NCBI GenBank assembly: GCA_963965975.1 | Contig: OZ014411.1 | Location: 25,155,249-25,219,248 of the forward strand | Length of the DNA: 64,000 bases | Origin: Xestospongia bergquistia | Taxonomy: Eukaryota; Porifera; Demospongiae; Haplosclerida; Petrosiidae | Direction: 5' to 3' | Shown: in pieces, positions 1 through 64,000 of the stretch | Position numbering within the stretch: the first letter of the stretch is position 1 | Layout of the letters: every line of letters starts with the position of its first letter | Made by a program: the position numbers and the translations under genes | The notes under the pieces: model-generated | The model's database searches: none | What the model saw: only the letters and a program-made list of their open reading frames with translations | What the model was told of the DNA's origin: nothing

Positions 1-257
1 ACCTTTGTCTCCTTTCTCACCATCTCTCCCAGGTAAGCCATCACGTCCATCTCGACCTCGTAAGATCTGTAGATAAGGATGTTTTAGAGTACAGTCAGTA
101 GTGTTGGAGTCATGTGCATTTCGTTTCACCACAACATTATTAGAAGAATCTGAAATAAGATCAATTATGCTGTAACTTGATGTTATGATATCATACCTTT
201 AGAAGACTGCATTAGATGAACAAGCAGAAAAATCAAGAAGATTTGTAGAAGTTTCAT
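1..257 (-). CDS. Short-chain collagen C4-like, copy 0 (5' part only, runs off left edge)
   Basis: Exon 1 is 197-257 and encodes a 20-residue signal peptide (starts MKLLQ, ends MQSSK). A 47-nt intron (150-196, GTATGA...TTTCAG on the minus strand) follows, and exon 2 starts at 149 and leaves the window at base 1. The visible part gives the linker with its single Cys and the first Gly-X-Y triplets (GRDGRDGLPGRDG). Nothing seen breaks it, but the C-terminal domain lies outside, so its integrity is unknown. The promoter box is at 328-335. Confidence 0.85.
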
Positions 258-710
258 CTTGTTATTATTATCAGAAACGTAAGTCAATCCTTCTTGACTT
301 TTGCAAATTTCTTACCACATTTCAGAACTTTTATAGTCACAGCAACAAGGAGGTTACTTTGATGTGATGTAGTCACTGTAATTAGAAGTTACTTTGATGT
401 GATAATTTAGTACATGTACATGTCATATCAGTAACTAACATAACTTTTAAATGTCTAAGTGCAGACTGCTGTCTATGGTAATCTTGTAAAGATATTCTAC
501 TTTCCTTAGATCACCTAAAGAAATAATCCCCACTTCAACTGATGTAATGTATTTGATGAGTGATTGATAGATGAATGAATAAATGGATCAGTGGATTTGA
601 TAAATAGAAAACAGATGAACACATGGTCAGACAGTCATGTAAACAAATAGGTAGAGGAATGTACAGGTTGTGGGAATGTATATAATTCCTTTGTAGTTAC
701 TTTTCCTTAA
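258..710. other. Upstream flank of copy 0 and BDP1 intron remnant
   Basis: After the collagen promoter block come fragments of a roughly 35-bp repeat (GTTACTTTGATGTGAT with TAGTCAC, about 350-410), then sequence that elsewhere in the array precedes the BDP1 linker exon (TGAATGAATAAATGGATCAG). No gene is seen here. Confidence 0.5.
328..335 (-). promoter_or_regulatory. TATA box of collagen copy 0
   Basis: TATAAAAG on the minus strand, 71 nt upstream of the copy 0 ATG. The block around it (GTGACTATAAAAGTTC) is kept in almost all collagen copies of the array. Confidence 0.6.
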
Positions 711-3537
711 TTCACTATACCAGTCAATGGAGCTAGGAGATGTAGAAGATGAAGGTAGAATTGTACCACAGTTATAAATTGGAGCTGATGGTAGTATACA
801 ACTTGATGAAGCAAGGTACATGTACATGTATATAACATCTACAATATAATTACTGTATTGTTTATCATATTTTATAGTATGTTAATGGAAACTACACAGA
901 CACCTCTTCAGAATATCAGGTATCATATAATGTAGAAGAAGTATCACTTCTCAAATTGTTATATTTCAAACTTGTATAAGGAATCCTCACCTGTATGCAT
1001 CTCAAAGTTAAATATACATTTACATTTTGAACTTTGTTGTTCCATGATGGCTACATCTTAAGAATGTTTTTAAATGTTCTTTAGTAAAGTTAATATATAT
1101 CTTATATATATATTATTATAAGTACATATAATATGTAAATATAATACATGTTTATGTACATATTATATATACATTATAATACATATATATGTACATATAA
1201 TATGTAAATATAATACATAAATGTACATATTATATGTACATATAATATAATATAATTATGTACATTTTAGTTCATAATAGTATTTTTTGTTTAGTGACAC
1301 AATCACTGAAGGAGGAACAGAGTATACAATGTCTACATCATTTAGAGAGAGGCACAAAATTAAGAAATGGACCAAAGATGGTGAGGTCTTACATAAGATA
1401 CCTCTAGTCAACTTCTACATTTTGATATATGACTTCTTCAGTATTGTTGGCATTGACTATAAGTGTTTAAAGTAGGAAATTGTTGACACTGACAATTCAA
1501 TGTTTTAATTAATTAGTGTAAAAGTAGTGTGGATCCTTTTTATTATTAAACTTTAAGCTAAATATTGGTGCTAATGAACCATTATATAAGTTGTTTTGAT
1601 GATAACTATATATATAAGACACATCTATTCTAATATATTATGTACTAATATTATTATCTGTATTTGTTACTATAGAAACAACTCAGTTCTATAAAGCATT
1701 GTCTCAAGTTGATACAGACTTCGCTTATACTACCTAAGGGAACTCGTAAAGAACTCGTAAAATAAATAATCTTGTGTATATATTAATAAATGATATAGTG
1801 ATACTGAACCAAGTAATGTAATGATCAATACTGTACTCTCATTTAACATTATGTTGAATTTACAGATCAATATTTTCATGACAAAGTTAGGTTTAAGTGT
1901 AGTCACTTACACTTTGTCATTATGTAATATGTTGACTGAGTACCCTAGAAAGTGTCTATTATAAATAACATTACTAACATTCTGAGAGGTGACTACATTT
2001 TTAACATTACATTTTGATGACATAACTAGGAAACAAGCAGATTTGATTGTATTGTCCCTATCATTTTTTTAAAAAACATCCAACAAGAATTAAAAGGGAC
2101 AGTGAGTAAGTACACAAATACTGGTACTCTATAGTTTCTAGAAGTCACAATAGTCAATCAAATGTCTTAGTACAGACAGCAGTCTTCACTAATCACAACA
2201 CCTGTCAATATGCACACATGATACTAATGTTCAATTCATTTTTAGTCAATGGTCTATGTAGTTGTAGTAATTAATCTGTTGACAAAATCACTAATTGAAT
2301 TAACCTTGCCTATTCACTATTGTAACTGGGGAATGACTATGAATGAAAGTTCTTGGACTTTGACTGGAAAATTTATCTAAGTTGAGTATACAGACTTATA
2401 TCATTATGTAGCAATGACAACTGTGTATTCATGTCATAGACATAATGGCAGCAAGAGTCAACCCTAGCCTATTGACAATGTCTACACAACATGTGTGGCA
2501 ATCTTGATTTTCCACACACAATGACATGCTACCTTAAGGAACTGTTGACATGGGTGCTTATGTTAGAAATTATAAACAAGATGGAATCATACATGAGTCA
2601 CATATTATAATTATTAACCAAAATACACAGCTCTGTCACTACCATTACTGCCATCTTGTTCATAATTTCTAATATAGGTACCAAATTGGTCAATTCCTGT
2701 TTAATATTAAAACCCTTTGTCCTTGCAATTATTGTTAGCAATGTCTTATTTATTAGTATGGAAGTAAGCTAAACCATCCAGTGTATTTCCAATCTAGTAC
2801 AGCAATAACATTTTAACTATTTGAGCCTTGTAACTAGAGAAAGAACATCAGATGTTTCAATGACCTATGACTACACAGAGTTACTTAATCTTTGTTACCT
2901 AGTGATTTACTAATTTCATTCTAATACTATATTATATTAATAAATACCATCCCTGTTCACTTTGATCCTTTAATTAAAATTATATTTGAATGTTACTATT
3001 ACTTCATCTCAAAGAAGCAAAGATCCAAATCTATGTTTGTAGATAGTTGTATTTTTTGTTTTATATGAAGCACGTTAAAGTAGTTCAACAACATATTGAT
3101 ACACAATATTTGTATTTACTAACATATAATCATGAAATATCAACTTACAGTGATGGTTATACATCTTTCTTGACTCAAATATTACCTCTAAAATTATTCA
3201 ATAATTTGCAGAGCTCTGTAAATCTAAACAAATTTTGTGTGTTTACATCACTTTGAGGATTATATTACACAAACGCTTCTCTGTATCCATGGTTACACAA
3301 GGAATTTGTGTTGCAAAATTTGTGGTTATAAGAAACCATCTGATGATATCCCATTAAATATCATGACATGTATTTATTACTCTTTGTCAAAGATAATGAG
3401 TCATTGTAATTATAACAGTTTATGTTTCTGTTTAGAACAAATTCAAGAAAGAAGAAAAGAATAATCCACTAAGAATATCTACTGCTTTAGAGAAACTGTG
3501 TACTACACCACTAAAGACAGCTTTAACATCATCTTAA
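711..3537 (+). pseudogene. BDP1-like fragment A (five 3' exons, decayed)
   Basis: Remnant exons homologous to the intact copy at 6253-10819: linker exon 711-815, a 42-nt exon 878-919, SANT part 1 at 1295-1380, SANT part 2 from 1676, and terminal exon 3436-3537 (ending TALTSS and TAA). It is not functional as it stands. The acceptor before 711 is AA instead of AG, the linker exon has a stop (TTATAA where the intact copy has TTAAAA), and SANT part 2 has lost bases and its GTAAGT donor. The 1.7-kb intron after SANT part 2 is AT-rich and shared with the other units. An AT-rich repeat of TATATA and TACATA type fills about 1080-1260. Confidence 0.8.
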
Positions 3538-3661
3538 TATGTAACATGATAACTTCAACATGTATTACATTTTATATTTAACAAATACTTCATTAAATCA
3601 TTACTAATCAAACCACCTTCGTACCTCTATTTCGAACTGTTGTAGTCTAGTATAGCCAACC

Positions 3662-3711
<50 letters not shown>

Positions 3712-4033
3712 TCTTGATGGTAATATCACACACAAGACTAGTTCACAGCCTTTGGTTGCTTTAATAGTAAAATGATAATATGAACAGTAAGATAAATGTC
3801 ATTAATACAAAATGGTTATTAATTTATAATAATCAGATTAATAATGTAAAAAATCAATTCACTGACTTATCAAATTATTTTCAAGTTTTATTATAAAACA
3901 TTATTAACAAGAAAATTATCAAAAATTATTGTTTAACTGATAGAATTTACAAATCAATTCTAATGTTAATAAATTGGGTGGACATTACATAACTCAACTA
4001 CTCATTTCATATAGTAATACAGAATGAAAAAAA
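3538..4033. other. Convergent intergenic gap with CT microsatellite
   Basis: Lies between the BDP1 fragment stop and the collagen stop. It holds a (CT)n tract at about 3661-3708, then AT-rich sequence shared by all units. A TTTATT at about 3887 (AATAAA on the minus strand) is a plausible collagen poly(A) signal. Confidence 0.55.
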
Positions 4034-4758
4034 TTATTTAGTACATACAACACAAGTAATAACCCTATTATTGACATAGGGAGGACATGGAAGACCAGTA
4101 CACGTTCCTTGGACAAAATAGAACAGAGCACCATTAATATCACCAGAACTACCATAAATAAACTCAGCATCTTTATCAACACACTCATATACAGCATTCC
4201 TCTTATGATCATATATGTCAGCCATGAGGTAACCTACATATTCTACAGTCCATGATGTAGGACAGACAGTTTTAGCTGGTATCATTAGTTGAACAACTTT
4301 AGTAGAAGTATAACATACAGCACAAGGAACATTATGATTATGTTTAGAAGGAAATATGTTGTTTACTTGTTCATATTCAGCTCCATACAAATAGGACACA
4401 TGTGATGGATTGGCAGTACTCATGTAATCAGGAACTTTAGGCAAACAGATATAATTAGCACCTCCACCACTGTGAGTGTAATGACTACCACCAGCTATTC
4501 CTTCATAAAGCAGCTGTGCTCCTGTGTTATTAGGTAAACCATCACGTCCATCTCGACCTCGTAAAATCTGTAGATAAGGATGTTTTAGAGTACAGTCAGT
4601 AGTGTTGGAGTCATGTGCATTTCGTTTCACCACAACATTATTAGAAGAATCTGAAATAAGATCAATAATGTTGTAACTTGATGTTATGATATCATACCTT
4701 TAGAAGACTGCATTAGATGAACAAGCAGAAAAATTAAGAAGAATTGTAGAAGTTTCAT
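4034..4758 (-). CDS. Short-chain collagen C4 paralogue without its collagen helix (copy 1)
   Basis: Exons 4698-4758 (signal peptide) and 4034-4650, with a 47-nt intron. Compared with the 267-aa intact copies it lacks exactly 42 codons: the reading passes from GRDGRDGLP straight to NNTGAQ, removing nearly all Gly-X-Y triplets and the start of the C-terminal domain (VVYTRWGRKSC, including one Cys). The frame is kept through the rest of the Cys-rich domain to the usual ITCVVCTK end, giving about 225 aa. The product could be a secreted, non-trimerising version, or simply a young pseudogene whose frame survived by chance. It also has EFIYG where the others have ESIYG or ESIDG. Splice sites and TATA box (4851-4858) look intact. 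Confidence 0.8.
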
Positions 4759-4850
4759 CTTGTTACTATTATATATGATAACAAATCAGTATGTCAGTAA
4801 TGTAAGTCAACCTTTCTTGACTTTTGCAAATTACCTGCTATGTTTCAGAA

Positions 4851-4858
4851 CTTTTATA
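4851..4858 (-). promoter_or_regulatory. TATA box of collagen copy 1
   Basis: Minus-strand TATAAAAG, 93 nt upstream of the ATG at 4758. Confidence 0.6.
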
Positions 4859-5619
4859 GTCACAGTAAAAAGGAGGTTACTTTGATGTGATAATTTACTA
4901 AATGTATATGTCTTATCAATAACTATAACACAACTTCCAAATGTCTAAGCAAGCAATGTCAATAGCAATATCATAAAGATATTCAATGTTCCTAAAATAA
5001 CAATCCCCACTTCAAGTGATCTAAGGTATTCAATCAGTGAAATGGTTTCATTGAATGAGTAGATAAATAACTGGATGGATAAAAAGAAATCAGATGAATA
5101 CATGGTCAGACAGTCAGGTAAACAAACAGGTAGAGGAATATACAGGTTGTGGGAATATAACTTTCAAATGTCTAAGTGCAGACGCTACTTTGATGTGATG
5201 TAGTCACAGTAACTAGAAGTTACTATGATGTAATGCAGTCACTTTAAAAGTTACTTTGATGTGATGTAGTCACAGTAACTAGAAGTTACTGTGATGTGAT
5301 AATTTAGTACATGTACTTGTATTATCAATAACTAACACAATATTCAAATGTCTAAGTGCAGACTGCTATCTAGTGACAATATCATAAAGATATTCAACTT
5401 TCCTACTTATATCACACAAAAAACAATCCTCACTTCAACTGATCTAATTTATTCAATGAGTGAATGGTTTAATTGATAGATGAATGAAAAGATGGATCAG
5501 TGGATTTGATAAATGGAGAACAGATGAACACATGGTCAGACAGTCATGTAAACAAACAGATAGAGGAATGTACAGGTTGTGGGAAAGTATATAATTCCTT
5601 TTTAGTTACTTTTCCTTAA
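4859..5619. other. Intergenic stretch with 35-bp repeats
   Basis: Holds array spacer sequence. About 5185-5300 carries three imperfect copies of a unit reading GTTACTTTGATGTGATG then TAGTCACAGTAACTAGAA, which is partly self-complementary (GTTACT against AGTAAC). No coding sequence is seen. Confidence 0.5.
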
Positions 5620-5828
5620 TTCACTAGACCAGTCAATGGAGATAGGAGATGTAGAAGATGAAGGTAGAATTATTCCACAGTTAAAAATTGGAGCTGATGA
5701 TAGTATACAACTTGATGAAGCAAGGTACATGTACATGTATATAATATTTACAATATAATTACTTTATTGTTTATCGTATTTTATAGTATGTTAATGGAAA
5801 CTACACAGACACCTCTTCAGAATATCAG
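5620..5828 (+). pseudogene. BDP1-like fragment B (two exons)
   Basis: The linker exon (5620-5724) and the 42-nt exon (5787-5828) of a BDP1 copy, with the donor after each kept but the AG acceptor before 5620 changed to AA. No SANT exons follow. The fragment ends in an AT-rich repeat and is joined to the 5' exon of the next BDP1 copy, so this marks a duplication junction. Confidence 0.75.
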
Positions 5829-6252
5829 GTATCATATGATGTAGAAGTATCACTTCTCACATTATTATATATCAATCTTGTACAAGGAATCTTCCACTTG
5901 TATACATCTACTCTATTCAACACTTAGTATACATTTACATTTTGAACTTTGGTGTTCCATGATGGCTACATCTTAAGAATGTCTTTAAATGTTCTTTAGT
6001 AAAGTTTTATTCATATTATACATATAAATATGTTCATATAATACACGTGTATATATATATATATTATGTATATTATAATACATACATGTGTACATATAAT
6101 ATGTAAATATAATTCATAAGTATGTACATATTATATGTACATTATAATACACATATGTATATATGTACAGATAATATGTAAATATAATTCATAAGTATGT
6201 ACATATTATATATACATTATAATACACATATGTATATATAATATGTAAATAA
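5829..6252. repeat. AT-rich tandem repeat at a duplication junction
   Basis: From about 6000 the sequence is built of TATATA and of a longer imperfect unit with GTACATATTATATGTACATT and AATTCATAAGTATGTACA. Similar tracts lie at about 1080-1260, 8570-8630 and 37590-37910, always in the same BDP1 intron. Here the tract directly abuts the first visible coding exon of the intact BDP1 copy. Confidence 0.6.
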
Positions 6253-8588
6253 TGGGTTAAAAAGAAAGTTGCTCCTCGTGTGGTTACAGGCTGTCAGAGA
6301 AAAAGGGAAAGAAAACCAAGTGATAAAAGTGGACAAACTCATGTTGAAGAGACAAATGCTGGCTCTACATCTCAAACTGTTAGTCAACCTGTCTGTCCAC
6401 ACCCTATAGTTGAGTCTGTCTCTTCATTAGAACCAGAGTTATTTCTTGATTTAGATTCACCTATTATTAGTGATGATAATATACATAACATTGGTAATAC
6501 TATTACTGCTATATCAATGCCCTCATTAGAAGATGATAAAACTATGGAAACTTCTCCCTGTCCTTCTCCAATATCAACTCTTGCTGAGGCAACTTCATTG
6601 GAGGCAACTAAAGATGTTGAAGGAGATGATAGACATTGTGCAATCACTACTAATAATATTCATGAAGATATTGAAAGGGATAAAAATATTCATGACAGTG
6701 GTAATAATATTCATGACTGTATTGAACATGTGCTACCACCACCACCTCATGATAGAGGAGAGAAAAGACCGCCCAGTAGAACATCTAAAAGTAAAACTAT
6801 TAAAAAGAAGGGGAAATCAAGTCCACAAGCTAAAGGGAAAATAACTGAAGATAATCACGATGACAATAGAAATGAAGTAAGTATGAGAATAATGTTATAC
6901 TGTTTTAGGATTCGTAAGTAGCACTTTGTGATTTCAATATATGACATAATGAGCTCATGAATATGTATGTTGACTATTTCTTCTTTATTTATAGTATTTG
7001 CACTTGAACTAACACTTCTTACAATTAATGATTTCTATGTTTAAAGAAGATATATTATAAATGCAAACAGTAACTATTAAATGTTGTTTTCCTTATTATA
7101 GGAACAAGTTGGACTGACAACAGGTAATGAACTAACTCCCCTAGCTAAAAGGAAGAAATCGTTGTCACCTGACAAATCACAGAAGCAGTTTTTGGAAGCT
7201 CCTGATCCATCTACAATGACAATGCAAGATCTTATCTATTATAACCCATCAGCTAATCTAATGAGGTACACATACACTTCATGTTGCTTCCATTGGTCCA
7301 CATTGTTGATAGTTATAACCTATTAGCTAATCCAATGAGGTACATATATAGTGCATATACTCATGTTGCTTTCATAGGTCCACATTGTTGATAGTTCTTC
7401 AATTGAGGCTTTTTTCTTATACCAAATAAATTGTGTTTAAGATTTCTTTTAAAATATTTTGATGAAGCAAGGTACATGTACATCTATATAACATCTACTA
7501 TATAATTACTGTATTGTTTATCATATTTTATAGTATGTTAGTGGAAACTAGCTAATCCAATGAGGTAACCTAGTTCATTAGACCAGTCAATGGAGATAGG
7601 AGATGTAGAAGATGAAGGTAGAATTGTACCACAATTAAAAATTGGAGCTGATGGTAGTATACAACTTGATGAAGCAAGGTACATGTACATCTATATAACA
7701 TCTACTATATAATTACTGTATTGTTTATCATATTTTATAGTATGTTAGTGGAAACTACACAGACACCTCTTCAGAATATCAGGTATCATATAATGTAGAA
7801 GAAGTATCACTTCTCAAATTGTTATATATTAAACTTGTATAAGGAATCCTAGCCTTGTACCCAGGCGTTCACGAAAGAAAAGAATGCCTGGTAACTACTG
7901 CTTGTGCATGTGCGTAATTATTTGTAATTTAAGAAATATAGTGATATCATAATTACAACATAAATGACAAATGAATGGGTTGGGTTTATATTGATCACGC
8001 TTCATTAACTACACAAATTTAAGCATCACTAGTCGAGTTTGTTGGTTATGCAGAGATTTAGTGGAAGCAAGAAGAGTGACAAACTTGTTCAGTGCTGTCG
8101 GAATACAAAACCACACAAAAACATCTTTTCTGTCATATATAGGTTCAATGGACAAGAGTTGCTCTTTTGTAAGAGATAGATTTGGCCTTCCTAGCTGCTT
8201 TAGAACATAGAATAGAGCTGCAGAAAAGTTTCTATCAGCACTGCAAGTACCCATCACAAATAATCTAACATTGCGGTAAAAGGAATTTTACATCATAGTT
8301 GATGGAAGATTCCTAGAGTATACTATTTTCCAAGAAATCTGTGGAAATTAAATGCATGTGCGAACAGTAGTTACTAGGCATTATTTCACGAACACCTGGG
8401 TTTGGGTACAAGGCTAAAGGAATCCTCACTTACATGGATCTACTCAATTCAAAATTTAGTATACATTTACATTTGAACTTTGGTGTTCCATGATGACTAC
8501 ATCTTAAGAATGTCTTTAAATATTCTTTAGTAATGTTAATATTCATATTACATATATCTAGGTACATATAGTATGTACATTATAATAA

Positions 8589-8621
<33 letters not shown>

Positions 8622-10819
8622 CATATAATTATGTATGTAAATTTTAGTTCATAATAGTCTCTTTTGTTAGTGACACAATCACTGAAGAAGGAACAGAGTA
8701 TACAATGTCTACATCATTTAGAGAGAGGCACAAAATTAAAAAATGGACCAAAGATGGTGAGGTTTTAGAGTTATAGATTTTATACTATAAATTTACCTCT
8801 AGTCAACTACATTATGTATATAGCTTCTTAAATATTGTTTATACAATAACATTGACTATAAGTGTTTAAGTGGTTAAAGCAGGAATTATTGACTCTGATC
8901 ATTCAGTGTTTTTAGCTAATTGGTGTGCTAGTAGTGTGGATCCTTTTTATTATTAGATTTAAAAAAATAAATTTTGTGTTAATGAACCATTATATAATTT
9001 GTTATAATATATGACACATCTATTCTAATATAAATTATGTACTAATATTATTATCTGTATTTGTTACTATAGAAACAACACAGTTTTATAAAGCATTGTC
9101 TCAAGTTGGTACAGACTTCACATTGATGACACTTATACTACCTAAGAGAACTCGTAAAGAACTTAAAGTAAGTAGTCTTGTGTATATATTAATAAATGAT
9201 ATGGTTGTACTGGACCAAACAATGTAGTGATCAATACTGTAATTTTATATAACATAATGTTGAAATTACAAAATAAATATTTATTTTAGTGTACTCACTT
9301 TATAATATGTTGACTTGAGTACACTACAATTTGTCTACTAAAATGACATTACCAATTCATTCTGAGAGCTAACTGCCTCTTTAACATAACATTTTGCTGA
9401 CATAACTAGGAAGCAATTGGACTTGATTGTATTGTCCCAATAATCATTTTGTGAAAATATCCAACAAGAATTAAAAGGGATAGTGAGCATGTACATTAAT
9501 ACTGGTACTGTATAGTTTCTCACCTTAGTTTATCTTAGTACAGACTGCAGCTTCTACTAATCACAACATCTGCTAATATACTCACATGGTATAAAGGTTC
9601 AATTTGTTTTTTAGTTGATAGTTGTAGTAGTTGTAGTAATCAATCTGTTAGCAAAGTCACTAATTCTATTACCCTTGTGAGACTTATTAGACTTTGACCA
9701 GAAAATTGAGTGAAGTTGAATATACAGACTTAATGTCTCGTGCAGTAATGACAACTGTCTATTTACTTCGTAGACATAATGGCAGCAAGAGCCAACTCAA
9801 GACTTTCTATCCTAAGTAAATGTTGACATAGGTGCCTATGTTAGATATTACCAACAAGAAGGAATCATACATGAGTCAATATTATAATCATTAACCAAAA
9901 TACACAGCTCTGTCATTACCATTGCTGCCATCTTGTTCATAATTTCTAACATAGGTACTCCATTAGTCAATTTGAATTCTAATATTAAATATCCTTTGTC
10001 TTTGCAATTACTTTTTGCCAATATCTTATTTATTAGAGTAAAAATAAGCTAACCTTTATTTGTTCCATTACAACAATAGAATTTCAACTATTTAGCTTAG
10101 GTATAACTTGTAATGAGAGCAAAGAGCCCAGATGCTTCTAATCTATGACTACACAGAGTTACTTCATCTTTGTTACCTAGTGATTTGCTAGTTTCATTCT
10201 AATATTATATTATATTAATAGATACCACCTCTATTCACTTTGACCCTTTAATTAAAATTACATTTGAATGTTACTATTACTTCATCTCAAAGATCCAAAT
10301 CTATGTTTGTAACTAGTTGTATTTTTTTGTTTTACAAATTAAAGTAGTCCAACAACACATTGATACACAACATTTGTATTTACTAACATATAATCATAAA
10401 ATATCAACTTACAGTGATGGTTATACATCTTTCTTGACTCAAATATTACCTCTAAAAATATTAAATAAATCAGAGAGCTCTGTAAATCTAAAAAACTTTT
10501 GTCTGTTTAAATTTTGCTTTTATATTCATCACTTTGAGGATTATATTACACAAATGTTTCTCTGTATCCATGGTTACACAAGCAATTTGTGGTTGCAAAT
10601 TTTGTGGTTATAAGAAATCATCTAATAATATCCCATTAAATATCATGACATGTATTTATTATTCTTTGTCAAAGATAATGACTCACTGTGATTATAACAG
10701 TTTATATTTCTGTTTAGAACAAATTCAAGAAAGAAGAAAAGAATAATCCACTAAGAATATCTACTGCTTTAGAGAAACTGTGTACTACACCACTAAAGAC
10801 AGCTTTAACATCATCTTAA
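6253..10819 (+). CDS. BDP1: Transcription factor TFIIIB component B'' homologue (BDP1), most complete copy
   Basis: BDP1 joins TBP and BRF1 in TFIIIB and recruits RNA polymerase III. Exons by GT-AG junctions and phase: 6253-6876, 7102-7265, 7574-7678, 7741-7782, 8671-8756, 9073-9167, 10718-10819, about 404 codons in one frame. Seen: a Ser/Thr-rich, acidic N-terminal exon; a TMTMQDLIYYNP motif and then SSLDQ, lining up with TMRDFIYYLPDNNP and SSLEQ as I recall human BDP1; a linker with IVPQLKIGADGSIQLDE; and a SANT domain (KKWTKDETTQFYKALSQVG, then NKFKKEE). The protein stops soon after SANT, far shorter than the vertebrate one. The fifth intron (7783-8670) holds a DNA transposon, and about 7450-7560 repeats pieces of neighbouring exons. 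Oddity: the first exon is open from 6253 but has no early ATG and abuts the AT-rich repeat, so an initiating exon is missing or unseen; the first in-frame ATG is near 6514. It is the only copy with all conserved exons. Confidence 0.85.
7450..7560 (+). repeat. Partial internal duplication of BDP1 exon-intron sequence
   Basis: About 7450-7540 repeats the end of the linker exon, the following intron and the start of the 42-nt exon (GATGAAGCAAGGTACATG ... TAGTATGTTAGTGGAAACTA). It then jumps to GCTAATCCAATGAG, a copy of the end of the 7102-7265 exon. Another copy of that exon end lies near 7320-7340. Confidence 0.7.
7850..8416. mobile_element. Non-autonomous Mutator-like element carrying a RecQ-like helicase fragment
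   Basis: A 567-bp insertion in a BDP1 intron. Both ends read TAGCCTTGTACCC inwards (left from 7850, right ending at 8416), followed by imperfect inverted CAGG...GTTC sequence and a longer inverted stretch (GGTAACTACTG left, CAGTAGTTACTAGGC right). AAGGAATCC flanks both sides (7841-7849 and 8417-8425), a 9-bp target duplication that fits Mutator-like elements. The rest of the array shows the empty target, AAGGAATCCTCACTTG. No transposase is visible. Inside, on the minus strand, is a helicase-like piece (separate entry). Confidence 0.75.
8009..8257 (-). pseudogene. RecQ-like DNA helicase N-terminal fragment inside the transposon
   Basis: The reading contains SAALFYVLKQLGRPNLSL, then LTKEQLLSIEPIYDRKDVFV and WF. 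This resembles the Q-motif and motif I region of RecQ-type helicases common in sponge and cnidarian genomes (EQ...AI...YDGKDVFVW then PTGFGKS). The Walker A lysine motif is not there: the sequence departs to IPTALNK. It is therefore a captured, inactive piece, not an enzyme gene. Family assignment comes from memory of the motif, not from a search. Confidence 0.55.
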
Positions 10820-11271
10820 TTTGTAACATGATAACTTCAACATGTATTACATTTTATATTCAACAAATACTTCATTAAATCATTACTAATCAAACCACCT
10901 TTATACCTCTATTTTGAACTGTTAATCAACCTCACTCTATCTCTCTTGACATGGTAAAATCAAGAGAGACTGGCTGCACAAGACTAATTCACAGCCTTTG
11001 GTTGCTTAATAGTAAATCGTAATGTGAACAGCAAAATAAATGTCATTAATACACAATGATTATTAATTTATAATGAGCAGATTAATTAATTTTATGAAAG
11101 ATCAATTCACTGACTTTATTTGTAGTTTTATTATAAAACATTGTTAACAAGAAAATCAAAAGTTATTGTTTAACTGATAGAATTTACAAATCAATTATAA
11201 TGTTAATAAATTGGGTGGACATTACATGACTCAACTACTCATTTTATATAGTAATACAGAATGAAAAAACA
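10820..11271. other. Convergent gap with hairpin
   Basis: Between the BDP1 stop and collagen copy 2 stop. A perfect 10-bp stem lies at 10940-10949 and 10960-10969 (TCTCTCTTGA / TCAAGAGAGA, 10-nt loop). Similar hairpins stand at the same place in other units (21925-21954, 30216-30243, 39019-39046). Confidence 0.6.
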
Positions 11272-12122
11272 TTATTTAGTACATACAACACAAGTAATAA
11301 CCCTATTATCGACATAGGGAGGACATGGTAGACCAGTACAAGTTCCTTTGACAAAAAAGAACAGAGCAACATTGATATTACTAGAACTACCATAAATAGA
11401 CTCAGCATCTTTATCAACACACTCATATACAGCATTCCTATTATGATCATATTTTTCAGTCATGAGGTAACCTACATATTCTACAGTCCATGATGTAGGA
11501 CAGACAGTTTTAGCTGGTATCATTAGTTGAACAACTTTAGTAGAAGTATAACATACAGCACAAGGAACATTATGTTCATGTTTAGAAGAAAATATGTTGT
11601 TTACAAATTCATATTCAACTCCATACAAATAGGACTCTGCTGGTGGATTTGCAGTACTCATGTAATCAGGAACTTTAGGTAGACAGATATAATTAGCACC
11701 TCCACCACTGTGAGAGTAATGACTACCACCAGCTATTCCTTCATAAAGCAGCTGTGCTCCTGTGTTATTAGGACAAGACTTTCTACCCCATCGTGTGTAG
11801 ACTACACCACCATTTTTCGGTCCAGGTGGTCCTTGTTTACCACGATCTCCTTTGTCTCCTTTATCACCTTTGTCTCCTTTCTCACCATCTCTCCCAGGTA
11901 AGCCATCACGTCCATCTCGACCTCGTAAGATCTGTAGATAAGGATGTTTTAGAGAACAGTCAGTAGTGTTGGAGTCATGTGCATTTCGTTTCACCACAAC
12001 ATTATTAGAAGAATCTGAAATAAGATCAATAATGCTGTAACTTGATGTTATGATATCATACCTTTAGAAGACTGCATTAGATGAACAAGCAGAAGAAGTA
12101 AGAAGACTTGTAGAAGTTTCAT
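11272..12122 (-). CDS. Short-chain collagen C4-like, copy 2 (intact)
   Basis: Exons 12062-12122 and 11272-12014, 47-nt intron, 267 aa. Homologue of the sponge short-chain (spongin-type) collagen C4 described from Ephydatia muelleri; expected in the extracellular matrix. Layout: signal peptide 1-20; linker with an N-linked site (NTT) and one Cys; 12 Gly-X-Y triplets at about 52-87 (GRD, GDK and GPP types); then a C-terminal non-collagenous domain from VVYTRWGRKSC to ITCVVCTK with 10 Cys. The domain matches the C4 C-terminus in TRWGRKSCPNNTG, YLYG.EY, HNVPCAVCY, CPTSWT and GLPCPPY. Variable positions here: NPPAESYLYGVEYEFVN and MTEKYDHNRN. The start is the ATG giving the signal peptide; GTG at 11997 is internal. 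The helix is very short for a collagen. Confidence 0.93.
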
Positions 12123-12214
12123 CTTGTTATTATTATATATGATGAGAGATCAGTATGTCAGAAATGTAAGTCAATCCTTTTTGACTTTTGCAAATTTCTT
12201 ACTACATTTCAGAA

Positions 12215-12222
12215 CTTTTATA
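12215..12222 (-). promoter_or_regulatory. TATA box of collagen copy 2
   Basis: Minus-strand TATAAAAG, 93 nt upstream of the ATG at 12122. Confidence 0.6.
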
Positions 12223-13371
12223 GCCACAGTCAAATTCTACATTTTAATATATGGTATTTAAGTAATGTTTATACAATAACATTGACTATAAGTGTTAAAT
12301 GATTAAGGCAGGAAATGGTTGACACTGATAATTCAATGTTTTAGTTAATTGGTGTACTAGTAGTGTGGATCCTTTTCATTCCTAAACTTAAGCTAAATGT
12401 TGGTGCTAATGAATATAATTATTATATTATATAAGTTCTTTTGATGATAACTATATATAAGACACATCTATTATAAATTATGTACTAATATTATAGAAGT
12501 TACACCAAGAAGGACCATGTACTTGTTACTATAGAAACAACTCACTTCTATAAAGCATTGTCTCAAGTTGGTACAGACTTCTGAATGATGACACTTATAC
12601 TACCTAAGAGAACTCGTAAAGAACTTAAAGTAAGTAGTCTTGTGTATATATTAATGGTGATACTGAACCAAGCAATGTAGTGATCAATATATGATATTCT
12701 CATATAACATAATGTTGAATGTTACAAAATCAATTTTTATGATGAAGTTAGGTTTAAGCGTACTCACTTGCACTTTGTCATTATGTAATATGTTGACTGA
12801 GTACCCTAGAAAGTGTCTATTATAAATAACATTACTAACATGTTGAGAGGTGACTACATTTTTAACATTATATTTTTAAAAACTAACTAGGAAACAAACA
12901 GACTTGATAGCATTGTCCCAATAATAATTTTAAAAATACCCAATAAGAATTAAAAGGGATAGTGAGTATGTACATAAATACTTGTAATGTATAGTTTCTA
13001 GAAATCATTATAGTCAATTAAATGTCTTAGTACAGACTGCAGTCTCTACTCTCTACTAATCACAACATCTGTCAACACACTCACATGGTATGAAGGTTCA
13101 ATTCATTTTTAGTCTATGTAGTTGTATTAATTAATCTGTTGACAAAGTCACTCATTGAATTAACTTTGTTCATTCGCTATCATAAGTGGGGGATTAGTAT
13201 GAACAAAAGTTCTTGGACTTTGACTGGAAAATTTAGTTAAGTTGAGTATACAGACTTATGTCTTCATGTAGCAATGACAACTATCTCTATTCACTTCATA
13301 GACATAATGATAGGAAGAGTGAACCCTAGCCTATTGACAATGTCTACACAACATGTGTGGTAATATTGACC
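12223..13371 (+). pseudogene. BDP1-like fragment D (SANT part 2 only) and spacer
   Basis: One recognisable exon, 12535-12629, with correct splice sites but an in-frame TGA (GACTTCTGAATG where the intact copy has GACTTCACATTG). No other BDP1 exon is present before the next collagen fragment. The surrounding spacer is nearly identical to 23226-24373, including the same TGA, so the two blocks share a recent origin. Confidence 0.75.
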
Positions 13372-13664
13372 ATTTTTTGGTCCAGGTGGTCCTTGTTTAC
13401 CACAATCTCCTTTGTCTCCTTTCACACACTCGCTTCCAGGTAAACCATCACGTCCATCTCGACCTCATAAGATTTGTAGATAAGGATGCTTTAGAGTGCA
13501 GTCAGTAGTATTGGAGTCATGTGCATTTCATTTCACCACAACATTATTAGAAGAATCTGAAATAAGATCAATAATGCTGTAACTTGATGTTATGATATCA
13601 TACCTTTAGAAGACTGCATTAGATGAACAAGCAGAAATATCAAGAAGACTTGCACAAGTTTCAT
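13372..13664 (-). pseudogene. Collagen C4-like 5' fragment F1
   Basis: Signal-peptide exon (ATG at 13664), intron, linker and a shortened Gly-X-Y stretch remain; the C-terminal domain is gone and BDP1-intron-type sequence follows. The linker has CGA changed to TGA (CATAAGAT on the plus strand), and the TATA box upstream has decayed (ACTATCAG). The block from about 13299 is duplicated at 31437-31810. Confidence 0.85.
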
Positions 13665-14103
13665 CTTGTTATTATTATATATGATGACAAATCAGTATGT
13701 CAGAAATGTAAGTCAATCTTTCTTGACTTACATTTCTGGTATGTTTCAGAACTATCAGAGTCACAGTAACAGGGAGGTTAATTTGATGTGATAATTTACT
13801 AAATGTACATGTCATATCAATAACTTTAACACAACTTTCAAATGTCTAAGCATGGACTGCAGTGTCAATAGCAATATTATAAAGTTATTCAACTTTCCTA
13901 AAATAACAATACCCACTTCAAGTGATCTAATGTATTTAATGAGTGAATGATTGTATTGAATAGATGAATGAATAGATGGATCAGTGGATTTGATAAATGG
14001 AGAACAGATGAATACATGGTCAGACAGTCAGGTAAACAAACAGGTAGAGGAATATACAGGTTGTGGGAATGTATATAATTCCTTTGTAGTTACTTTTCCT
14101 TAG
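13665..14103. other. Spacer
   Basis: Array spacer with the GATGAATGAATAGATGGATC and GGTAGAGGAATATACAGG blocks that precede the BDP1 linker exon elsewhere. No gene seen. Confidence 0.5.
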
Positions 14104-15524
14104 TTCACTATACCAGTCAATGGAGGTAGGAGAGGTAGAAGATGAAGGTAGAATTGTACCACAGTTAAAAATTGGAGCTGATGGTAGTATACAACTTGAT
14201 GAAGCAAGGAACATGTACATGTATATAACATCTATAATATAATATAATTACTATATTGTTTATCATATTTTATAGTATGTTACTGGAAACTACACAGACA
14301 CCTCTTCAGAATATCAGGTATCATATAAATGTAGAAGAAGTATCACTTCTCAAATTGTTATATATCAAACTTGTACAAGGAATCCTCACTTGTATGCATC
14401 TGCTCAATTCAAAAGTTAGTATGTCTTGAGCTGGCTTACTCTGTTTAGTTACATTTTGAATTTTGTTATTCCATGATGGTTATATCTTAAGAATGTCTTT
14501 AAATGTTCTTTAGTAATGTTAATGTACATATAATACATATTATATGTACATATAATTATGTATGTACATTTTAGTTCATAATAGTCTCTTCTGTCTAGTG
14601 ACACAATTACTGAAGAAGGAACAGAGTATACAATGTCTACATCATTTAGAGAGAGGCACAAAATTAAGAAACGGACCAAAGATGGTGAGGTCTTAGAGTT
14701 GTACATAAAGATATCAACCTTGATATATATGGCTTCTTCAGTATTGTTTATATAATAGCATTGACTATAAGTGTTTAAGACAGGAAATTGTTGATACTGA
14801 TGATTCAATGTTTTGATTAATTAGTGTACTAGTAGTATGGATCCTTTTTATTACTAAACTTTAAACTAAATATTGGTGTTAATGAACCACTTTATAAGTT
14901 GTTTTGATGATAACTATATATAAGATACATCTATTCTAATATAAATTATATACTAATATTATTATATATACTTGTTGCTATAGAAACAACTCAGTTCTAT
15001 AAAGCATTGTCTCAAGTTGGTACAGATTTCACAATGATAACACTAATACTACCTAAGAGAACTCGAAAAGAACTCAAAGTAAATAATCTTGTGTATATAT
15101 TCATAAATGATATTATGGTTGTACTGGATCAAGTAATGTAATGATTAACACTGTACTCTCATATAACATAATCTTGAATTTTACAAAATCACTATTTTTT
15201 ATGATGAAGTTAGGTTTAACTGTACTCACTTGCACTTTGTAATATGTTGAGTACCCATCACTTTTAGGATTATATTACACAAAGGTTTCTCTGTATCCAT
15301 GGTTACACAAGCAATTTGTACCATAAAATAATATTTCATTAAATATATCATGACATGTATTTATTACTCTTTGTCAAAGATAATGACTCACTGTGATTAT
15401 AACAGTTTATGTTTCTGTTTAGAACAAATTCAAGAAAGAAGAAAATAATAATCCACTAAGAATATCTACTGCTTTAGAGAAACTGTGTACTACACCACTA
15501 AAGACAGCTTTAACATCATCTTAA
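14104..15524 (+). pseudogene. BDP1-like fragment E (all five 3' exons)
   Basis: Exons 14104-14208, 14276-14317, 14599-14684, 14984-15078 and 15423-15524 all keep their frame. This is the best preserved partial copy: the AG acceptor before 14104 is present and the last intron has been shortened to about 340 nt. Against function: the 5' exons are absent, the donor after 14208 is GAACATG instead of GTACATG, and the SANT tryptophan (KKWTKD) is KKRTKD (TGG to CGG). Transcribed or not, it cannot make the N-terminal part. Confidence 0.78.
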
Positions 15525-15996
15525 TTTGTAACATGATAACTTGATTAATTCAACATATATTACTTTTTATATTTAATAAATACTTCATTAAATCATTACT
15601 AATCAAACCACCTTTGTATCTCTATTTTGAACTGTTAACCAACCTCACTCTCTCTCTCTCTCTCTCTCTTGATATGGTAAAATCAAGAGATATTGGCTGC
15701 ACAAGACTAATTCACAGCCTTTGGTTGCTTTAATAGTAAAATGATAATGTGAACAGCAAGATAAATATCATTAATACACAATGATTATTAATTATAATGA
15801 TCAGATTAATTAATTTTGTGAAAGATCAATTCACTGACTTTTATGAAATGTTTTTATTATAAACCATTGTTAACAAGAAAATTATTGTTTAACCGATAGA
15901 ATTTACAAATCAATTCTAATGTTAATAAATTGGGTGGACATTACATAACTCAACTACTCATGATCATTTCATATAACAATACAGAATGAAAAAACA
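15525..15996. other. Convergent gap with CT tract and short hairpin
   Basis: (CT)n at about 15646-15670 followed by TCTCTTGA ... TCAAGAGA, an 8-bp stem. The rest is the usual AT-rich spacer with a probable minus-strand poly(A) signal. Confidence 0.5.
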
Positions 15997-16848
15997 TTAT
16001 TTAGTACATACAACACAAGTAATAACCCTATTATTGACATAGGGAGGACATGGAAGACCAGTACAAGTTCCTTGGACAAAATAGAACAGAGCACCATTGA
16101 TATTGCCAGAACTACCATAAATAGACTCAGCATCTTTATCAACACACTCATATACAGCATTCCTCTTATGATTATAATAGTCAGTCATGAGGTAACCTAC
16201 ATATTCTACAGTCCATGATGTAGGACAGACAGTTTTAGCTGGTATCATTAGTTGAACAATTTTAGTAGAAGTATAACATACAGCACAAGGAACATTATGA
16301 TCATGTTTAGAGGGAAATATGTTGTTTACATCTTAAATATTCAGCTCCATACAAATAGTCCTGATTTGGTGGATTGGCAGTACTCATGTAATCAGGAACT
16401 TTAGGCAAACAGAGATAGTTAGCACCTCCACCACTGTGAGTGTAATGACTACCTCCAGCTATTCCTTCATAAAGTAGCTGTACTCCTGTATTATTAGGAC
16501 AAGACTTTCTACCCCATCGTATGTAGACTACACCACCATTATTTGGTCCAGGTGGTCCTTGTTTGCCACGATCTCCTTTGTCTCCTTTATCACCTTTGTC
16601 TCCTTTTACACCATCTCTCCCAGGTAAGCCATCACGTCCATCTCGACCTCGTAAGATCTGTAGATAAGGATGTTTTAGAGTACAGTCAGTAGTGTTGGAG
16701 TCATGTGCATTTCGTTTCACCACAGCATTATTAGAAGAATCTGAAATAAGATCAATAATGCTGTAACTTGATGTTATGATATCATACCTTTAGAAGACTG
16801 CATTAGATGAACAAACAGAAGAAGCAAGAAGACTTGTAAAAGTTTCAT
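15997..16848 (-). pseudogene. Short-chain collagen C4-like, copy 3 (single frameshift)
   Basis: Exons 16788-16848 and 15997-16740 align with the intact copies over the whole length. One extra base near 16335 (CATCTTAAATATTC where other copies read CATCTTGATATTC) shifts the frame just after YLYGAEY, so translation would end at about residue 164. Downstream of this the sequence of the C-terminal domain is intact to ITCVVCTK. Splice sites and TATA box (16909-16916) are kept. It is a very young pseudogene, a sequencing error, or an allele; the surrounding homopolymer A run makes an error possible. Confidence 0.8.
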
Positions 16849-16908
16849 GTTGTTGAAATTTAAGTCAATCCTTATTGACTTTTGCAAATTTCTTACTACA
16901 TTTCGGTA

Positions 16909-16916
16909 CTTTTATA
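16909..16916 (-). promoter_or_regulatory. TATA box of collagen copy 3
   Basis: Minus-strand TATAAAAG, 61 nt upstream of the ATG at 16848. Confidence 0.55.
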
Positions 16917-17209
16917 GTCACAGTCAACTATTTCATTTTAATATATGGTATTTAAGTAATGATTACACAATAAATATCATTGACTATAAGTGTTAAATGA
17001 TTAAGGCAGGAAATGATTGATACTGATAATTCAATGTTTTAGTTAATTAGTGTACTAGTAGTGTGGATCCTTTTTACTACTAAACTTTAAACTAAAAATC
17101 GGTGCTAATAAACCACTTTATAAGTTGTTTTGATGATAACTGTATATAAGACACATTTATTCTAACATAAATTATGCACTAATATTATTATCTGTACTTG
17201 TTACTATAG

Positions 17210-18829
17210 AAACAACTCAGTTCTATAAAGCAATGTCTCAAGTTGGTACAGACTTCACAATAATGACACCAATACTATCTAAGAGAACTCGTAAAGTAAA
17301 TAATCTTGTGTATATATTAATAAATGATATGGTTATACTGAACCAAGTAATGTAATGATCAATACTGTACTCTCATATAACATTATGTTGAATTTACCAG
17401 ATCAATATTTTTATGATGAAGTTAGGTTTAAGTGGACTCACTTGCACTTTGTCATAATGTAATATGTTACTGAGCACCCTAGAAAGTGTCTATTATAAAT
17501 AACATTACTAACATTCTGAGAGGTGACTATATTTTTAACATTATATTTTGATGACATAACTTGGTAACAAACAGACTTGATTGTATTGTCCCTATAATCA
17601 TTTTTTAAAAATATCCATAAAAGGGATAGTTCATATGTACATGAATACTGGTACTGTATAGTTTCTAGAAGTCACTATAGTCAATCATATGTCTTAGTAC
17701 AGACAGCAGTCTCTACTAATCACAATATCTGTCAATATGATACTAATGTTCAGTTAATGGTCTATGTAGTTGTAGTAATTAATCTGTTGACAAAGTCACT
17801 AATTGAATTAACCTTGTCTATTCACTATCATAACTGGGGAATGACTATGAATGAAAGTTCTTGGACTTTGACTGGAAAATTTATCTAAGTTTAGTATACA
17901 GACTTATATCATCATGTAGCAATGACAACTGTGTATTCATGTCATAGACATAATGGCAGCTAGAGTCAACCCTAGCCTATTGACAATGTCTACACAACAT
18001 GTGTGGTAATATTAATTTTTCAACACACAATGACATGCTACCTTAAGGAACTGTTGACATGGTGCTTGTGTTAAAAATTACAAACAAGATGGAATCATAC
18101 ATGAGTCAATATTATAATTATTAACCAAAATATACAGCTCTGTCACTACCATTGCTGCCATCTTGTTCATAATTTCTAATATAGGTACCAAATTGGTCAA
18201 TTCCTGTTTAATATTAATGTCCTTGCAAATATATACTGTTGCCAATGTCTTATTTATTAGAGTGGAAGTAAGTTAAACAATCCAGTGTCTTTGCAATCTA
18301 GTAAAGCAATAAAATTTTAACTATTTGAGCCTTGTAACTAGAGAAAGAACACCAGATGCTTCAATAGTCTATGACTACACAGAGTTACTTCATCTTTGTT
18401 ACCCAGTGATTTACTAATTTCATTCTAATATTATATTATATTAATAGATACCACCTCTTTCACTCTAACACTTAATTTATATTACATTTGAATGTTACTA
18501 TTACTTCATTTCAAAGAAACAAAGATCCAAATCTATGTTTGTAACTAATTAAATTATATAAAGCAAGTTAAAGTAGTCTAACAACATATTGATACACAAC
18601 ATTTGTATTTACTAACATATAATGATGAAATTTGTGCGTCTAAATTTCCTAAATTCACTTTTATATACATCACTTTGGGGATTATATTACACAAACGTTT
18701 CTCTGTATCCATGGTTACACAAACAATTTGTGTTTGCCAAATTGTGGTTATGAGAAACCATCTAATCTATCCCATTAAATATCAGGACATATATTTATTA
18801 CTCTTTGTCAAAGATAATGACTCACTTAT
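17210..18829 (+). pseudogene. BDP1-like fragment F (SANT part 2 and intron only)
   Basis: Exon 17210-17295 lacks the last three codons (GAACTTAAA) in frame but has a donor (GTAAAT). It is followed by about 1.5 kb of the usual last-intron sequence. The terminal exon is missing: at about 18829 the intron runs directly into the middle of collagen copy 4, the mark of a deletion of about 800 bp. Confidence 0.75.
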
Positions 18830-19481
18830 GATCATAATAGCTAGTCATGAGGTAAACTTTATATTCTATTTAGTGGTATCATTAGTTGAACAACTTTTGT
18901 AGAAGTATAACATACAGCACAAGGAACATTGTGATCAAATTTAGAAGGAAATATGTTGTTTACCTCTTGATATTCAGCTCCATACAAATAGGACTGTGTT
19001 GCTGGATTGGCAGTACTCATGTCATCAGGAACTTTAGGTAGACAGATATAATTAGCACCTCCACCACTGTGAGTGTAATGACTACCACCAGCTATTCCTT
19101 CATAAAGCAGCTGTGCTCCTGTGTTATTAGGACAAGACTTTCTACCCCATCATGTGTAGACTACACCACCATTTTTCAGTCCAGGTGGTCCTTGTTCACC
19201 ATGATCTCCTTTGTCTCCTTTATCACCTTTGTCTCCTTTCACACCATCTCTCCCAGGTAAACCATCACGTCCATCTCGACCTCGTAAGATCTGTAGATAA
19301 GGATGTTTTAGAGTACAGTCAGTAGTGTTGGAGTCATGTGCATTTCGTTTCACCACAGCATTATTAGAAGAGTCTGAAATAAGATCAATAATGTTGTAAC
19401 TTGATGTTATGATATCATACCTTTAGAAGACTGCATTAGATGAACAAGCTGAAGAAGTAAGAAGACTTGTAGAAGTTTCAT
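18830..19481 (-). pseudogene. Short-chain collagen C4-like, copy 4 (truncated)
   Basis: Exon 1 at 19421-19481 and exon 2 from 19373 downwards. The last third of the C-terminal domain has been removed: near 18830 collagen sequence (TTATGATCATAATAGCTAGTCATGAGG) is fused to BDP1 intron sequence (AGATAATGACTCAC), and a further stretch coding for the CPTSWTVEY region is missing near 18870. There is also a TGA in place of the CGA arginine codon of TRWGRK (19147-19149). The promoter box at 19574-19581 survives. Confidence 0.85.
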
Positions 19482-19573
19482 CTTGTTATTATTATATATG
19501 ATGAGAAATCAGTATGTCAGAAATATAAGTCAATCCTTTTTGACTTTTGCAAATTTCTTACTTCATTTCAGAA

Positions 19574-19581
19574 CTTTTATA
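19574..19581 (-). promoter_or_regulatory. TATA box of collagen copy 4
   Basis: Minus-strand TATAAAAG, 93 nt upstream of the ATG at 19481. Confidence 0.5.
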
Positions 19582-19712
19582 GTCACAGTAAACTTCTAAA
19601 TTTAATACATGGTATTTAAGTATTGTTTATATAATAACATTGACTATAAGTGTTAAATGATTAAGGCAGGAAATGGTTGACACTGATAATTCAATGTTTT
19701 AGTTAATTGGTG

Positions 19713-19892
19713 AACTGAGTTGTTTCTATAGTAACAAGTACAGACTATTATATTAGTACATAATTTATATATTAGAATAGATGCATCTTATATATAATTA
19801 TCATCAAAACAACTTATATAATGTTATAATGGTTCATTAACACCAACATTTAATTTAAAGTTTAGCAATAAAAAGGATCCATACTACTAGTA
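19713..19892. other. 180-bp micro-inversion
   Basis: Reverse-complementing 19713-19892 restores the sequence seen in every other unit: GGTG then TACTAGTAGTATGGATCC ... ACTATAGAAACAACTCAGTT then CTATAAAGCATTG. The breakpoints are clean to the base, with no inserted sequence. Confidence 0.85.
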
Positions 19893-21784
19893 CTATAAAG
19901 CATTGTCTCAAGTTGGTACAGACTTCACAATGATGACACTTATACTACTTAAGAGAACTTGCAAAGAACTTAAAGTAAGTAGTCTTGTGTATATATGCAC
20001 ATACACGTGTATATATATTCATAAATGATATGGTTATACTGAACCAAGCAATGTAGTGATCAATATATGATACTCTCATATAAAATAATGTTGAATTTTA
20101 CAAAATCAATTTTTATGATGAAGTTAGGTTTAAGTCTAGTCACTTGCACTTTGTCATTATGTAATATGTTGAATGAGTACTCTGCGAAGTGTCTATTATA
20201 AATAAATATTACTAACATTCTGAGAGGTGACTACATCTTTAACACTATATTTTGATGACATAACTAGGAAACAAACAGACTTGATTGTATTGTCCCTATA
20301 ATAATTTTTTTTAAAATATCCAACAAGAATTAAAAGGGATAGTTCATATGTACATAAATACTGGTACTGTATAGTTTCACTATAGTCAATCAAATGTCTT
20401 AGTACAGGCTGCAGTCTCTACTAATCATAATATCTGTCAATATACACACATGATACAAAGGTTCAGTCAGTGGTCTATGTAGTTGTAGTAATTAATCTGT
20501 TGACAAAGTCACTAATTGAAATAACCTTGTCTATTCACCATTGTAACTGGGAAATGACTATGAATGAAAGTTCTTGGATTTTGACTGGAAAATTTATCTA
20601 AGTTTAGTATACAGACTTATATCATCATTTAGCAATGACAACTGTGTATTCATGTCATAGACATAATGGCAACAAGAGTCAACCCTAGCCTATTGACAAT
20701 GTCTACACAACATGTGTGGTAATATTGATTTTCCACACACAATGACTTTCTAACTTAAAGAATTGTTGACGTGGGTGCCTGTGTTAGAAATTACAAACAA
20801 GATGGAATCATACATGATTCACAAGTTATAACCATTAACCATAAAACACAGCTCTGTCATTACCATTACTGCCATCTTGTTCATAATTTCTAACATAGGT
20901 ACTCCATTGGTCAATTCCTGTTCCAATATTAAACACCCTTTGTCCTTGCAATTATTTTTTGCCAATGTCTTATTTATTAGAGTGGAAGTAAACTAAACCT
21001 TCCATTCTCTTTGTAATCCAGTACAGCAATAACATTTTAACTATTTGAGCCTTGTAACTAGAGAAAGAACACCAGATGCTTCAATAGTCTATGACTACAC
21101 AGAGTTACTTCATCTTTATTACCCAGTGATTTACTAATTTCATTCTAATATTATATTATATTAATAGATACCACCCCTTTCACGCTGATGCTTAATTTAT
21201 ATTACATTTGAATGTTACTATTACTTCATTTCAAAGAAACAAAGATCCAAATCTATCTTTGTAATTAGTTGTATCATTTGTTTTATATGAAGTAAGTTAA
21301 AGTAGTTCAACAACACATTGATACACAACATTTGTATTTACTAAACATATAATTATGAAATATCAACCTACAGTGATGATTATACATCTTTCTTGACTCA
21401 AATGTTACCTCTAGAAATGGTCAATAAATCAGAAAGCTCTTTAAATCTGAAAAAACGTTTCTGTGTTTAAATTTCCTAAATTCACTTTTATATTCATCAC
21501 TTTGGGGACTATATTACACAATAGTTTCTCTGTATCCATGGTTACACAAGGAATTTGTGTTGCAAAATTTGTGGCTATAAGAAACCATCTGATGATATCC
21601 CATTAAATATCATGACATGTATTTATTACTCTTTGTCAAAGATAATAACTCACTGATTATAACAGTTTATGTTTCTGTTTAGAACAAATTCAAGAAAGAA
21701 GAAAAGAATAATCCACTAAGAATATCTACTGCTTTAGAGAAACTGTGTACTACACCACTAAAGACAGCTTTAACATCATCTTAA
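19713..21784 (+). pseudogene. BDP1-like fragment G with a local inversion
   Basis: The start of the SANT part 2 exon and its upstream intron (19713-19892) are inverted, so the acceptor and the first 14 bases (AAACAACTCAGTT) lie on the minus strand. The remaining exon 19893-19974 continues in the normal direction to a good donor. After about 1.7 kb of intron comes an intact terminal exon, 21683-21784. It cannot splice as the intact copy does. Confidence 0.8.
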
Positions 21785-22274
21785 TTTGTAACGTGATAAC
21801 TTGATTAATTCAACATGTATTGCATTTTATATTTAACAAATACTTCATTAAATTATTACTAATCAAACCACCTTTGTACCTCTATTTTGAACTGTTAACC
21901 AACCTCACTCTCTCTCTCTCTCTTTCTCTCTTGATATGATAAAATCAAGAGAGACTAGCTGCACAAGACTAATTCATAGCCTTTGGTTGCTTAATAGTAA
22001 AATGATAATGTTAGCATTCAAGATAAATATCATTAAAACACAATGATTATTAATTTATAATGATGAGATTAATTAATTTTGTGAAAGATCTATTCTCTGA
22101 CATGTATGAAATTATTTTCAGTTTTATTATAAAATGTTGTTAACAAGAAAATCATCAAAAATTATTATTGTTTACCTGATAGACTTTACAAATCAATTTA
22201 TAATGTTAATAAATTGGGTGGACATTACATGACTCAACTACTCATTTTATATAACAATACAGAATGAAAAAAAA
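21785..22274. other. Convergent gap with hairpin
   Basis: CT-rich tract (about 21907-21930) running into a 10-bp stem at 21925-21934 and 21945-21954 with a 10-nt loop; then AT-rich spacer. Confidence 0.55.
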
Positions 22275-23125
22275 TTATTTAGTACATACAACACAAGTAA
22301 TAACCCTATTATTGACATAGGGAGGACATGGTAGACCAGTACAAGTTCCTTTGACAAAATAGAACAGAGCACCATTGATATCACCAGAACTACCATCAAT
22401 AGACTCAGCATCTTTATCAACACACTCATATACAGCATTCCACTTATGATCATAATAGTCAGCCATGAGGTAACCTACATATTCTACAGTCCATGATGTA
22501 GGACAGACAGTTTTAGCTGGTATCATTAGTTGAACAACTTTAGTAGAAGTATAACATACAGCACAAGGAACATTATGATCATGTTTAAAAGGAAATATGT
22601 TGTTTACATCTTGATATTCAGCTCCATACAAATAGGACTGTGCTGTTGGATTTGCAGTACTCAAGTAATCAGGAACTTTAGGTAGACAGATATAATTAGC
22701 ACCTCCACCACTGTGAGTGTAATGACTACCACCAGCTATTCCTTCATAAAGTAGCTGTGCTCCTGTGTTATAATTACAAGACTTTCTACCCCATCGTGTA
22801 TAGACTACACCACCTTTTTTTGGTCCAGGTGGTCCTTGTTTACCACGATCTCCTTTGTCTCCTTTATCACCTTTGTCTCCTTTCACACCATCTCTCCCAG
22901 GTAAACCATCACGTCCATCTCGACCTCGTAAGATCTGTAGATAAGGATGTTTTAGAGTACAGTCAGTAGTGTTGGAGTCATGTGCATTTCGTTTCACCAC
23001 AACATTCTTAGAAGAATCTGAAATAAGATCAATAATGTTGTAACTTGATGTTATGATATCATACCTTTAGAAGACTGCATTAGATGAACAAGCTGAAGAA
23101 GTAAGAAGACTTGTAGAAGTTTCAT
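22275..23125 (-). CDS. Short-chain collagen C4-like, copy 5 (intact)
   Basis: Exons 23065-23125 and 22275-23017, 267 aa, same domain order as copy 2. Differences that stand out: the signal peptide core has LLQLVHL where others have LLLVHL; the segment after TRWGRKSC reads NYNTGAQ, losing the NNT glycosylation site; GPKKGG replaces GPKNGG at the end of the helix; the variable patches are NPTAQSYLYGAEYQDVN with FKHDHN, and MADYYDHKWN. All 10 C-terminal-domain Cys are present. The spacer behind it is almost the same as that behind copy 2. Confidence 0.93.
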
Positions 23126-23217
23126 CTTGTTATTATAATATATGATGAGAAATCAGTATGTCAGAAATATAAGTCAATCCTTTTTGACTTTTGCAAATTT
23201 CTTACTTCATTTCAGAA

Positions 23218-23225
23218 CTTTTATA
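23218..23225 (-). promoter_or_regulatory. TATA box of collagen copy 5
   Basis: Minus-strand TATAAAAG, 93 nt upstream of the ATG at 23125. Confidence 0.6.
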
Positions 23226-24373
23226 GCCACAGTCAAATTCTACATTTTAATATATGGTATTTAAGTAATGTTTATACAATAACATTGACTATAAGTGTTA
23301 AATGATTAAGGCAGGAAATGGTTGACACTGATAATTCAATGTTTTAGTTAATTGGTGTACTAGTAGTGTGTATCCTTTTCATTCCTAAACTTTAAGCTAA
23401 ATCTTGGTGCTAATGAATATAATTATTATATTATATAAGTTGTTTTGATGATAACTATATATAAGACACATCTATTATAAATTATGTACTAATATTATAG
23501 AAGTGACACCAAGAAGGACCATGTACTTGTTACTATAGAAACAACTCACTTCTATAAAGCATTGTCTCAAGTTGGTACAGACTTCTGAATGATGACACTT
23601 ATACTACCTAAGAGAACTCGTAAAGAACTTAAAGTAAGTAGTCATGTGTATATATTAATGGTGATACTGAACCAAGCAATGTAGTGATCAATATATGATA
23701 TTCTCATATAACATAATGTTGAATGTTATAAAATCAATTTTTATGATGAAGTTAGGTTTAAGCGTACTCACTTGCACTTTGTCATTATGTAATATGTTGA
23801 CTGAGTACCCTACAAAGTGTCTATTATAAATAACATTACTAACATTCTGAGAGGTGACTACATTTTTAACATTATATTTTTAAAAACTAACTAGGAAACA
23901 AACAGATTTGATAGCATTGTCCCAATAATAATTTTAAAAATACCCAATAAGAATTAAAAGGGATAGTGAGTATGTACATAAATACTTGTAATGTATAGTT
24001 TCTAGAAATCATTATAGTCAATTAAATGTCTTAGTACAGACTGCAGTCTCTACTCTCTACTAATCACAACATCTGTCAACACACTCACATGGTATGAAGG
24101 TTCAATTCATTTTTAGTCTATGTAGTTGTATTAATTAATCTGTTGACAAAGTCACTCATTGAATTAACTTTGTTCATTCGCTATCATAAGTGGGGGATTA
24201 GTATGAACAAAAGTTCTTGGACTTTGACTGGAAAATTTAGTTAAGTTGAGTATACAGACTTATGTCTTCATGTAGCAATGACAACTATCTCTATTCACTT
24301 CATAGACATAATGATAGGAAGAGTGAACCCTAGCCTATTGACAATGTCTACACAATATGCGTGGTAATATTGA
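23226..24373 (+). pseudogene. BDP1-like fragment H (SANT part 2 only) and spacer
   Basis: Exon 23539-23633 with the same in-frame TGA as fragment D (GACTTCTGAATG). The block is a near copy of 12223-13371. It is followed by a collagen fragment, as there. Confidence 0.75.
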
Positions 24374-24685
24374 CAATTTTTTGGTCCAGGTGGTCCTTGT
24401 TTACCACGATCTCCTTTGTCTCCTTTATCATCTTTGTCTCCTTTCACACCATCTCTCCCAGGTAAGCCATCATGTCCATCTTGACCTTGTAAGATCTGTA
24501 GATAAGGATGTTTTGGAGTACAGTCAGTAGTGTTAGAGTCATGTACATTTCGTTCACCACAACATTATTAGAAGAATCTGAAATGAGATCAATAATGTTG
24601 TAACTTGATGTTATGATATCATACCTTTAGAACACTACATTAGATGAACAAGCAGAAAAAGTAAGAAGACTTGTAGAAGTTTCAT
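24374..24685 (-). pseudogene. Collagen C4-like 5' fragment F2
   Basis: Signal-peptide exon with ATG at 24685, the intron, and linker plus Gly-X-Y part of exon 2; the C-terminal domain is absent. The linker has a base deletion (CGTTCACC where others have CGTTTCACC). Immediately upstream of the ATG, from about 24690, the sequence switches to BDP1 intron, so the promoter is lost. Confidence 0.8.
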
Positions 24686-26464
24686 CTTGTTATCTTGTTG
24701 AATTAACTAAATAAATATTTATTTTAGTGTACTCACTTTATAATATGTTGACTTGAGTACACTACAATTTGTCTACTAAAATGACATTACCAATTCATTC
24801 TGAGAGCTAACTGCCTCTTTAACATAACATTTTGCTGACATAACTAGGAAGCAATTGGACTTGAGTGTCTATTATAGTGTCTATTATAAATAACATTACT
24901 AACATTCTGAGAGGTGACTATATTTTTAACATTACATTTTGATGACATAACTAGGAAACAAACAGAGTTGATTGTATTGTCCTAATAATCATTTTTAAAA
25001 TATTCAAAACGAATTAAAAGGGATAGTTCATATGTACATAAATACTGGTACTCTATAGTTTCTAGAAGTCACCATAGTCAATCAAATGTCTTAGTACAGA
25101 CAGCAGTCTCTAGTAATCACAACACCTATCAATATGCACACATGATACTAATGTTCAATTCATTTTTAGTCAATGGTCTATGTATTTGTAGTAATTAATC
25201 TGTTGACAAAATCACTAATTGAATTAACCTTATCTATTCACTATCATAACTGGGGAATGACTACGAATGAAAGTTCTTGGACTTTGACTGGAAAATTTAT
25301 TTAAGTTGAGTATACAGATTGATATCATCATGTAGCAATGACAACTGTGTATTCATGTCATAGACATAATGGCTACAAGAGTCAACCCTAGCCTATTGAC
25401 AATGTCTACACAACATGTGTAGTAATATAAATTTTCCACACACTGCTACCTTAATGGAACTGTTGACATGGGTGCCTATGTTAGAAATTACAAACAAGAT
25501 GGAATCATACATGAGTCACATATTATAATTATTAACCAAACTACACAGCTCTGTCACTACCATTACTGCCATCTTGTTCATAATTTCTAATATAGGTACC
25601 AAATTGGTCAATTCCTGTTTAAAATTAAAAACCCTTTGTCCTTGCAATTATTGTTAGCAATGTCTTATTTATTAGTGTGGAAGTAAGCTAAACCATCCAG
25701 TGTCTTTCCAATCTAGTACAGCAATAACATTTTAACTATTTGAGCCTTGTAACTAGAGAAAGAACATCAGATGCTTCAATGTCCAATGACTAGTTGACTA
25801 CACAGAGTTACTTCACCTTTGTTACTTAGTGATTTGCTAATTTCATTCTAATACTATATTATATTATATTATATATTAATAGATACCACCTCTATTCACT
25901 CTGACGCTTAATTTATATTATATTTGAATATTAATATTACTTCATCTCAAAGATCCAAATCTATCTTGTAACTAGTTGTATCTTTTGTTTTATATGAAGC
26001 AAGTTAAAGTAGTTCAACAACACATTGATACTCAATATTTGTATTTATTAACATATAATCATGAAATTACAGTGATTATTATACATCTTTCTTGACTCAA
26101 ATGTTACCTCAAGAATTATTCAATAAATCAGAGAGCTCTTTAAATATGAAAAACTTTTGTGTGTTTAAATTTCCTAAATTCACTTTTATATATATCATTT
26201 CGGGGATTATATTACACCTGTGTTTCTCTGTATCCATGGTTACATGAGCATTTTGTGTTTGCAAAATTTGTGGTTATAAGAAACCATCTAATAATATAAG
26301 GACATGTATTTATTATTCTTTGTTTATTACTCACTGATTATAACACTATATATTTCTGTTTAGAATAAATTCAAGAAAGAAGAAAAAATAATCCACTAAG
26401 AATATCTACTGCTTTAGAGAAACTGTGTACTACACCACTAAAGACAGCTTTAACATCATCTTAA
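24686..26464 (+). pseudogene. BDP1-like fragment H2 (last intron and terminal exon)
   Basis: About 24705-24860 matches the last intron of the intact BDP1 copy (9265-9425), then the sequence switches to the intron type of the other units with a short repeat (AGTGTCTATTATAGTGTCTATTATA). The terminal exon at 26364-26464 is one base short (GAAAAAATAATCC where the intact copy has GAAAAGAATAATCC), which shifts its frame. No coding use is expected. Confidence 0.72.
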
Positions 26465-26600
26465 TTTGTAACATGGTAACTTGATTAATTCAACATGAAT
26501 TATATTTTATATTTAGCAAATACTTTATTAAATCATTACTATTCAAACCACCTTTGTACCTCTATTTTGTACTGTTAAAGTCTAGTGTAGCCAACCTCTC

Positions 26601-26655
<55 letters not shown>

Positions 26656-26940
26656 TTTGACATAGTAATGTCAGGAGAGATAGGTTGCACAAGACTAATT
26701 CACTGCCTTTGGTTGATTAATAGTAGATTGTAGCTTGAAGAGAAAGATAATGTAATGATCAGATCAATTCACTGACTTGTATGAATTTATTTTCAGTTTT
26801 ATAATAAAACATTTTTAGAAAGAAAATCATCAAAAATTATTATTGATCAGTTTATTAATCAATTATAATGTTAATAGATTTGGGTGGACAATACACAACT
26901 CAACTACTCATTTCATTTAACAATACAGAATGAAAAAACA
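26465..26940. other. Convergent gap with CT and TA microsatellites
   Basis: (CT)n at about 26598-26632 runs directly into (TA)n at about 26633-26654. AATAAA on the minus strand at about 26850 is a candidate collagen poly(A) signal. Confidence 0.55.
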
Positions 26941-27791
26941 TTATTTAGTACATACAACACAAGTAATAACCCTATTATTGACATAGGGAGGACATGGAAG
27001 ACCAGTACAAGTTCCTTTGACAAAATAGAACAGAGCACCATTAACGTCGCCAGAACTACCATCAATAGACTCAGCATCTTTATCAACACACTCATATACA
27101 GCATTCCCCTTATGACCATAATGGCTAGTCATGAGGTAACCTTTATATTCTACAGTCCATGATGTAGGGCAGACAGTTTTAGCTGGTATCATTAGTTGAA
27201 CAACTTTAGTAGAAGTATAACATACAGCACAAGGAACATTATGTTCATGTTTAGAAGGAAATATGCTGTTTACATTTTCGTATTCAGCTCCATACAAATA
27301 GGACTCATATGGTGGATTGGCAGTACTCATGTAATCAGGAACTTTAGGTAGACAGATATAATTAGCACCTCCACCACTGTGAGTGTAATGACTACCACCA
27401 GCTATTCCTTCATAAAGCAGCTGTGCTCCTGTGTTATTAGGACAAGACTTTCTACCCCATCGTGTATAGACTACACCACCATTTTTTGGTCCAGGTGGTC
27501 CTTGTTTACCACGATCTCCTTTGTCTCCTTTATCACCTTTGTCTCCTTTCTCACCATCTCTCCCAGGTAAGCCATCACGTCCATCTCGACCTCGTAAGAT
27601 TTGTAGATAAGGATGTTTTAGAGTACAGTCAGTAGTGTTAGAGTCATGTGCATTTCGTTTCACCACAACATTATTAGAAGAATCTGAAATAAGATCAATA
27701 ATGTTGTAACTTGATGTTATGATATCATACCTTTAGAAGACTGCATTAGATGAACAAGCAGAAAAATCAAGAAGACTTGTAGAAGTTTCAT
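26941..27791 (-). CDS. Short-chain collagen C4-like, copy 6 (intact)
   Basis: Exons 27731-27791 and 26941-27683, 267 aa. All features of the family are present: signal peptide, NTT site and Cys in the linker, 12 Gly-X-Y triplets (with GEK in the fifth), and 10 Cys in the C-terminal domain. This copy is the most divergent in the second variable patch: YKGYLMTSHYGHKGN where most copies have YVGYLMAxYYDHKRN. In the first it has NPPYESYLYGAEYENVNSIF. It also has SIDGSSGDVNG. Such replacements sit beside unchanged blocks (HNVPCAVCYTSTKVVQLMIP, GLPCPPYVNNRVITCVVC). Confidence 0.93.
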
Positions 27792-27872
27792 CTTGTTATT
27801 ATTATATATGATGAGAAATCAGTATGTCAGAAATGTAAGTCAATCCTTCAAATTTCTTACTACATTTCAGAA

Positions 27873-27880
27873 CTTTTATA
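27873..27880 (-). promoter_or_regulatory. TATA box of collagen copy 6
   Basis: Minus-strand TATAAAAG, 82 nt upstream of the ATG at 27791. Confidence 0.6.
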
Positions 27881-28183
27881 GTCACAGTCAACTTCTACAT
27901 TTTAATATAATTATGGTATTTAAGTAATGTTTATACAATATCATTGACTATAGGTGTTCAAATGATTAAGGCAGGAAATGATTGATACTGATAATTCAAT
28001 GTTTTAGTTAATTAGTGTACTAGTAGTATGGATCCTTTTTATTACTAAACTTTAAACTAAATGTTGGTGCTAATGAATCATTATTACATTTATATAAGTT
28101 GTTTTGATGATAACTATATATAAGACACATCTATTCTAATATAAATTATATACTAATATTATTATCTGTACTTGTTACTATAG

Positions 28184-30082
28184 AAACAACTCAGTTCTAT
28201 CAAGCATTGTCTCAAGTTGGTACAGACCTCACAATGATGACACTAATACTACCTAAGAGAACTCGTAAAGAACTTAAAGTAAATAATCTTGTGTATATAT
28301 TCATAAATGATGTGGTTGTACTGAACCAAGTAATGTAATGATCAATATACGATACTCTCATATAACATAATGTTGAATTTACAAAATCAATTTTTATGAT
28401 GAAGTTAGGTTTAAGTGTACTCACTTGCACTTTGTCATTATGTAATATGTTGACTGAGTACCCTAGAAAGTGTCTATTATAAATAACATTACTAACATTC
28501 TGAGAGGTGACTACATTTTTAACATTATATTTTGATGACATAACTAGGAAACAAACAGACTTGATTGTATTGTCCTAATAATCATTTTAAAAATATCCAA
28601 CAAGAATTAAAAAGGACATTGAGTAAGTACACAAATACTAGTACTATATGGTTTCTAGAAGTCACCATAGTCAATCATATGTCTTAGTACAGACTGCAGT
28701 CTCTACTAATCACAACACCTGTCAATATACACACATGATAGTAATGTTCAATTCAATTTTAGTCAATGGTCTATGTAGTTGTAGTAATTAATCTGTTGAA
28801 AAAATCACTAATTGAATTAACCTTGTCTATTCACTATCATAACTGGGGAATGACTATGAATGAAAGTTCTTGGACTTTGACTGGAAAATTTTTCTAAGTT
28901 GAGTATACAGACTTATATCATTATGTAGCAATGACAACTGTGTATTCATGTCATAGACATAATGGCAGCAAGAGTCAACCCTAGCCTATTGACAATGTCT
29001 ACACAACATGTGTGGTAATATTGATTTTCCACACACAATGACTCTCTACCTTAAGGAATTGTTGACATAGGTGCCTATGTTAGAAATTACAAACAAGATG
29101 GAATCATACATGAGTTACATATTATAACCATTAATCATAATACACAGCTCTGTCATTACAATTGCTGCCATCTTGTTGATCATTTCTAGTATATAGGTAC
29201 TGAATTTGTCAATTCAGGTAATATTAAACATTCTTTCTCCTTGCAATTATTGTTGGCAATGTCTTATTTATTAGAGTGGAAGTAAACTAAGCCTTTCACT
29301 CTCTTTGGAATCTAGTACAGCAATAAAATGTAACTATTTGAGCCTTGTAACTAGAGAAAGAACATCAGATGCTTCAATGACCTATGACTACACAGAGTTA
29401 CTTCATCTTTGTAACCTAGTGATTTACTAATTTCATTCTAATACTATATTATATTAATAAATACCATCCCTGTTCACTTTGATCCTTTAATTAAAATTAC
29501 ATTTGAATGTTACTATTACTTCATCTCAAAGAAGCAATGATCCAAATCTATGTTTGTAGGTAGTTGTATTTTTGTTTTATATGAAGCACGTTAAAGTAGT
29601 TCAACAACACATTGATACACAATATTTGTATTTACTAACATATAATAATGAAATATCAACTTACAGTGATGATTATACATCTTTTCTTAACTTAAATGTT
29701 ACCTCTAAAAATATTCAATAAATCAGAGAGCTTTTTAAATCTGAAAAACGTTTGTGTGTTTAATTTTCTAAATTCACTTTTATATTCATCACTTTGGGGA
29801 TTATATTACACATGTGTTTCTCTGTATGTATGGTTACACAAACAATTTATGATTGAAAAATTTGTGGTTATAAAAAAACATCTACTAATATCCCATTAAA
29901 TATAACATGACATGTATTTATTACTCTTTGTTGAAAGATAATAACTCACTCTGATTATAACAGTTTATATTTCTGTTTAGAACAAATTCAAGAAAGAAGA
30001 AAAGAATAATCCATTAAGAATATCTACTGTTTTACAGAAATTGTGTACTATACCACTAAAGACAGCTTTAACATCATCTTAA
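28184..30082 (+). pseudogene. BDP1-like fragment I (SANT part 2 and terminal exon)
   Basis: Exon 28184-28278 (ETTQFYQALSQVG, frame kept, donor GTAAAT) and terminal exon 29981-30082 (in frame, with several replacements, for example STVLQKL for STALEKL). No upstream exon. The intron between them is about 1.7 kb. The 5' kilobase is almost identical to fragment J. Confidence 0.75.
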
Positions 30083-30560
30083 TTTGTAACATGATAACTT
30101 GATTAATTCAACATGTATTACATTTTATATTTAACAAATACTTCATTAAATCATTACTAATCAAACCACCTTTGTACCTCTATTTTGAACTGTTAACCAA
30201 CCTCACTCTCTCTCTCTCTCTTGATATGTTAATATCAAGAGAGGCTGGCTGCACAAAACTAATTCACAGCCTTTGGTTGCTTTAATAGTAAAATGATAAT
30301 GTGAACAGCAAGATAAATATCATTAAAACACAATGATTATTAATTTATAATGATCAGATTAATTAATTTTACGAAAGATCAATTCACTGACTTTTATGAA
30401 ATTATTTTCGGTTTTATTATAAAACGTTGTTAACAAGAAAATCATCAAAAAATATTGTTTAACTGATAGAATTTACAAATCAATTATAATGTTAATAAAT
30501 TGGGTGGACAATACACAAAACAACTACTCATTTTATATAACAATACAGAATGAAAAAACA
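30083..30560. other. Convergent gap with strong hairpin
   Basis: A 12-bp perfect stem with a 4-nt loop at 30216-30243 (CTCTCTTGATAT, GTTA, ATATCAAGAGAG) after a CT tract. Confidence 0.6.
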
Positions 30561-31409
30561 TTATTTAGTACATACAACACAAGTAATAACCCTATTATTG
30601 ACATAGGGAGGACATAGTAGACCAGTACAAGTTCCTTTGACAAAATAGAACAAAGCACCATTGATATTACTAGAACTACCATAAATAGACTCAGCATCTT
30701 TATCAACACACTCATATACAGCATTACTCTTATGACTGTGATAATCAACCATGAGGTAACCTACATATTCTACAGTCCATGATGTAGGACAGACAGTTTT
30801 AGCTGGTATCATTAGTTTAACAACTTTAGTAGAAATGTAACATACAGCACAAGGAACATTATGATCATGTTTAGAAGAAAATATTTTGTCCACCTCTTGA
30901 TATTCAGCTCCATACAAATAGGACTGTGTCCTGGATTGGCAGTACTCATGTAATCAGGAACCTAGGCAAACAGATATAATTAGCACCTCCACCACTGTGA
31001 GAGTAATGACTACCACCAGCTATTCCTTCATAAAGCAGCTGTACTCCTGTAGTTTTAGGACAAGACTTTCTACCCCATCGTGTATAGACTACACCACCAT
31101 TTTTTGGTCCAGGTGGTCCTTGTTTACCACGATCTCCTTTGTCTCCTTTATCACCTTTGTCTCCTTTCACACCATCTCTCCCAGGTAAGCCATCACGTCC
31201 ATCTCGACCTCGTAAGATCTGTAGATAAGGATGTTTTAGAGTACAGTCAGTAGTGTTGGAGTCATGTGCATTTCGTTTCACCACAGCATTATTAGAAGAA
31301 TCTGAAATAAGATCAATAATGCTGTAACTTGATGTTATGATATCATACCTTTAGAAGACTGCATTAGATGAACAAACAGAAGAAGCAAGAAGACTTGTAA
31401 AAGTTTCAT
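30561..31409 (-). pseudogene. Short-chain collagen C4-like, copy 7 (frameshifted, promoter lost)
   Basis: Exons 31349-31409 and 30561-31301. Two single-base losses lie close together, near 30930 (GACTGTGTCCTGG) and near 30961 (GGAACCTAGGC for GGAACTTTAGGC), so translation would leave the frame after YICLP. The downstream domain is otherwise recognisable to the end. Just upstream of the ATG the promoter block is cut at CTTATTGACT and joined to spacer plus fragment F3, so no TATA box is present. The 5' end matches copy 3 (same KLLQVF coding bases, same ATGTTGTTG leader), pointing to a shared parent. Confidence 0.82.
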
Positions 31410-31512
31410 GTTGTTGAAATTTAAGTCAATCCTTATTGACTTCATAGACATAATGATAGGAAGAGTGAACCCTAGCCTATTGACAATGTCTACACAACAT
31501 GTGTGGTAATAT

Positions 31513-31810
31513 TGACCATTTTTTGGTCCAGGTGGTCCTTGTTTACCACAATCTCCTTTGTCTCCTTTCACACACTCGCTTCCAGGTAAACCATCACGTC
31601 CATCTCGACCTCATAAGATTTGTAGATAAGGATGCTTTAGAGTGCAGTCAGTAGTATTGGAGTCATGTGCATTTCATTTCACCACAACATTATTAGAAGA
31701 ATCTGAAATAAGATCAATAATGCTGTAACTTGATGTTATGATATCATACCTTTAGAAGACTGCATTAGATGAACAAGCAGAAAAAATAAGAAGACTTGTA
31801 GAAGTTTCAT
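31513..31810 (-). pseudogene. Collagen C4-like 5' fragment F3
   Basis: Duplicate of fragment F1 (including the TGA in the linker): signal-peptide exon with ATG at 31810, intron, linker, shortened helix. In contrast to F1 it has a normal TATA box (31892-31899), so it may be transcribed, perhaps through into copy 7 behind it. Confidence 0.82.
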
Positions 31811-31891
31811 CTTGTTATTATTATATATGATGAGAAATCAGTATGTCAGAAATGTAAGTCAAGCCTTAAAATTTCTTACTACATTTCGGAA

Positions 31892-31899
31892 CTTTTATA
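31892..31899 (-). promoter_or_regulatory. TATA box upstream of fragment F3
   Basis: Minus-strand TATAAAAG, 82 nt upstream of the F3 ATG at 31810. Confidence 0.5.
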
Positions 31900-32202
31900 G
31901 TCACAGTCAACTTCTATATTTTAATGTAATTATGGTATTTAAGTAATGTTTATACAATATCATTGACTATAGGTGTTCAAATGATTAAGGCAGGAAATGA
32001 TTGATACTGATAATTCAATGTTTTAGTTAATTAGTGTACTAGTAGTATGGATCCTTTTTATTACTAAACTTTAAACTAAATGTTGGTGCTAATGAATCAT
32101 TATTACATTTATATAAGTTGTTTTGATGATAACTATATATAAGACACATCTATTCTAATATAAATTATATACTAATATTACTATCTGTACTTGTTACTAT
32201 AG

Positions 32203-34071
32203 AAACAACTCAGTTCTATCAAGCATTGTCTCAAGTTGGTACAGACCTCACAATGATGACACTAATACTACCTAAGAGAACTCGTAAAGAACTTGAAGTA
32301 AATAATCTTGTGTATATATTCATAAATGATATGGCTGTACTGAACCAAGTAATGTAATGATCAATATATGATACTCTCATATAACATAATGTTGAATTTA
32401 CAAAATCAATTTTTATGATGAAGTTAGGTTTAAGTGTACTCACTTGCACTTTGTCATTATGTAATATGTTGACTGAGTACCCTAGAAAGTGTCTATTATA
32501 AATAACATTACTAACATTCTGAGAGGTGACTACATTTTTAACATTATATTTTGATGACATAACTAGGAAACAAACAGACTTGATTGTATTGTCCTAATAA
32601 TCAATTTAAAAATATCCAACAAGAATTAAAAAGGACATTGAGTAAGTACACAAATACTAGTACTGTATGGTTTCTAGAAGTCACCATAGTCAATCATATG
32701 TCTTAGTACAGACTGCAGTCTCTACTAATCACAACACCTGTCAATATACACACATGATAGTAATGTTCAATTCAATTTTAGTCTATGGTCTATGTAGTTG
32801 TAGTAATTAATCTGTTGAAAAAATCACTAATTGAATTAACCTTGTCTATTCACTATCATAACTGGGGAATGACTATGAATACAAGTTCTTGGACTTTGAC
32901 TGGAAAATTTTTCTAAGTTGAGTATACAGATTGATATCATGTAGCAATGACAACTGTGTATTCATGTCATAGACATAATGACAACAAGAGTCAACCTTAC
33001 CCTATTGACAATGTCTACACAACATGTGTAGTAATATTAATTTTCCATGCACAATGACATGCTACCTTAAGGAACTGTTGACATAGGTGCCTATGTTAGA
33101 AATTACAAACAAGATGGAATCATACATGAGTCACATATTATAATTATTAACCAAAATACACAGCTCTGTCACTACCATTGCTGCCATCTTGTTCATAATT
33201 TCTAATATAGGTACTAAATTGGTCAATTCCTGTTTAATATTAAAACCCTTTGTCCTTGCAATTATTGTTAGCAATGTCTTATTTATTAGTAAAGAAGTAA
33301 GCTAAACCATCCAGTGTATTTCCAAACTAGTACAGCAATAACATTTTAACTATTTGAGCCTTGTAACTAGAGAAAGAACATCAGATGCTTCAATGACCCA
33401 TGACTACACAGAGTTACTTCATCTTTGTTACCTAATGATTTATTAATTTCATTCTAATACTATATTATATTAATAAATACCATCCCTGTTCACTTTGATC
33501 CTTTAATTAAAATTACATTTGAATGTTACTATTACTTCATCTCAAAGAAGCAATGATCCAAATCTATGTTTGTAGATAGTTGTATTTTTTGTTTTATATG
33601 AAGCACATTAAAGTAGTTCAACAACATATTGATACACAATATTTGTATTTACTAACATATAATCATGAAATATCAACTTACAGTGATGATTATACATCTT
33701 TCTTGACTCAAATATTACCTCTAAAATTATTCAAGAAATTGCAGAGCTCTGTAAATCTGAACAAATTTTGTGTGTTTACATCACTTTGAGGATTATATTA
33801 CACATGTGTTTCTCTGTATCCATGGTTACACAAGCAATTTGTGTTGTAAAATTTGTGATTATAAGAAACCATCTACTAATATCCCATTAAATATCATGAC
33901 ATGTAATTATTATTCTTTGTGGAAAGATAATGACTCACTGTGATTATAACACTATATATTTCTGTTTAGAACAAATTCAAGAAAGAAGAAAAGAATAATC
34001 CACTAAGAATATCTACTGCTTTAGAGAAACTGTGTACTACACCACTAAAGACAGCTTTAACATCATCTTAA
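32203..34071 (+). pseudogene. BDP1-like fragment J (SANT part 2 and terminal exon)
   Basis: Exon 32203-32297 (ends KELE, donor GTAAAT) and terminal exon 33970-34071, both in frame, separated by about 1.7 kb of intron. Upstream exons are absent. The first kilobase is nearly the same as fragment I, while the 3' part of the intron (from about 33,000) is closer to fragment A, so the copy is a mosaic. Confidence 0.75.
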
Positions 34072-34521
34072 TATGTAACATGATAACTTCAACATGTATT
34101 ACATTTTATATTTAACAAATACTTCATTAAATCATTACTAATCAAACCACCTTTGTACCTCTATTTTGAACTGTTGTAGTCTAGTATAGCCAACCTCTCT
34201 CCCTCTCTTACTCTTGATGGTAATATCACACACAAGACTAGTTCACAGCCTTTGGTAATGATAATGTGAACAGGAAGATAAATTTCATTAATACAAAATG
34301 GTTATTAATTTATAATAATCAGATTAATAATGTAAAAGATCAATTCACTGACTTGTATCAAATTATTTTCAGGTTTATTATAAACCATTATTAACAAGAA
34401 AATTATCAAAAATTATTGTTTAACTGATAGAATTTACAAATCAATTATAATGTTAATAAATTGGGTGGACATTACATAACTCAACTACTCATTTTATATA
34501 ACAATACAGAATGAAAAAACA
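34072..34521. other. Convergent gap
   Basis: Short CT-rich run at about 34194-34210, then AT-rich spacer as in unit A. No hairpin of the 30216 type. Confidence 0.5.
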
Positions 34522-35372
34522 TTATTTAGTACATACAACACAAGTAATAACCCTATTATTGACATAGGGAGGACATGGAAGACCAGTACAAGTTCCTTTG
34601 ACAAAATAAAACAGAGCACCATCAATACCGCCAGAACTACCATAAATAGACTCAGCATCTTTATCAACACACTCATATACAGCATTCCTCTTATGATCAT
34701 AATATTCAACCATGAGGTAACCTACATATTCTACAGTCCATGATGTAGGACAGACAGTTTTAGCTGGTATCATTAGTTGAACAACTTTAGTAGAAGTATA
34801 ACATACAGCACAAGGAACATTATGATTATGTTTAGAAGGAAATATGTTGTTTACATTTTCGTATTCAGCTCCATATAAATAGTCCCCATACTGTACATTT
34901 GCAGTACTCATGTAATCAGGAACTTTAGGTAGACAGATATAATTAGCACCTCCACCACTGTGAGTGTAATGACTACCACCAGCTATTCCTTCATAAAGTA
35001 GCTGTGCTCCTGTGTTATTAGGACAAGACTTTCTACCCCATCGTGTATAGACTACACCACCATTTTTTGGTCCAGGTGGTCCTTGTTTACCACGATCTCC
35101 TTTGTCTCCTTTATCACCTTTGTCTCCTTTCACACCATCTCTCCCAGGTAAGCCATCACGTCCATCTCGACCTCGTAAGATCTGTAGATAAGGATGTTTT
35201 AGAGTACAGTCAGTAGTGTTGGAGTCATGTGCATGTCGTTTCACCACAACATTATTAGAAGAATCTGAAATTAGATCAATAATGCTGTAACTTGATGTTA
35301 TGATATCATACCTTTAGAAGACTGCATTAGATGAACAAGCAGAAAAAGTAAGAAGACTTGTAGAAGTTTCAT
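34522..35372 (-). CDS. Short-chain collagen C4-like, copy 8 (intact)
   Basis: Exons 35312-35372 and 34522-35264, 267 aa. The domain order and 10 C-terminal-domain Cys are as in the other intact copies. Replacements: VKRHAHD for VKRNAHD in the linker; first variable patch NVQYGDYLYGAEYENVN, where the usual NPP is lost entirely; second patch MVEYYDHKRN; SIYGSSGGIDGALF. Exon 1 codes for VFLLFLLVHLMQSSK. Splice sites and TATA box are normal. Confidence 0.93.
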
Positions 35373-35453
35373 CTTGTTATTATTATATATGATGAGAAAT
35401 CAGTATGTCAGAAATGTAAGTCAATCCTTCAATTTTCTTACTACATTTCGGAA

Positions 35454-35461
35454 CTTTTATA
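35454..35461 (-). promoter_or_regulatory. TATA box of collagen copy 8
   Basis: Minus-strand TATAAAAG, 82 nt upstream of the ATG at 35372. Confidence 0.6.
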
Positions 35462-35761
35462 GTCACAGTCAGCTTCTACATTTTAATATATGGTATTTAA
35501 GTAATGTTTATACAATATCATTGACTATAGGTGTTCAAATGATTAAGGCAGGAAATGATTGATACTGATAATTCAACGTTTTAGTTAATTAGTGTACTAG
35601 TAGTATGGATCCTTTTTATTACTAAACTTTAAACTAAATGTTGGTGCTAATGAATCATTATTACATTAATATAAGTTGTTTTGATGATAACTGTATATAG
35701 ATAGACACATCTATTCTAATATATTATGTACTAATATTATTATCTATACTTGTTACTATAG

Positions 35762-35856
35762 AAACAACTCAGTTCTATAAAGCATTGTCTCAAGTTGGTA
35801 CAGACTTCACAATGATGACAGTAATACTTCCTAAGAGAACTCTTAAAGAACTTAAA
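35762..35856 (+). pseudogene. BDP1-like fragment K (SANT part 2 exon)
   Basis: A single 95-nt exon in frame with good splice sites; PKRTRKELK has become PKRTLKELK. About 70 bp downstream the sequence jumps to the 393-bp repeat block, so no terminal exon belongs to it. Confidence 0.75.
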
Positions 35857-35928
35857 GTAAATAATCTTGTGTATATATTCATAAATGATATAGTTATACT
35901 GGACCAAGTAATGTAATGATCAATAATG

Positions 35929-37190
35929 GCAATATTGTAAAGATATTCAACTTTCCTACTTAGATCACCTAAAGAAACAATCCCCACTTCAAGTGATCTA
36001 ATGTACTCGATGAGTGAATGGTTTTATTGATAGATGAATGAATAGATGGATCAGTGGATTTGATAAATGGAGAACAGATAAACACATGGTCAGACAGTCA
36101 GGTAAACAAACAGGTAGAGGAATGTACAGGTTGTGGGAATAATAACTTTCAAATGTCTAAGTGCAAACATTACTTTGATGTGATGTAATCACAGTAACTA
36201 GCAGTTACTTTGATGTGATGTAGTCAAAGTAACTAGAAGTTACTTTGATGTGATATTTTACTACATGTACATGCCATATCACACAGCTTTCAAATGTCTA
36301 AGTGCAGACTGCTGTCTAGTGACAATATAGTAAAGATATTCAACTTTCCTACTTAGATCACCTAAAGAAACAATCCCCACTTCAAGTGATCTAATGTACT
36401 CGATGAGTGAATGGTTTTATTGATAGATGAATGAATAGATGGATCAGTGGATTTGATAAATGGAGAACAGATGAACACATGGTCAGACAGTCAGGTAAAC
36501 AAACAGGTAGAGGAATGTACAGGTTGTGGGAATAATAACTTTCAAATGTCTAAGTGCAGACATTACTTTTATGTGATGTAATCACAGTAACTAGCAGTTA
36601 CTTTGATGTGATGTAGTCAAAGTAACTAGATGTTACTTTGATGTGATAATTTACTACATGTACATGTCATATCACACAGCTTTCAAATGTCTAAGTGCAG
36701 ACTGCTGTCTAGTGACAATATAGTAAAGATATTCGACTTTCCTACTTATATCACATAAAAAACAATCCCCACTTTAAGTGATCTAATCTAACATAGTATG
36801 AAACATAATAAGTAACATAAGTAACACAACTTTCAAATGTCTAAGTGTAGATGTTACTTTGATGTGATGTAGTCACAGTAACTAGAAGTTACTTTGATGT
36901 GATAATTTACTACATGTACATGTCTTATCAATAACTAACACGACTTGAATATCATAAAGATACTCAACTTTCCTACTTAGATCACCTAAAGAGACAATCC
37001 TCACTTCAACTGATGCAATGTATTCGATGAGTGAATGGTTTTATTGAATAGATGAATGAATAGATGGATCAGTGGGTTTGATAAATGGAGAATGGATAAA
37101 CACATGGTCAGACAGTCGGGTAAACAAACAGGTAGAGGAATATACAGGTTGTGGGAATGTATATAATTCCTTTGTAGTTACTTTTCCTTA
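35929..37190. repeat. Tandem repeat of about 393 bp (two good copies and a diverged third)
   Basis: Copies start at about 35931, 36323 and 36717 (CAATATxGTAAAGATATTC). Each holds AGATCACCTAAAGAAACAAT, GATGAATGAATAGATGGATC, GGTAGAGGAATGTACAGG and two or three of the partly self-complementary 35-bp units with GTTACTTTGATGTGATG. The block corresponds to the intron sequence before the BDP1 linker exon. Confidence 0.75.
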
Positions 37191-37191
37191 A

Positions 37192-38887
37192 TTCACTAGA
37201 CCAGTCAATGGAGCTAGAAGATGTAGAGGATGAAGATAGAATGGTACCACAATTAAAAATTAGAGCTAATGATAGTATCCAATTTCATGTACCAACGTAT
37301 ATGTACATGTATATAACATCTACAATATAATTAACTACTGTATTGGTTATCATATTTTATAGTATGTTAGTGGAAGCTACACAGACACCTCTTCATAATA
37401 TCAGGTATCATATAAATGTAGAAGAAGTATCACTTCTCAAATTGTTATATATCAATCTTGTACAAGGAATCCTCACTTGCATGCATCTACTCAATTCAAA
37501 TTTTAGTATACATTTACATTTTGAACTTTGGTGTTCCATGATGGCTACATCTTAAGAATGTCTTTAAATGTTCTTTAGTAATGTCAATGTACATATTATA
37601 CATATACATATGTTCATATAATACATGTGTATATATATATATATTATGTATATTATAATACATACATGTGTACAGATAATATGTAAATATAATTCATAAG
37701 TATGTACATATTATATGTACATTATAATACACATATGTATATATGTACAGATAATATGTAAATATAATTCATAAGTATGTACATATTATATGTACATTAT
37801 AATACACATATGTATATATGTACAGATAATATGTAAATATAATATATATATATATATATATATGGATATATGGATAGATAGATAGATATATATATGTACA
37901 TATAATTATGTATGTACATTTTAGTTCATAATAGTATTTTTTGTCTAGTGACACAATCACTGAAGGAGGAACAGAATATACAATAATCTCTAACATAGGT
38001 ACTCCATTGGTCAATTCCTGTTCCAATATTAAACACCCTTTTTCCTTGCAATTACTTTGCTAATGTCTTATTTATTAGAGTGGAAGTAAACTAAACCATC
38101 CATTCTCTTTGTAATCCAGTACAACAATAGAATTTTAACTATTTGAGCTTACGTATTGCTTTTAACTAGAGAAAGAACACCAGATGCTTCAATGACCTAT
38201 GACTACACATTCATCTTTGTTTGCTCAGTGATTTATTAATTTCATTCTAATACTATATTATATAAATTGGTACCACTTCTATTCACTTTGACCCTTAATT
38301 TAAATTACATTTGAATATTACTATTACTTCATCTCAAAGAAGCAAAGATCCAAATCTATCTTTGTAATTAGTTGTATCATTTGTTTTATATGAAGTAAGT
38401 TAAAGTAGTCCAACAACATATTGATACACAATATTTGTATTTACTAACATATAATAATGAAATATCAACCTACAGTGATGGTTATACATCTTTCTTGACT
38501 CAAATATTACCTCTAGAAATATTCAATAAATCAGAAAGCTCTTTAAATCTGAAAAAACGTTTCTGTGTTTAAATTTCCTAAATTCACTTTTATATTCATC
38601 ACTTTGGGGACTATATTACACAATAGTTTCTCTGTATCCATGGTTACATGAGGAATTTGTGTTGCAAAATTTGTGGTTATAAGAAACCATCTGATGATAT
38701 CCCATTAAATATCGTGACATGTATTTATTATTCTTTGTCAAAGATAATGACTCACTGTGATTATAACAGTTTATATTTCTGTTTAGAATAAATTCAAGAA
38801 AGAAGAAAAAATAATCCACTAAGAATATCTACTGCTTTAGAGAAACTGTGTACTACACCACTAAAGACAGCTTTAACATCATCTTAA
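37192..38887 (+). pseudogene. BDP1-like fragment L (linker exons, cut SANT part 1, terminal exon)
   Basis: Linker exon 37192-37296 (3' end decayed), 42-nt exon 37363-37404, and the first 35 bases or so of SANT part 1 from 37949. These are then fused near 37984 to last-intron sequence (ATAATCTCTAACATAGG), so the rest of SANT part 1 and all of part 2 are deleted. The terminal exon 38787-38887 is one base short. AT-rich repeats occupy about 37590-37910. Confidence 0.78.
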
Positions 38888-39370
38888 TTTGTAACATGAT
38901 AACTTCAACATGTATTGCATTTTATATTTAACAAATACTTCATTGAATCATTACTAATCAAACCACCTTTGTACCTCTATTTTTAACTGTTAACCAACCT
39001 CACTCTCTCTCTCTCTTTCTCTCTTGATATGGTAATATCAAGAGAGACTAGCTGCACAAGACTAATTCATAGCCTTTGGTTGCTTTAATAGTAAAATGAT
39101 AATGTTAACATTCAAGATAAATGTCATTAATACACAATGATTATTAATTTATAATGATGAGATTAATTAATTTTGTGAAAGATCTATTCTCTGACTTGTA
39201 TGAAATTATTTTCAGTTTTATTATAAAATATTGTTAGCAAGAAAATCATCAAAAATTATTATTGTTTACCTGATAGATGTTATTAATCAATTATAATGTT
39301 AATAAATTGAGTGGACATTACATAATACAACTACTCATTTTATATAACAATACAGAAGAAAAAAAAAACA
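38888..39370. other. Convergent gap with strong hairpin
   Basis: A 12-bp stem with GGTA loop at 39019-39046 (CTCTCTTGATAT / ATATCAAGAGAG), after a CT tract; then spacer with a probable minus-strand poly(A) signal. Confidence 0.6.
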
Positions 39371-40221
39371 TTATTTAGTACATACAACACAAGTAATAAC
39401 CCTATTATTGACATAGGGAGGACATGGTAGACCAGTACAAGTTCCTTTGACAAAATAGAACAAAGCACCATTGATGTCGCCAGAACTACCATAAATAGAC
39501 TCAGCATCTTTATCAACACACTCATATACAGCATTCCTATTATGATCATAATATTCAGCCATGAGATAACCTACATATTCTATAGTCCATGATGTAGGGC
39601 AGACAGTTTTAGCTGGTATCATTAGTTGAACAACTTTTGTAGAAGTATAACATACAGCACAAGGAACATTATGATCATGTTTAGAAGGAAATATGTTGTT
39701 TACATCTTGATATTCAGCTCCATACAAATAGTCCTGACTTGGTGGATTGGCAGTACTCAAGTAATCAGGAACTTTAGGTAGACAGATATAATTAGCACCT
39801 CCACCACTGTGAGTGTAATGACTACCACCAGCTATTCCTTCATAAAGTAGCTGTGCTCCTGTGTTATTAGGACAAGACTTTCTACCCCATCGTGTATAGA
39901 CTACACCACCATTTTTTGGTCCAGGTGGTCCTTGTTTACCACGATCTCCTTTGTCTCCTTTATCACCTTTGTCTCCTTTCACACCATCTCTCCCAGGTAA
40001 GCCATCACGTCCATCTCGACCTCGTAAGATCTGTAGATAAGGATGTTTTAGAGTACAGTCAGTAGTGTTGGAGTCATGTACATTTCGTTTCACCACAACA
40101 TTATTAGAAGAGTCTGAAATAAGATTAATAATGTTGTAACTTGATGTTATGATATCATACCTTTAGAAGACTGCATTAGATGAACAAGCAGAAAAATCAA
40201 GAAGACTTGTAGAAGTTTCAT
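39371..40221 (-). CDS. Short-chain collagen C4-like, copy 9 (intact, last of the array)
   Basis: Exons 40161-40221 and 39371-40113, 267 aa. Domain order is as in copy 2. Replacements: VKRNVHD in the linker, VPDYLSTANPPSQDYLYG and YQDVN in the first variable patch (closest to copies 3 and 5), WTIEYVGYLMAEYYDHNRN in the second. All 10 C-terminal-domain Cys are kept. Beyond its promoter (40314-40321) the array ends and a different minisatellite begins, so this is the edge copy. Confidence 0.93.
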
Positions 40222-40313
40222 CTTGTTATTATTATATATGATGACAAATCAGTATGTTAGAAATGTATGTTAGTCTCTCTTGAATTTTGTAAATTTCTTA
40301 CTTCATTTCAGAA

Positions 40314-40321
40314 CTTTTATA
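40314..40321 (-). promoter_or_regulatory. TATA box of collagen copy 9
   Basis: Minus-strand TATAAAAG, 93 nt upstream of the ATG at 40221. Confidence 0.6.
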
Positions 40322-40340
40322 GTCACAGTAACTAGAAGAC

Positions 40341-41360
40341 TGTAATAAACTTTGTAATATCAGCTGTCTTTACTACAGGAAGTTGTGCTAGCCTGATACT
40401 TTGAAGGGTGAGAAGAAGTAGAAAGTCGAGTCATATTGGCTAGTTGATGAAACTTGACCCAGCTGCTATGAGGATAAACTTTGTAATATCAGGTATCTTT
40501 ACTACAGGAAGTTTGTGCTACCCTGATACTTTGAAGGGTGAGAAGAAGTAGAAAGTTGGGTCATATTGGCTAGTTGATGAAACTTGACCCAGCTGCTATG
40601 AGGATAAACTTTGTAATATCAGGTATCTTTACTACAGGAAGTTTGTGCTACCCTGATACTTTGAAGGGTGAGAAGAAGTAGAAAGTTGAGTCATATTGGC
40701 TAGTTGATGAAACTTGGTTGTTATGACCCAGCTGCTATGAGGATAAACTTTGTAATATCAGGTATCTTTACTACAGTAAGTTTGTGTTACCTTGATACTT
40801 TGAAGGGTGAGAAGTAGAAAGTTGAGTCATATTGGCTAGTTGATGAAACTTGATTGTTATGGCTCATCTGCTATGAGGATAAACTTTGTAATATCAGGTA
40901 TCTTTACTACAGGAAGTTTGTGCTACCCTGATACTTTGAAGGGTGAGAAGAAGTAGAAAGTTGAGTCATATTGGCTAGTTGATGAAACTTGGTTGTTATG
41001 ACCCAGTTGCTATGAGGATAAACTTCATAATATCAGCTGTCTTTACTACAGAAAGTTTGTGTTACCCTGATACTTTGAAGGGTGAGAAGTAGAAAGTTGA
41101 GTCATATTGGCTAGTTGATGAAACTTGGTTGTTATGACCCAGCTGCTACGAGGATAAACTTTGTAATATCAGGTATCTTTACTACAGGAAGTTTGTGTTA
41201 CCCTGATACTTTAGAGGGTGAGAAGGAGTAGAAAGTTGAGCTATGGTGACTAGTAGCTGAATGTTAGTTGTTACTATGAGGATAAACTTTGTATTATTAG
41301 ATATTATTCCTACAGGAAGTTTGTATTAGCCTGATATCTTAAAAGGCTGAAAAGGATTAG
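40341..41360. repeat. Minisatellite, period about 130-138 bp, eight units
   Basis: Units begin with GAGGATAAACTTTGTAATAT near 40471, 40601, 40739, 40875, 41013, 41150 and 41278, with a first partial one at 40341. Each contains TACTACAGGAAGTTTGTG, TGATACTTTGAAGGGTGAG and GGCTAGTTGATGAAACTTG. The last units decay toward the start of the secreted-protein gene at 41394. Two degenerate units recur at about 47967-48150 before the second copy of that gene. Confidence 0.9.
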
Positions 41361-41393
41361 AGAAAACAGTCTGTTCTTTGTAGCTAATGCAAG

Positions 41394-42975
41394 ATGATCT
41401 CTGTCAATGTACACATTGGATATATATTTCTAATTTTTGTTGTGACTGGATCAAATGCTTGTAGCAGTTCCTCTAATGGAGATCTTCTTCTTTCCACAGT
41501 GAATTGTGCATTATCTAATCTTGTTAAAGAAAATGAGCAGCTACGGAATGAACTGACATATTGTAATGGCAGTAGTGATCAATCAATTAGTAAGATGATT
41601 AGTAAACACCACATGATTAGTAATATTAATTTTATTGTTGACTTTGCAGATCATTATTCACAGTATGATCGTATTACTGTTGATGGTGTTAGATGGACAA
41701 GATTTTGGTGGTATCAAGGCACTGGATGGCCAACCAATGAAACTGATGTGCTAGGAGGTAAATTAGACCCTGTATGTTTGTTATTGTAAGTTATTATTTT
41801 GGTTTTCCTCTGTTAGCTGAATTTGGTTCCTGTTCACCTCATGCACCATACTGCTTTAGTCGTTTACCTCCTGCTCTGCAGGAACAAACATCTGAAATGC
41901 TTGGAATAGATTCAAGTGGAAATACATATAGGTATAAAGTATACTATCATTATTATGAAAATGATTATAGCTTGAATTTAATTTCTTTATTCATAATCTT
42001 TAATTACTGTTACAGATGGGTCTTTAATCCATTACATGCCACTGCTCATGCAGTCTGGAATGCATTCTACCATCATTTACCTCAGAAAGTAGTAAACAAC
42101 AAGCCATGGAATCCAAAAGTGATCACAGGTAAACATGACTAGTAACACGTAATTGTCTAGTCCAATCATTTAATGGTACTTGTGATGTTATTCATTTTTA
42201 TCATACAAAATATACAATATACATTAAATGCCAATCAAAATTATCCATCTTGGTATTGGTATTTACTTGTTGGTGTGTGTTTCTATTGTTGTTGTTGTTT
42301 TGATATCTACATTCAAACATGGAGCAGTAATAGTTGAATGTTAATTTTAGGAATTATAGTCATTTACTTAATTGTTTTATATTTAAAACAAAAATTTACC
42401 AAAAATGGGGAATAGGAAATCTTTACCCACTAATTTTAAAAGTTACTAAAGTTGGGTTAGTACACACTCTTAAATGTAAACAGTAATAGGCATAATCATT
42501 TCATCAAAAACAATTTTAATTAATATAATACAACAACATTATTTTATAATTTCTGCTATAAGCTAAATAAACTCACAGTAACTTAAAATTGTTCTTAATA
42601 CTTTTTTGTAGGTCATGGACCTGTAGCTCCACAGGACAGTTTTATGTATCGTATTGAACATGGAGTAAAATCACTACTAATAGATGATGATAATTGTGAC
42701 TGTAAAAGCAGTCTCAGTATGGGACATGGTATGTGTATTGACGGCTTTGATTCACGCTTTGGCAAAGAAAACTCTTTTGGAGTTGATGCTCTCTATGATC
42801 CTGGTTGTAACTCTACTAGACCAGATTATTCATTGTCTCTATATTTCAGAGGTTAGACAAAGAAAAGAATGTATACTTTATTAAGTTTTTTATAGATAAT
42901 GATAACTGTCTTGACATCACATGCCCTCAGGGACAGAAGTGTTTTGACGATATTAACAGTTACTATTGTCAGTGA
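41394..42975 (+). CDS. Secreted Cys-rich protein with EGF-like tail, copy P1 (family not recognised)
   Basis: Six exons with GT-AG junctions and consistent phase: 41394-41589, 41650-41757, 41817-41931, 42016-42128, 42612-42851, 42896-42975; 283 aa. I do not recognise the family. Seen: a signal peptide (MISVNVHIGYIFLIF then SNACSSSSN); a short heptad-like stretch (LSNLVKENEQLRNEL); a Trp- and Cys-rich middle (GVRWTRFWWYQGTGWPTNET, FGSCSPHAPYCFSRLP, VWNAFYHHLP, KPWNPKVITGHG); an IDDDNCDCKSSLS region; and a last exon reading DNDNCLDITCPQGQKCFDD then YYC, the first four Cys of a calcium-binding-EGF-like module, cut short by the stop. The first intron could also be read through in frame, but the same intron in copy P2 has a stop, so it is a true intron. 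Probably extracellular; role unknown. Confidence 0.8.
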
Positions 42976-43210
42976 ATGTTTATTGTTGTAATGTGTATGG
43001 CTATTTAGCCTGTTTATGAGTTTTTTAATAATTAACAATTATTATTAATAAATGTAGTGTATTTGATGTGATTGTCATCATAATAATTATAATATATTTG
43101 TTATGTTTATTTTATATTGTGGTTATTTTGAACATGCTTAGTTGGTAACTTTTTCGGTCATTTTTGTGGGCTTTCTTCTTTGTAATCCTTTCTTTGTTAT
43201 GGTAATCATA
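42976..43210. other. 3' flank of P1
   Basis: AT-rich sequence with AATAAA at about 43047-43052, a plausible P1 poly(A) signal. Nothing else seen. Confidence 0.4.
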
Positions 43211-43800
43211 ATAAATCCTGTATTTGCCTTAAAGGAAGGTTATTACAACTGATGACAAAGGTGACCAAATGTCTATTGTTGGGAAAATTTGAGAGTTCAA
43301 GCCAGATACTGAACGATTCTCCACTTATGTCAAGATACTTAAGCTTAAGATATATTTTGATGCCAATAGTGTGACTGATGAGAAGAAAGTTGCTACTTTC
43401 CTTACTGTGATAGGGGCAAAGAACTATGAGCTTTTTAGCAATTATTATGGCAAACCTCAATACCAAGTCATAAACAAGACTCGATATAGACCACAGAGAA
43501 CTATTTTGTGCCAGTTCCCATTATTATGGTTGAATGCTTCCAATGTCAAAAACATGACCTAGCATCTAGTGAGAACATTGCTGCATGATCCAGAGTGCAG
43601 AAAGGAAGTCCTAAGCTATGCATCCTACAGAGGGAAGGTTGTAGCTTTAAAAAGCCTTAATATATTTAAAGATTCAAACATGTGTCAAAATTGAACAATT
43701 GTTCCTGCTTGTATAAAAAGGAGAGAAGGATCCTAGAGGTATGAAATGCAAGAGAGACGCGAAATGGTTACAAACAGAGGAAGCAGATGATGTAGAATTG
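43211..43800 (+). mobile_element. Gag-like fossil of an LTR retroelement (Ty3/Gypsy type), left copy
   Basis: Fragments resembling the N-terminal gag region of Ty3/Gypsy elements (a PDTERFSTYV motif, then FLTVIGAKNYEL). No protease, polymerase, integrase or LTRs are recognised here. It is a broken, old remnant, already present before the 7.25-kb duplication since a second copy lies at about 50470-51065. Confidence 0.55.
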
Positions 43801-43992
43801 TCAATATTCACCATCACAAGTCAGTCAGGTCCCTCAGTGTATTGAGTTACAATTTTATGGAAAGAATGTAGAATGTAGATTGATACAGAAACTGCAATGT
43901 CATTTATTTCTGAGTCTACGCATGACAACTATTTCTGAATGTTGAATTGTTGAATTGCACCATTCTAATATTGTTATTTGAACTTGTACTTT

Positions 43993-44865
43993 TCAAGTGG
44001 AAATACATACAGGTACTATCATTACTATGAGAATGATTATAGCTTGAATTCGGAAACCAATTAGTTGCTTTATTCATAATCTTTGATTGCTGTTACAGAT
44101 GCCATTACATGCCACTGCTCATGCAGTCTGGAATGCATTCTACCATCACTTACCTCACAAAAATATTAAACATGGAGCAGTAATAGTTTAGTGCTAATTT
44201 CAGAAATTATAGTCATTTCCTTAATAATTGTTATGTATTTTAAACCAAAAATTTAACAAATATGTGGCATAGGAAATCTTTACCTGCTAATTTTGAAAGT
44301 TACTAAAATAAGGTTAGTACACACTCTTAACTGTAATTAGTAATAGGCATACTCATTTCATCCTAAACAATTTTAATTAATATAGTAACACAACATTATT
44401 GTATAATTTCTGCTATAATCTACATAAACCCGCCCCACAGTAACTTAAATTGTTCTTAATACGTTTTTGTAGGTCATGAATTTTGTTGACAGCCCTGGTG
44501 AATATTTGCTTTATTTATATTTAAAAAAAAAGGGATGATTGTTGAGTCAGCTCAATATTGGAAGGACTCTGCTATCTGGTGAACATGATGATTATGATTG
44601 AAACAGGTATGTAGTAGCTTTATTATTTATAAAAGTTGAAGCTTAATGAGTGTAATCTTTAATAGTTACTCCAAGAAATGTTTATTGTATTCAATGATTA
44701 TTGTTGTAATGTATTTGTGACATCTGGTTTCTAAGGGTACAATTTTAATTAATATAATAACTCAATAGTTTCTGCTATTATCTACACAAACCTACAGCAA
44801 ATTAAAATTGTTCTTAATATTTTTTTGTAGGTCATGGATCTGTAGCTCCACAAGACATGTGTATA
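43993..44865 (+). pseudogene. Relic exons of the secreted P gene, left copy
   Basis: About 43995-44160 matches the end of P exon 3, the next intron and most of exon 4 (TCAAGTGGAAATACATACAG; CACTGCTCATGCAGTCTGGA). At 44829-44865 a stub of exon 5 (GTAGGTCATGGATCTGTAGC) remains. Between them lies intron-4-like sequence and about 340 bp of unidentified DNA including a poly-A run. It has no open reading frame of any length; a decayed third copy of the family. Confidence 0.75.
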
Positions 44866-44996
44866 GTTATTAAGCCTTTTATGAAATTAATATAATTTAC
44901 AACCATACTATTAAGTAAAGCAATAAATAATGGTTAATGTATGAATGACATCTTTTTACTTCGTCATAGCTAATCCATGTAATATGACATTACAAC

Positions 44997-45524
44997 CAGA
45001 CATGGGGCAAGCATTTAATGAAGTGCTTGAAGCACAAGTTAAAGCATTCATAAAAGGGCTTAAGCACAAGTACAAGCATTTATGCTTCCAAAAAATAAAT
45101 GCTTGAAGCACAAATTCAAGCACTTAAAAATGCTTAAAGCACAAGCACAAGCACTTTTGACCAAAAATTTCCTTTAAATAAACAATTTTATCTAAGTCAA
45201 TTTTTAAAATAATTATTGTTAGATCTTATAAACATTAGTTTATAGAACGTAGCATCTGTCAATTGGCATCTCTTTGGCCTAAACACAAGATGATAGCAGA
45301 AGATTATTAATGGATGTGCTAAGTGCACAAAGTACTTGCAGCATTTGTGCTTAAAAGTTCTTATAAAGTGCTTTAAAGTGCTAATACTATAAAGTGCTTA
45401 AGCACAAGCACAAGCATAAATGCTTACACATAATAAATGCTTGAAAGCAGCACCTCTAAGCAGTCCAAAAAATGTACTTAAAGTGCTTTCAAGCACAAGC
45501 ACTCAAGTGCTTGCCCCATGTCTG
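44997..45524. mobile_element. hAT-type MITE, left copy (528 bp)
   Basis: Ends are perfect 16-bp inverted repeats, CAGACATGGGGCAAGC and GCTTGCCCCATGTCTG. An 8-bp target duplication ATTACAAC flanks it (44989-44996, 45525-45532). The CAG...CTG ends with 8-bp duplication are typical of the hAT superfamily. The subterminal parts are packed with AAGCAC and GTGCTT words in both directions (more than twenty), as expected of hAT transposase binding arrays. There is no coding capacity. Confidence 0.88.
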
Positions 45525-45532
45525 ATTACAAC

Positions 45533-45745
45533 ACTATGATATTTCTTATATAATTATGAGGATAAACTAAAATCTTTATATATAAAGTTGGAAAATATTA
45601 CTATAAACAATTTTCCCCAATTATGTTGATAAAACGTTGCTATTAACAATGTTGCTATAATACAAAAAGAAATTTAATATTATATCCAAATCATAAAAGT
45701 GGATCAAAATTAATGATGATAAATAATGAAATTATAACTTAACTT
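45533..45745. other. Spacer behind the MITE
   Basis: AT-rich 3' flank of the hydrolase fragment that follows on the minus strand; nothing else seen. Confidence 0.4.
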
Positions 45746-47500
45746 TTACAAACTTTTACTAATTTTTGTAATAAACTGATTAATTAGTTGTGCACATTTT
45801 TTAGGTTTTTCAATAGAAATACAATGACCACAATTGTTAAGGACGACTACTTTACTCTGTGGAGCAAGCTTTTTTAGTAATTTGGCCCAGAAACATCACA
45901 AACCTATATTAATGTAAGAAATAATAATCATCAAATCAAAACTAATAAATGGTTGTCTTGTAATAGCAAGTACACTTTATAAATATAATTATTAACCCTT
46001 AGTTCAATAAGGAATTTTTTCAATTAGAAGCATTACAAAAGTGGCTATCTCTTTTGAATTGTTTCTTATATAAAAACATATTTCAGTACAAAATAGTCAG
46101 GCAAAAGCTTGTATTATGGGGAATATAAACATATTTTTAATGTCAAATATATTTTACTAAATTCAGTTATACATACAACTTAAGAAGATATTCAACTATA
46201 TCCATTATAATTATGTTCTCTAACTATAGCAAAAACATTAAAAACAGTATAAGGTGTAAATATGTGTGACATTATGTAATTGTGGAAAGCCACCATTCAC
46301 TCAGATGGGATGCCTAGTTTACTACTTTTCCAAATAGTTAGAGCTTTAGTTGTTATATCCTGTATGTTAAGAGGAGTTATAAGACCCATTGAATGATACT
46401 ATTCACTTTTCTCTAACTAATTCCTAACCAGAGACCATAACACTGAGTCAGAGGTCAAACTCAAATTGGACATAGTTTATCTTCCATATAAATGCAATGA
46501 AACACAAGAAACTTGCAGCTAGATATGGCGCATATTGTTTCATATTTGGCACGAAAAGGGTTAAATATAGTTGTGAGACTATGATATAATGGTAGCATAT
46601 CAATACCTCTTTACATTAGAATGTACATTAGCCCTTTTGTCTTTGCATTTTAAGTTTACATTATATTGTCCTCGTGTATATACCTTAAGCCTACTATTAC
46701 ATTAACTGTGTATGTTAAGATTTCTTGAGACATATTTACCTGGTCCTGTTGTCCCCAAACAACCAAAGATGGAATGTACTTGCTTTTTTCAACTCTGGCT
46801 CTGATGATTTCTTCAGTCTCTCCATTACTTCTCATATCTCTTATAACTAGGTGAGAGAAATGCCATAAATTGATGATATAGAACACGATATGTAACACAA
46901 TGTACTTTAATGTACAAACGCATATACAATGCAAATAAGAGGAGTAAAAATATTTTTAATTAGGGGTACTGTGGCCTACATATTTTATTAATCTGACAAA
47001 TTACCTTTTTCAAATTTTGGGTAGTGTTGGCTGTGAATACTGACAACAGCCTCTAGCATGTGATTAGGTAAAAAGAGTCCTTGAGGTTGATATAAAACTA
47101 ACTCCAACATGTTACGGAACTCATCAGCTGTCTTAGGAAGTAGAGGGTTCTTTTGATTATTAACTCGTCCTTCCAAGTAAGCCATAGTAGGTGAACATTT
47201 TGCACCAATTCGATGACCAGCTACAATGAAAATATGCTGTGGTCATTGTGCACACAGAAAATAGAGGAATTTGACAAATACAGTTCTTTAAATATGACAT
47301 TTTAATGTGGCTACTCATACAACCTGTATGGTATCATAATTACATTATCTTGGAGATACACTAAGTCTTTTACATGTAAAGTGATTCATGACAACAAACA
47401 TATCATGTACAATACAATGCTTAGAGCAAGTACAGTGAAGATTTACAAGTACCTTACCTGCTGGACTGATCAGAGTTACTGAAGCAAGTCTCTCTGGATG
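45746..47500 (-). pseudogene. ABHD6-like hydrolase, 3' duplicate (exons 4-6 and part of 3)
   Basis: Matches the complete gene at 53000-56855: exon 6 at 45746-45903 (one base short, GGCCCAG for GGCCCCAG, so its frame is broken), exon 5 at 46740-46846, exon 4 at 47005-47220, and the 3' part of exon 3 at 47458 to about 47500, where sequence switches to P-gene relic. The nucleophile Ser, the HG motif and the membrane anchor are missing. It is a by-product of the 7.25-kb duplication, not a gene. The intron between exons 4 and 5 preserves the empty target site of the piggyBac-like insertion (TTAA near 46905). Confidence 0.88.
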
Positions 47501-48151
47501 TAATGTCATTATTTCTGAGTCTATGCATGACAAACTATTTCTGAATGTTGAATTGCACCATTCTAATATTAGTCTTTGAACTTGTACTTTTCAAGTGGAA
47601 ATACACACAGGTATAAAGTATACTATCATTACTATGAAAATGATTATAGCTTGAATTTTTGGAAACCAATTAATTGCTTTGGGTTTGGCTGGTGGAAACA
47701 CCCTCTCAGTCTTCCATTCTTAAAGTCCCATGCATGTGGCAGCATCTCTAAATTTCAATAAAAATGCCATTTTATATCTTTGTTTGATGTTAAAAGTATG
47801 TTTGGAGAGGCATTGGGAGATGTGAGAACATTGGAAGTGTGGGTGCTATGGTTCCCACTTCCTGCCATATTGTTCTCCATTTTTCTTAGTGGTAATGAGG
47901 ATGTGAATGGAAATACTAATGATCCCAGCTAAGGAGTTATGAGTAGAATAATGGTGTTGTTCATGAGGATAAACTTTGTACTATCATATATATTATTCTT
48001 ACAGGAAGATTGTATTAGCTTGAGTTCTTGAAACGTTTGGGAAGAGTAAAAAGTTGAGCCATAGTGGCTAGTTGCCGAAAGTTGGTTGTTACTGTAAAGA
48101 ATAAACTTTGTATTTAGTATCAGATATTGTTATTACAGGAAATTTGTACTT
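47501..48151. other. Junction region with P relic and degenerate minisatellite
   Basis: From 47501 the sequence follows the region otherwise found before P relics (compare 51160-51270), with a relic of P exon 3 and intron at about 47587-47690. About 47690-47960 is unique sequence with no gene seen. From about 47967 come two degenerate units of the 135-bp minisatellite. Confidence 0.6.
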
Positions 48152-48560
48152 ATTGTAATAACGGATTTGTTGATTTAACCAATATTATGATTATAAAGGT
48201 TGCATGTAAAGTAAATGTCATGTTTTCATTCCTAACATACTGTCCATACTGTCAGACTGACTCTCTGATACCACATTAGGAATTTTTAGTTAATTTGGTA
48301 GTACATGAGAAATGAAAACAGCATGATAGTAAAAGCTGATTGTTTGATTTAACCAATATATGGTTATACAGGTTGCATGTAAAGTGAATGTCATACTGCT
48401 TTCATTCTTAACGTGTCACCATATTGACTAAACATTTCCAATGTACTATTAGATAGTTGATCTGACAGTATGTCAGGAATGAAAACAGTATAAAGTTTAC
48501 TTTACATGAAGCATGTATAAACATATATTAGTTAAATCAACCAATCAGTTTTTACAGTGT
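48152..48560. mobile_element. Fold-back or MITE-like element inside a minisatellite unit
   Basis: Left part (GTTGATTTAACCAATATTAT, GGTTGCATGTAAAGTAAATG, TTTTCATTCCTAACATACTG) recurs in inverted form at the right end (CAGTATGTCAGGAATGAAAA, TTTACTTTACATG, AGTTAAATCAACCAATCAG). A third direct copy lies in the middle (about 48345-48420). The flanks (AGGAAATTTGTA ... ATCCTGAGATCTTAAAAGG) join into one minisatellite unit. No coding sequence; superfamily unclear. Confidence 0.65.
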
Positions 48561-48628
48561 ATATCCTGAGATCTTAAAAGGCTGAGAAGGAGTAGGGAAA
48601 ACAGTCTGTTTGTTGTGACTAATACAAA

Positions 48629-50147
48629 ATGATCTCTCTCAAACTACATATTGGATATTTTTTTGTAATTTTTGTTATTGTAGATGTCACTGGATCAAAT
48701 GCTTGTAGCAGTTCATCTAATGGAGATATTCTTCTTTCCACAATAAACTATGCATTAACTAATCTAGTTAAAGAAAATGAACGGCTACAGAATGAACTGA
48801 CATATTGTAATGCCAGCAATGATCAATCAATTAGTAAGATCACGTAAAGACCACATGATTAGTAATATTAATTTTATTGTTGACGTTGCAGATCATTATT
48901 CACAGTATGATCGTATTACTGTTGATGGTGTTAGGTGGACAAGATTTTGGTGGTATCAAGGCACTGGATGGCCAACCAATGAAACTGATGCACTAGGAGG
49001 TAAATTAGACCTTGTATGTAATGAAAAAAGTTATTATTTTAAGTTACTATTTTGGTTTTCCTCTGTTAGCTGAATTTGGTTCCTGTTCACCTCATGCTCC
49101 ATACTGCTTCAGTCGTTTACCTCCCGCTCTGCAGGAAGAAACATCTGAAATGCTTGGAATAGATTCAAGTGGAAATACATATAGGTATAAAGTATACTAT
49201 CATTACAAAATGATTATAGCTTGAATTTGGAAACCAATAATTGCTTTATTCTTAATTACTGTTACAGATGGGTCTTTAATCCATTACATGCCATTGCTCA
49301 TGCAGTCTGGAATGCATTCTATCATCATTTACCTCAGAAAGTAATAAACAAGAAGCCGTGGAATCCAAAAGTGATCACAGGTACTAGTAAGATTTAATTG
49401 TCCAATCCTATTGTTTAATGGTACTTGTGTTGTGATATTAATCATGCTAGGATCTTTATCTTACAAAATATACAATATACATTAAATGCCAATCAGAATT
49501 ATCCATCTTGGTATTGGTATTGACTTGTTGATATGTGTTTCTATTGTTGTTGTTGTTTTGATATCTACATTCAAACATGGAGCAGTAATAGTGTTAATTT
49601 TAGGAATTATAGTCATTTACTTAATTGTTTTATATTTAAAACAAAAATTTACCAAAAATGGGGAATAGGAAATCTTTACCCACTAATTTTGAAAGTTACT
49701 AAAATTAGTTTAGTGTAAATAGTTATAGGCATAATCATTTCATCCAAAACAATTTTAATTAATATAATACAACAACATTATTTTATAATTTCTGCTATAA
49801 GCTAAATAAACTCACAGTAAATTAAAATTGTTCTTAATACTTTTGTAGGTCGTGGACCTGTAGCTCCACAGGACAGTTTTATGTATCGTATTGAACATGG
49901 AGTAAAATCACTACTAATAGATGATGATAATTGTGACTGTCAAAGCAGTCTCAGCATGGGACATGGTATGTGTGGTGATGGCTACGATTCACGCTTTGGG
50001 AAAGAAAATTCTTTTGGAGTTGATGCTCTCTATGATCCTGGTTGTAACTCTACTAGACCAGACTATTCATTGTCTCTATATTTCAGAGGTTAGACAAAGA
50101 ATAGAATGTATACTTTATTAAAGTTTTCTATAGATAATGATATATAA
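48629..50147 (+). CDS. Secreted Cys-rich protein, copy P2 (EGF-like tail cut off)
   Basis: Exons 48629-48833, 48892-48999, 49070-49184, 49268-49380, 49849-50088 and a last exon from 50134. All lengths equal those of P1, except exon 1 with three extra codons (IVD in the signal peptide) and the last exon. There, four extra bases (GATAATGATATATAACTG for GATAATGATAACTG) put a stop right after LYFRDNDI, so P2 would be 264 aa without the NCLDITC EGF-like piece, whose sequence still follows. Splice sites are normal. Differences to P1 are few and mostly conservative (NYALTNLVKENERLQNEL for NCALSNLVKENEQLRNEL, and GDGYDSR for IDGFDSR). I take it as a working gene with a shortened C-terminus. Confidence 0.78.
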
Positions 50148-50469
50148 CTGTCTTGACATCACATGCCCTCAGGGACAAAAGTGTTTTGACGATATTAACA
50201 GTTACTATTGTCTGTGAATGTTTATTGTTGTAATGTGTATGGCTATTTAACCTGTTTATGAATTTTTTAATAATTTACAATTATTAATAAATGTAGTGTA
50301 TTTGATGTGATTATCATCATAATAATTATAATATATTTGTTATGTTTATATTATATTGTGGTTATTTTGAACATGCTTAGTTGGTAACTTTTTCGGTCAT
50401 TTTTGTGGGCTTTCTTCTTTGTAATCCTTTCTTTGTTATGGTAATCATAATAAATCCTGTATTTGCCTT
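50148..50469. other. Former EGF-like tail and 3' flank of P2
   Basis: 50148-50218 still spells the EGF-like tail of P1 in a frame no longer used, followed by AT-rich flank with AATAAA at about 50288. Confidence 0.5.
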
Positions 50470-51065
50470 AAAGGAAGGTTATTAGAACTGATGACAAAGG
50501 TGACCAGATGTCTATTGTTGGGAAAATTTGAGAGTTCAAGCCAGATACTGAACGATTCTCCACTTATGTCGATATACTTGAGCTTAAGGTATATTTTGAT
50601 CCCAATAGTATGACTGATGAGAAGAATGGTGCTACTTTCCTTACTGTGATAGGGGCAAAGAACTATGAGCTTTTTAGCAATTATTATGGCAAACCTCAAT
50701 ACCAAGTCATAAACAAGACTCGATATAGACAACAGAGAACTATTTTGTGCCAGTTCCCATTATTATGGTTGAATGCTTCCAATGTCAAAAACATGACCTA
50801 ACATCTAGTGAGACCATTGCTGCATGATCCAGAGCGCAGAAAGGAAGTCCTAAGCTATGCATCCTACAGAGGGAAGGTTGGAACCCTGAAGGCCTTAATA
50901 CGTTTAAAGATGTTACTATTCAAACATGTGTCAAAATTGAACAATTGTTCCTGCTTGTATAAAAAGGAGAGAATGATCACAGAGAGGACCCTCAGGATCC
51001 AGAGGTATGAAATGCAAGAGAGATGTGAAATGGTTACAAACAGAGGAAGCAGATGATGCAGAATT
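50470..51065 (+). mobile_element. Gag-like fossil of an LTR retroelement (Ty3/Gypsy type), right copy
   Basis: Second copy of the remnant at 43211, brought along by the 7.25-kb duplication. It is broken and old; only gag-like pieces are recognised, no LTRs. Confidence 0.55.
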
Positions 51066-51244
51066 GTCAATGTTCACTGTCACAAGTCAGTCAGGTCCCC
51101 AAGTTTATTGAGTTACAATTTTATGGGAAGAATGTAGATTGATACAGAGACTGCAATGTCATTATTTTTGAGTCTATGCATAACAAACTATTTCTGAATG
51201 TTGAATTGCACCATTCTAATATTGTTCTTTGAACTTGTACTTTT

Positions 51245-52135
51245 CAAGTGGAAATACATACAGGTATAAAGTATATTTTCATTACTATGAAAATGATTAT
51301 AGCTTGAATTTGGAAACCAATTAGTTGCTTTATTCATAATCTTTGATTGCTGTTACAGATTGGTCTTTAATCCATTACATGCCACTGCTCATGCAGTCTG
51401 GAATGCATTCTACCATCACTTACCTCACAAAAATATTAAACACGGAGCAGTAATAGTTGAGTGCTAATTTCAGAAATTATAGTCCTTTCCTTAATAATTG
51501 TTATGTATTTTAAACCAAATATTTAACAAATATGTGGCGTAGGAAATCTTTGCCTGCTAATTTTGAAAGTTACTAAAATAAGGTTAGTACACATTCTTAA
51601 CTGTAATTAGTAATAGGCATACTCATTTCATCCAAAACAATTTTAATTAATATAGTAACACAACATTATTGTATAATTTCTGCTATAATCTACATAAACC
51701 CGGCCCACAGTAACTTAAATTGCTCTTAATACGTTTTTGTAGGTCATGAATTTTGTTGACAGCCCTGTTGAATATTTGCTTTATTTATATTTAAAAAAAG
51801 AGGGATGATTGTTGAGTCAGCTCAATATTGGAAGGACTCTGCTATCTGGTGAACATGATGATTATGATTGAAACAGGTATGTAGTAGCTTTATTATTTAT
51901 AAAAGTTGAAGCTTAATGAGTGTAATCTTTAATAGTTACTCCAAGAAATGTTTATTGTATTCAATGATTATTGTTGTAATGTATTTGTGACATCTGGTTT
52001 CTAAGGGTACAATTTTAATTAATATAATAACTCAATAGTTTCTGCTATTATCTACACAAACCTACAGCAAATTAAAATTGTTCTTAATATTTTTTTGTAG
52101 GTCATGGATCTGTAGCTCCACAAGACATGTGTATA
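51245..52135 (+). pseudogene. Relic exons of the secreted P gene, right copy
   Basis: Same content as 43993-44865, with slightly more of exon 4 left (TGGTCTTTAATCCATTACAT). A stub of exon 5 lies at about 52099-52135. No usable reading frame. Confidence 0.75.
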
Positions 52136-52266
52136 GTTATTAAGCCTTTTATGAAATTAATATAATTTACAACCATACTATTAAGTAAAGCAATAAATAA
52201 TGGTTAATGTATGAATGACATCTTTTTACTTAGTCATAGCTAATCCATGTAATATGACATTACAAC

Positions 52267-52778
52267 CAGACATGGGGCAAGCATTTAATGAAGTGCTTGA
52301 AGCACAAGTTAAAGCATTCATAAAAGGGCTTAAGCACAAGTACAAGCATTTATGCTTCCAAAAAATAAATGCTTGAAGCACAAATTCAAGCACTTAAAAA
52401 TGCTTGAAGCACAAGCACAAGCACTTTTGACCAAAAATTTCCTTTAAATAAACAATTTTATCTAAGTCAATTTTTAAAATAATTATTGTTAGATCTTATA
52501 AACATTAGTTTATAGAACGTAGCATCTGTCAATTGGCATCTCTTTGGCCTAAACACAAGATGATAGCAGAAGATTATTAATGGATGTGCTAAGTGCACAA
52601 AGTACTTGCAGCATTTGTGCTTAAAAGTTCTTATAAAGTGCTTTAAAGTGCTTAAGCACAAGCACAAGCATAAATGCTTACACATAATAAATGCTTGAAA
52701 GCAGCACCTCTAAGCAGTCCAAAAAATGTACTTAAAGTGCTTTCAAGCACAAGCACTCAAGTGCTTGCCCCATGTCTG
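52267..52778. mobile_element. hAT-type MITE, right copy (512 bp)
   Basis: Same inverted ends and the same 8-bp ATTACAAC duplication (52259-52266, 52779-52786) as the left copy. It therefore inserted once, before the 7.25-kb duplication. It is 16 bp shorter because one AAGTGCTT-bounded segment near 52640 is missing. Confidence 0.88.
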
Positions 52779-52999
52779 ATTACAACACTATGATATTTCT
52801 TATATAATTATGAGAATAAACTAAAATCTTTATATATAAAGTTGGAAAATATTACTATAAACAATTTTCCCCAATTATGTTGATAAAACGTTGCTATTAA
52901 TAATGTTGCTATAATACAAAAAGAAATTTAATATTATATCCAAATCATAAAAGTAGATCAAAATTAATGATGATAAATAATGAAATTATAACTTAACTT

Positions 53000-55900
53000 T
53001 TACAAACTTTTACTAATTTTTGTAATGAACTGATTAATTAGTTGTGCACATTTTTTAGGTTTTTCAATAGAAATACAATGACCACAATTGTTAAGGACGA
53101 CTACTTTACTCTGTGGAGCAAGCTTTTTTAGTAATTTGGCCCCAGAAACATCACAAACCTATATTAATGTAAGAAATAATAATCATCAAATCAAAACTAA
53201 TAAATGGTTGTCTTGTAATAGCAAGTACACTTTATAAATATAATTATTAACCCTTAGTTCAAATAAGGAGTTTTTTCAATTAGAAGCATTACAAAAGTGG
53301 CTATCTCTTTTGAATTGTTTCTTATATAAAAACATATTTCAGTACAAAATAGTCAGGCAAAAGCTTGTATTATGGGGAATATAAACATATTTTTAATGTC
53401 AAATATATTTTACTAAATTCAGTTATACATACAACTTAAGAAGATATTCAACTGTATCCATTATAATTATGTTCTCTAACTATAGCAAAAACATTAAAAA
53501 CGGTATAAGGTGTAAATATGTGTGACATTATGTAATTGTGGAAAGCCACCATTCAATCATATGGGATGCCTAGTTTACTACTTTTCCAAATAGTTTAGAG
53601 TTTTAATTGTTATATCCTGTATGTTAAGAGGAGTTATAAGACCCATTGAATGATACTATTCACTTTTTTCTAACTAATTCCTAACCAGAGACCATAACAC
53701 TGAGTCAGAGGTCAAATTCAAATTGGACATAGTTTATCTTCCATATAAATGTAATGAAACACAATAAACTTGTTGCTAGATATGGCGCATATTGTTTCAT
53801 ATTTGGCACGAAAAGGGTTAAATATAGTTGTGAGACTATGATATAATGGTAGCAAATCAATACCTCTTTACATTAGAATGTACATTAACCTCTTTGTCTT
53901 TGCATTTTAAGTTTACCTTATATTGTCCTCGTGTATATACCTTAAGCCTACTATTACATTAACTGTGTATGCTAAGATTTCTTGAGACATATTTACCTGG
54001 TCCTGTTGTCCCCAAACAACTAATGATGGAATGTACTTGCTTTTTTCAACTCTGGCTCTGATGATTTCCTCAGTCTCTCCATTACTTCTCATATCTCTTA
54101 TAACTAGGCGAGAGAAAGGCCATAAATTGATGATATAGAACACGATATGGAACACAATGTACTTTAACCCTTTCAAGGGGCAGTTGCGCAATTTTGCGCA
54201 GGCGAATGTAATTATTGAGTGGGCGGTAGCGCAATTTTGCGCAGCAGCCATTACAAGGACACCTAGACTTTTTTTTGAAAGCAACAACGCGAAGGCAATT
54301 GTAAATACTCGTTTGCAAAGCTAAAGACACAGCTAAGGCATCATGGCTTCGTAAGGCAGACACTTCATACAGTTGCCTTCTGAAACAGACCTCCAATTGA
54401 AAGCTCCACCCAAATAAATTGACAGGATATGATTGTTTCATTATGAGATGTGTCCAAGAAAACCTTCGTTTTGCACTTAGTTTACATCGTTTGGCTTAGA
54501 ACAAAGTATCAACAGACTCCCCACACAACGAAGAGATCAACTGTATGCTCATAAAGATGATCAGTCGAGTTCTACTGTTTCAGATATGGCTTCGAAATGT
54601 AAGCATTTTTTGTCGTAGTATAGTACAGAGTTGAGCTTTCATTATACGACTTTTCTTGTTGTTATGGTAAAAACAACAACCTATATATCCTGTCACACTA
54701 GTTACTTACATGTAAGCGTCACGTAGTTGCTATAGTAAGCTTTTAAAGCGTTGCTATTGTTGAAAAGCGTTTTTGGAAAAGTAGCCGCCCATGGGCGTGA
54801 TTACACTTAATTTGCCCCGCCCGTCAAAGGGTTAATGTACAAACGCATATACAATGCAAATAAGAGGAGTAAAAACATTTTTAATTGGGGGTACTGTGGC
54901 CTACATATTTTATTAATCTGACAAATTACCTTTTTCAAATTTTGGGTAGTGTTGGCTGTGAATACTGACAACCGCCTCTAGCATGTGATCAGGCAAAAAA
55001 AGTCCTTGAGGTTGATATAAAACTAACTCCAACATGTTACGGAACTCATCAGCTGTCTTAGGAAGTAGAGGGTTCTTTTGATTATTAACTCGTCCTTCCA
55101 AGTAAGCCATAGTAGGTGAACATTTTGCACCAATTCGATGACCAGCTACAATGAAAATATGCTGTGGTCATTGTGCACACAGAAAATAGAGGAATTTGAC
55201 AAATACAGTTCTTTAAATATGACATTTTAATGTGGCTACTCATACAACCTGTATGGTATCATAATTACATTATCTTGGAGATACACTAAGTCTTTTACAT
55301 GTAAAGTGATTCATGACAACAAACATATCATATACAATACAATGTTTAGAGCAAGTACAGTGAAGATCTACAAGTACCATAAGCCATAGTAGGTGAACAT
55401 TTTGCACCAATTCAATGACCAGCTACAATGATAATATGCTGTGGTCATTGTGCACACAGAAAATAGAGGAATTTGACAAATACAGTTTAACGTGGCTACT
55501 CATTTTCAGTACAACCTGTATGGTATCTTAATTACATTTTCTTGGAGATACACTAAGTCCTTTACATGTAAAGTGATTCATGACAACAAACATATCATAT
55601 ACATTACAATGTTTTAGAGCAAGTACAGTGAAGATCTACAAGTACCGTACCTGCTGGACTGATCAGAGTTACTGAAGCAAGTCTCTCTGGATGGATGTAT
55701 GCATAGTGGCCTGCACAAAGTGATCCCAAAGACTCACCAACAATATGAAAATGATTTAAGTCTAAAGTCACAAATACCTGTTAACAAAACAAAGGGTCAG
55801 AGCATTATAAACATGTGGTTTGCAAGTAGCATGTTCAGCAGTTGCTATGTTAATCATGCCACTAGATCAGTCCACAACACACAACTAATAATTAGCAACT

Positions 55901-56855
55901 GTGATAATATCAACAACAAGCTGACTAAGTAGCGACAGCTGATATTTCACTTACTTTGTGTAGTATGTCCACAAATAAATCCACACAATAAGTCAAGTCC
56001 TCTGAGAAATCTGATTCTCCATGACCTGGTAAGTCAAGTGCTACTATTCTCCATGATGATGGTAGTTGTCTCAATAAAGGTATCCATCCAAGTTTCTGAC
56101 TGGTAATTCCATGTATGAAAACTAAAGTTGGCTGGTTATCATCTTTTGCTGGTCTGTCCATATAACTAATGTTCATGCCATCTATCTTTACTGATTGAAT
56201 GTCATATCCTGGAGCTGCTATGTAGCCACCATATCTATTAACAAAAGAGAGTCTTCTAAGTTGTTGTAAAGCAATCTCAGTTAATGGTGATATACACATG
56301 GGCAATACTGGGTATAAAGAACCTTATAGCACATTATACAGCAATACATCTATACTAATACTCCTTTAAAATAACATAACATTATTTGAGATTTTAAAGG
56401 CAATATGTTTGTATTTTAGATCATAAAGTATTGATTTTCATTGCCTTCATGGTAAAGTTCTCCATTTTTGGTAGGAGTGGTCAATTTGTCATATTAAAAT
56501 AGTACTTGCAATGTGTAATCAAGTTTGCCATAATATTATATGACATTTATGACTCTTAATGTAACATTTGAGGTTAAATGTAAATACAAGAATTACATAT
56601 TAATATACATACACATAATTATACTGTTATTAATTCATAGTGTTTCCATGTAACTATGAGAGCTGTACACAGTTCCAAAATAGCACACGATGTCTGTCTG
56701 TTTGTGAGAGTATATTAGCTATAAACTCACTTTAGAAACCCATTGACTAGTGCTGCTGGATAGAGCTTGTACAGGAATCCCAGGATAACACCCACAGGAA
56801 CAGCAAAAGGCCAAAATAACAGACCAACAAAAAAGTGTAAGAGAACATTAGCCAT
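53000..56855 (-). CDS. ABHD6-like monoacylglycerol lipase (complete, six exons)
   Basis: Exons in order: 56731-56855, 55955-56234, 55651-55777, 54930-55145, 53997-54103, 53000-53158; all junctions GT-AG and in phase, 337 aa, the length of human ABHD6. Known role of the family: hydrolysis of 2-arachidonoylglycerol and other lipids at membranes. Seen: a hydrophobic N-terminal anchor at about 3-30; an oxyanion HG motif (FIHGIT); DLPGHGES; the nucleophile elbow GESLG with Ser151; Asp284 in VVWGQQDQ; His312 in NNCGHC. The Asp-His spacing of 28 equals that of human ABHD6 as I recall it (D278, H306). The 54104-54929 intron holds a piggyBac-like element, and the 55146-55650 intron holds a local repeat. 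The promoter side has a perfect CRE and a palindrome. Closest alternatives are other alpha/beta hydrolases such as ABHD5 or bacterial-type MGLs, but the exon-6 block fits ABHD6 best. Confidence 0.92.
54168..54831. mobile_element. piggyBac-like non-autonomous element
   Basis: 664 bp in an intron of the ABHD6-like gene, flanked by TTAA (54164-54167 and 54832-54835), with ends CCCTTTCAAGGGG... and ...CCGTCAAAGGG. It is richer in GC than its surroundings and has GCGCAATTTTGCGC palindromes near the left end (about 54186-54242). The left duplicate of this intron (near 46905) reads ACTTTAATGTAC, the precise empty site. It carries only an ATG-containing stub (ATGGCTTCGAAATG near 54587), no transposase. 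Confidence 0.85.
55380..55646. repeat. Local duplication inside an ABHD6-like intron
   Basis: Repeats about 55107-55378, including the 5' end of exon 4 (AGCCATAGTAGGTGAACATT ... CAATGACCAG) and its acceptor. The repeated exon piece has no donor and would be skipped, or could be a weak decoy acceptor. Confidence 0.8.
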
Positions 56856-57362
56856 TCCTGTCAATCACGAGACAACCACGAATCGACTCCTGAAAGCTGT
56901 CAACTGCTGCTAAATGAAACTTTGTGTACTGGACAATCGTCTGATGAACCATCCCTATCACGCCACATTGCTAACGATATCAGTCGTTACCATAGAGATG
57001 ACGTCACACGTTTGGTTGTTCAATCATAAAAGACAATCGGGTTCTTCGCATTGCGAAGAACAAAATTTAATAGATAGTGGACTCGAAGACCATAATATCA
57101 AGTTAGGCTAAGCCATGTGAGAATAAGATAGTATAATTAAATTAATTACTATTATAAAATGTAATTTTGCTTACAACACTGTACACAAGATGACATCATA
57201 ATTATAGCAACTATGTAATTTCTTTGTAAATATCATAAAGTATACTTCTGTAATATTATAAAGGAAATAAATTTATAAATGTGATACGAATAATTATGCT
57301 ATAATAAATAACAGAGTTCGGTTACATTTTCTATTGTTGATTTGCTTAGTGATGAACTCTGA
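56856..57362 (-). promoter_or_regulatory. Upstream region of the ABHD6-like gene with CRE and palindrome
   Basis: 56999-57006 is TGACGTCA, the full CREB/ATF palindrome, 144 nt upstream of the ATG. 57041-57061 is a perfect 10-bp inverted repeat with one central base (GTTCTTCGCA, T, TGCGAAGAAC), resembling heat-shock-type GTTCTTCG/CGAAGAAC blocks. This stretch is less AT-rich than the surroundings. No TATA box was recognised. Confidence 0.5.
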
Positions 57363-60300
57363 TCAGCACAATTTATAGGTTGTTCAATAACAATACAATG
57401 ACAATAGTTGTGGAGAGCAACTACTTTACTCTGTGGAGTAAACTTCTTTAGCAATTGGCCCCAGACATGTCACAGATCTAAAAATTTGATAGAATGAAGT
57501 ATCATTTCACATTCAGCTTAAGGAGTACAGATAAGTACATGTAATACTCTTGATTTTGGATAGATTGTTTTACTTTGTTCATCAGTATCATAGCATTTTC
57601 TAACAACGTCACTTCATGAAAGCACATACAGAGCACAGTGGTCAGAAGTGACCAATAAAAAATAACTTATTATTACAAACAGCCATGTAGAACTGTATGT
57701 AATAGCACATATATCTATAAATTATATTATAATAGTTGCTAATTAAGTTGTTATTAGTAACTTCTTGTTATTACAACAACTTACTAATTTTAGAAAAACT
57801 TCAATCAACTGACCTACATTTATTATCTTGTAATGGGTGTGTCGTTTTTATTAGTTATTAAAATAGCTAATACTAAAATAAACCGAACAAGCTTGCTTTT
57901 ATAGTAACTAGGTAATCAAAATTACATATATTAAAATGGTATGAAGTTTATTGTTCTAATTATAGTTATAGTTAGCAATATATCTGGATACAGTGCTGTG
58001 ATGTCATTTCTTATCCCTTAAGTTTGAAACTTCATTGGTACTATCAACTACCTAATATCAGGTCACAAGATTCATGTAAAATGTAAATTAAATTAAATTA
58101 TGTAAATTAATTAGCAATGTCATCAACACAATGACCCCTTTCAGTTTGAGTTGGAAATAAGTGCAACTAATTTTTAACCCTTTTGTTGGCTAATTCTTGT
58201 CACCACTTGTTGGCATAAATGCTTGTACAGAAGTGTTTGTATGAATTGTGGTCATGTTAGCTTTAAAATCTCTTTGATCTTTCCTTTCAGCACTTAAACA
58301 AAAGCAGATCACAGATCATGTATGCTGCATGAAACAATGAGGCAGTAGTAGTAGAGTTGTAAAGGTCTTGAAATAAGACACAGGTAACATTGTAATATGT
58401 ACAAGCAAATTATGAGAACACTAGGACAGGCCAAAGGTCATGTAAAAGATGAAACTTTGCTTAAGAATTATTTTTGATTTTCAGCTAGTTTTACTAAAAT
58501 TGTAAAATGTGCTGTCAATTTTAGTGAACATCAAACTTGTATAAATCCTTTTGATTTAGTAATGCAAAATAATTTATTCAGAAAATGTCACATTGTCATG
58601 GACACCTTCCTACAAGCACACCCACAAAATTGTAAAACCAACAACCACACTCTAATACAAATGTATGTGTATTTCATATCTGTCTACGAGCAACGACCAC
58701 ACCTATCAAGTGACTACTACTACTACTACTACTTGAACTACCAACATATGTCATACTAGATATTTTGTAATTTCTTTAACATGTAAATATGTTATTACTA
58801 CTTCAGTCAGGTGATGATCACCTTCCTAATGCTTAGTCATTTGGTTAGCTATCATTACATCATCACACGACACATGATTATTGTAACTTGTACAACAACA
58901 TTTGTTAGTTTTATGTCAAACCTTTTACTTGGACATGTTCTCTATACAGTATTAATGTGGGAATATTTTTGATTTTATGGCATTTTATGTCACTAGTTCC
59001 CAGATCATGTAAGACTAAATGATGAGACAGACATAGTAAATATGTAACCTGCTATGCCATCTTTGTAGTAGCTGTATTGTACCTTTTAAAAAGTTTTTGG
59101 TACATATTGTTTATTATGAACATTAACTACAGCTTCTAACAGGTGATTCGGTAAAAAGATGCCCCTCAGGTTTATGTAAAGCTAGTGCCACATCTTACGA
59201 AACTTGTCAACTGCTGTGGGTAGTATTGGAACATTATAACCATTAACTTTGCACCAATTCAATGATCAACTAAATGGAAAGACAGGAAAACCATTTTATT
59301 ATAATCACAATATATATCAATTGGGAGGTAGGTCATACTGGAAAAATAACTCGAAGGTTATACTTTCACTTCAACAAAGTGAGTAGCTGAAAAAAAGCTC
59401 AGTTATTTAAACAACTAATATGATAATGAAATATTTCAATTCAATGTGAGTCAGTTCCAACCCCTATGATTGAACAATGATAAGAAAGGGTCTGGGGAAT
59501 GTTATTAGAATGATATGTCCATGCATGTATGAAATATTGTGTGCCAATTAAATTGTAATGTGTCACAAAATAGGTATTTTGATGTAAAATTGCGTCAATA
59601 GTCATTATGTTGAGAACACAATATAACATAGATATGCTGGTAAGGTTTTGTTTAAAAAATTCGTTGCAAAATGTGCTACCAAAGAATAAACAAACAAAGT
59701 AAAACTGAAACTGAAACATGTAAGTATATGAAAACAAACAATTCCAGTTAATACACACTTAATGATTAATTATCAATCACAAATCTATAAGTGTAGACCA
59801 GCTAAGAAGTTGTGATAAGAGATTGATGCTTTTAAATATAGCAAAGATTTTTTTCTTTTGCTTTCTTTAGCTTTTCACAATCAAAAGAAATAGCAAATCA
59901 TTATAGAGACATATATAGGACATCATGCGAATAGTTTATATCATGTATTAATTGTATAGCAACAACAAGATGTAAATATTGTCCTCTTAAGACGTTACAA
60001 TGCTATAGTGGTGGATCGTTTAGAACATCAATTTTTTATTTGAGTTTCATGTCAGTCATTAGTTTTCCATTTCTATGTAGTGATGGTTATGCTAGAATTG
60101 GTAAACACTAAACAGACACTATCATACAATGTGTGTATATATGTGCAACTGAAAAATACAGAATGAACAAAAACAGTCTTAAAGTTAAAATTTAATTTGG
60201 CTATATTTAAAGTGATCTTTCATTAGAAGACACACAGACCCACAAACCTAAATACTGTAATCCTTACCCATGCAGTGAGGATTAATAGTTAATAGCACTC

Positions 60301-61461
60301 ATGGCAGGGTTTCAAGAATTAGACAGAAAATTATGGTGTAAGCATCTCTGTGTATATACAATGAGAACACAAGGTTATTATTTCTATTAGCTTGATTCCA
60401 TATAAAGTGCATCTGAGCACTTTTTAAGTAGTGGATGAAGGTTTTCTATGTTTTTTAATTGATTTTATATTTTGTTTGTGGTATATTTATGCAGTTTAAT
60501 TTAATTGGTTAGCTTTGAAAGTTACATACAATAATATAATAAAAAGAGGAAAATAGAAATACAAATATAGAATGTTGTCCAAAACAATCTTAGCTGTCTA
60601 GACTAATCTTAGCTAATTAATAATGTAAAGTTGTTTATATGACCCACCAGCACACATCATATAAGAATTCAAAACTTGATTCTGTGTATAATTATAACAG
60701 ATACTATAATCCTTGCTATTACAAAAGTATAAGCGATACATTTGATGATACTTTCTTGTAACTACTTGCATATGGCTAGTGTTAGCATATTGTTAAGTGT
60801 ACACAGCTATAATAAATTTATATGTTTACAAACTTACTCAACAAACTTAACAACCTGTACATATATTGGACTTGTTTACTATTTCTTTAACATTATACAT
60901 AAATCATCAGTTATTCACCATATATAGAAAGTAATGAGTGTTATACTCCTATGTGAAAACTCACATAAAAATTTTGTACATTAAAATAACATAGCACTTT
61001 TAGTAGTGATTGTTGTTGTCATGGAAATACACTAGTAAATGTATTTAAAGATTGCATGCAGGGTTGACAAAGATATTTAACAATGCTTGAAGTAGAGAAG
61101 CAACTTAGCTATAAATTGAAGCAGAGACTAATTACACATAGTTGTTATGTGTATTGGTGGTTGAAGTGTGCGTTTAGTTTTGTTCAGTGTTACATTTAAC
61201 AACAGAATATGAGTAAACGTACAAATAAATTTACATTCACACAACATGGTCCAAAACAATTATAGGTCTACCTACTATGCTATCTGTGCCAGTAGGTAAA
61301 AACATGATTTATAAAAATGATGAATTAAATTCTCACCAGAGGACTAAGCAGTTATCAAAGCAATCATATCAGGATAATAAAGGCATAGTAGCTAGCACAC
61401 ACAGACCCCAATGATTCATCATAATAATAAGAAAAAATTTAGGTTTAAAACCACAAAAACC
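57363..61461 (-). pseudogene. Decayed ABHD6-like relic
   Basis: Three separate exon remnants in the right order on the minus strand: exon 6-like at about 57363-57478 (GACATGTCTGGGGCCAA; TTGTCATTGTATTG), exon 4-like at about 59118-59270 (GTGATTCGGTAAAAAGATGC; TTTGCACCAATTCAATGATC), and exon 3-like at about 61381-61461, where ESLGSVCASYYA of the nucleophile elbow is still readable. Frames are broken. Exons 1, 2 and 5 were not found. The long AT-rich stretches between (57480-59117 and 59271-61380) contain nothing else I recognise apart from a TAC-type microsatellite near 58717-58732. Confidence 0.7.
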
Positions 61462-62181
61462 TGAAAGGAATAAATATGGTTGTAAGTTATACTGTATGTT
61501 TAACCTAAAAAAGCACATTTCAATTCTAGAGCATCATTACTCATAAAGATATTATATATATAATATATATTTATACATAATATTATACCATAGTTCAGAG
61601 GTCTATCTATATACATTATATAAACCTGTTGACAATGAGGGCAATTTGTAAAAGATAGACTGATATCTTTTACAAAATCCTGAGTTGGCAGGTTTATATA
61701 ACACAAATAAATCGATGAACGTGATATATCTGATATAACTTATCACAATTCATACTAACTTACCATTATCACTCCATAATATATAACACATGCCTATCAA
61801 CCAATAGTCTTTAAATTCTCAGGTTGACAAGTTTATAACGCTTAGAGATCCGTCAGTAATGACAAAATTGATAAATTTTGTCATCAGGTCCCAATAAATC
61901 TGAAGTTTTGCTCTTTATGAAGAAGGAACTAGCTCAGATATAATATTTAAAATATTAACCACATACGATGTCTATATGTGTTATATAGAACCGACACTCT
62001 TCATTCAAAATGTATGGACTATGAATCTCATCATGATATATAATCACTATGTACATAATATACTTATTGTATGTATACAGACTATGTCTTATTTAATAAA
62101 ATTAATTATATTTTTTATGATAGTCTAGCGGATGTCTACTCCCACTTTTTCTTCTGTTTCCTGTGCCCTGGTGTGGAAACA
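61462..62181. other. AT-rich intergenic region with a palindrome
   Basis: 61619-61698 is an imperfect palindrome: TATAAACCTG and CAGGTTTATA at the ends, and a perfect TTGTAAAAGATA / TATCTTTTACAA stem in the middle with a 6-nt loop. It may be a tiny fold-back element. Otherwise nothing is seen before the paralogue at 62182. Confidence 0.5.
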
Positions 62182-63212
62182 ATGAGCAGTATACTTTTGC
62201 AGTTTCTCGTGGGCCTACTAATTTTGCCATTAGCTGTACTTTTTGGAGTTATCCTTGTATTGCTGTATACATTCTATTCAACGAATCTAATTGATGTATT
62301 TATAAAGTCAGTAGCGTCTTAATTATCATATCATTTTATAATTACATCAATATGGCAAGTGTTTATTAAAAACATTCAGTAAATTGTATTTAGAATTATA
62401 TTTTATCTTGTCATGTTCAAATTATTGGGTTTAGGGTTGTTATTGGAATAGATTGTTTAGCTCTTAATTGGCTAATATAATATTAATAATTGTATCATTT
62501 GTTTGAACAGGTTGGGAGTTTTTATTGCATTACCTGGTTCTCACATTAAATCACTTATGATAGATGGCATGAACATTAGTTATATGGACAGATCAGGAAA
62601 AGATGATAACCAGCCAACTTTAGTTTTCATACATGGAATTACCGGTCAGAAACTTGCATGGATACCTTTATTGAGACAACTACCATCATCATGGAGAATA
62701 ATAGCATTTGACTTACCAGGTCATGGAGAATCAGATTTCTCTGAGGATTTAACATACCATCATTACACGTTTGCAGCCATAATGCATAAAGTAAGTGACA
62801 TAATAGAACATATAACGATAATGTTACATTAATATAAACTATCACTAAGTTATACATTGTCTCTCCTAAATATTTGTTGATGTAATTGTAATTGGTACAT
62901 TGAAATTAAATAAATTAATTTTTTAGTTGTTATGGTTGTATATTCACCTACCACTATATTACAGTGTATAGGAATATTAAGCTCATATAAATTGAATCAA
63001 AAACTATATATGCTAAACTTTGGCATTAATAACGGCTAAGATGTATTTAAAAATCATGCATTATACTTCTTTCTTCTTTTAACAGCTTTTTGTGGCTCTA
63101 GACTTAAAAAATGTTCACATTATTGGTGAGTCAATTGGATCAATAATTGCGTTTCATTATGCTTTTGCTCATCCTGAGAGAGTTGCCTCAAGAATAGTAC
63201 TATGTCCACTAG
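62182..63212 (+). CDS. ABHD6-like hydrolase paralogue, first three exons (runs off right edge)
   Basis: Exons 62182-62306 (125 nt), 62511-62790 (280 nt) and 63086-63212 (127 nt) have exactly the lengths and phases of exons 1-3 of the complete gene at 53000-56855, on the opposite strand. Seen: an N-terminal membrane anchor (LVGLLILPLAVLFGVILVLL), FIHGIT, DLPGHGES, and GESIG with Ser151. Donors and acceptors are good. The start is the ATG of MSSILLQF; an upstream in-frame ATG at 62119 region was not needed. Exons 4-6 must lie past the right edge, since nothing like exon 4 appears in 63213-64000. Confidence 0.88.
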
Positions 63213-64000
63213 GTAAGTACCATAGAACTATATATATTGTGAGGTTATGTGAAAGGTTGCCACAGACATGATAATCAAATATTCTGAGGAAATGCACTGC
63301 TGTATGGACCTCCAAAGTACAAGGTGCACCCATAGTCCGTATTAGCAAAGTCAGCTGCTCTTTGTTCTTGTGTGTCACATATTGTCAATTCACTGGCAAC
63401 ATCAACGTCATCTTCAATTTGTTAAATTCTTATCTTCATTAAAGTATTCTATTCAATATAAATACATTATGTCTTTCTTAAGTGTTTAATTGGAGAATTA
63501 ATGCCAACATCTTTAAAAATCATAGTCCTCCATAATTTCAGTACCTTCCATTACCTCACAATCAGTATCCACAACCTCTTCTACTATACCATCTCCAATA
63601 ACTGCTCTTATCTCTGGGCAGTAACTTTCAGTATCATGATTACTATAGTCATCTTCATGACCTATTTTATTCATAGTATTTTGTATCCATTGCATTGTCG
63701 ATTTCACTTAGTGGTTCAAGGTCCTCCTCTTTAAATGAGTCAACAAAAAAGAATTCCTCAACATGAGACAACGTACAGAACTTGTTTAAAAGCTTTAGCT
63801 TTACCACTCATTCTCTTTTGTCAGAATTGTTCATGCCATGATTTTGTTGTTGTAGTTGGTTAGCATTAGTACTGGTTTGAATAATTAAGATACTTACTAT
63901 TCACAAAATGGCCATAAAAGGACTACAAACCTTTCCATAACTTGATAACCATAAGTAGTTTAGAGGCAAAGGGCATTTTAAATTTTAGGTTAAAAATAGG
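63213..64000. other. Intron of the ABHD6-like paralogue with unidentified minus-strand coding remains
   Basis: On the minus strand, about 63240-63420 reads DVDVASELTICDTQEQ followed by YGCTLYFGGPY, and about 63500-63780 reads acidic stretches (VEEVVDTDCEVMEGTEIMED) in more than one frame. This looks like a decayed coding insertion, perhaps a transposon, but I do not recognise the family. No exon of the host gene is visible here. Confidence 0.35.

Follow-up and report, generated by a model that had tools for sequence, protein, structure and literature searches.

Spongin short-chain collagens (EmC4-type; SSCR family, Aouacheria et al. 2006) combine a short Gly-X-Y part with an NC1 domain that contains ten conserved cysteines and lacks the HSQ motif. 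Collagen IV, whose NC1 corresponds to Pfam family C4 (PF01413), is built from few, long chains with a collagenous domain of about 1400 residues and a 7S domain. According to the excerpted part of PMC5395295, the spongin NC1 has seven cysteines in common with collagen IV and three of its own, and the HSQ motif is absent.

The 64,000-nucleotide stretch of the Xestospongia bergquistia genome analyzed here (the window) contains a tandem array of a two-exon gene, of which five intact and several broken copies were recognized from the list of open reading frames and their translations. The intact reading frames are all located on the minus strand (11272-11997, 22275-23000, 26941-27666, 34522-35247 and 39371-40096). 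Their product begins with a putative signal peptide, followed in turn by a single cysteine, a stalk of 12 Gly-X-Y triplets and an NC1 domain of 179 residues, and the conceptual protein deduced from the exon coordinates comprises 267 aa. The arrangement of exon 1, a 47-bp intron and exon 2 is common to eight aligned array copies, and exon 1 of the array copies reads, by eye and in the genomic sequence, as a hydrophobic leader. A stretch approximately 400 to 600 bases 3' of the stop codon differs by 2.5%; it is part of the array repeat, with 12 matches, all in this array. An Rfam search of the window yielded zero matches. The features are as follows, P1 and P2 being the two variable patches named in the preliminary description:

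39371..40113, minus strand: exon 2 of intact copy I39 with N-terminal region including one Cys, 12 Gly-X-Y, NC1 and stop (reading frame and translation; acceptor TTTCAG)
39374-39910, minus strand: NC1 of I39
40161..40221, minus strand: exon 1 of I39, putative signal peptide MKLLQVFLIFLLVHLMQSSK (by eye and from the alignment of eight array copies)
40114-40160, minus strand: intron of I39, 47 bp, GT..AG
39731..39757, minus strand: P1 of I39, STANPPSQD
39533..39559, minus strand: P2 of I39, AEYYDHNRN
34522..35264, minus strand: exon 2 of intact copy H34; exon 1 at 35312-35372 (exon offsets borrowed from I39)
34882..34908, minus strand: P1 of H34, STANVQYGD; no other P1 allele in the cluster diverges as far
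34684..34710, minus strand: P2 of H34, VEYYDHKRN
26941..27683, minus strand: exon 2 of intact copy F26; exon 1 at 27731-27791
26944-27480, minus strand: NC1 of F26, reference for residue numbers 1-179
27301..27327, minus strand: P1 of F26, STANPPYES
27103..27129, minus strand: P2 of F26, TSHYGHKGN
22275..23017, minus strand: exon 2 of intact copy E22; exon 1 at 23065-23125 (offsets as in I39)
22635-22661, minus strand: P1 of E22, STANPTAQS; P2, ADYYDHKWN, at 22437-22463
11272..12014, minus strand: exon 2 of intact copy B11; exon 1 at 12062-12122 (offsets as in I39)
11632-11658, minus strand: P1 of B11, STANPPAES; P2, TEKYDHNRN, at 11434-11460
4034..4633 (about), minus strand: copy A04, frame open, an in-frame deletion removing most of the Gly-X-Y part and the start of NC1
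15997..16723 (about), minus strand: copy C16, NC1 frameshifted
18862..19356 (about), minus strand: copy D18, stop codon, NC1 truncated
30561..31284 (about), minus strand: copy G30, frameshifts upstream of and inside the P1 region
1..132, minus strand: 5' portion of exon 2 from the adjacent array copy, the remainder of which lies beyond the window (locus L011)
13354..13539, minus strand: 5' copy fragment; others at 24376-24555 and 31500-31685

The NC1 domain of these copies is near-identical except for hypervariable patches. The patch peptides quoted in the preliminary description are present in all five intact copies, which share a single reading frame and the same domain length, and in a nucleotide alignment the changes are concentrated at both named patches. 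Among eight array copies, five of which are the intact copies of the window, the pairwise difference per base was 0.200 in P1 and 0.204 in P2. The corresponding values were 0.032 for the domain outside the patches, 0.023 for the N-terminal and Gly-X-Y part, 0.034 for the signal exon, 0.038 for the 47-bp intron and 0.107 for the 400 bases of 3' flank nearest the gene. Flank divergence was taken from short segments because a single long alignment was poor far upstream, and since the profile of the long alignment indicates 0.09-0.13 difference just upstream of exon 1, we make no claim of a homogenized promoter. The count of two patches was too low: at least four or five can be distinguished (P0, residues 31-35; P1, 52-60; P1b, 65-71, extending to 79; P2, 118-126; P3, 143-147), and adjoining positions (e.g. 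51, 110 and 113) vary as well. P0 of the window array, at 0.071, stays below the flank value. The variable positions are polar, with H, Q, D, S and N enriched and L, I, M, V, G and C depleted. The description of the changes as largely amino acid-changing needs qualification: silent change is elevated too (pS 0.139 in P1 and P2 versus 0.071 outside), and the P3 changes in the window cluster are largely silent (pN 0.143, pS 0.484).

The genome contains at least 153 matches, many of them in tandem clusters. From these, 104 loci were taken, which gave 99 full-length domains after five partial ones had been dropped; 63 of the 99 were used in five clusters (W, the window cluster; C11; C8a; C8b; C1m), and the other 36 are near-duplicates, a deleted copy (L022) and members of thinly sampled groups. 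The same NC1 segments are variable in several separate clusters. In the exon read, the Gly-X-Y part is limited to 10-16 triplets in 76 of the 99 members; five have 3-4, three have 22, 45 and 46, and 15 have none, including all 12 members of C11, in which the same loops vary nonetheless. The window cluster has 12 triplets in each of its 11 copies, directly ahead of the C-terminal NC1, and in nine of the 11 an N-terminal cysteine (TTDC) precedes the stalk. Among viral contigs, no candidate was found to encode a relative, and phages yielded none.

We regard the window genes as spongin-type short-chain collagens whose NC1 is, judging from a predicted structure, a fold relative of the collagen IV NC1. 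Ten cysteine columns are kept in 98-99 of 99 domains and the HSQ motif occurs in one of 99, which agrees with the spongin pattern in the total of ten cysteine columns and in the absence of HSQ. The family differs from the described spongin collagens in its very large size, in the strong diversification of a few loops and in the low triplet number of most members. In a PDB fold search the best 39 matches were all collagen IV NC1 domains (best E 8.2e-5; 13 at E <= 0.001), with a query model of mean pLDDT 56.7 and pTM 0.54 in which pLDDT was below 50 at most patches. A second prediction with a bacterial sequence as lead was worse (pLDDT 44.1) and was set aside. The same domain is also found in bacteria, in some cases together with collagen stalks. 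An hhalign comparison with seven collagen IV NC1 sequences gave E 0.0018 over 32 columns, but the stated probability was just 15% and a global run yielded no match. None of 20 members matched PF01413 at E <= 10, a PF01413 search of the sponge's own genome gave zero matches, as did its control, and when the domain or a profile of 20 rows was compared with Pfam and with PDB sequences, the matches were limited to the Gly-X-Y part or to noise. The fold and the anchors CP..LY.G and C.VC are common to both families; in contrast to collagen IV, the alignment shows no HSQ, Met93, Lys211 or additional loop cysteine pair in the sponge domain, and its chains are short, the window copies having neither the long collagenous domain nor the 7S domain.

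In collagen IV, according to the excerpted part of PMC6211539, the elements that determine how protomers and hexamers assemble include the chloride loop (62-77), SM1 (37-45) and SM1' (144-154). With three MAFFT strategies, P0 aligns with collagen IV NC1 residues 41-45, P1 with 65-67 and 75-80, P1b with 85-91 and P2 with 144-152; P3 was left unplaced because MAFFT misplaces the C-terminal third. The alignment thus supports a correspondence of P0, P1, P1b and P2 to assembly elements of collagen IV, in which SM1 and SM1' close the trimer and the chloride and Met93 loops dock one trimer to the other. Within residues 1-129, 10 of the 20 aligned sites with the highest variability fall into the numbered motifs, as opposed to 18 of the 105 others (Fisher p = 0.0028), an overlap that is partly expected because loops vary in most families. 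When 19 members were aligned to COL4A1, positions 93, 179 and 211 fell into gaps, and Arg76, Asp78 and Glu175 were each found in 0 of 19; the sulfilimine and chloride-switch residues (Met93, Lys211, Arg76, Asp78, Glu175) therefore have no match in an alignment whose C-terminal third is unreliable. As these docking residues are not kept, any docking of sponge trimers would use another way. The binding face suggested in the preliminary description is specifically supported in its version of matrix assembly partners, because the variable sites are polar and P0, P1, P1b and P2 lie on assembly loops; its alternative of self-recognition is an analogy and gained no such support. Chain-recognition work by Khoshnoodi reportedly dealt with variable region VR3. 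The excerpted part of the review PMC12562938 does not mention VR3.

Codon models M2a and M1a were compared with our own code, for the window cluster with three trees, and the broken copies C16, D18 and G30 were excluded from every selection test. In the window cluster, 2dlnL was 41.1 with the tree from all sites, 53.9 with the non-patch tree and 70.5 with a star tree, and sites 58, 60, 69 and 119 had P > 0.95 under all three. A class with dN/dS > 1 was favored in four of five clusters (omega 4-11), with p of 1e-9 to 5e-16 for W and 1.6e-5 to 4e-8 for C8a (three trees each), 3.5e-5 for C11 and 9e-15 for C1m; C8b showed no positive class under any of three trees. For the C-half of the window cluster alone, 2dlnL was 5.4 (p = 0.067, omega 1.95); its sites were left unused, and P2 is therefore less well supported than P1. 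Treated as blocks, P1 and P2 have pN/pS below 1 in the other clusters (C11 0.86, C8a 0.30, C8b 0.93, C1m 0.49), and at sites picked from the other four clusters each time, pN/pS is about 1 (W 1.05, C11 1.21, C8a 0.79, C8b 1.39, C1m 0.82). The proposed dN/dS above 1 at the patch codons is thus borne out for the window cluster, but not for C8b, the C-half alone or the blocks elsewhere.

A recombination signal was detected in all four clusters tested. Four copy pairs have an identical P1 core with differing P2, and one has an identical P2 with differing P1 core; the 11 window-cluster copies carry 8 P1-core and 10 P2 alleles, all in distinct combinations.

Our preferred explanation, which we hold tentatively and with a little less than even confidence, is that the patches belong to a trimer- and hexamer-forming face under diversification, with networks that sort themselves and conversion that reshuffles patch alleles. 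Many near-identical chains are encoded in tandem arrays; in the window array the signal exon, the intron, the Gly-X-Y part and the NC1 core, which make up most of the gene, differ less than the 3' flank, and P1 and P2 more. Diversifying selection would target specificity between chains and between trimers, so that a given copy or set of copies may favor certain partners, and the animal might build many parallel self-sorting short-chain-collagen networks, gene conversion holding the scaffold standard and shuffling the docking loops. The variation of the same loops in C11 is not predicted by a role in collagen assembly. A bolder version, to which we give only a small chance, would have a repertoire of roughly one hundred or more short-chain collagens whose NC1 docking face acts as a combinatorial code, conversion mixing the patch alleles and chains pairing only with matching partners into individual- or tissue-specific networks, possibly as an identity label. 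The homophilic codes of clustered protocadherins and Dscam likewise rest on a repertoire in which the scaffold is standard and the pairing surfaces vary; those proteins are unrelated, and their like-with-like pairing is only a candidate here.

Ranked behind matrix self-sorting, secreted recognition is a serious rival that we consider possible though doubtful: a short trimeric stalk with a head whose loops diversify toward microbes or symbionts, outside partners exerting the selection. In C1q, collectins and ficolins, a globular head sits on a short trimeric stalk of collagen; the fold of that head is unrelated. The low triplet number of most members is nearer to these defence collagens than to fibres, and the cysteine before the stalk, the members without Gly-X-Y and the loop variation in C11 point in the same direction. 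The excerpted part of PMC3447736 describes a rise of both short-chain collagens and scavenger-receptor genes in adult Amphimedon. On the other hand, the corresponding loops of collagen IV are turned toward neighboring chains or the opposite trimer, and outside ligands could hardly reach them after hexamer formation. We know of no ligand of a spongin NC1. Relaxed constraint, under which the loops drift freely and the remainder is held by purifying selection and conversion, would account for pN/pS of about 1 at the independently picked sites, for the elevated pS in P1 and P2 and for C8b; we judge it unlikely because divergence of P1 and P2 in the window array is almost double that of the noncoding 3' flank and five times that of the intron, because of the omega values in four clusters, and because 16 data sets simulated with recombination and without positive selection reached a 2dlnL of at most 11.7, compared with 40.9 for the window cluster by the same procedure. 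Labels of self versus non-self or of tissue compatibility, with patch alleles varying among individuals that read one another's collagens, appear improbable: a tandem multi-allelic family with recombined loops and polar variable sites would suit them, but the basis is one genome, and while the excerpted part of PMC5450542 names collagen deposition among the features of sponge graft rejection, it also reports no significant enrichment of cell-adhesion genes. Least probable, and in our view very unlikely, is a supply of patch sequence by conversion from diverged paralogues or by targeted hypermutation, with selection secondary. By eye, several adjacent bases are altered together in the patches, which together with the elevated patch pS and the recombination would fit; however, the changes are not limited to one base (by eye), and the nearest sequences outside the cluster among the fetched copies differ at 4-8 of 15 bases in the P1 core and at 6-9 of 27 in P2, so that these copies offer no donor.

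Among the open-licence literature matches listed, none reports diversified or positively selected short-chain collagens. The choice of chains in collagen IV is a central and partly open problem, humans having only six chains, and a genome in which scores of close paralogues diverge chiefly at the corresponding loops would amount to a natural mutational scan of NC1 specificity. The homologous bacterial NC1 domains bear on the origin of this animal matrix module, and the family as a whole represents a candidate route by which sponges may diversify their extracellular interactions.

In the window (C1:25155249-25219248 of the 146-Mb, 21-contig genome of X. bergquistia), a two-exon gene for a spongin-type short-chain collagen is repeated in tandem on the minus strand. 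Its predicted exon 1 specifies the leader peptide MKLLQVFLIFLLVHLMQSSK and is separated by a 47-bp GT..AG intron from predicted exon 2, whose translation runs from an N-terminal stretch containing a single cysteine through 12 Gly-X-Y triplets to a C-terminal (NC1) domain of 179 residues. Intact copies number five; another four longer ones carry a deletion, a frameshift or a truncation, and fragments are scattered among them. Beyond the window the array goes on, and another group, in reverse orientation, lies at 24.83-24.85 Mb. Repeats and a low-difference stretch accompany the genes (window coordinates):

40345-41240, 136-base unit in tandem (6.6 copies), immediately upstream of the intact copy I39
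35930-36787, 2.2 copies of a 393-base unit (97% matches), within which 35-base repeats look palindrome-like by eye; a similar kind at 5186-5300
about 26330-26540, and 11 more places within the array, segment 3' of the gene, at a distance of 400-600 bases, with only 2.5% difference among eight copies, the preceding flank differing by about 11%

From at least 153 genome matches, 104 loci were fetched and 99 full-length domains (95 distinct proteins) kept, whose tree sets several genomic clusters apart. Identical or near-identical copies at C8:6156505-6163189 (L025, L026, L030) and C1:13151497-13594442 (L048, L054-L056) are either very recent duplicates or an effect of the assembly. Five clusters holding 63 of the 99 sequences were analysed: W (11 copies, including the intact ones of the window), C11, C8a, C8b and C1m. 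Their variable segments are much alike, at domain residues 31-35 (P0), 52-60 (P1), 65-71 running on to 79 (P1b/P4), 118-126 (P2) and 143-147 (P3), although not all segments vary in all clusters, P2 being nearly invariant in C8a. Per-site variability is correlated in all ten cluster pairs (Spearman 0.19-0.56), which by itself is also expected from shared structural tolerance. At the variable positions, taken from a list of our own choosing, H, Q, D, S and N are enriched and L, I, M, V, Gly and Cys depleted.

The preliminary description had noticed two hypervariable patches, P1 and P2, in an otherwise near-identical domain, and this observation was confirmed: among eight array copies the per-base difference is 0.200 in P1 and 0.204 in P2 versus 0.032 in the domain outside the patches. 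For the same copies it is 0.071 in P0, 0.122 in P1b, 0.207 in P3, 0.038 in the intron, 0.034 in the signal exon, 0.023 in the N-terminal/Gly-X-Y part and 0.107 in the first 400 bases of the 3' flank. The flank value is thus surpassed almost twofold by P1, P2 and P3 and slightly by P1b, but not by P0; that the gene is more homogeneous than its own flank is expected from gene conversion and purifying selection.

By Nei-Gojobori counts in cluster W, pN/pS is 1.61 for P1 and P2 together (pN 0.224, pS 0.139) and 0.40 for non-patch codons (0.024, 0.060); P3 shows mostly silent changes (0.143, 0.484). Elsewhere P1 and P2 as blocks give 0.86 (C11), 0.30 (C8a), 0.93 (C8b) and 0.49 (C1m), and ratios above 1 are found for P0 in C11, C8b and C1m and for P1b in C8a and C8b. 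At 36 sites per cluster, picked solely from the remaining four clusters, the ratios are 1.05 (W), 1.21 (C11), 0.79 (C8a), 1.39 (C8b) and 0.82 (C1m) versus 0.26-0.58 outside these sites, exceeding 1 with a bootstrap P below 0.05 (0.048) in C8b only.

Codon site models (M1a/M2a in our own implementation, F3x4 frequencies) gave 2dlnL values of 41.1, 53.9 and 70.5 for W and 22.1, 27.3 and 34.2 for C8a (three trees each), 20.5 for C11 (two trees) and 64.7 for C1m (one tree). Sites with P > 0.95 were 58, 60, 69 and 119 in W (113 added under a star tree), 58, 120 and 122 in C1m, 122 in C11, and in C8a 33 and 150 under all three trees and 32, 52, 54, 143 and 144 under some. Recombination, which inflates such tests, is indicated in all four clusters examined, those other than C8b (permutation p 0.033, 0.005, 0.001 and 0.001), and multi-nucleotide changes, which lie outside our model, inflate them too. 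For W alone, a null was built from 16 M1a simulations on four different segment trees; its maximum was 11.7, whereas the same procedure gave 40.9 for the real data. The reading of the patches as diversifying, with dN/dS above 1 at their codons, is partly supported: a positive class is favoured in W, C8a, C11 and C1m, and within W in the N-terminal half with P1 (2dlnL 31.9), but the C-terminal half with P2 reached only 5.4 (p = 0.067), and C8b (five sequences) gave 0 under three trees.

The patches are also shuffled. The 11 copies of W carry 8 alleles of the five-residue P1 core and 10 of P2 in 11 distinct combinations; three P2 alleles are paired with PPAES and two with PPYES, the P2 allele MTSYYDHKR is found beside two P1 alleles, and such re-pairing also spans the two array groups, which lie some 300 kb from each other. 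Among the fetched copies the closest P1 core outside W differs at 4-8 of 15 bases, so that no outside donor is in hand.

The domain is unrecognised by Pfam. Ten cysteines are conserved in 98-99 of the 99 domains and an HSQ motif occurs in only one, in agreement with features of spongin short-chain collagens in the portions of PMC5395295 consulted. A structure predicted from nine sequences (mean pLDDT 56.7, pTM 0.54), in which the patches lie mainly in low-confidence segments, had collagen IV NC1 as all 39 of its 39 best Foldseek matches (best E 8.2e-5, TM about 0.4). Against seven collagen IV sequences, hhalign aligned the C.VC...CP..W....GY segment (E 0.0018, stated probability 15%), and a global run aligned nothing useful. 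Fold kinship with collagen IV NC1 is well supported, and the residue mapping appears good near the anchors and poor across the last third.

Scanning bacterial and archaeal genomes brought up three homologues with 44-47% identity across the full domain; their assemblies carry the labels Myxococcales, Deltaproteobacteria and Eisenbacteria. In the phylum of one of them, L114 (GC 72%), 7 of 377 genomes gave a match, the L113 and L114 genomes among them; one of these seven matches covers a piece of 44 residues. The bacterial contigs L113, L114, L115 and L119-L124 encode proteins with a C-terminal NC1 domain that shares 26-61% identity with the L114 domain and is preceded by 54 Gly-X-Y triplets in L114, 41 in L119 and 12 in L122; these three are, judged by sequence, bacterial short-chain collagens. 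In a 26-row tree the animal rows, all from the X. bergquistia genome, form one clade (100/99) nested inside the bacterial rows under a midpoint root, which is not secure. The excerpted text of PMC5395295 states that collagen IV is absent from the unicellular sister groups of animals and does not mention bacteria; none of the papers listed by our literature search reports bacterial NC1 homologues.

When bacterial and collagen IV sequences were included in the alignment, three MAFFT strategies concurred in placing P0 at collagen IV NC1 residues 41-45, P1 at 65-67 and 75-80, P1b at 85-91 and P2 at 144-152; P3 had no placement. According to PMC6211539, SM1 (37-45) and SM1' (144-154) face the central tunnel, and residues 62-77 form the chloride-binding loop. 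Key roles in forming the protomer are ascribed there to SM1, SM1' and SM2; contact between protomers is said to require the chloride loop, the L-beta7'-beta8' loop and SM3', and Met93 of SM3 participates in the cross-link. An excerpt of PMC6527180 has chloride coordinated by a short loop (74-78), with Arg76 turning toward the opposite trimer. Within residues 1-129, the motifs as numbered in PMC6211539 take in 10 of the 20 aligned sites that vary most, versus 18 of 105 others (p = 0.0028), for W alone 9 of 20 versus 19 of 105 (p = 0.012), and with 78-104 added, a widening of our own, 18 of 20 versus 33 of 105. Unlike collagen IV, however, the 19 aligned family members do not keep the docking residues Arg76, Asp78, Met93, Glu175 and Lys211.

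The strongest rival explanation, that the genes encode secreted recognition proteins, is motivated by the very short collagen stalk (by exon read, 10-16 triplets in 76 of 99 domains and none in 15) and by loops that still vary in C11, where no Gly-X-Y is visible in the same exon. At C11:928260-1039485 (L078, L084, L089 and others) lie 12 NC1 domains of this kind, with the same loops variable. The rise in adult Amphimedon of short-chain collagens, and likewise of cadherin and scavenger-receptor families, reported in PMC3447736, is compatible with recognition and pairing alike. We favour, as an inferred mechanism of patch diversification, selection acting on the pairing of chains and of trimers: a common secreted scaffold would have been duplicated and held uniform through conversion, and its docking face would have been varied.
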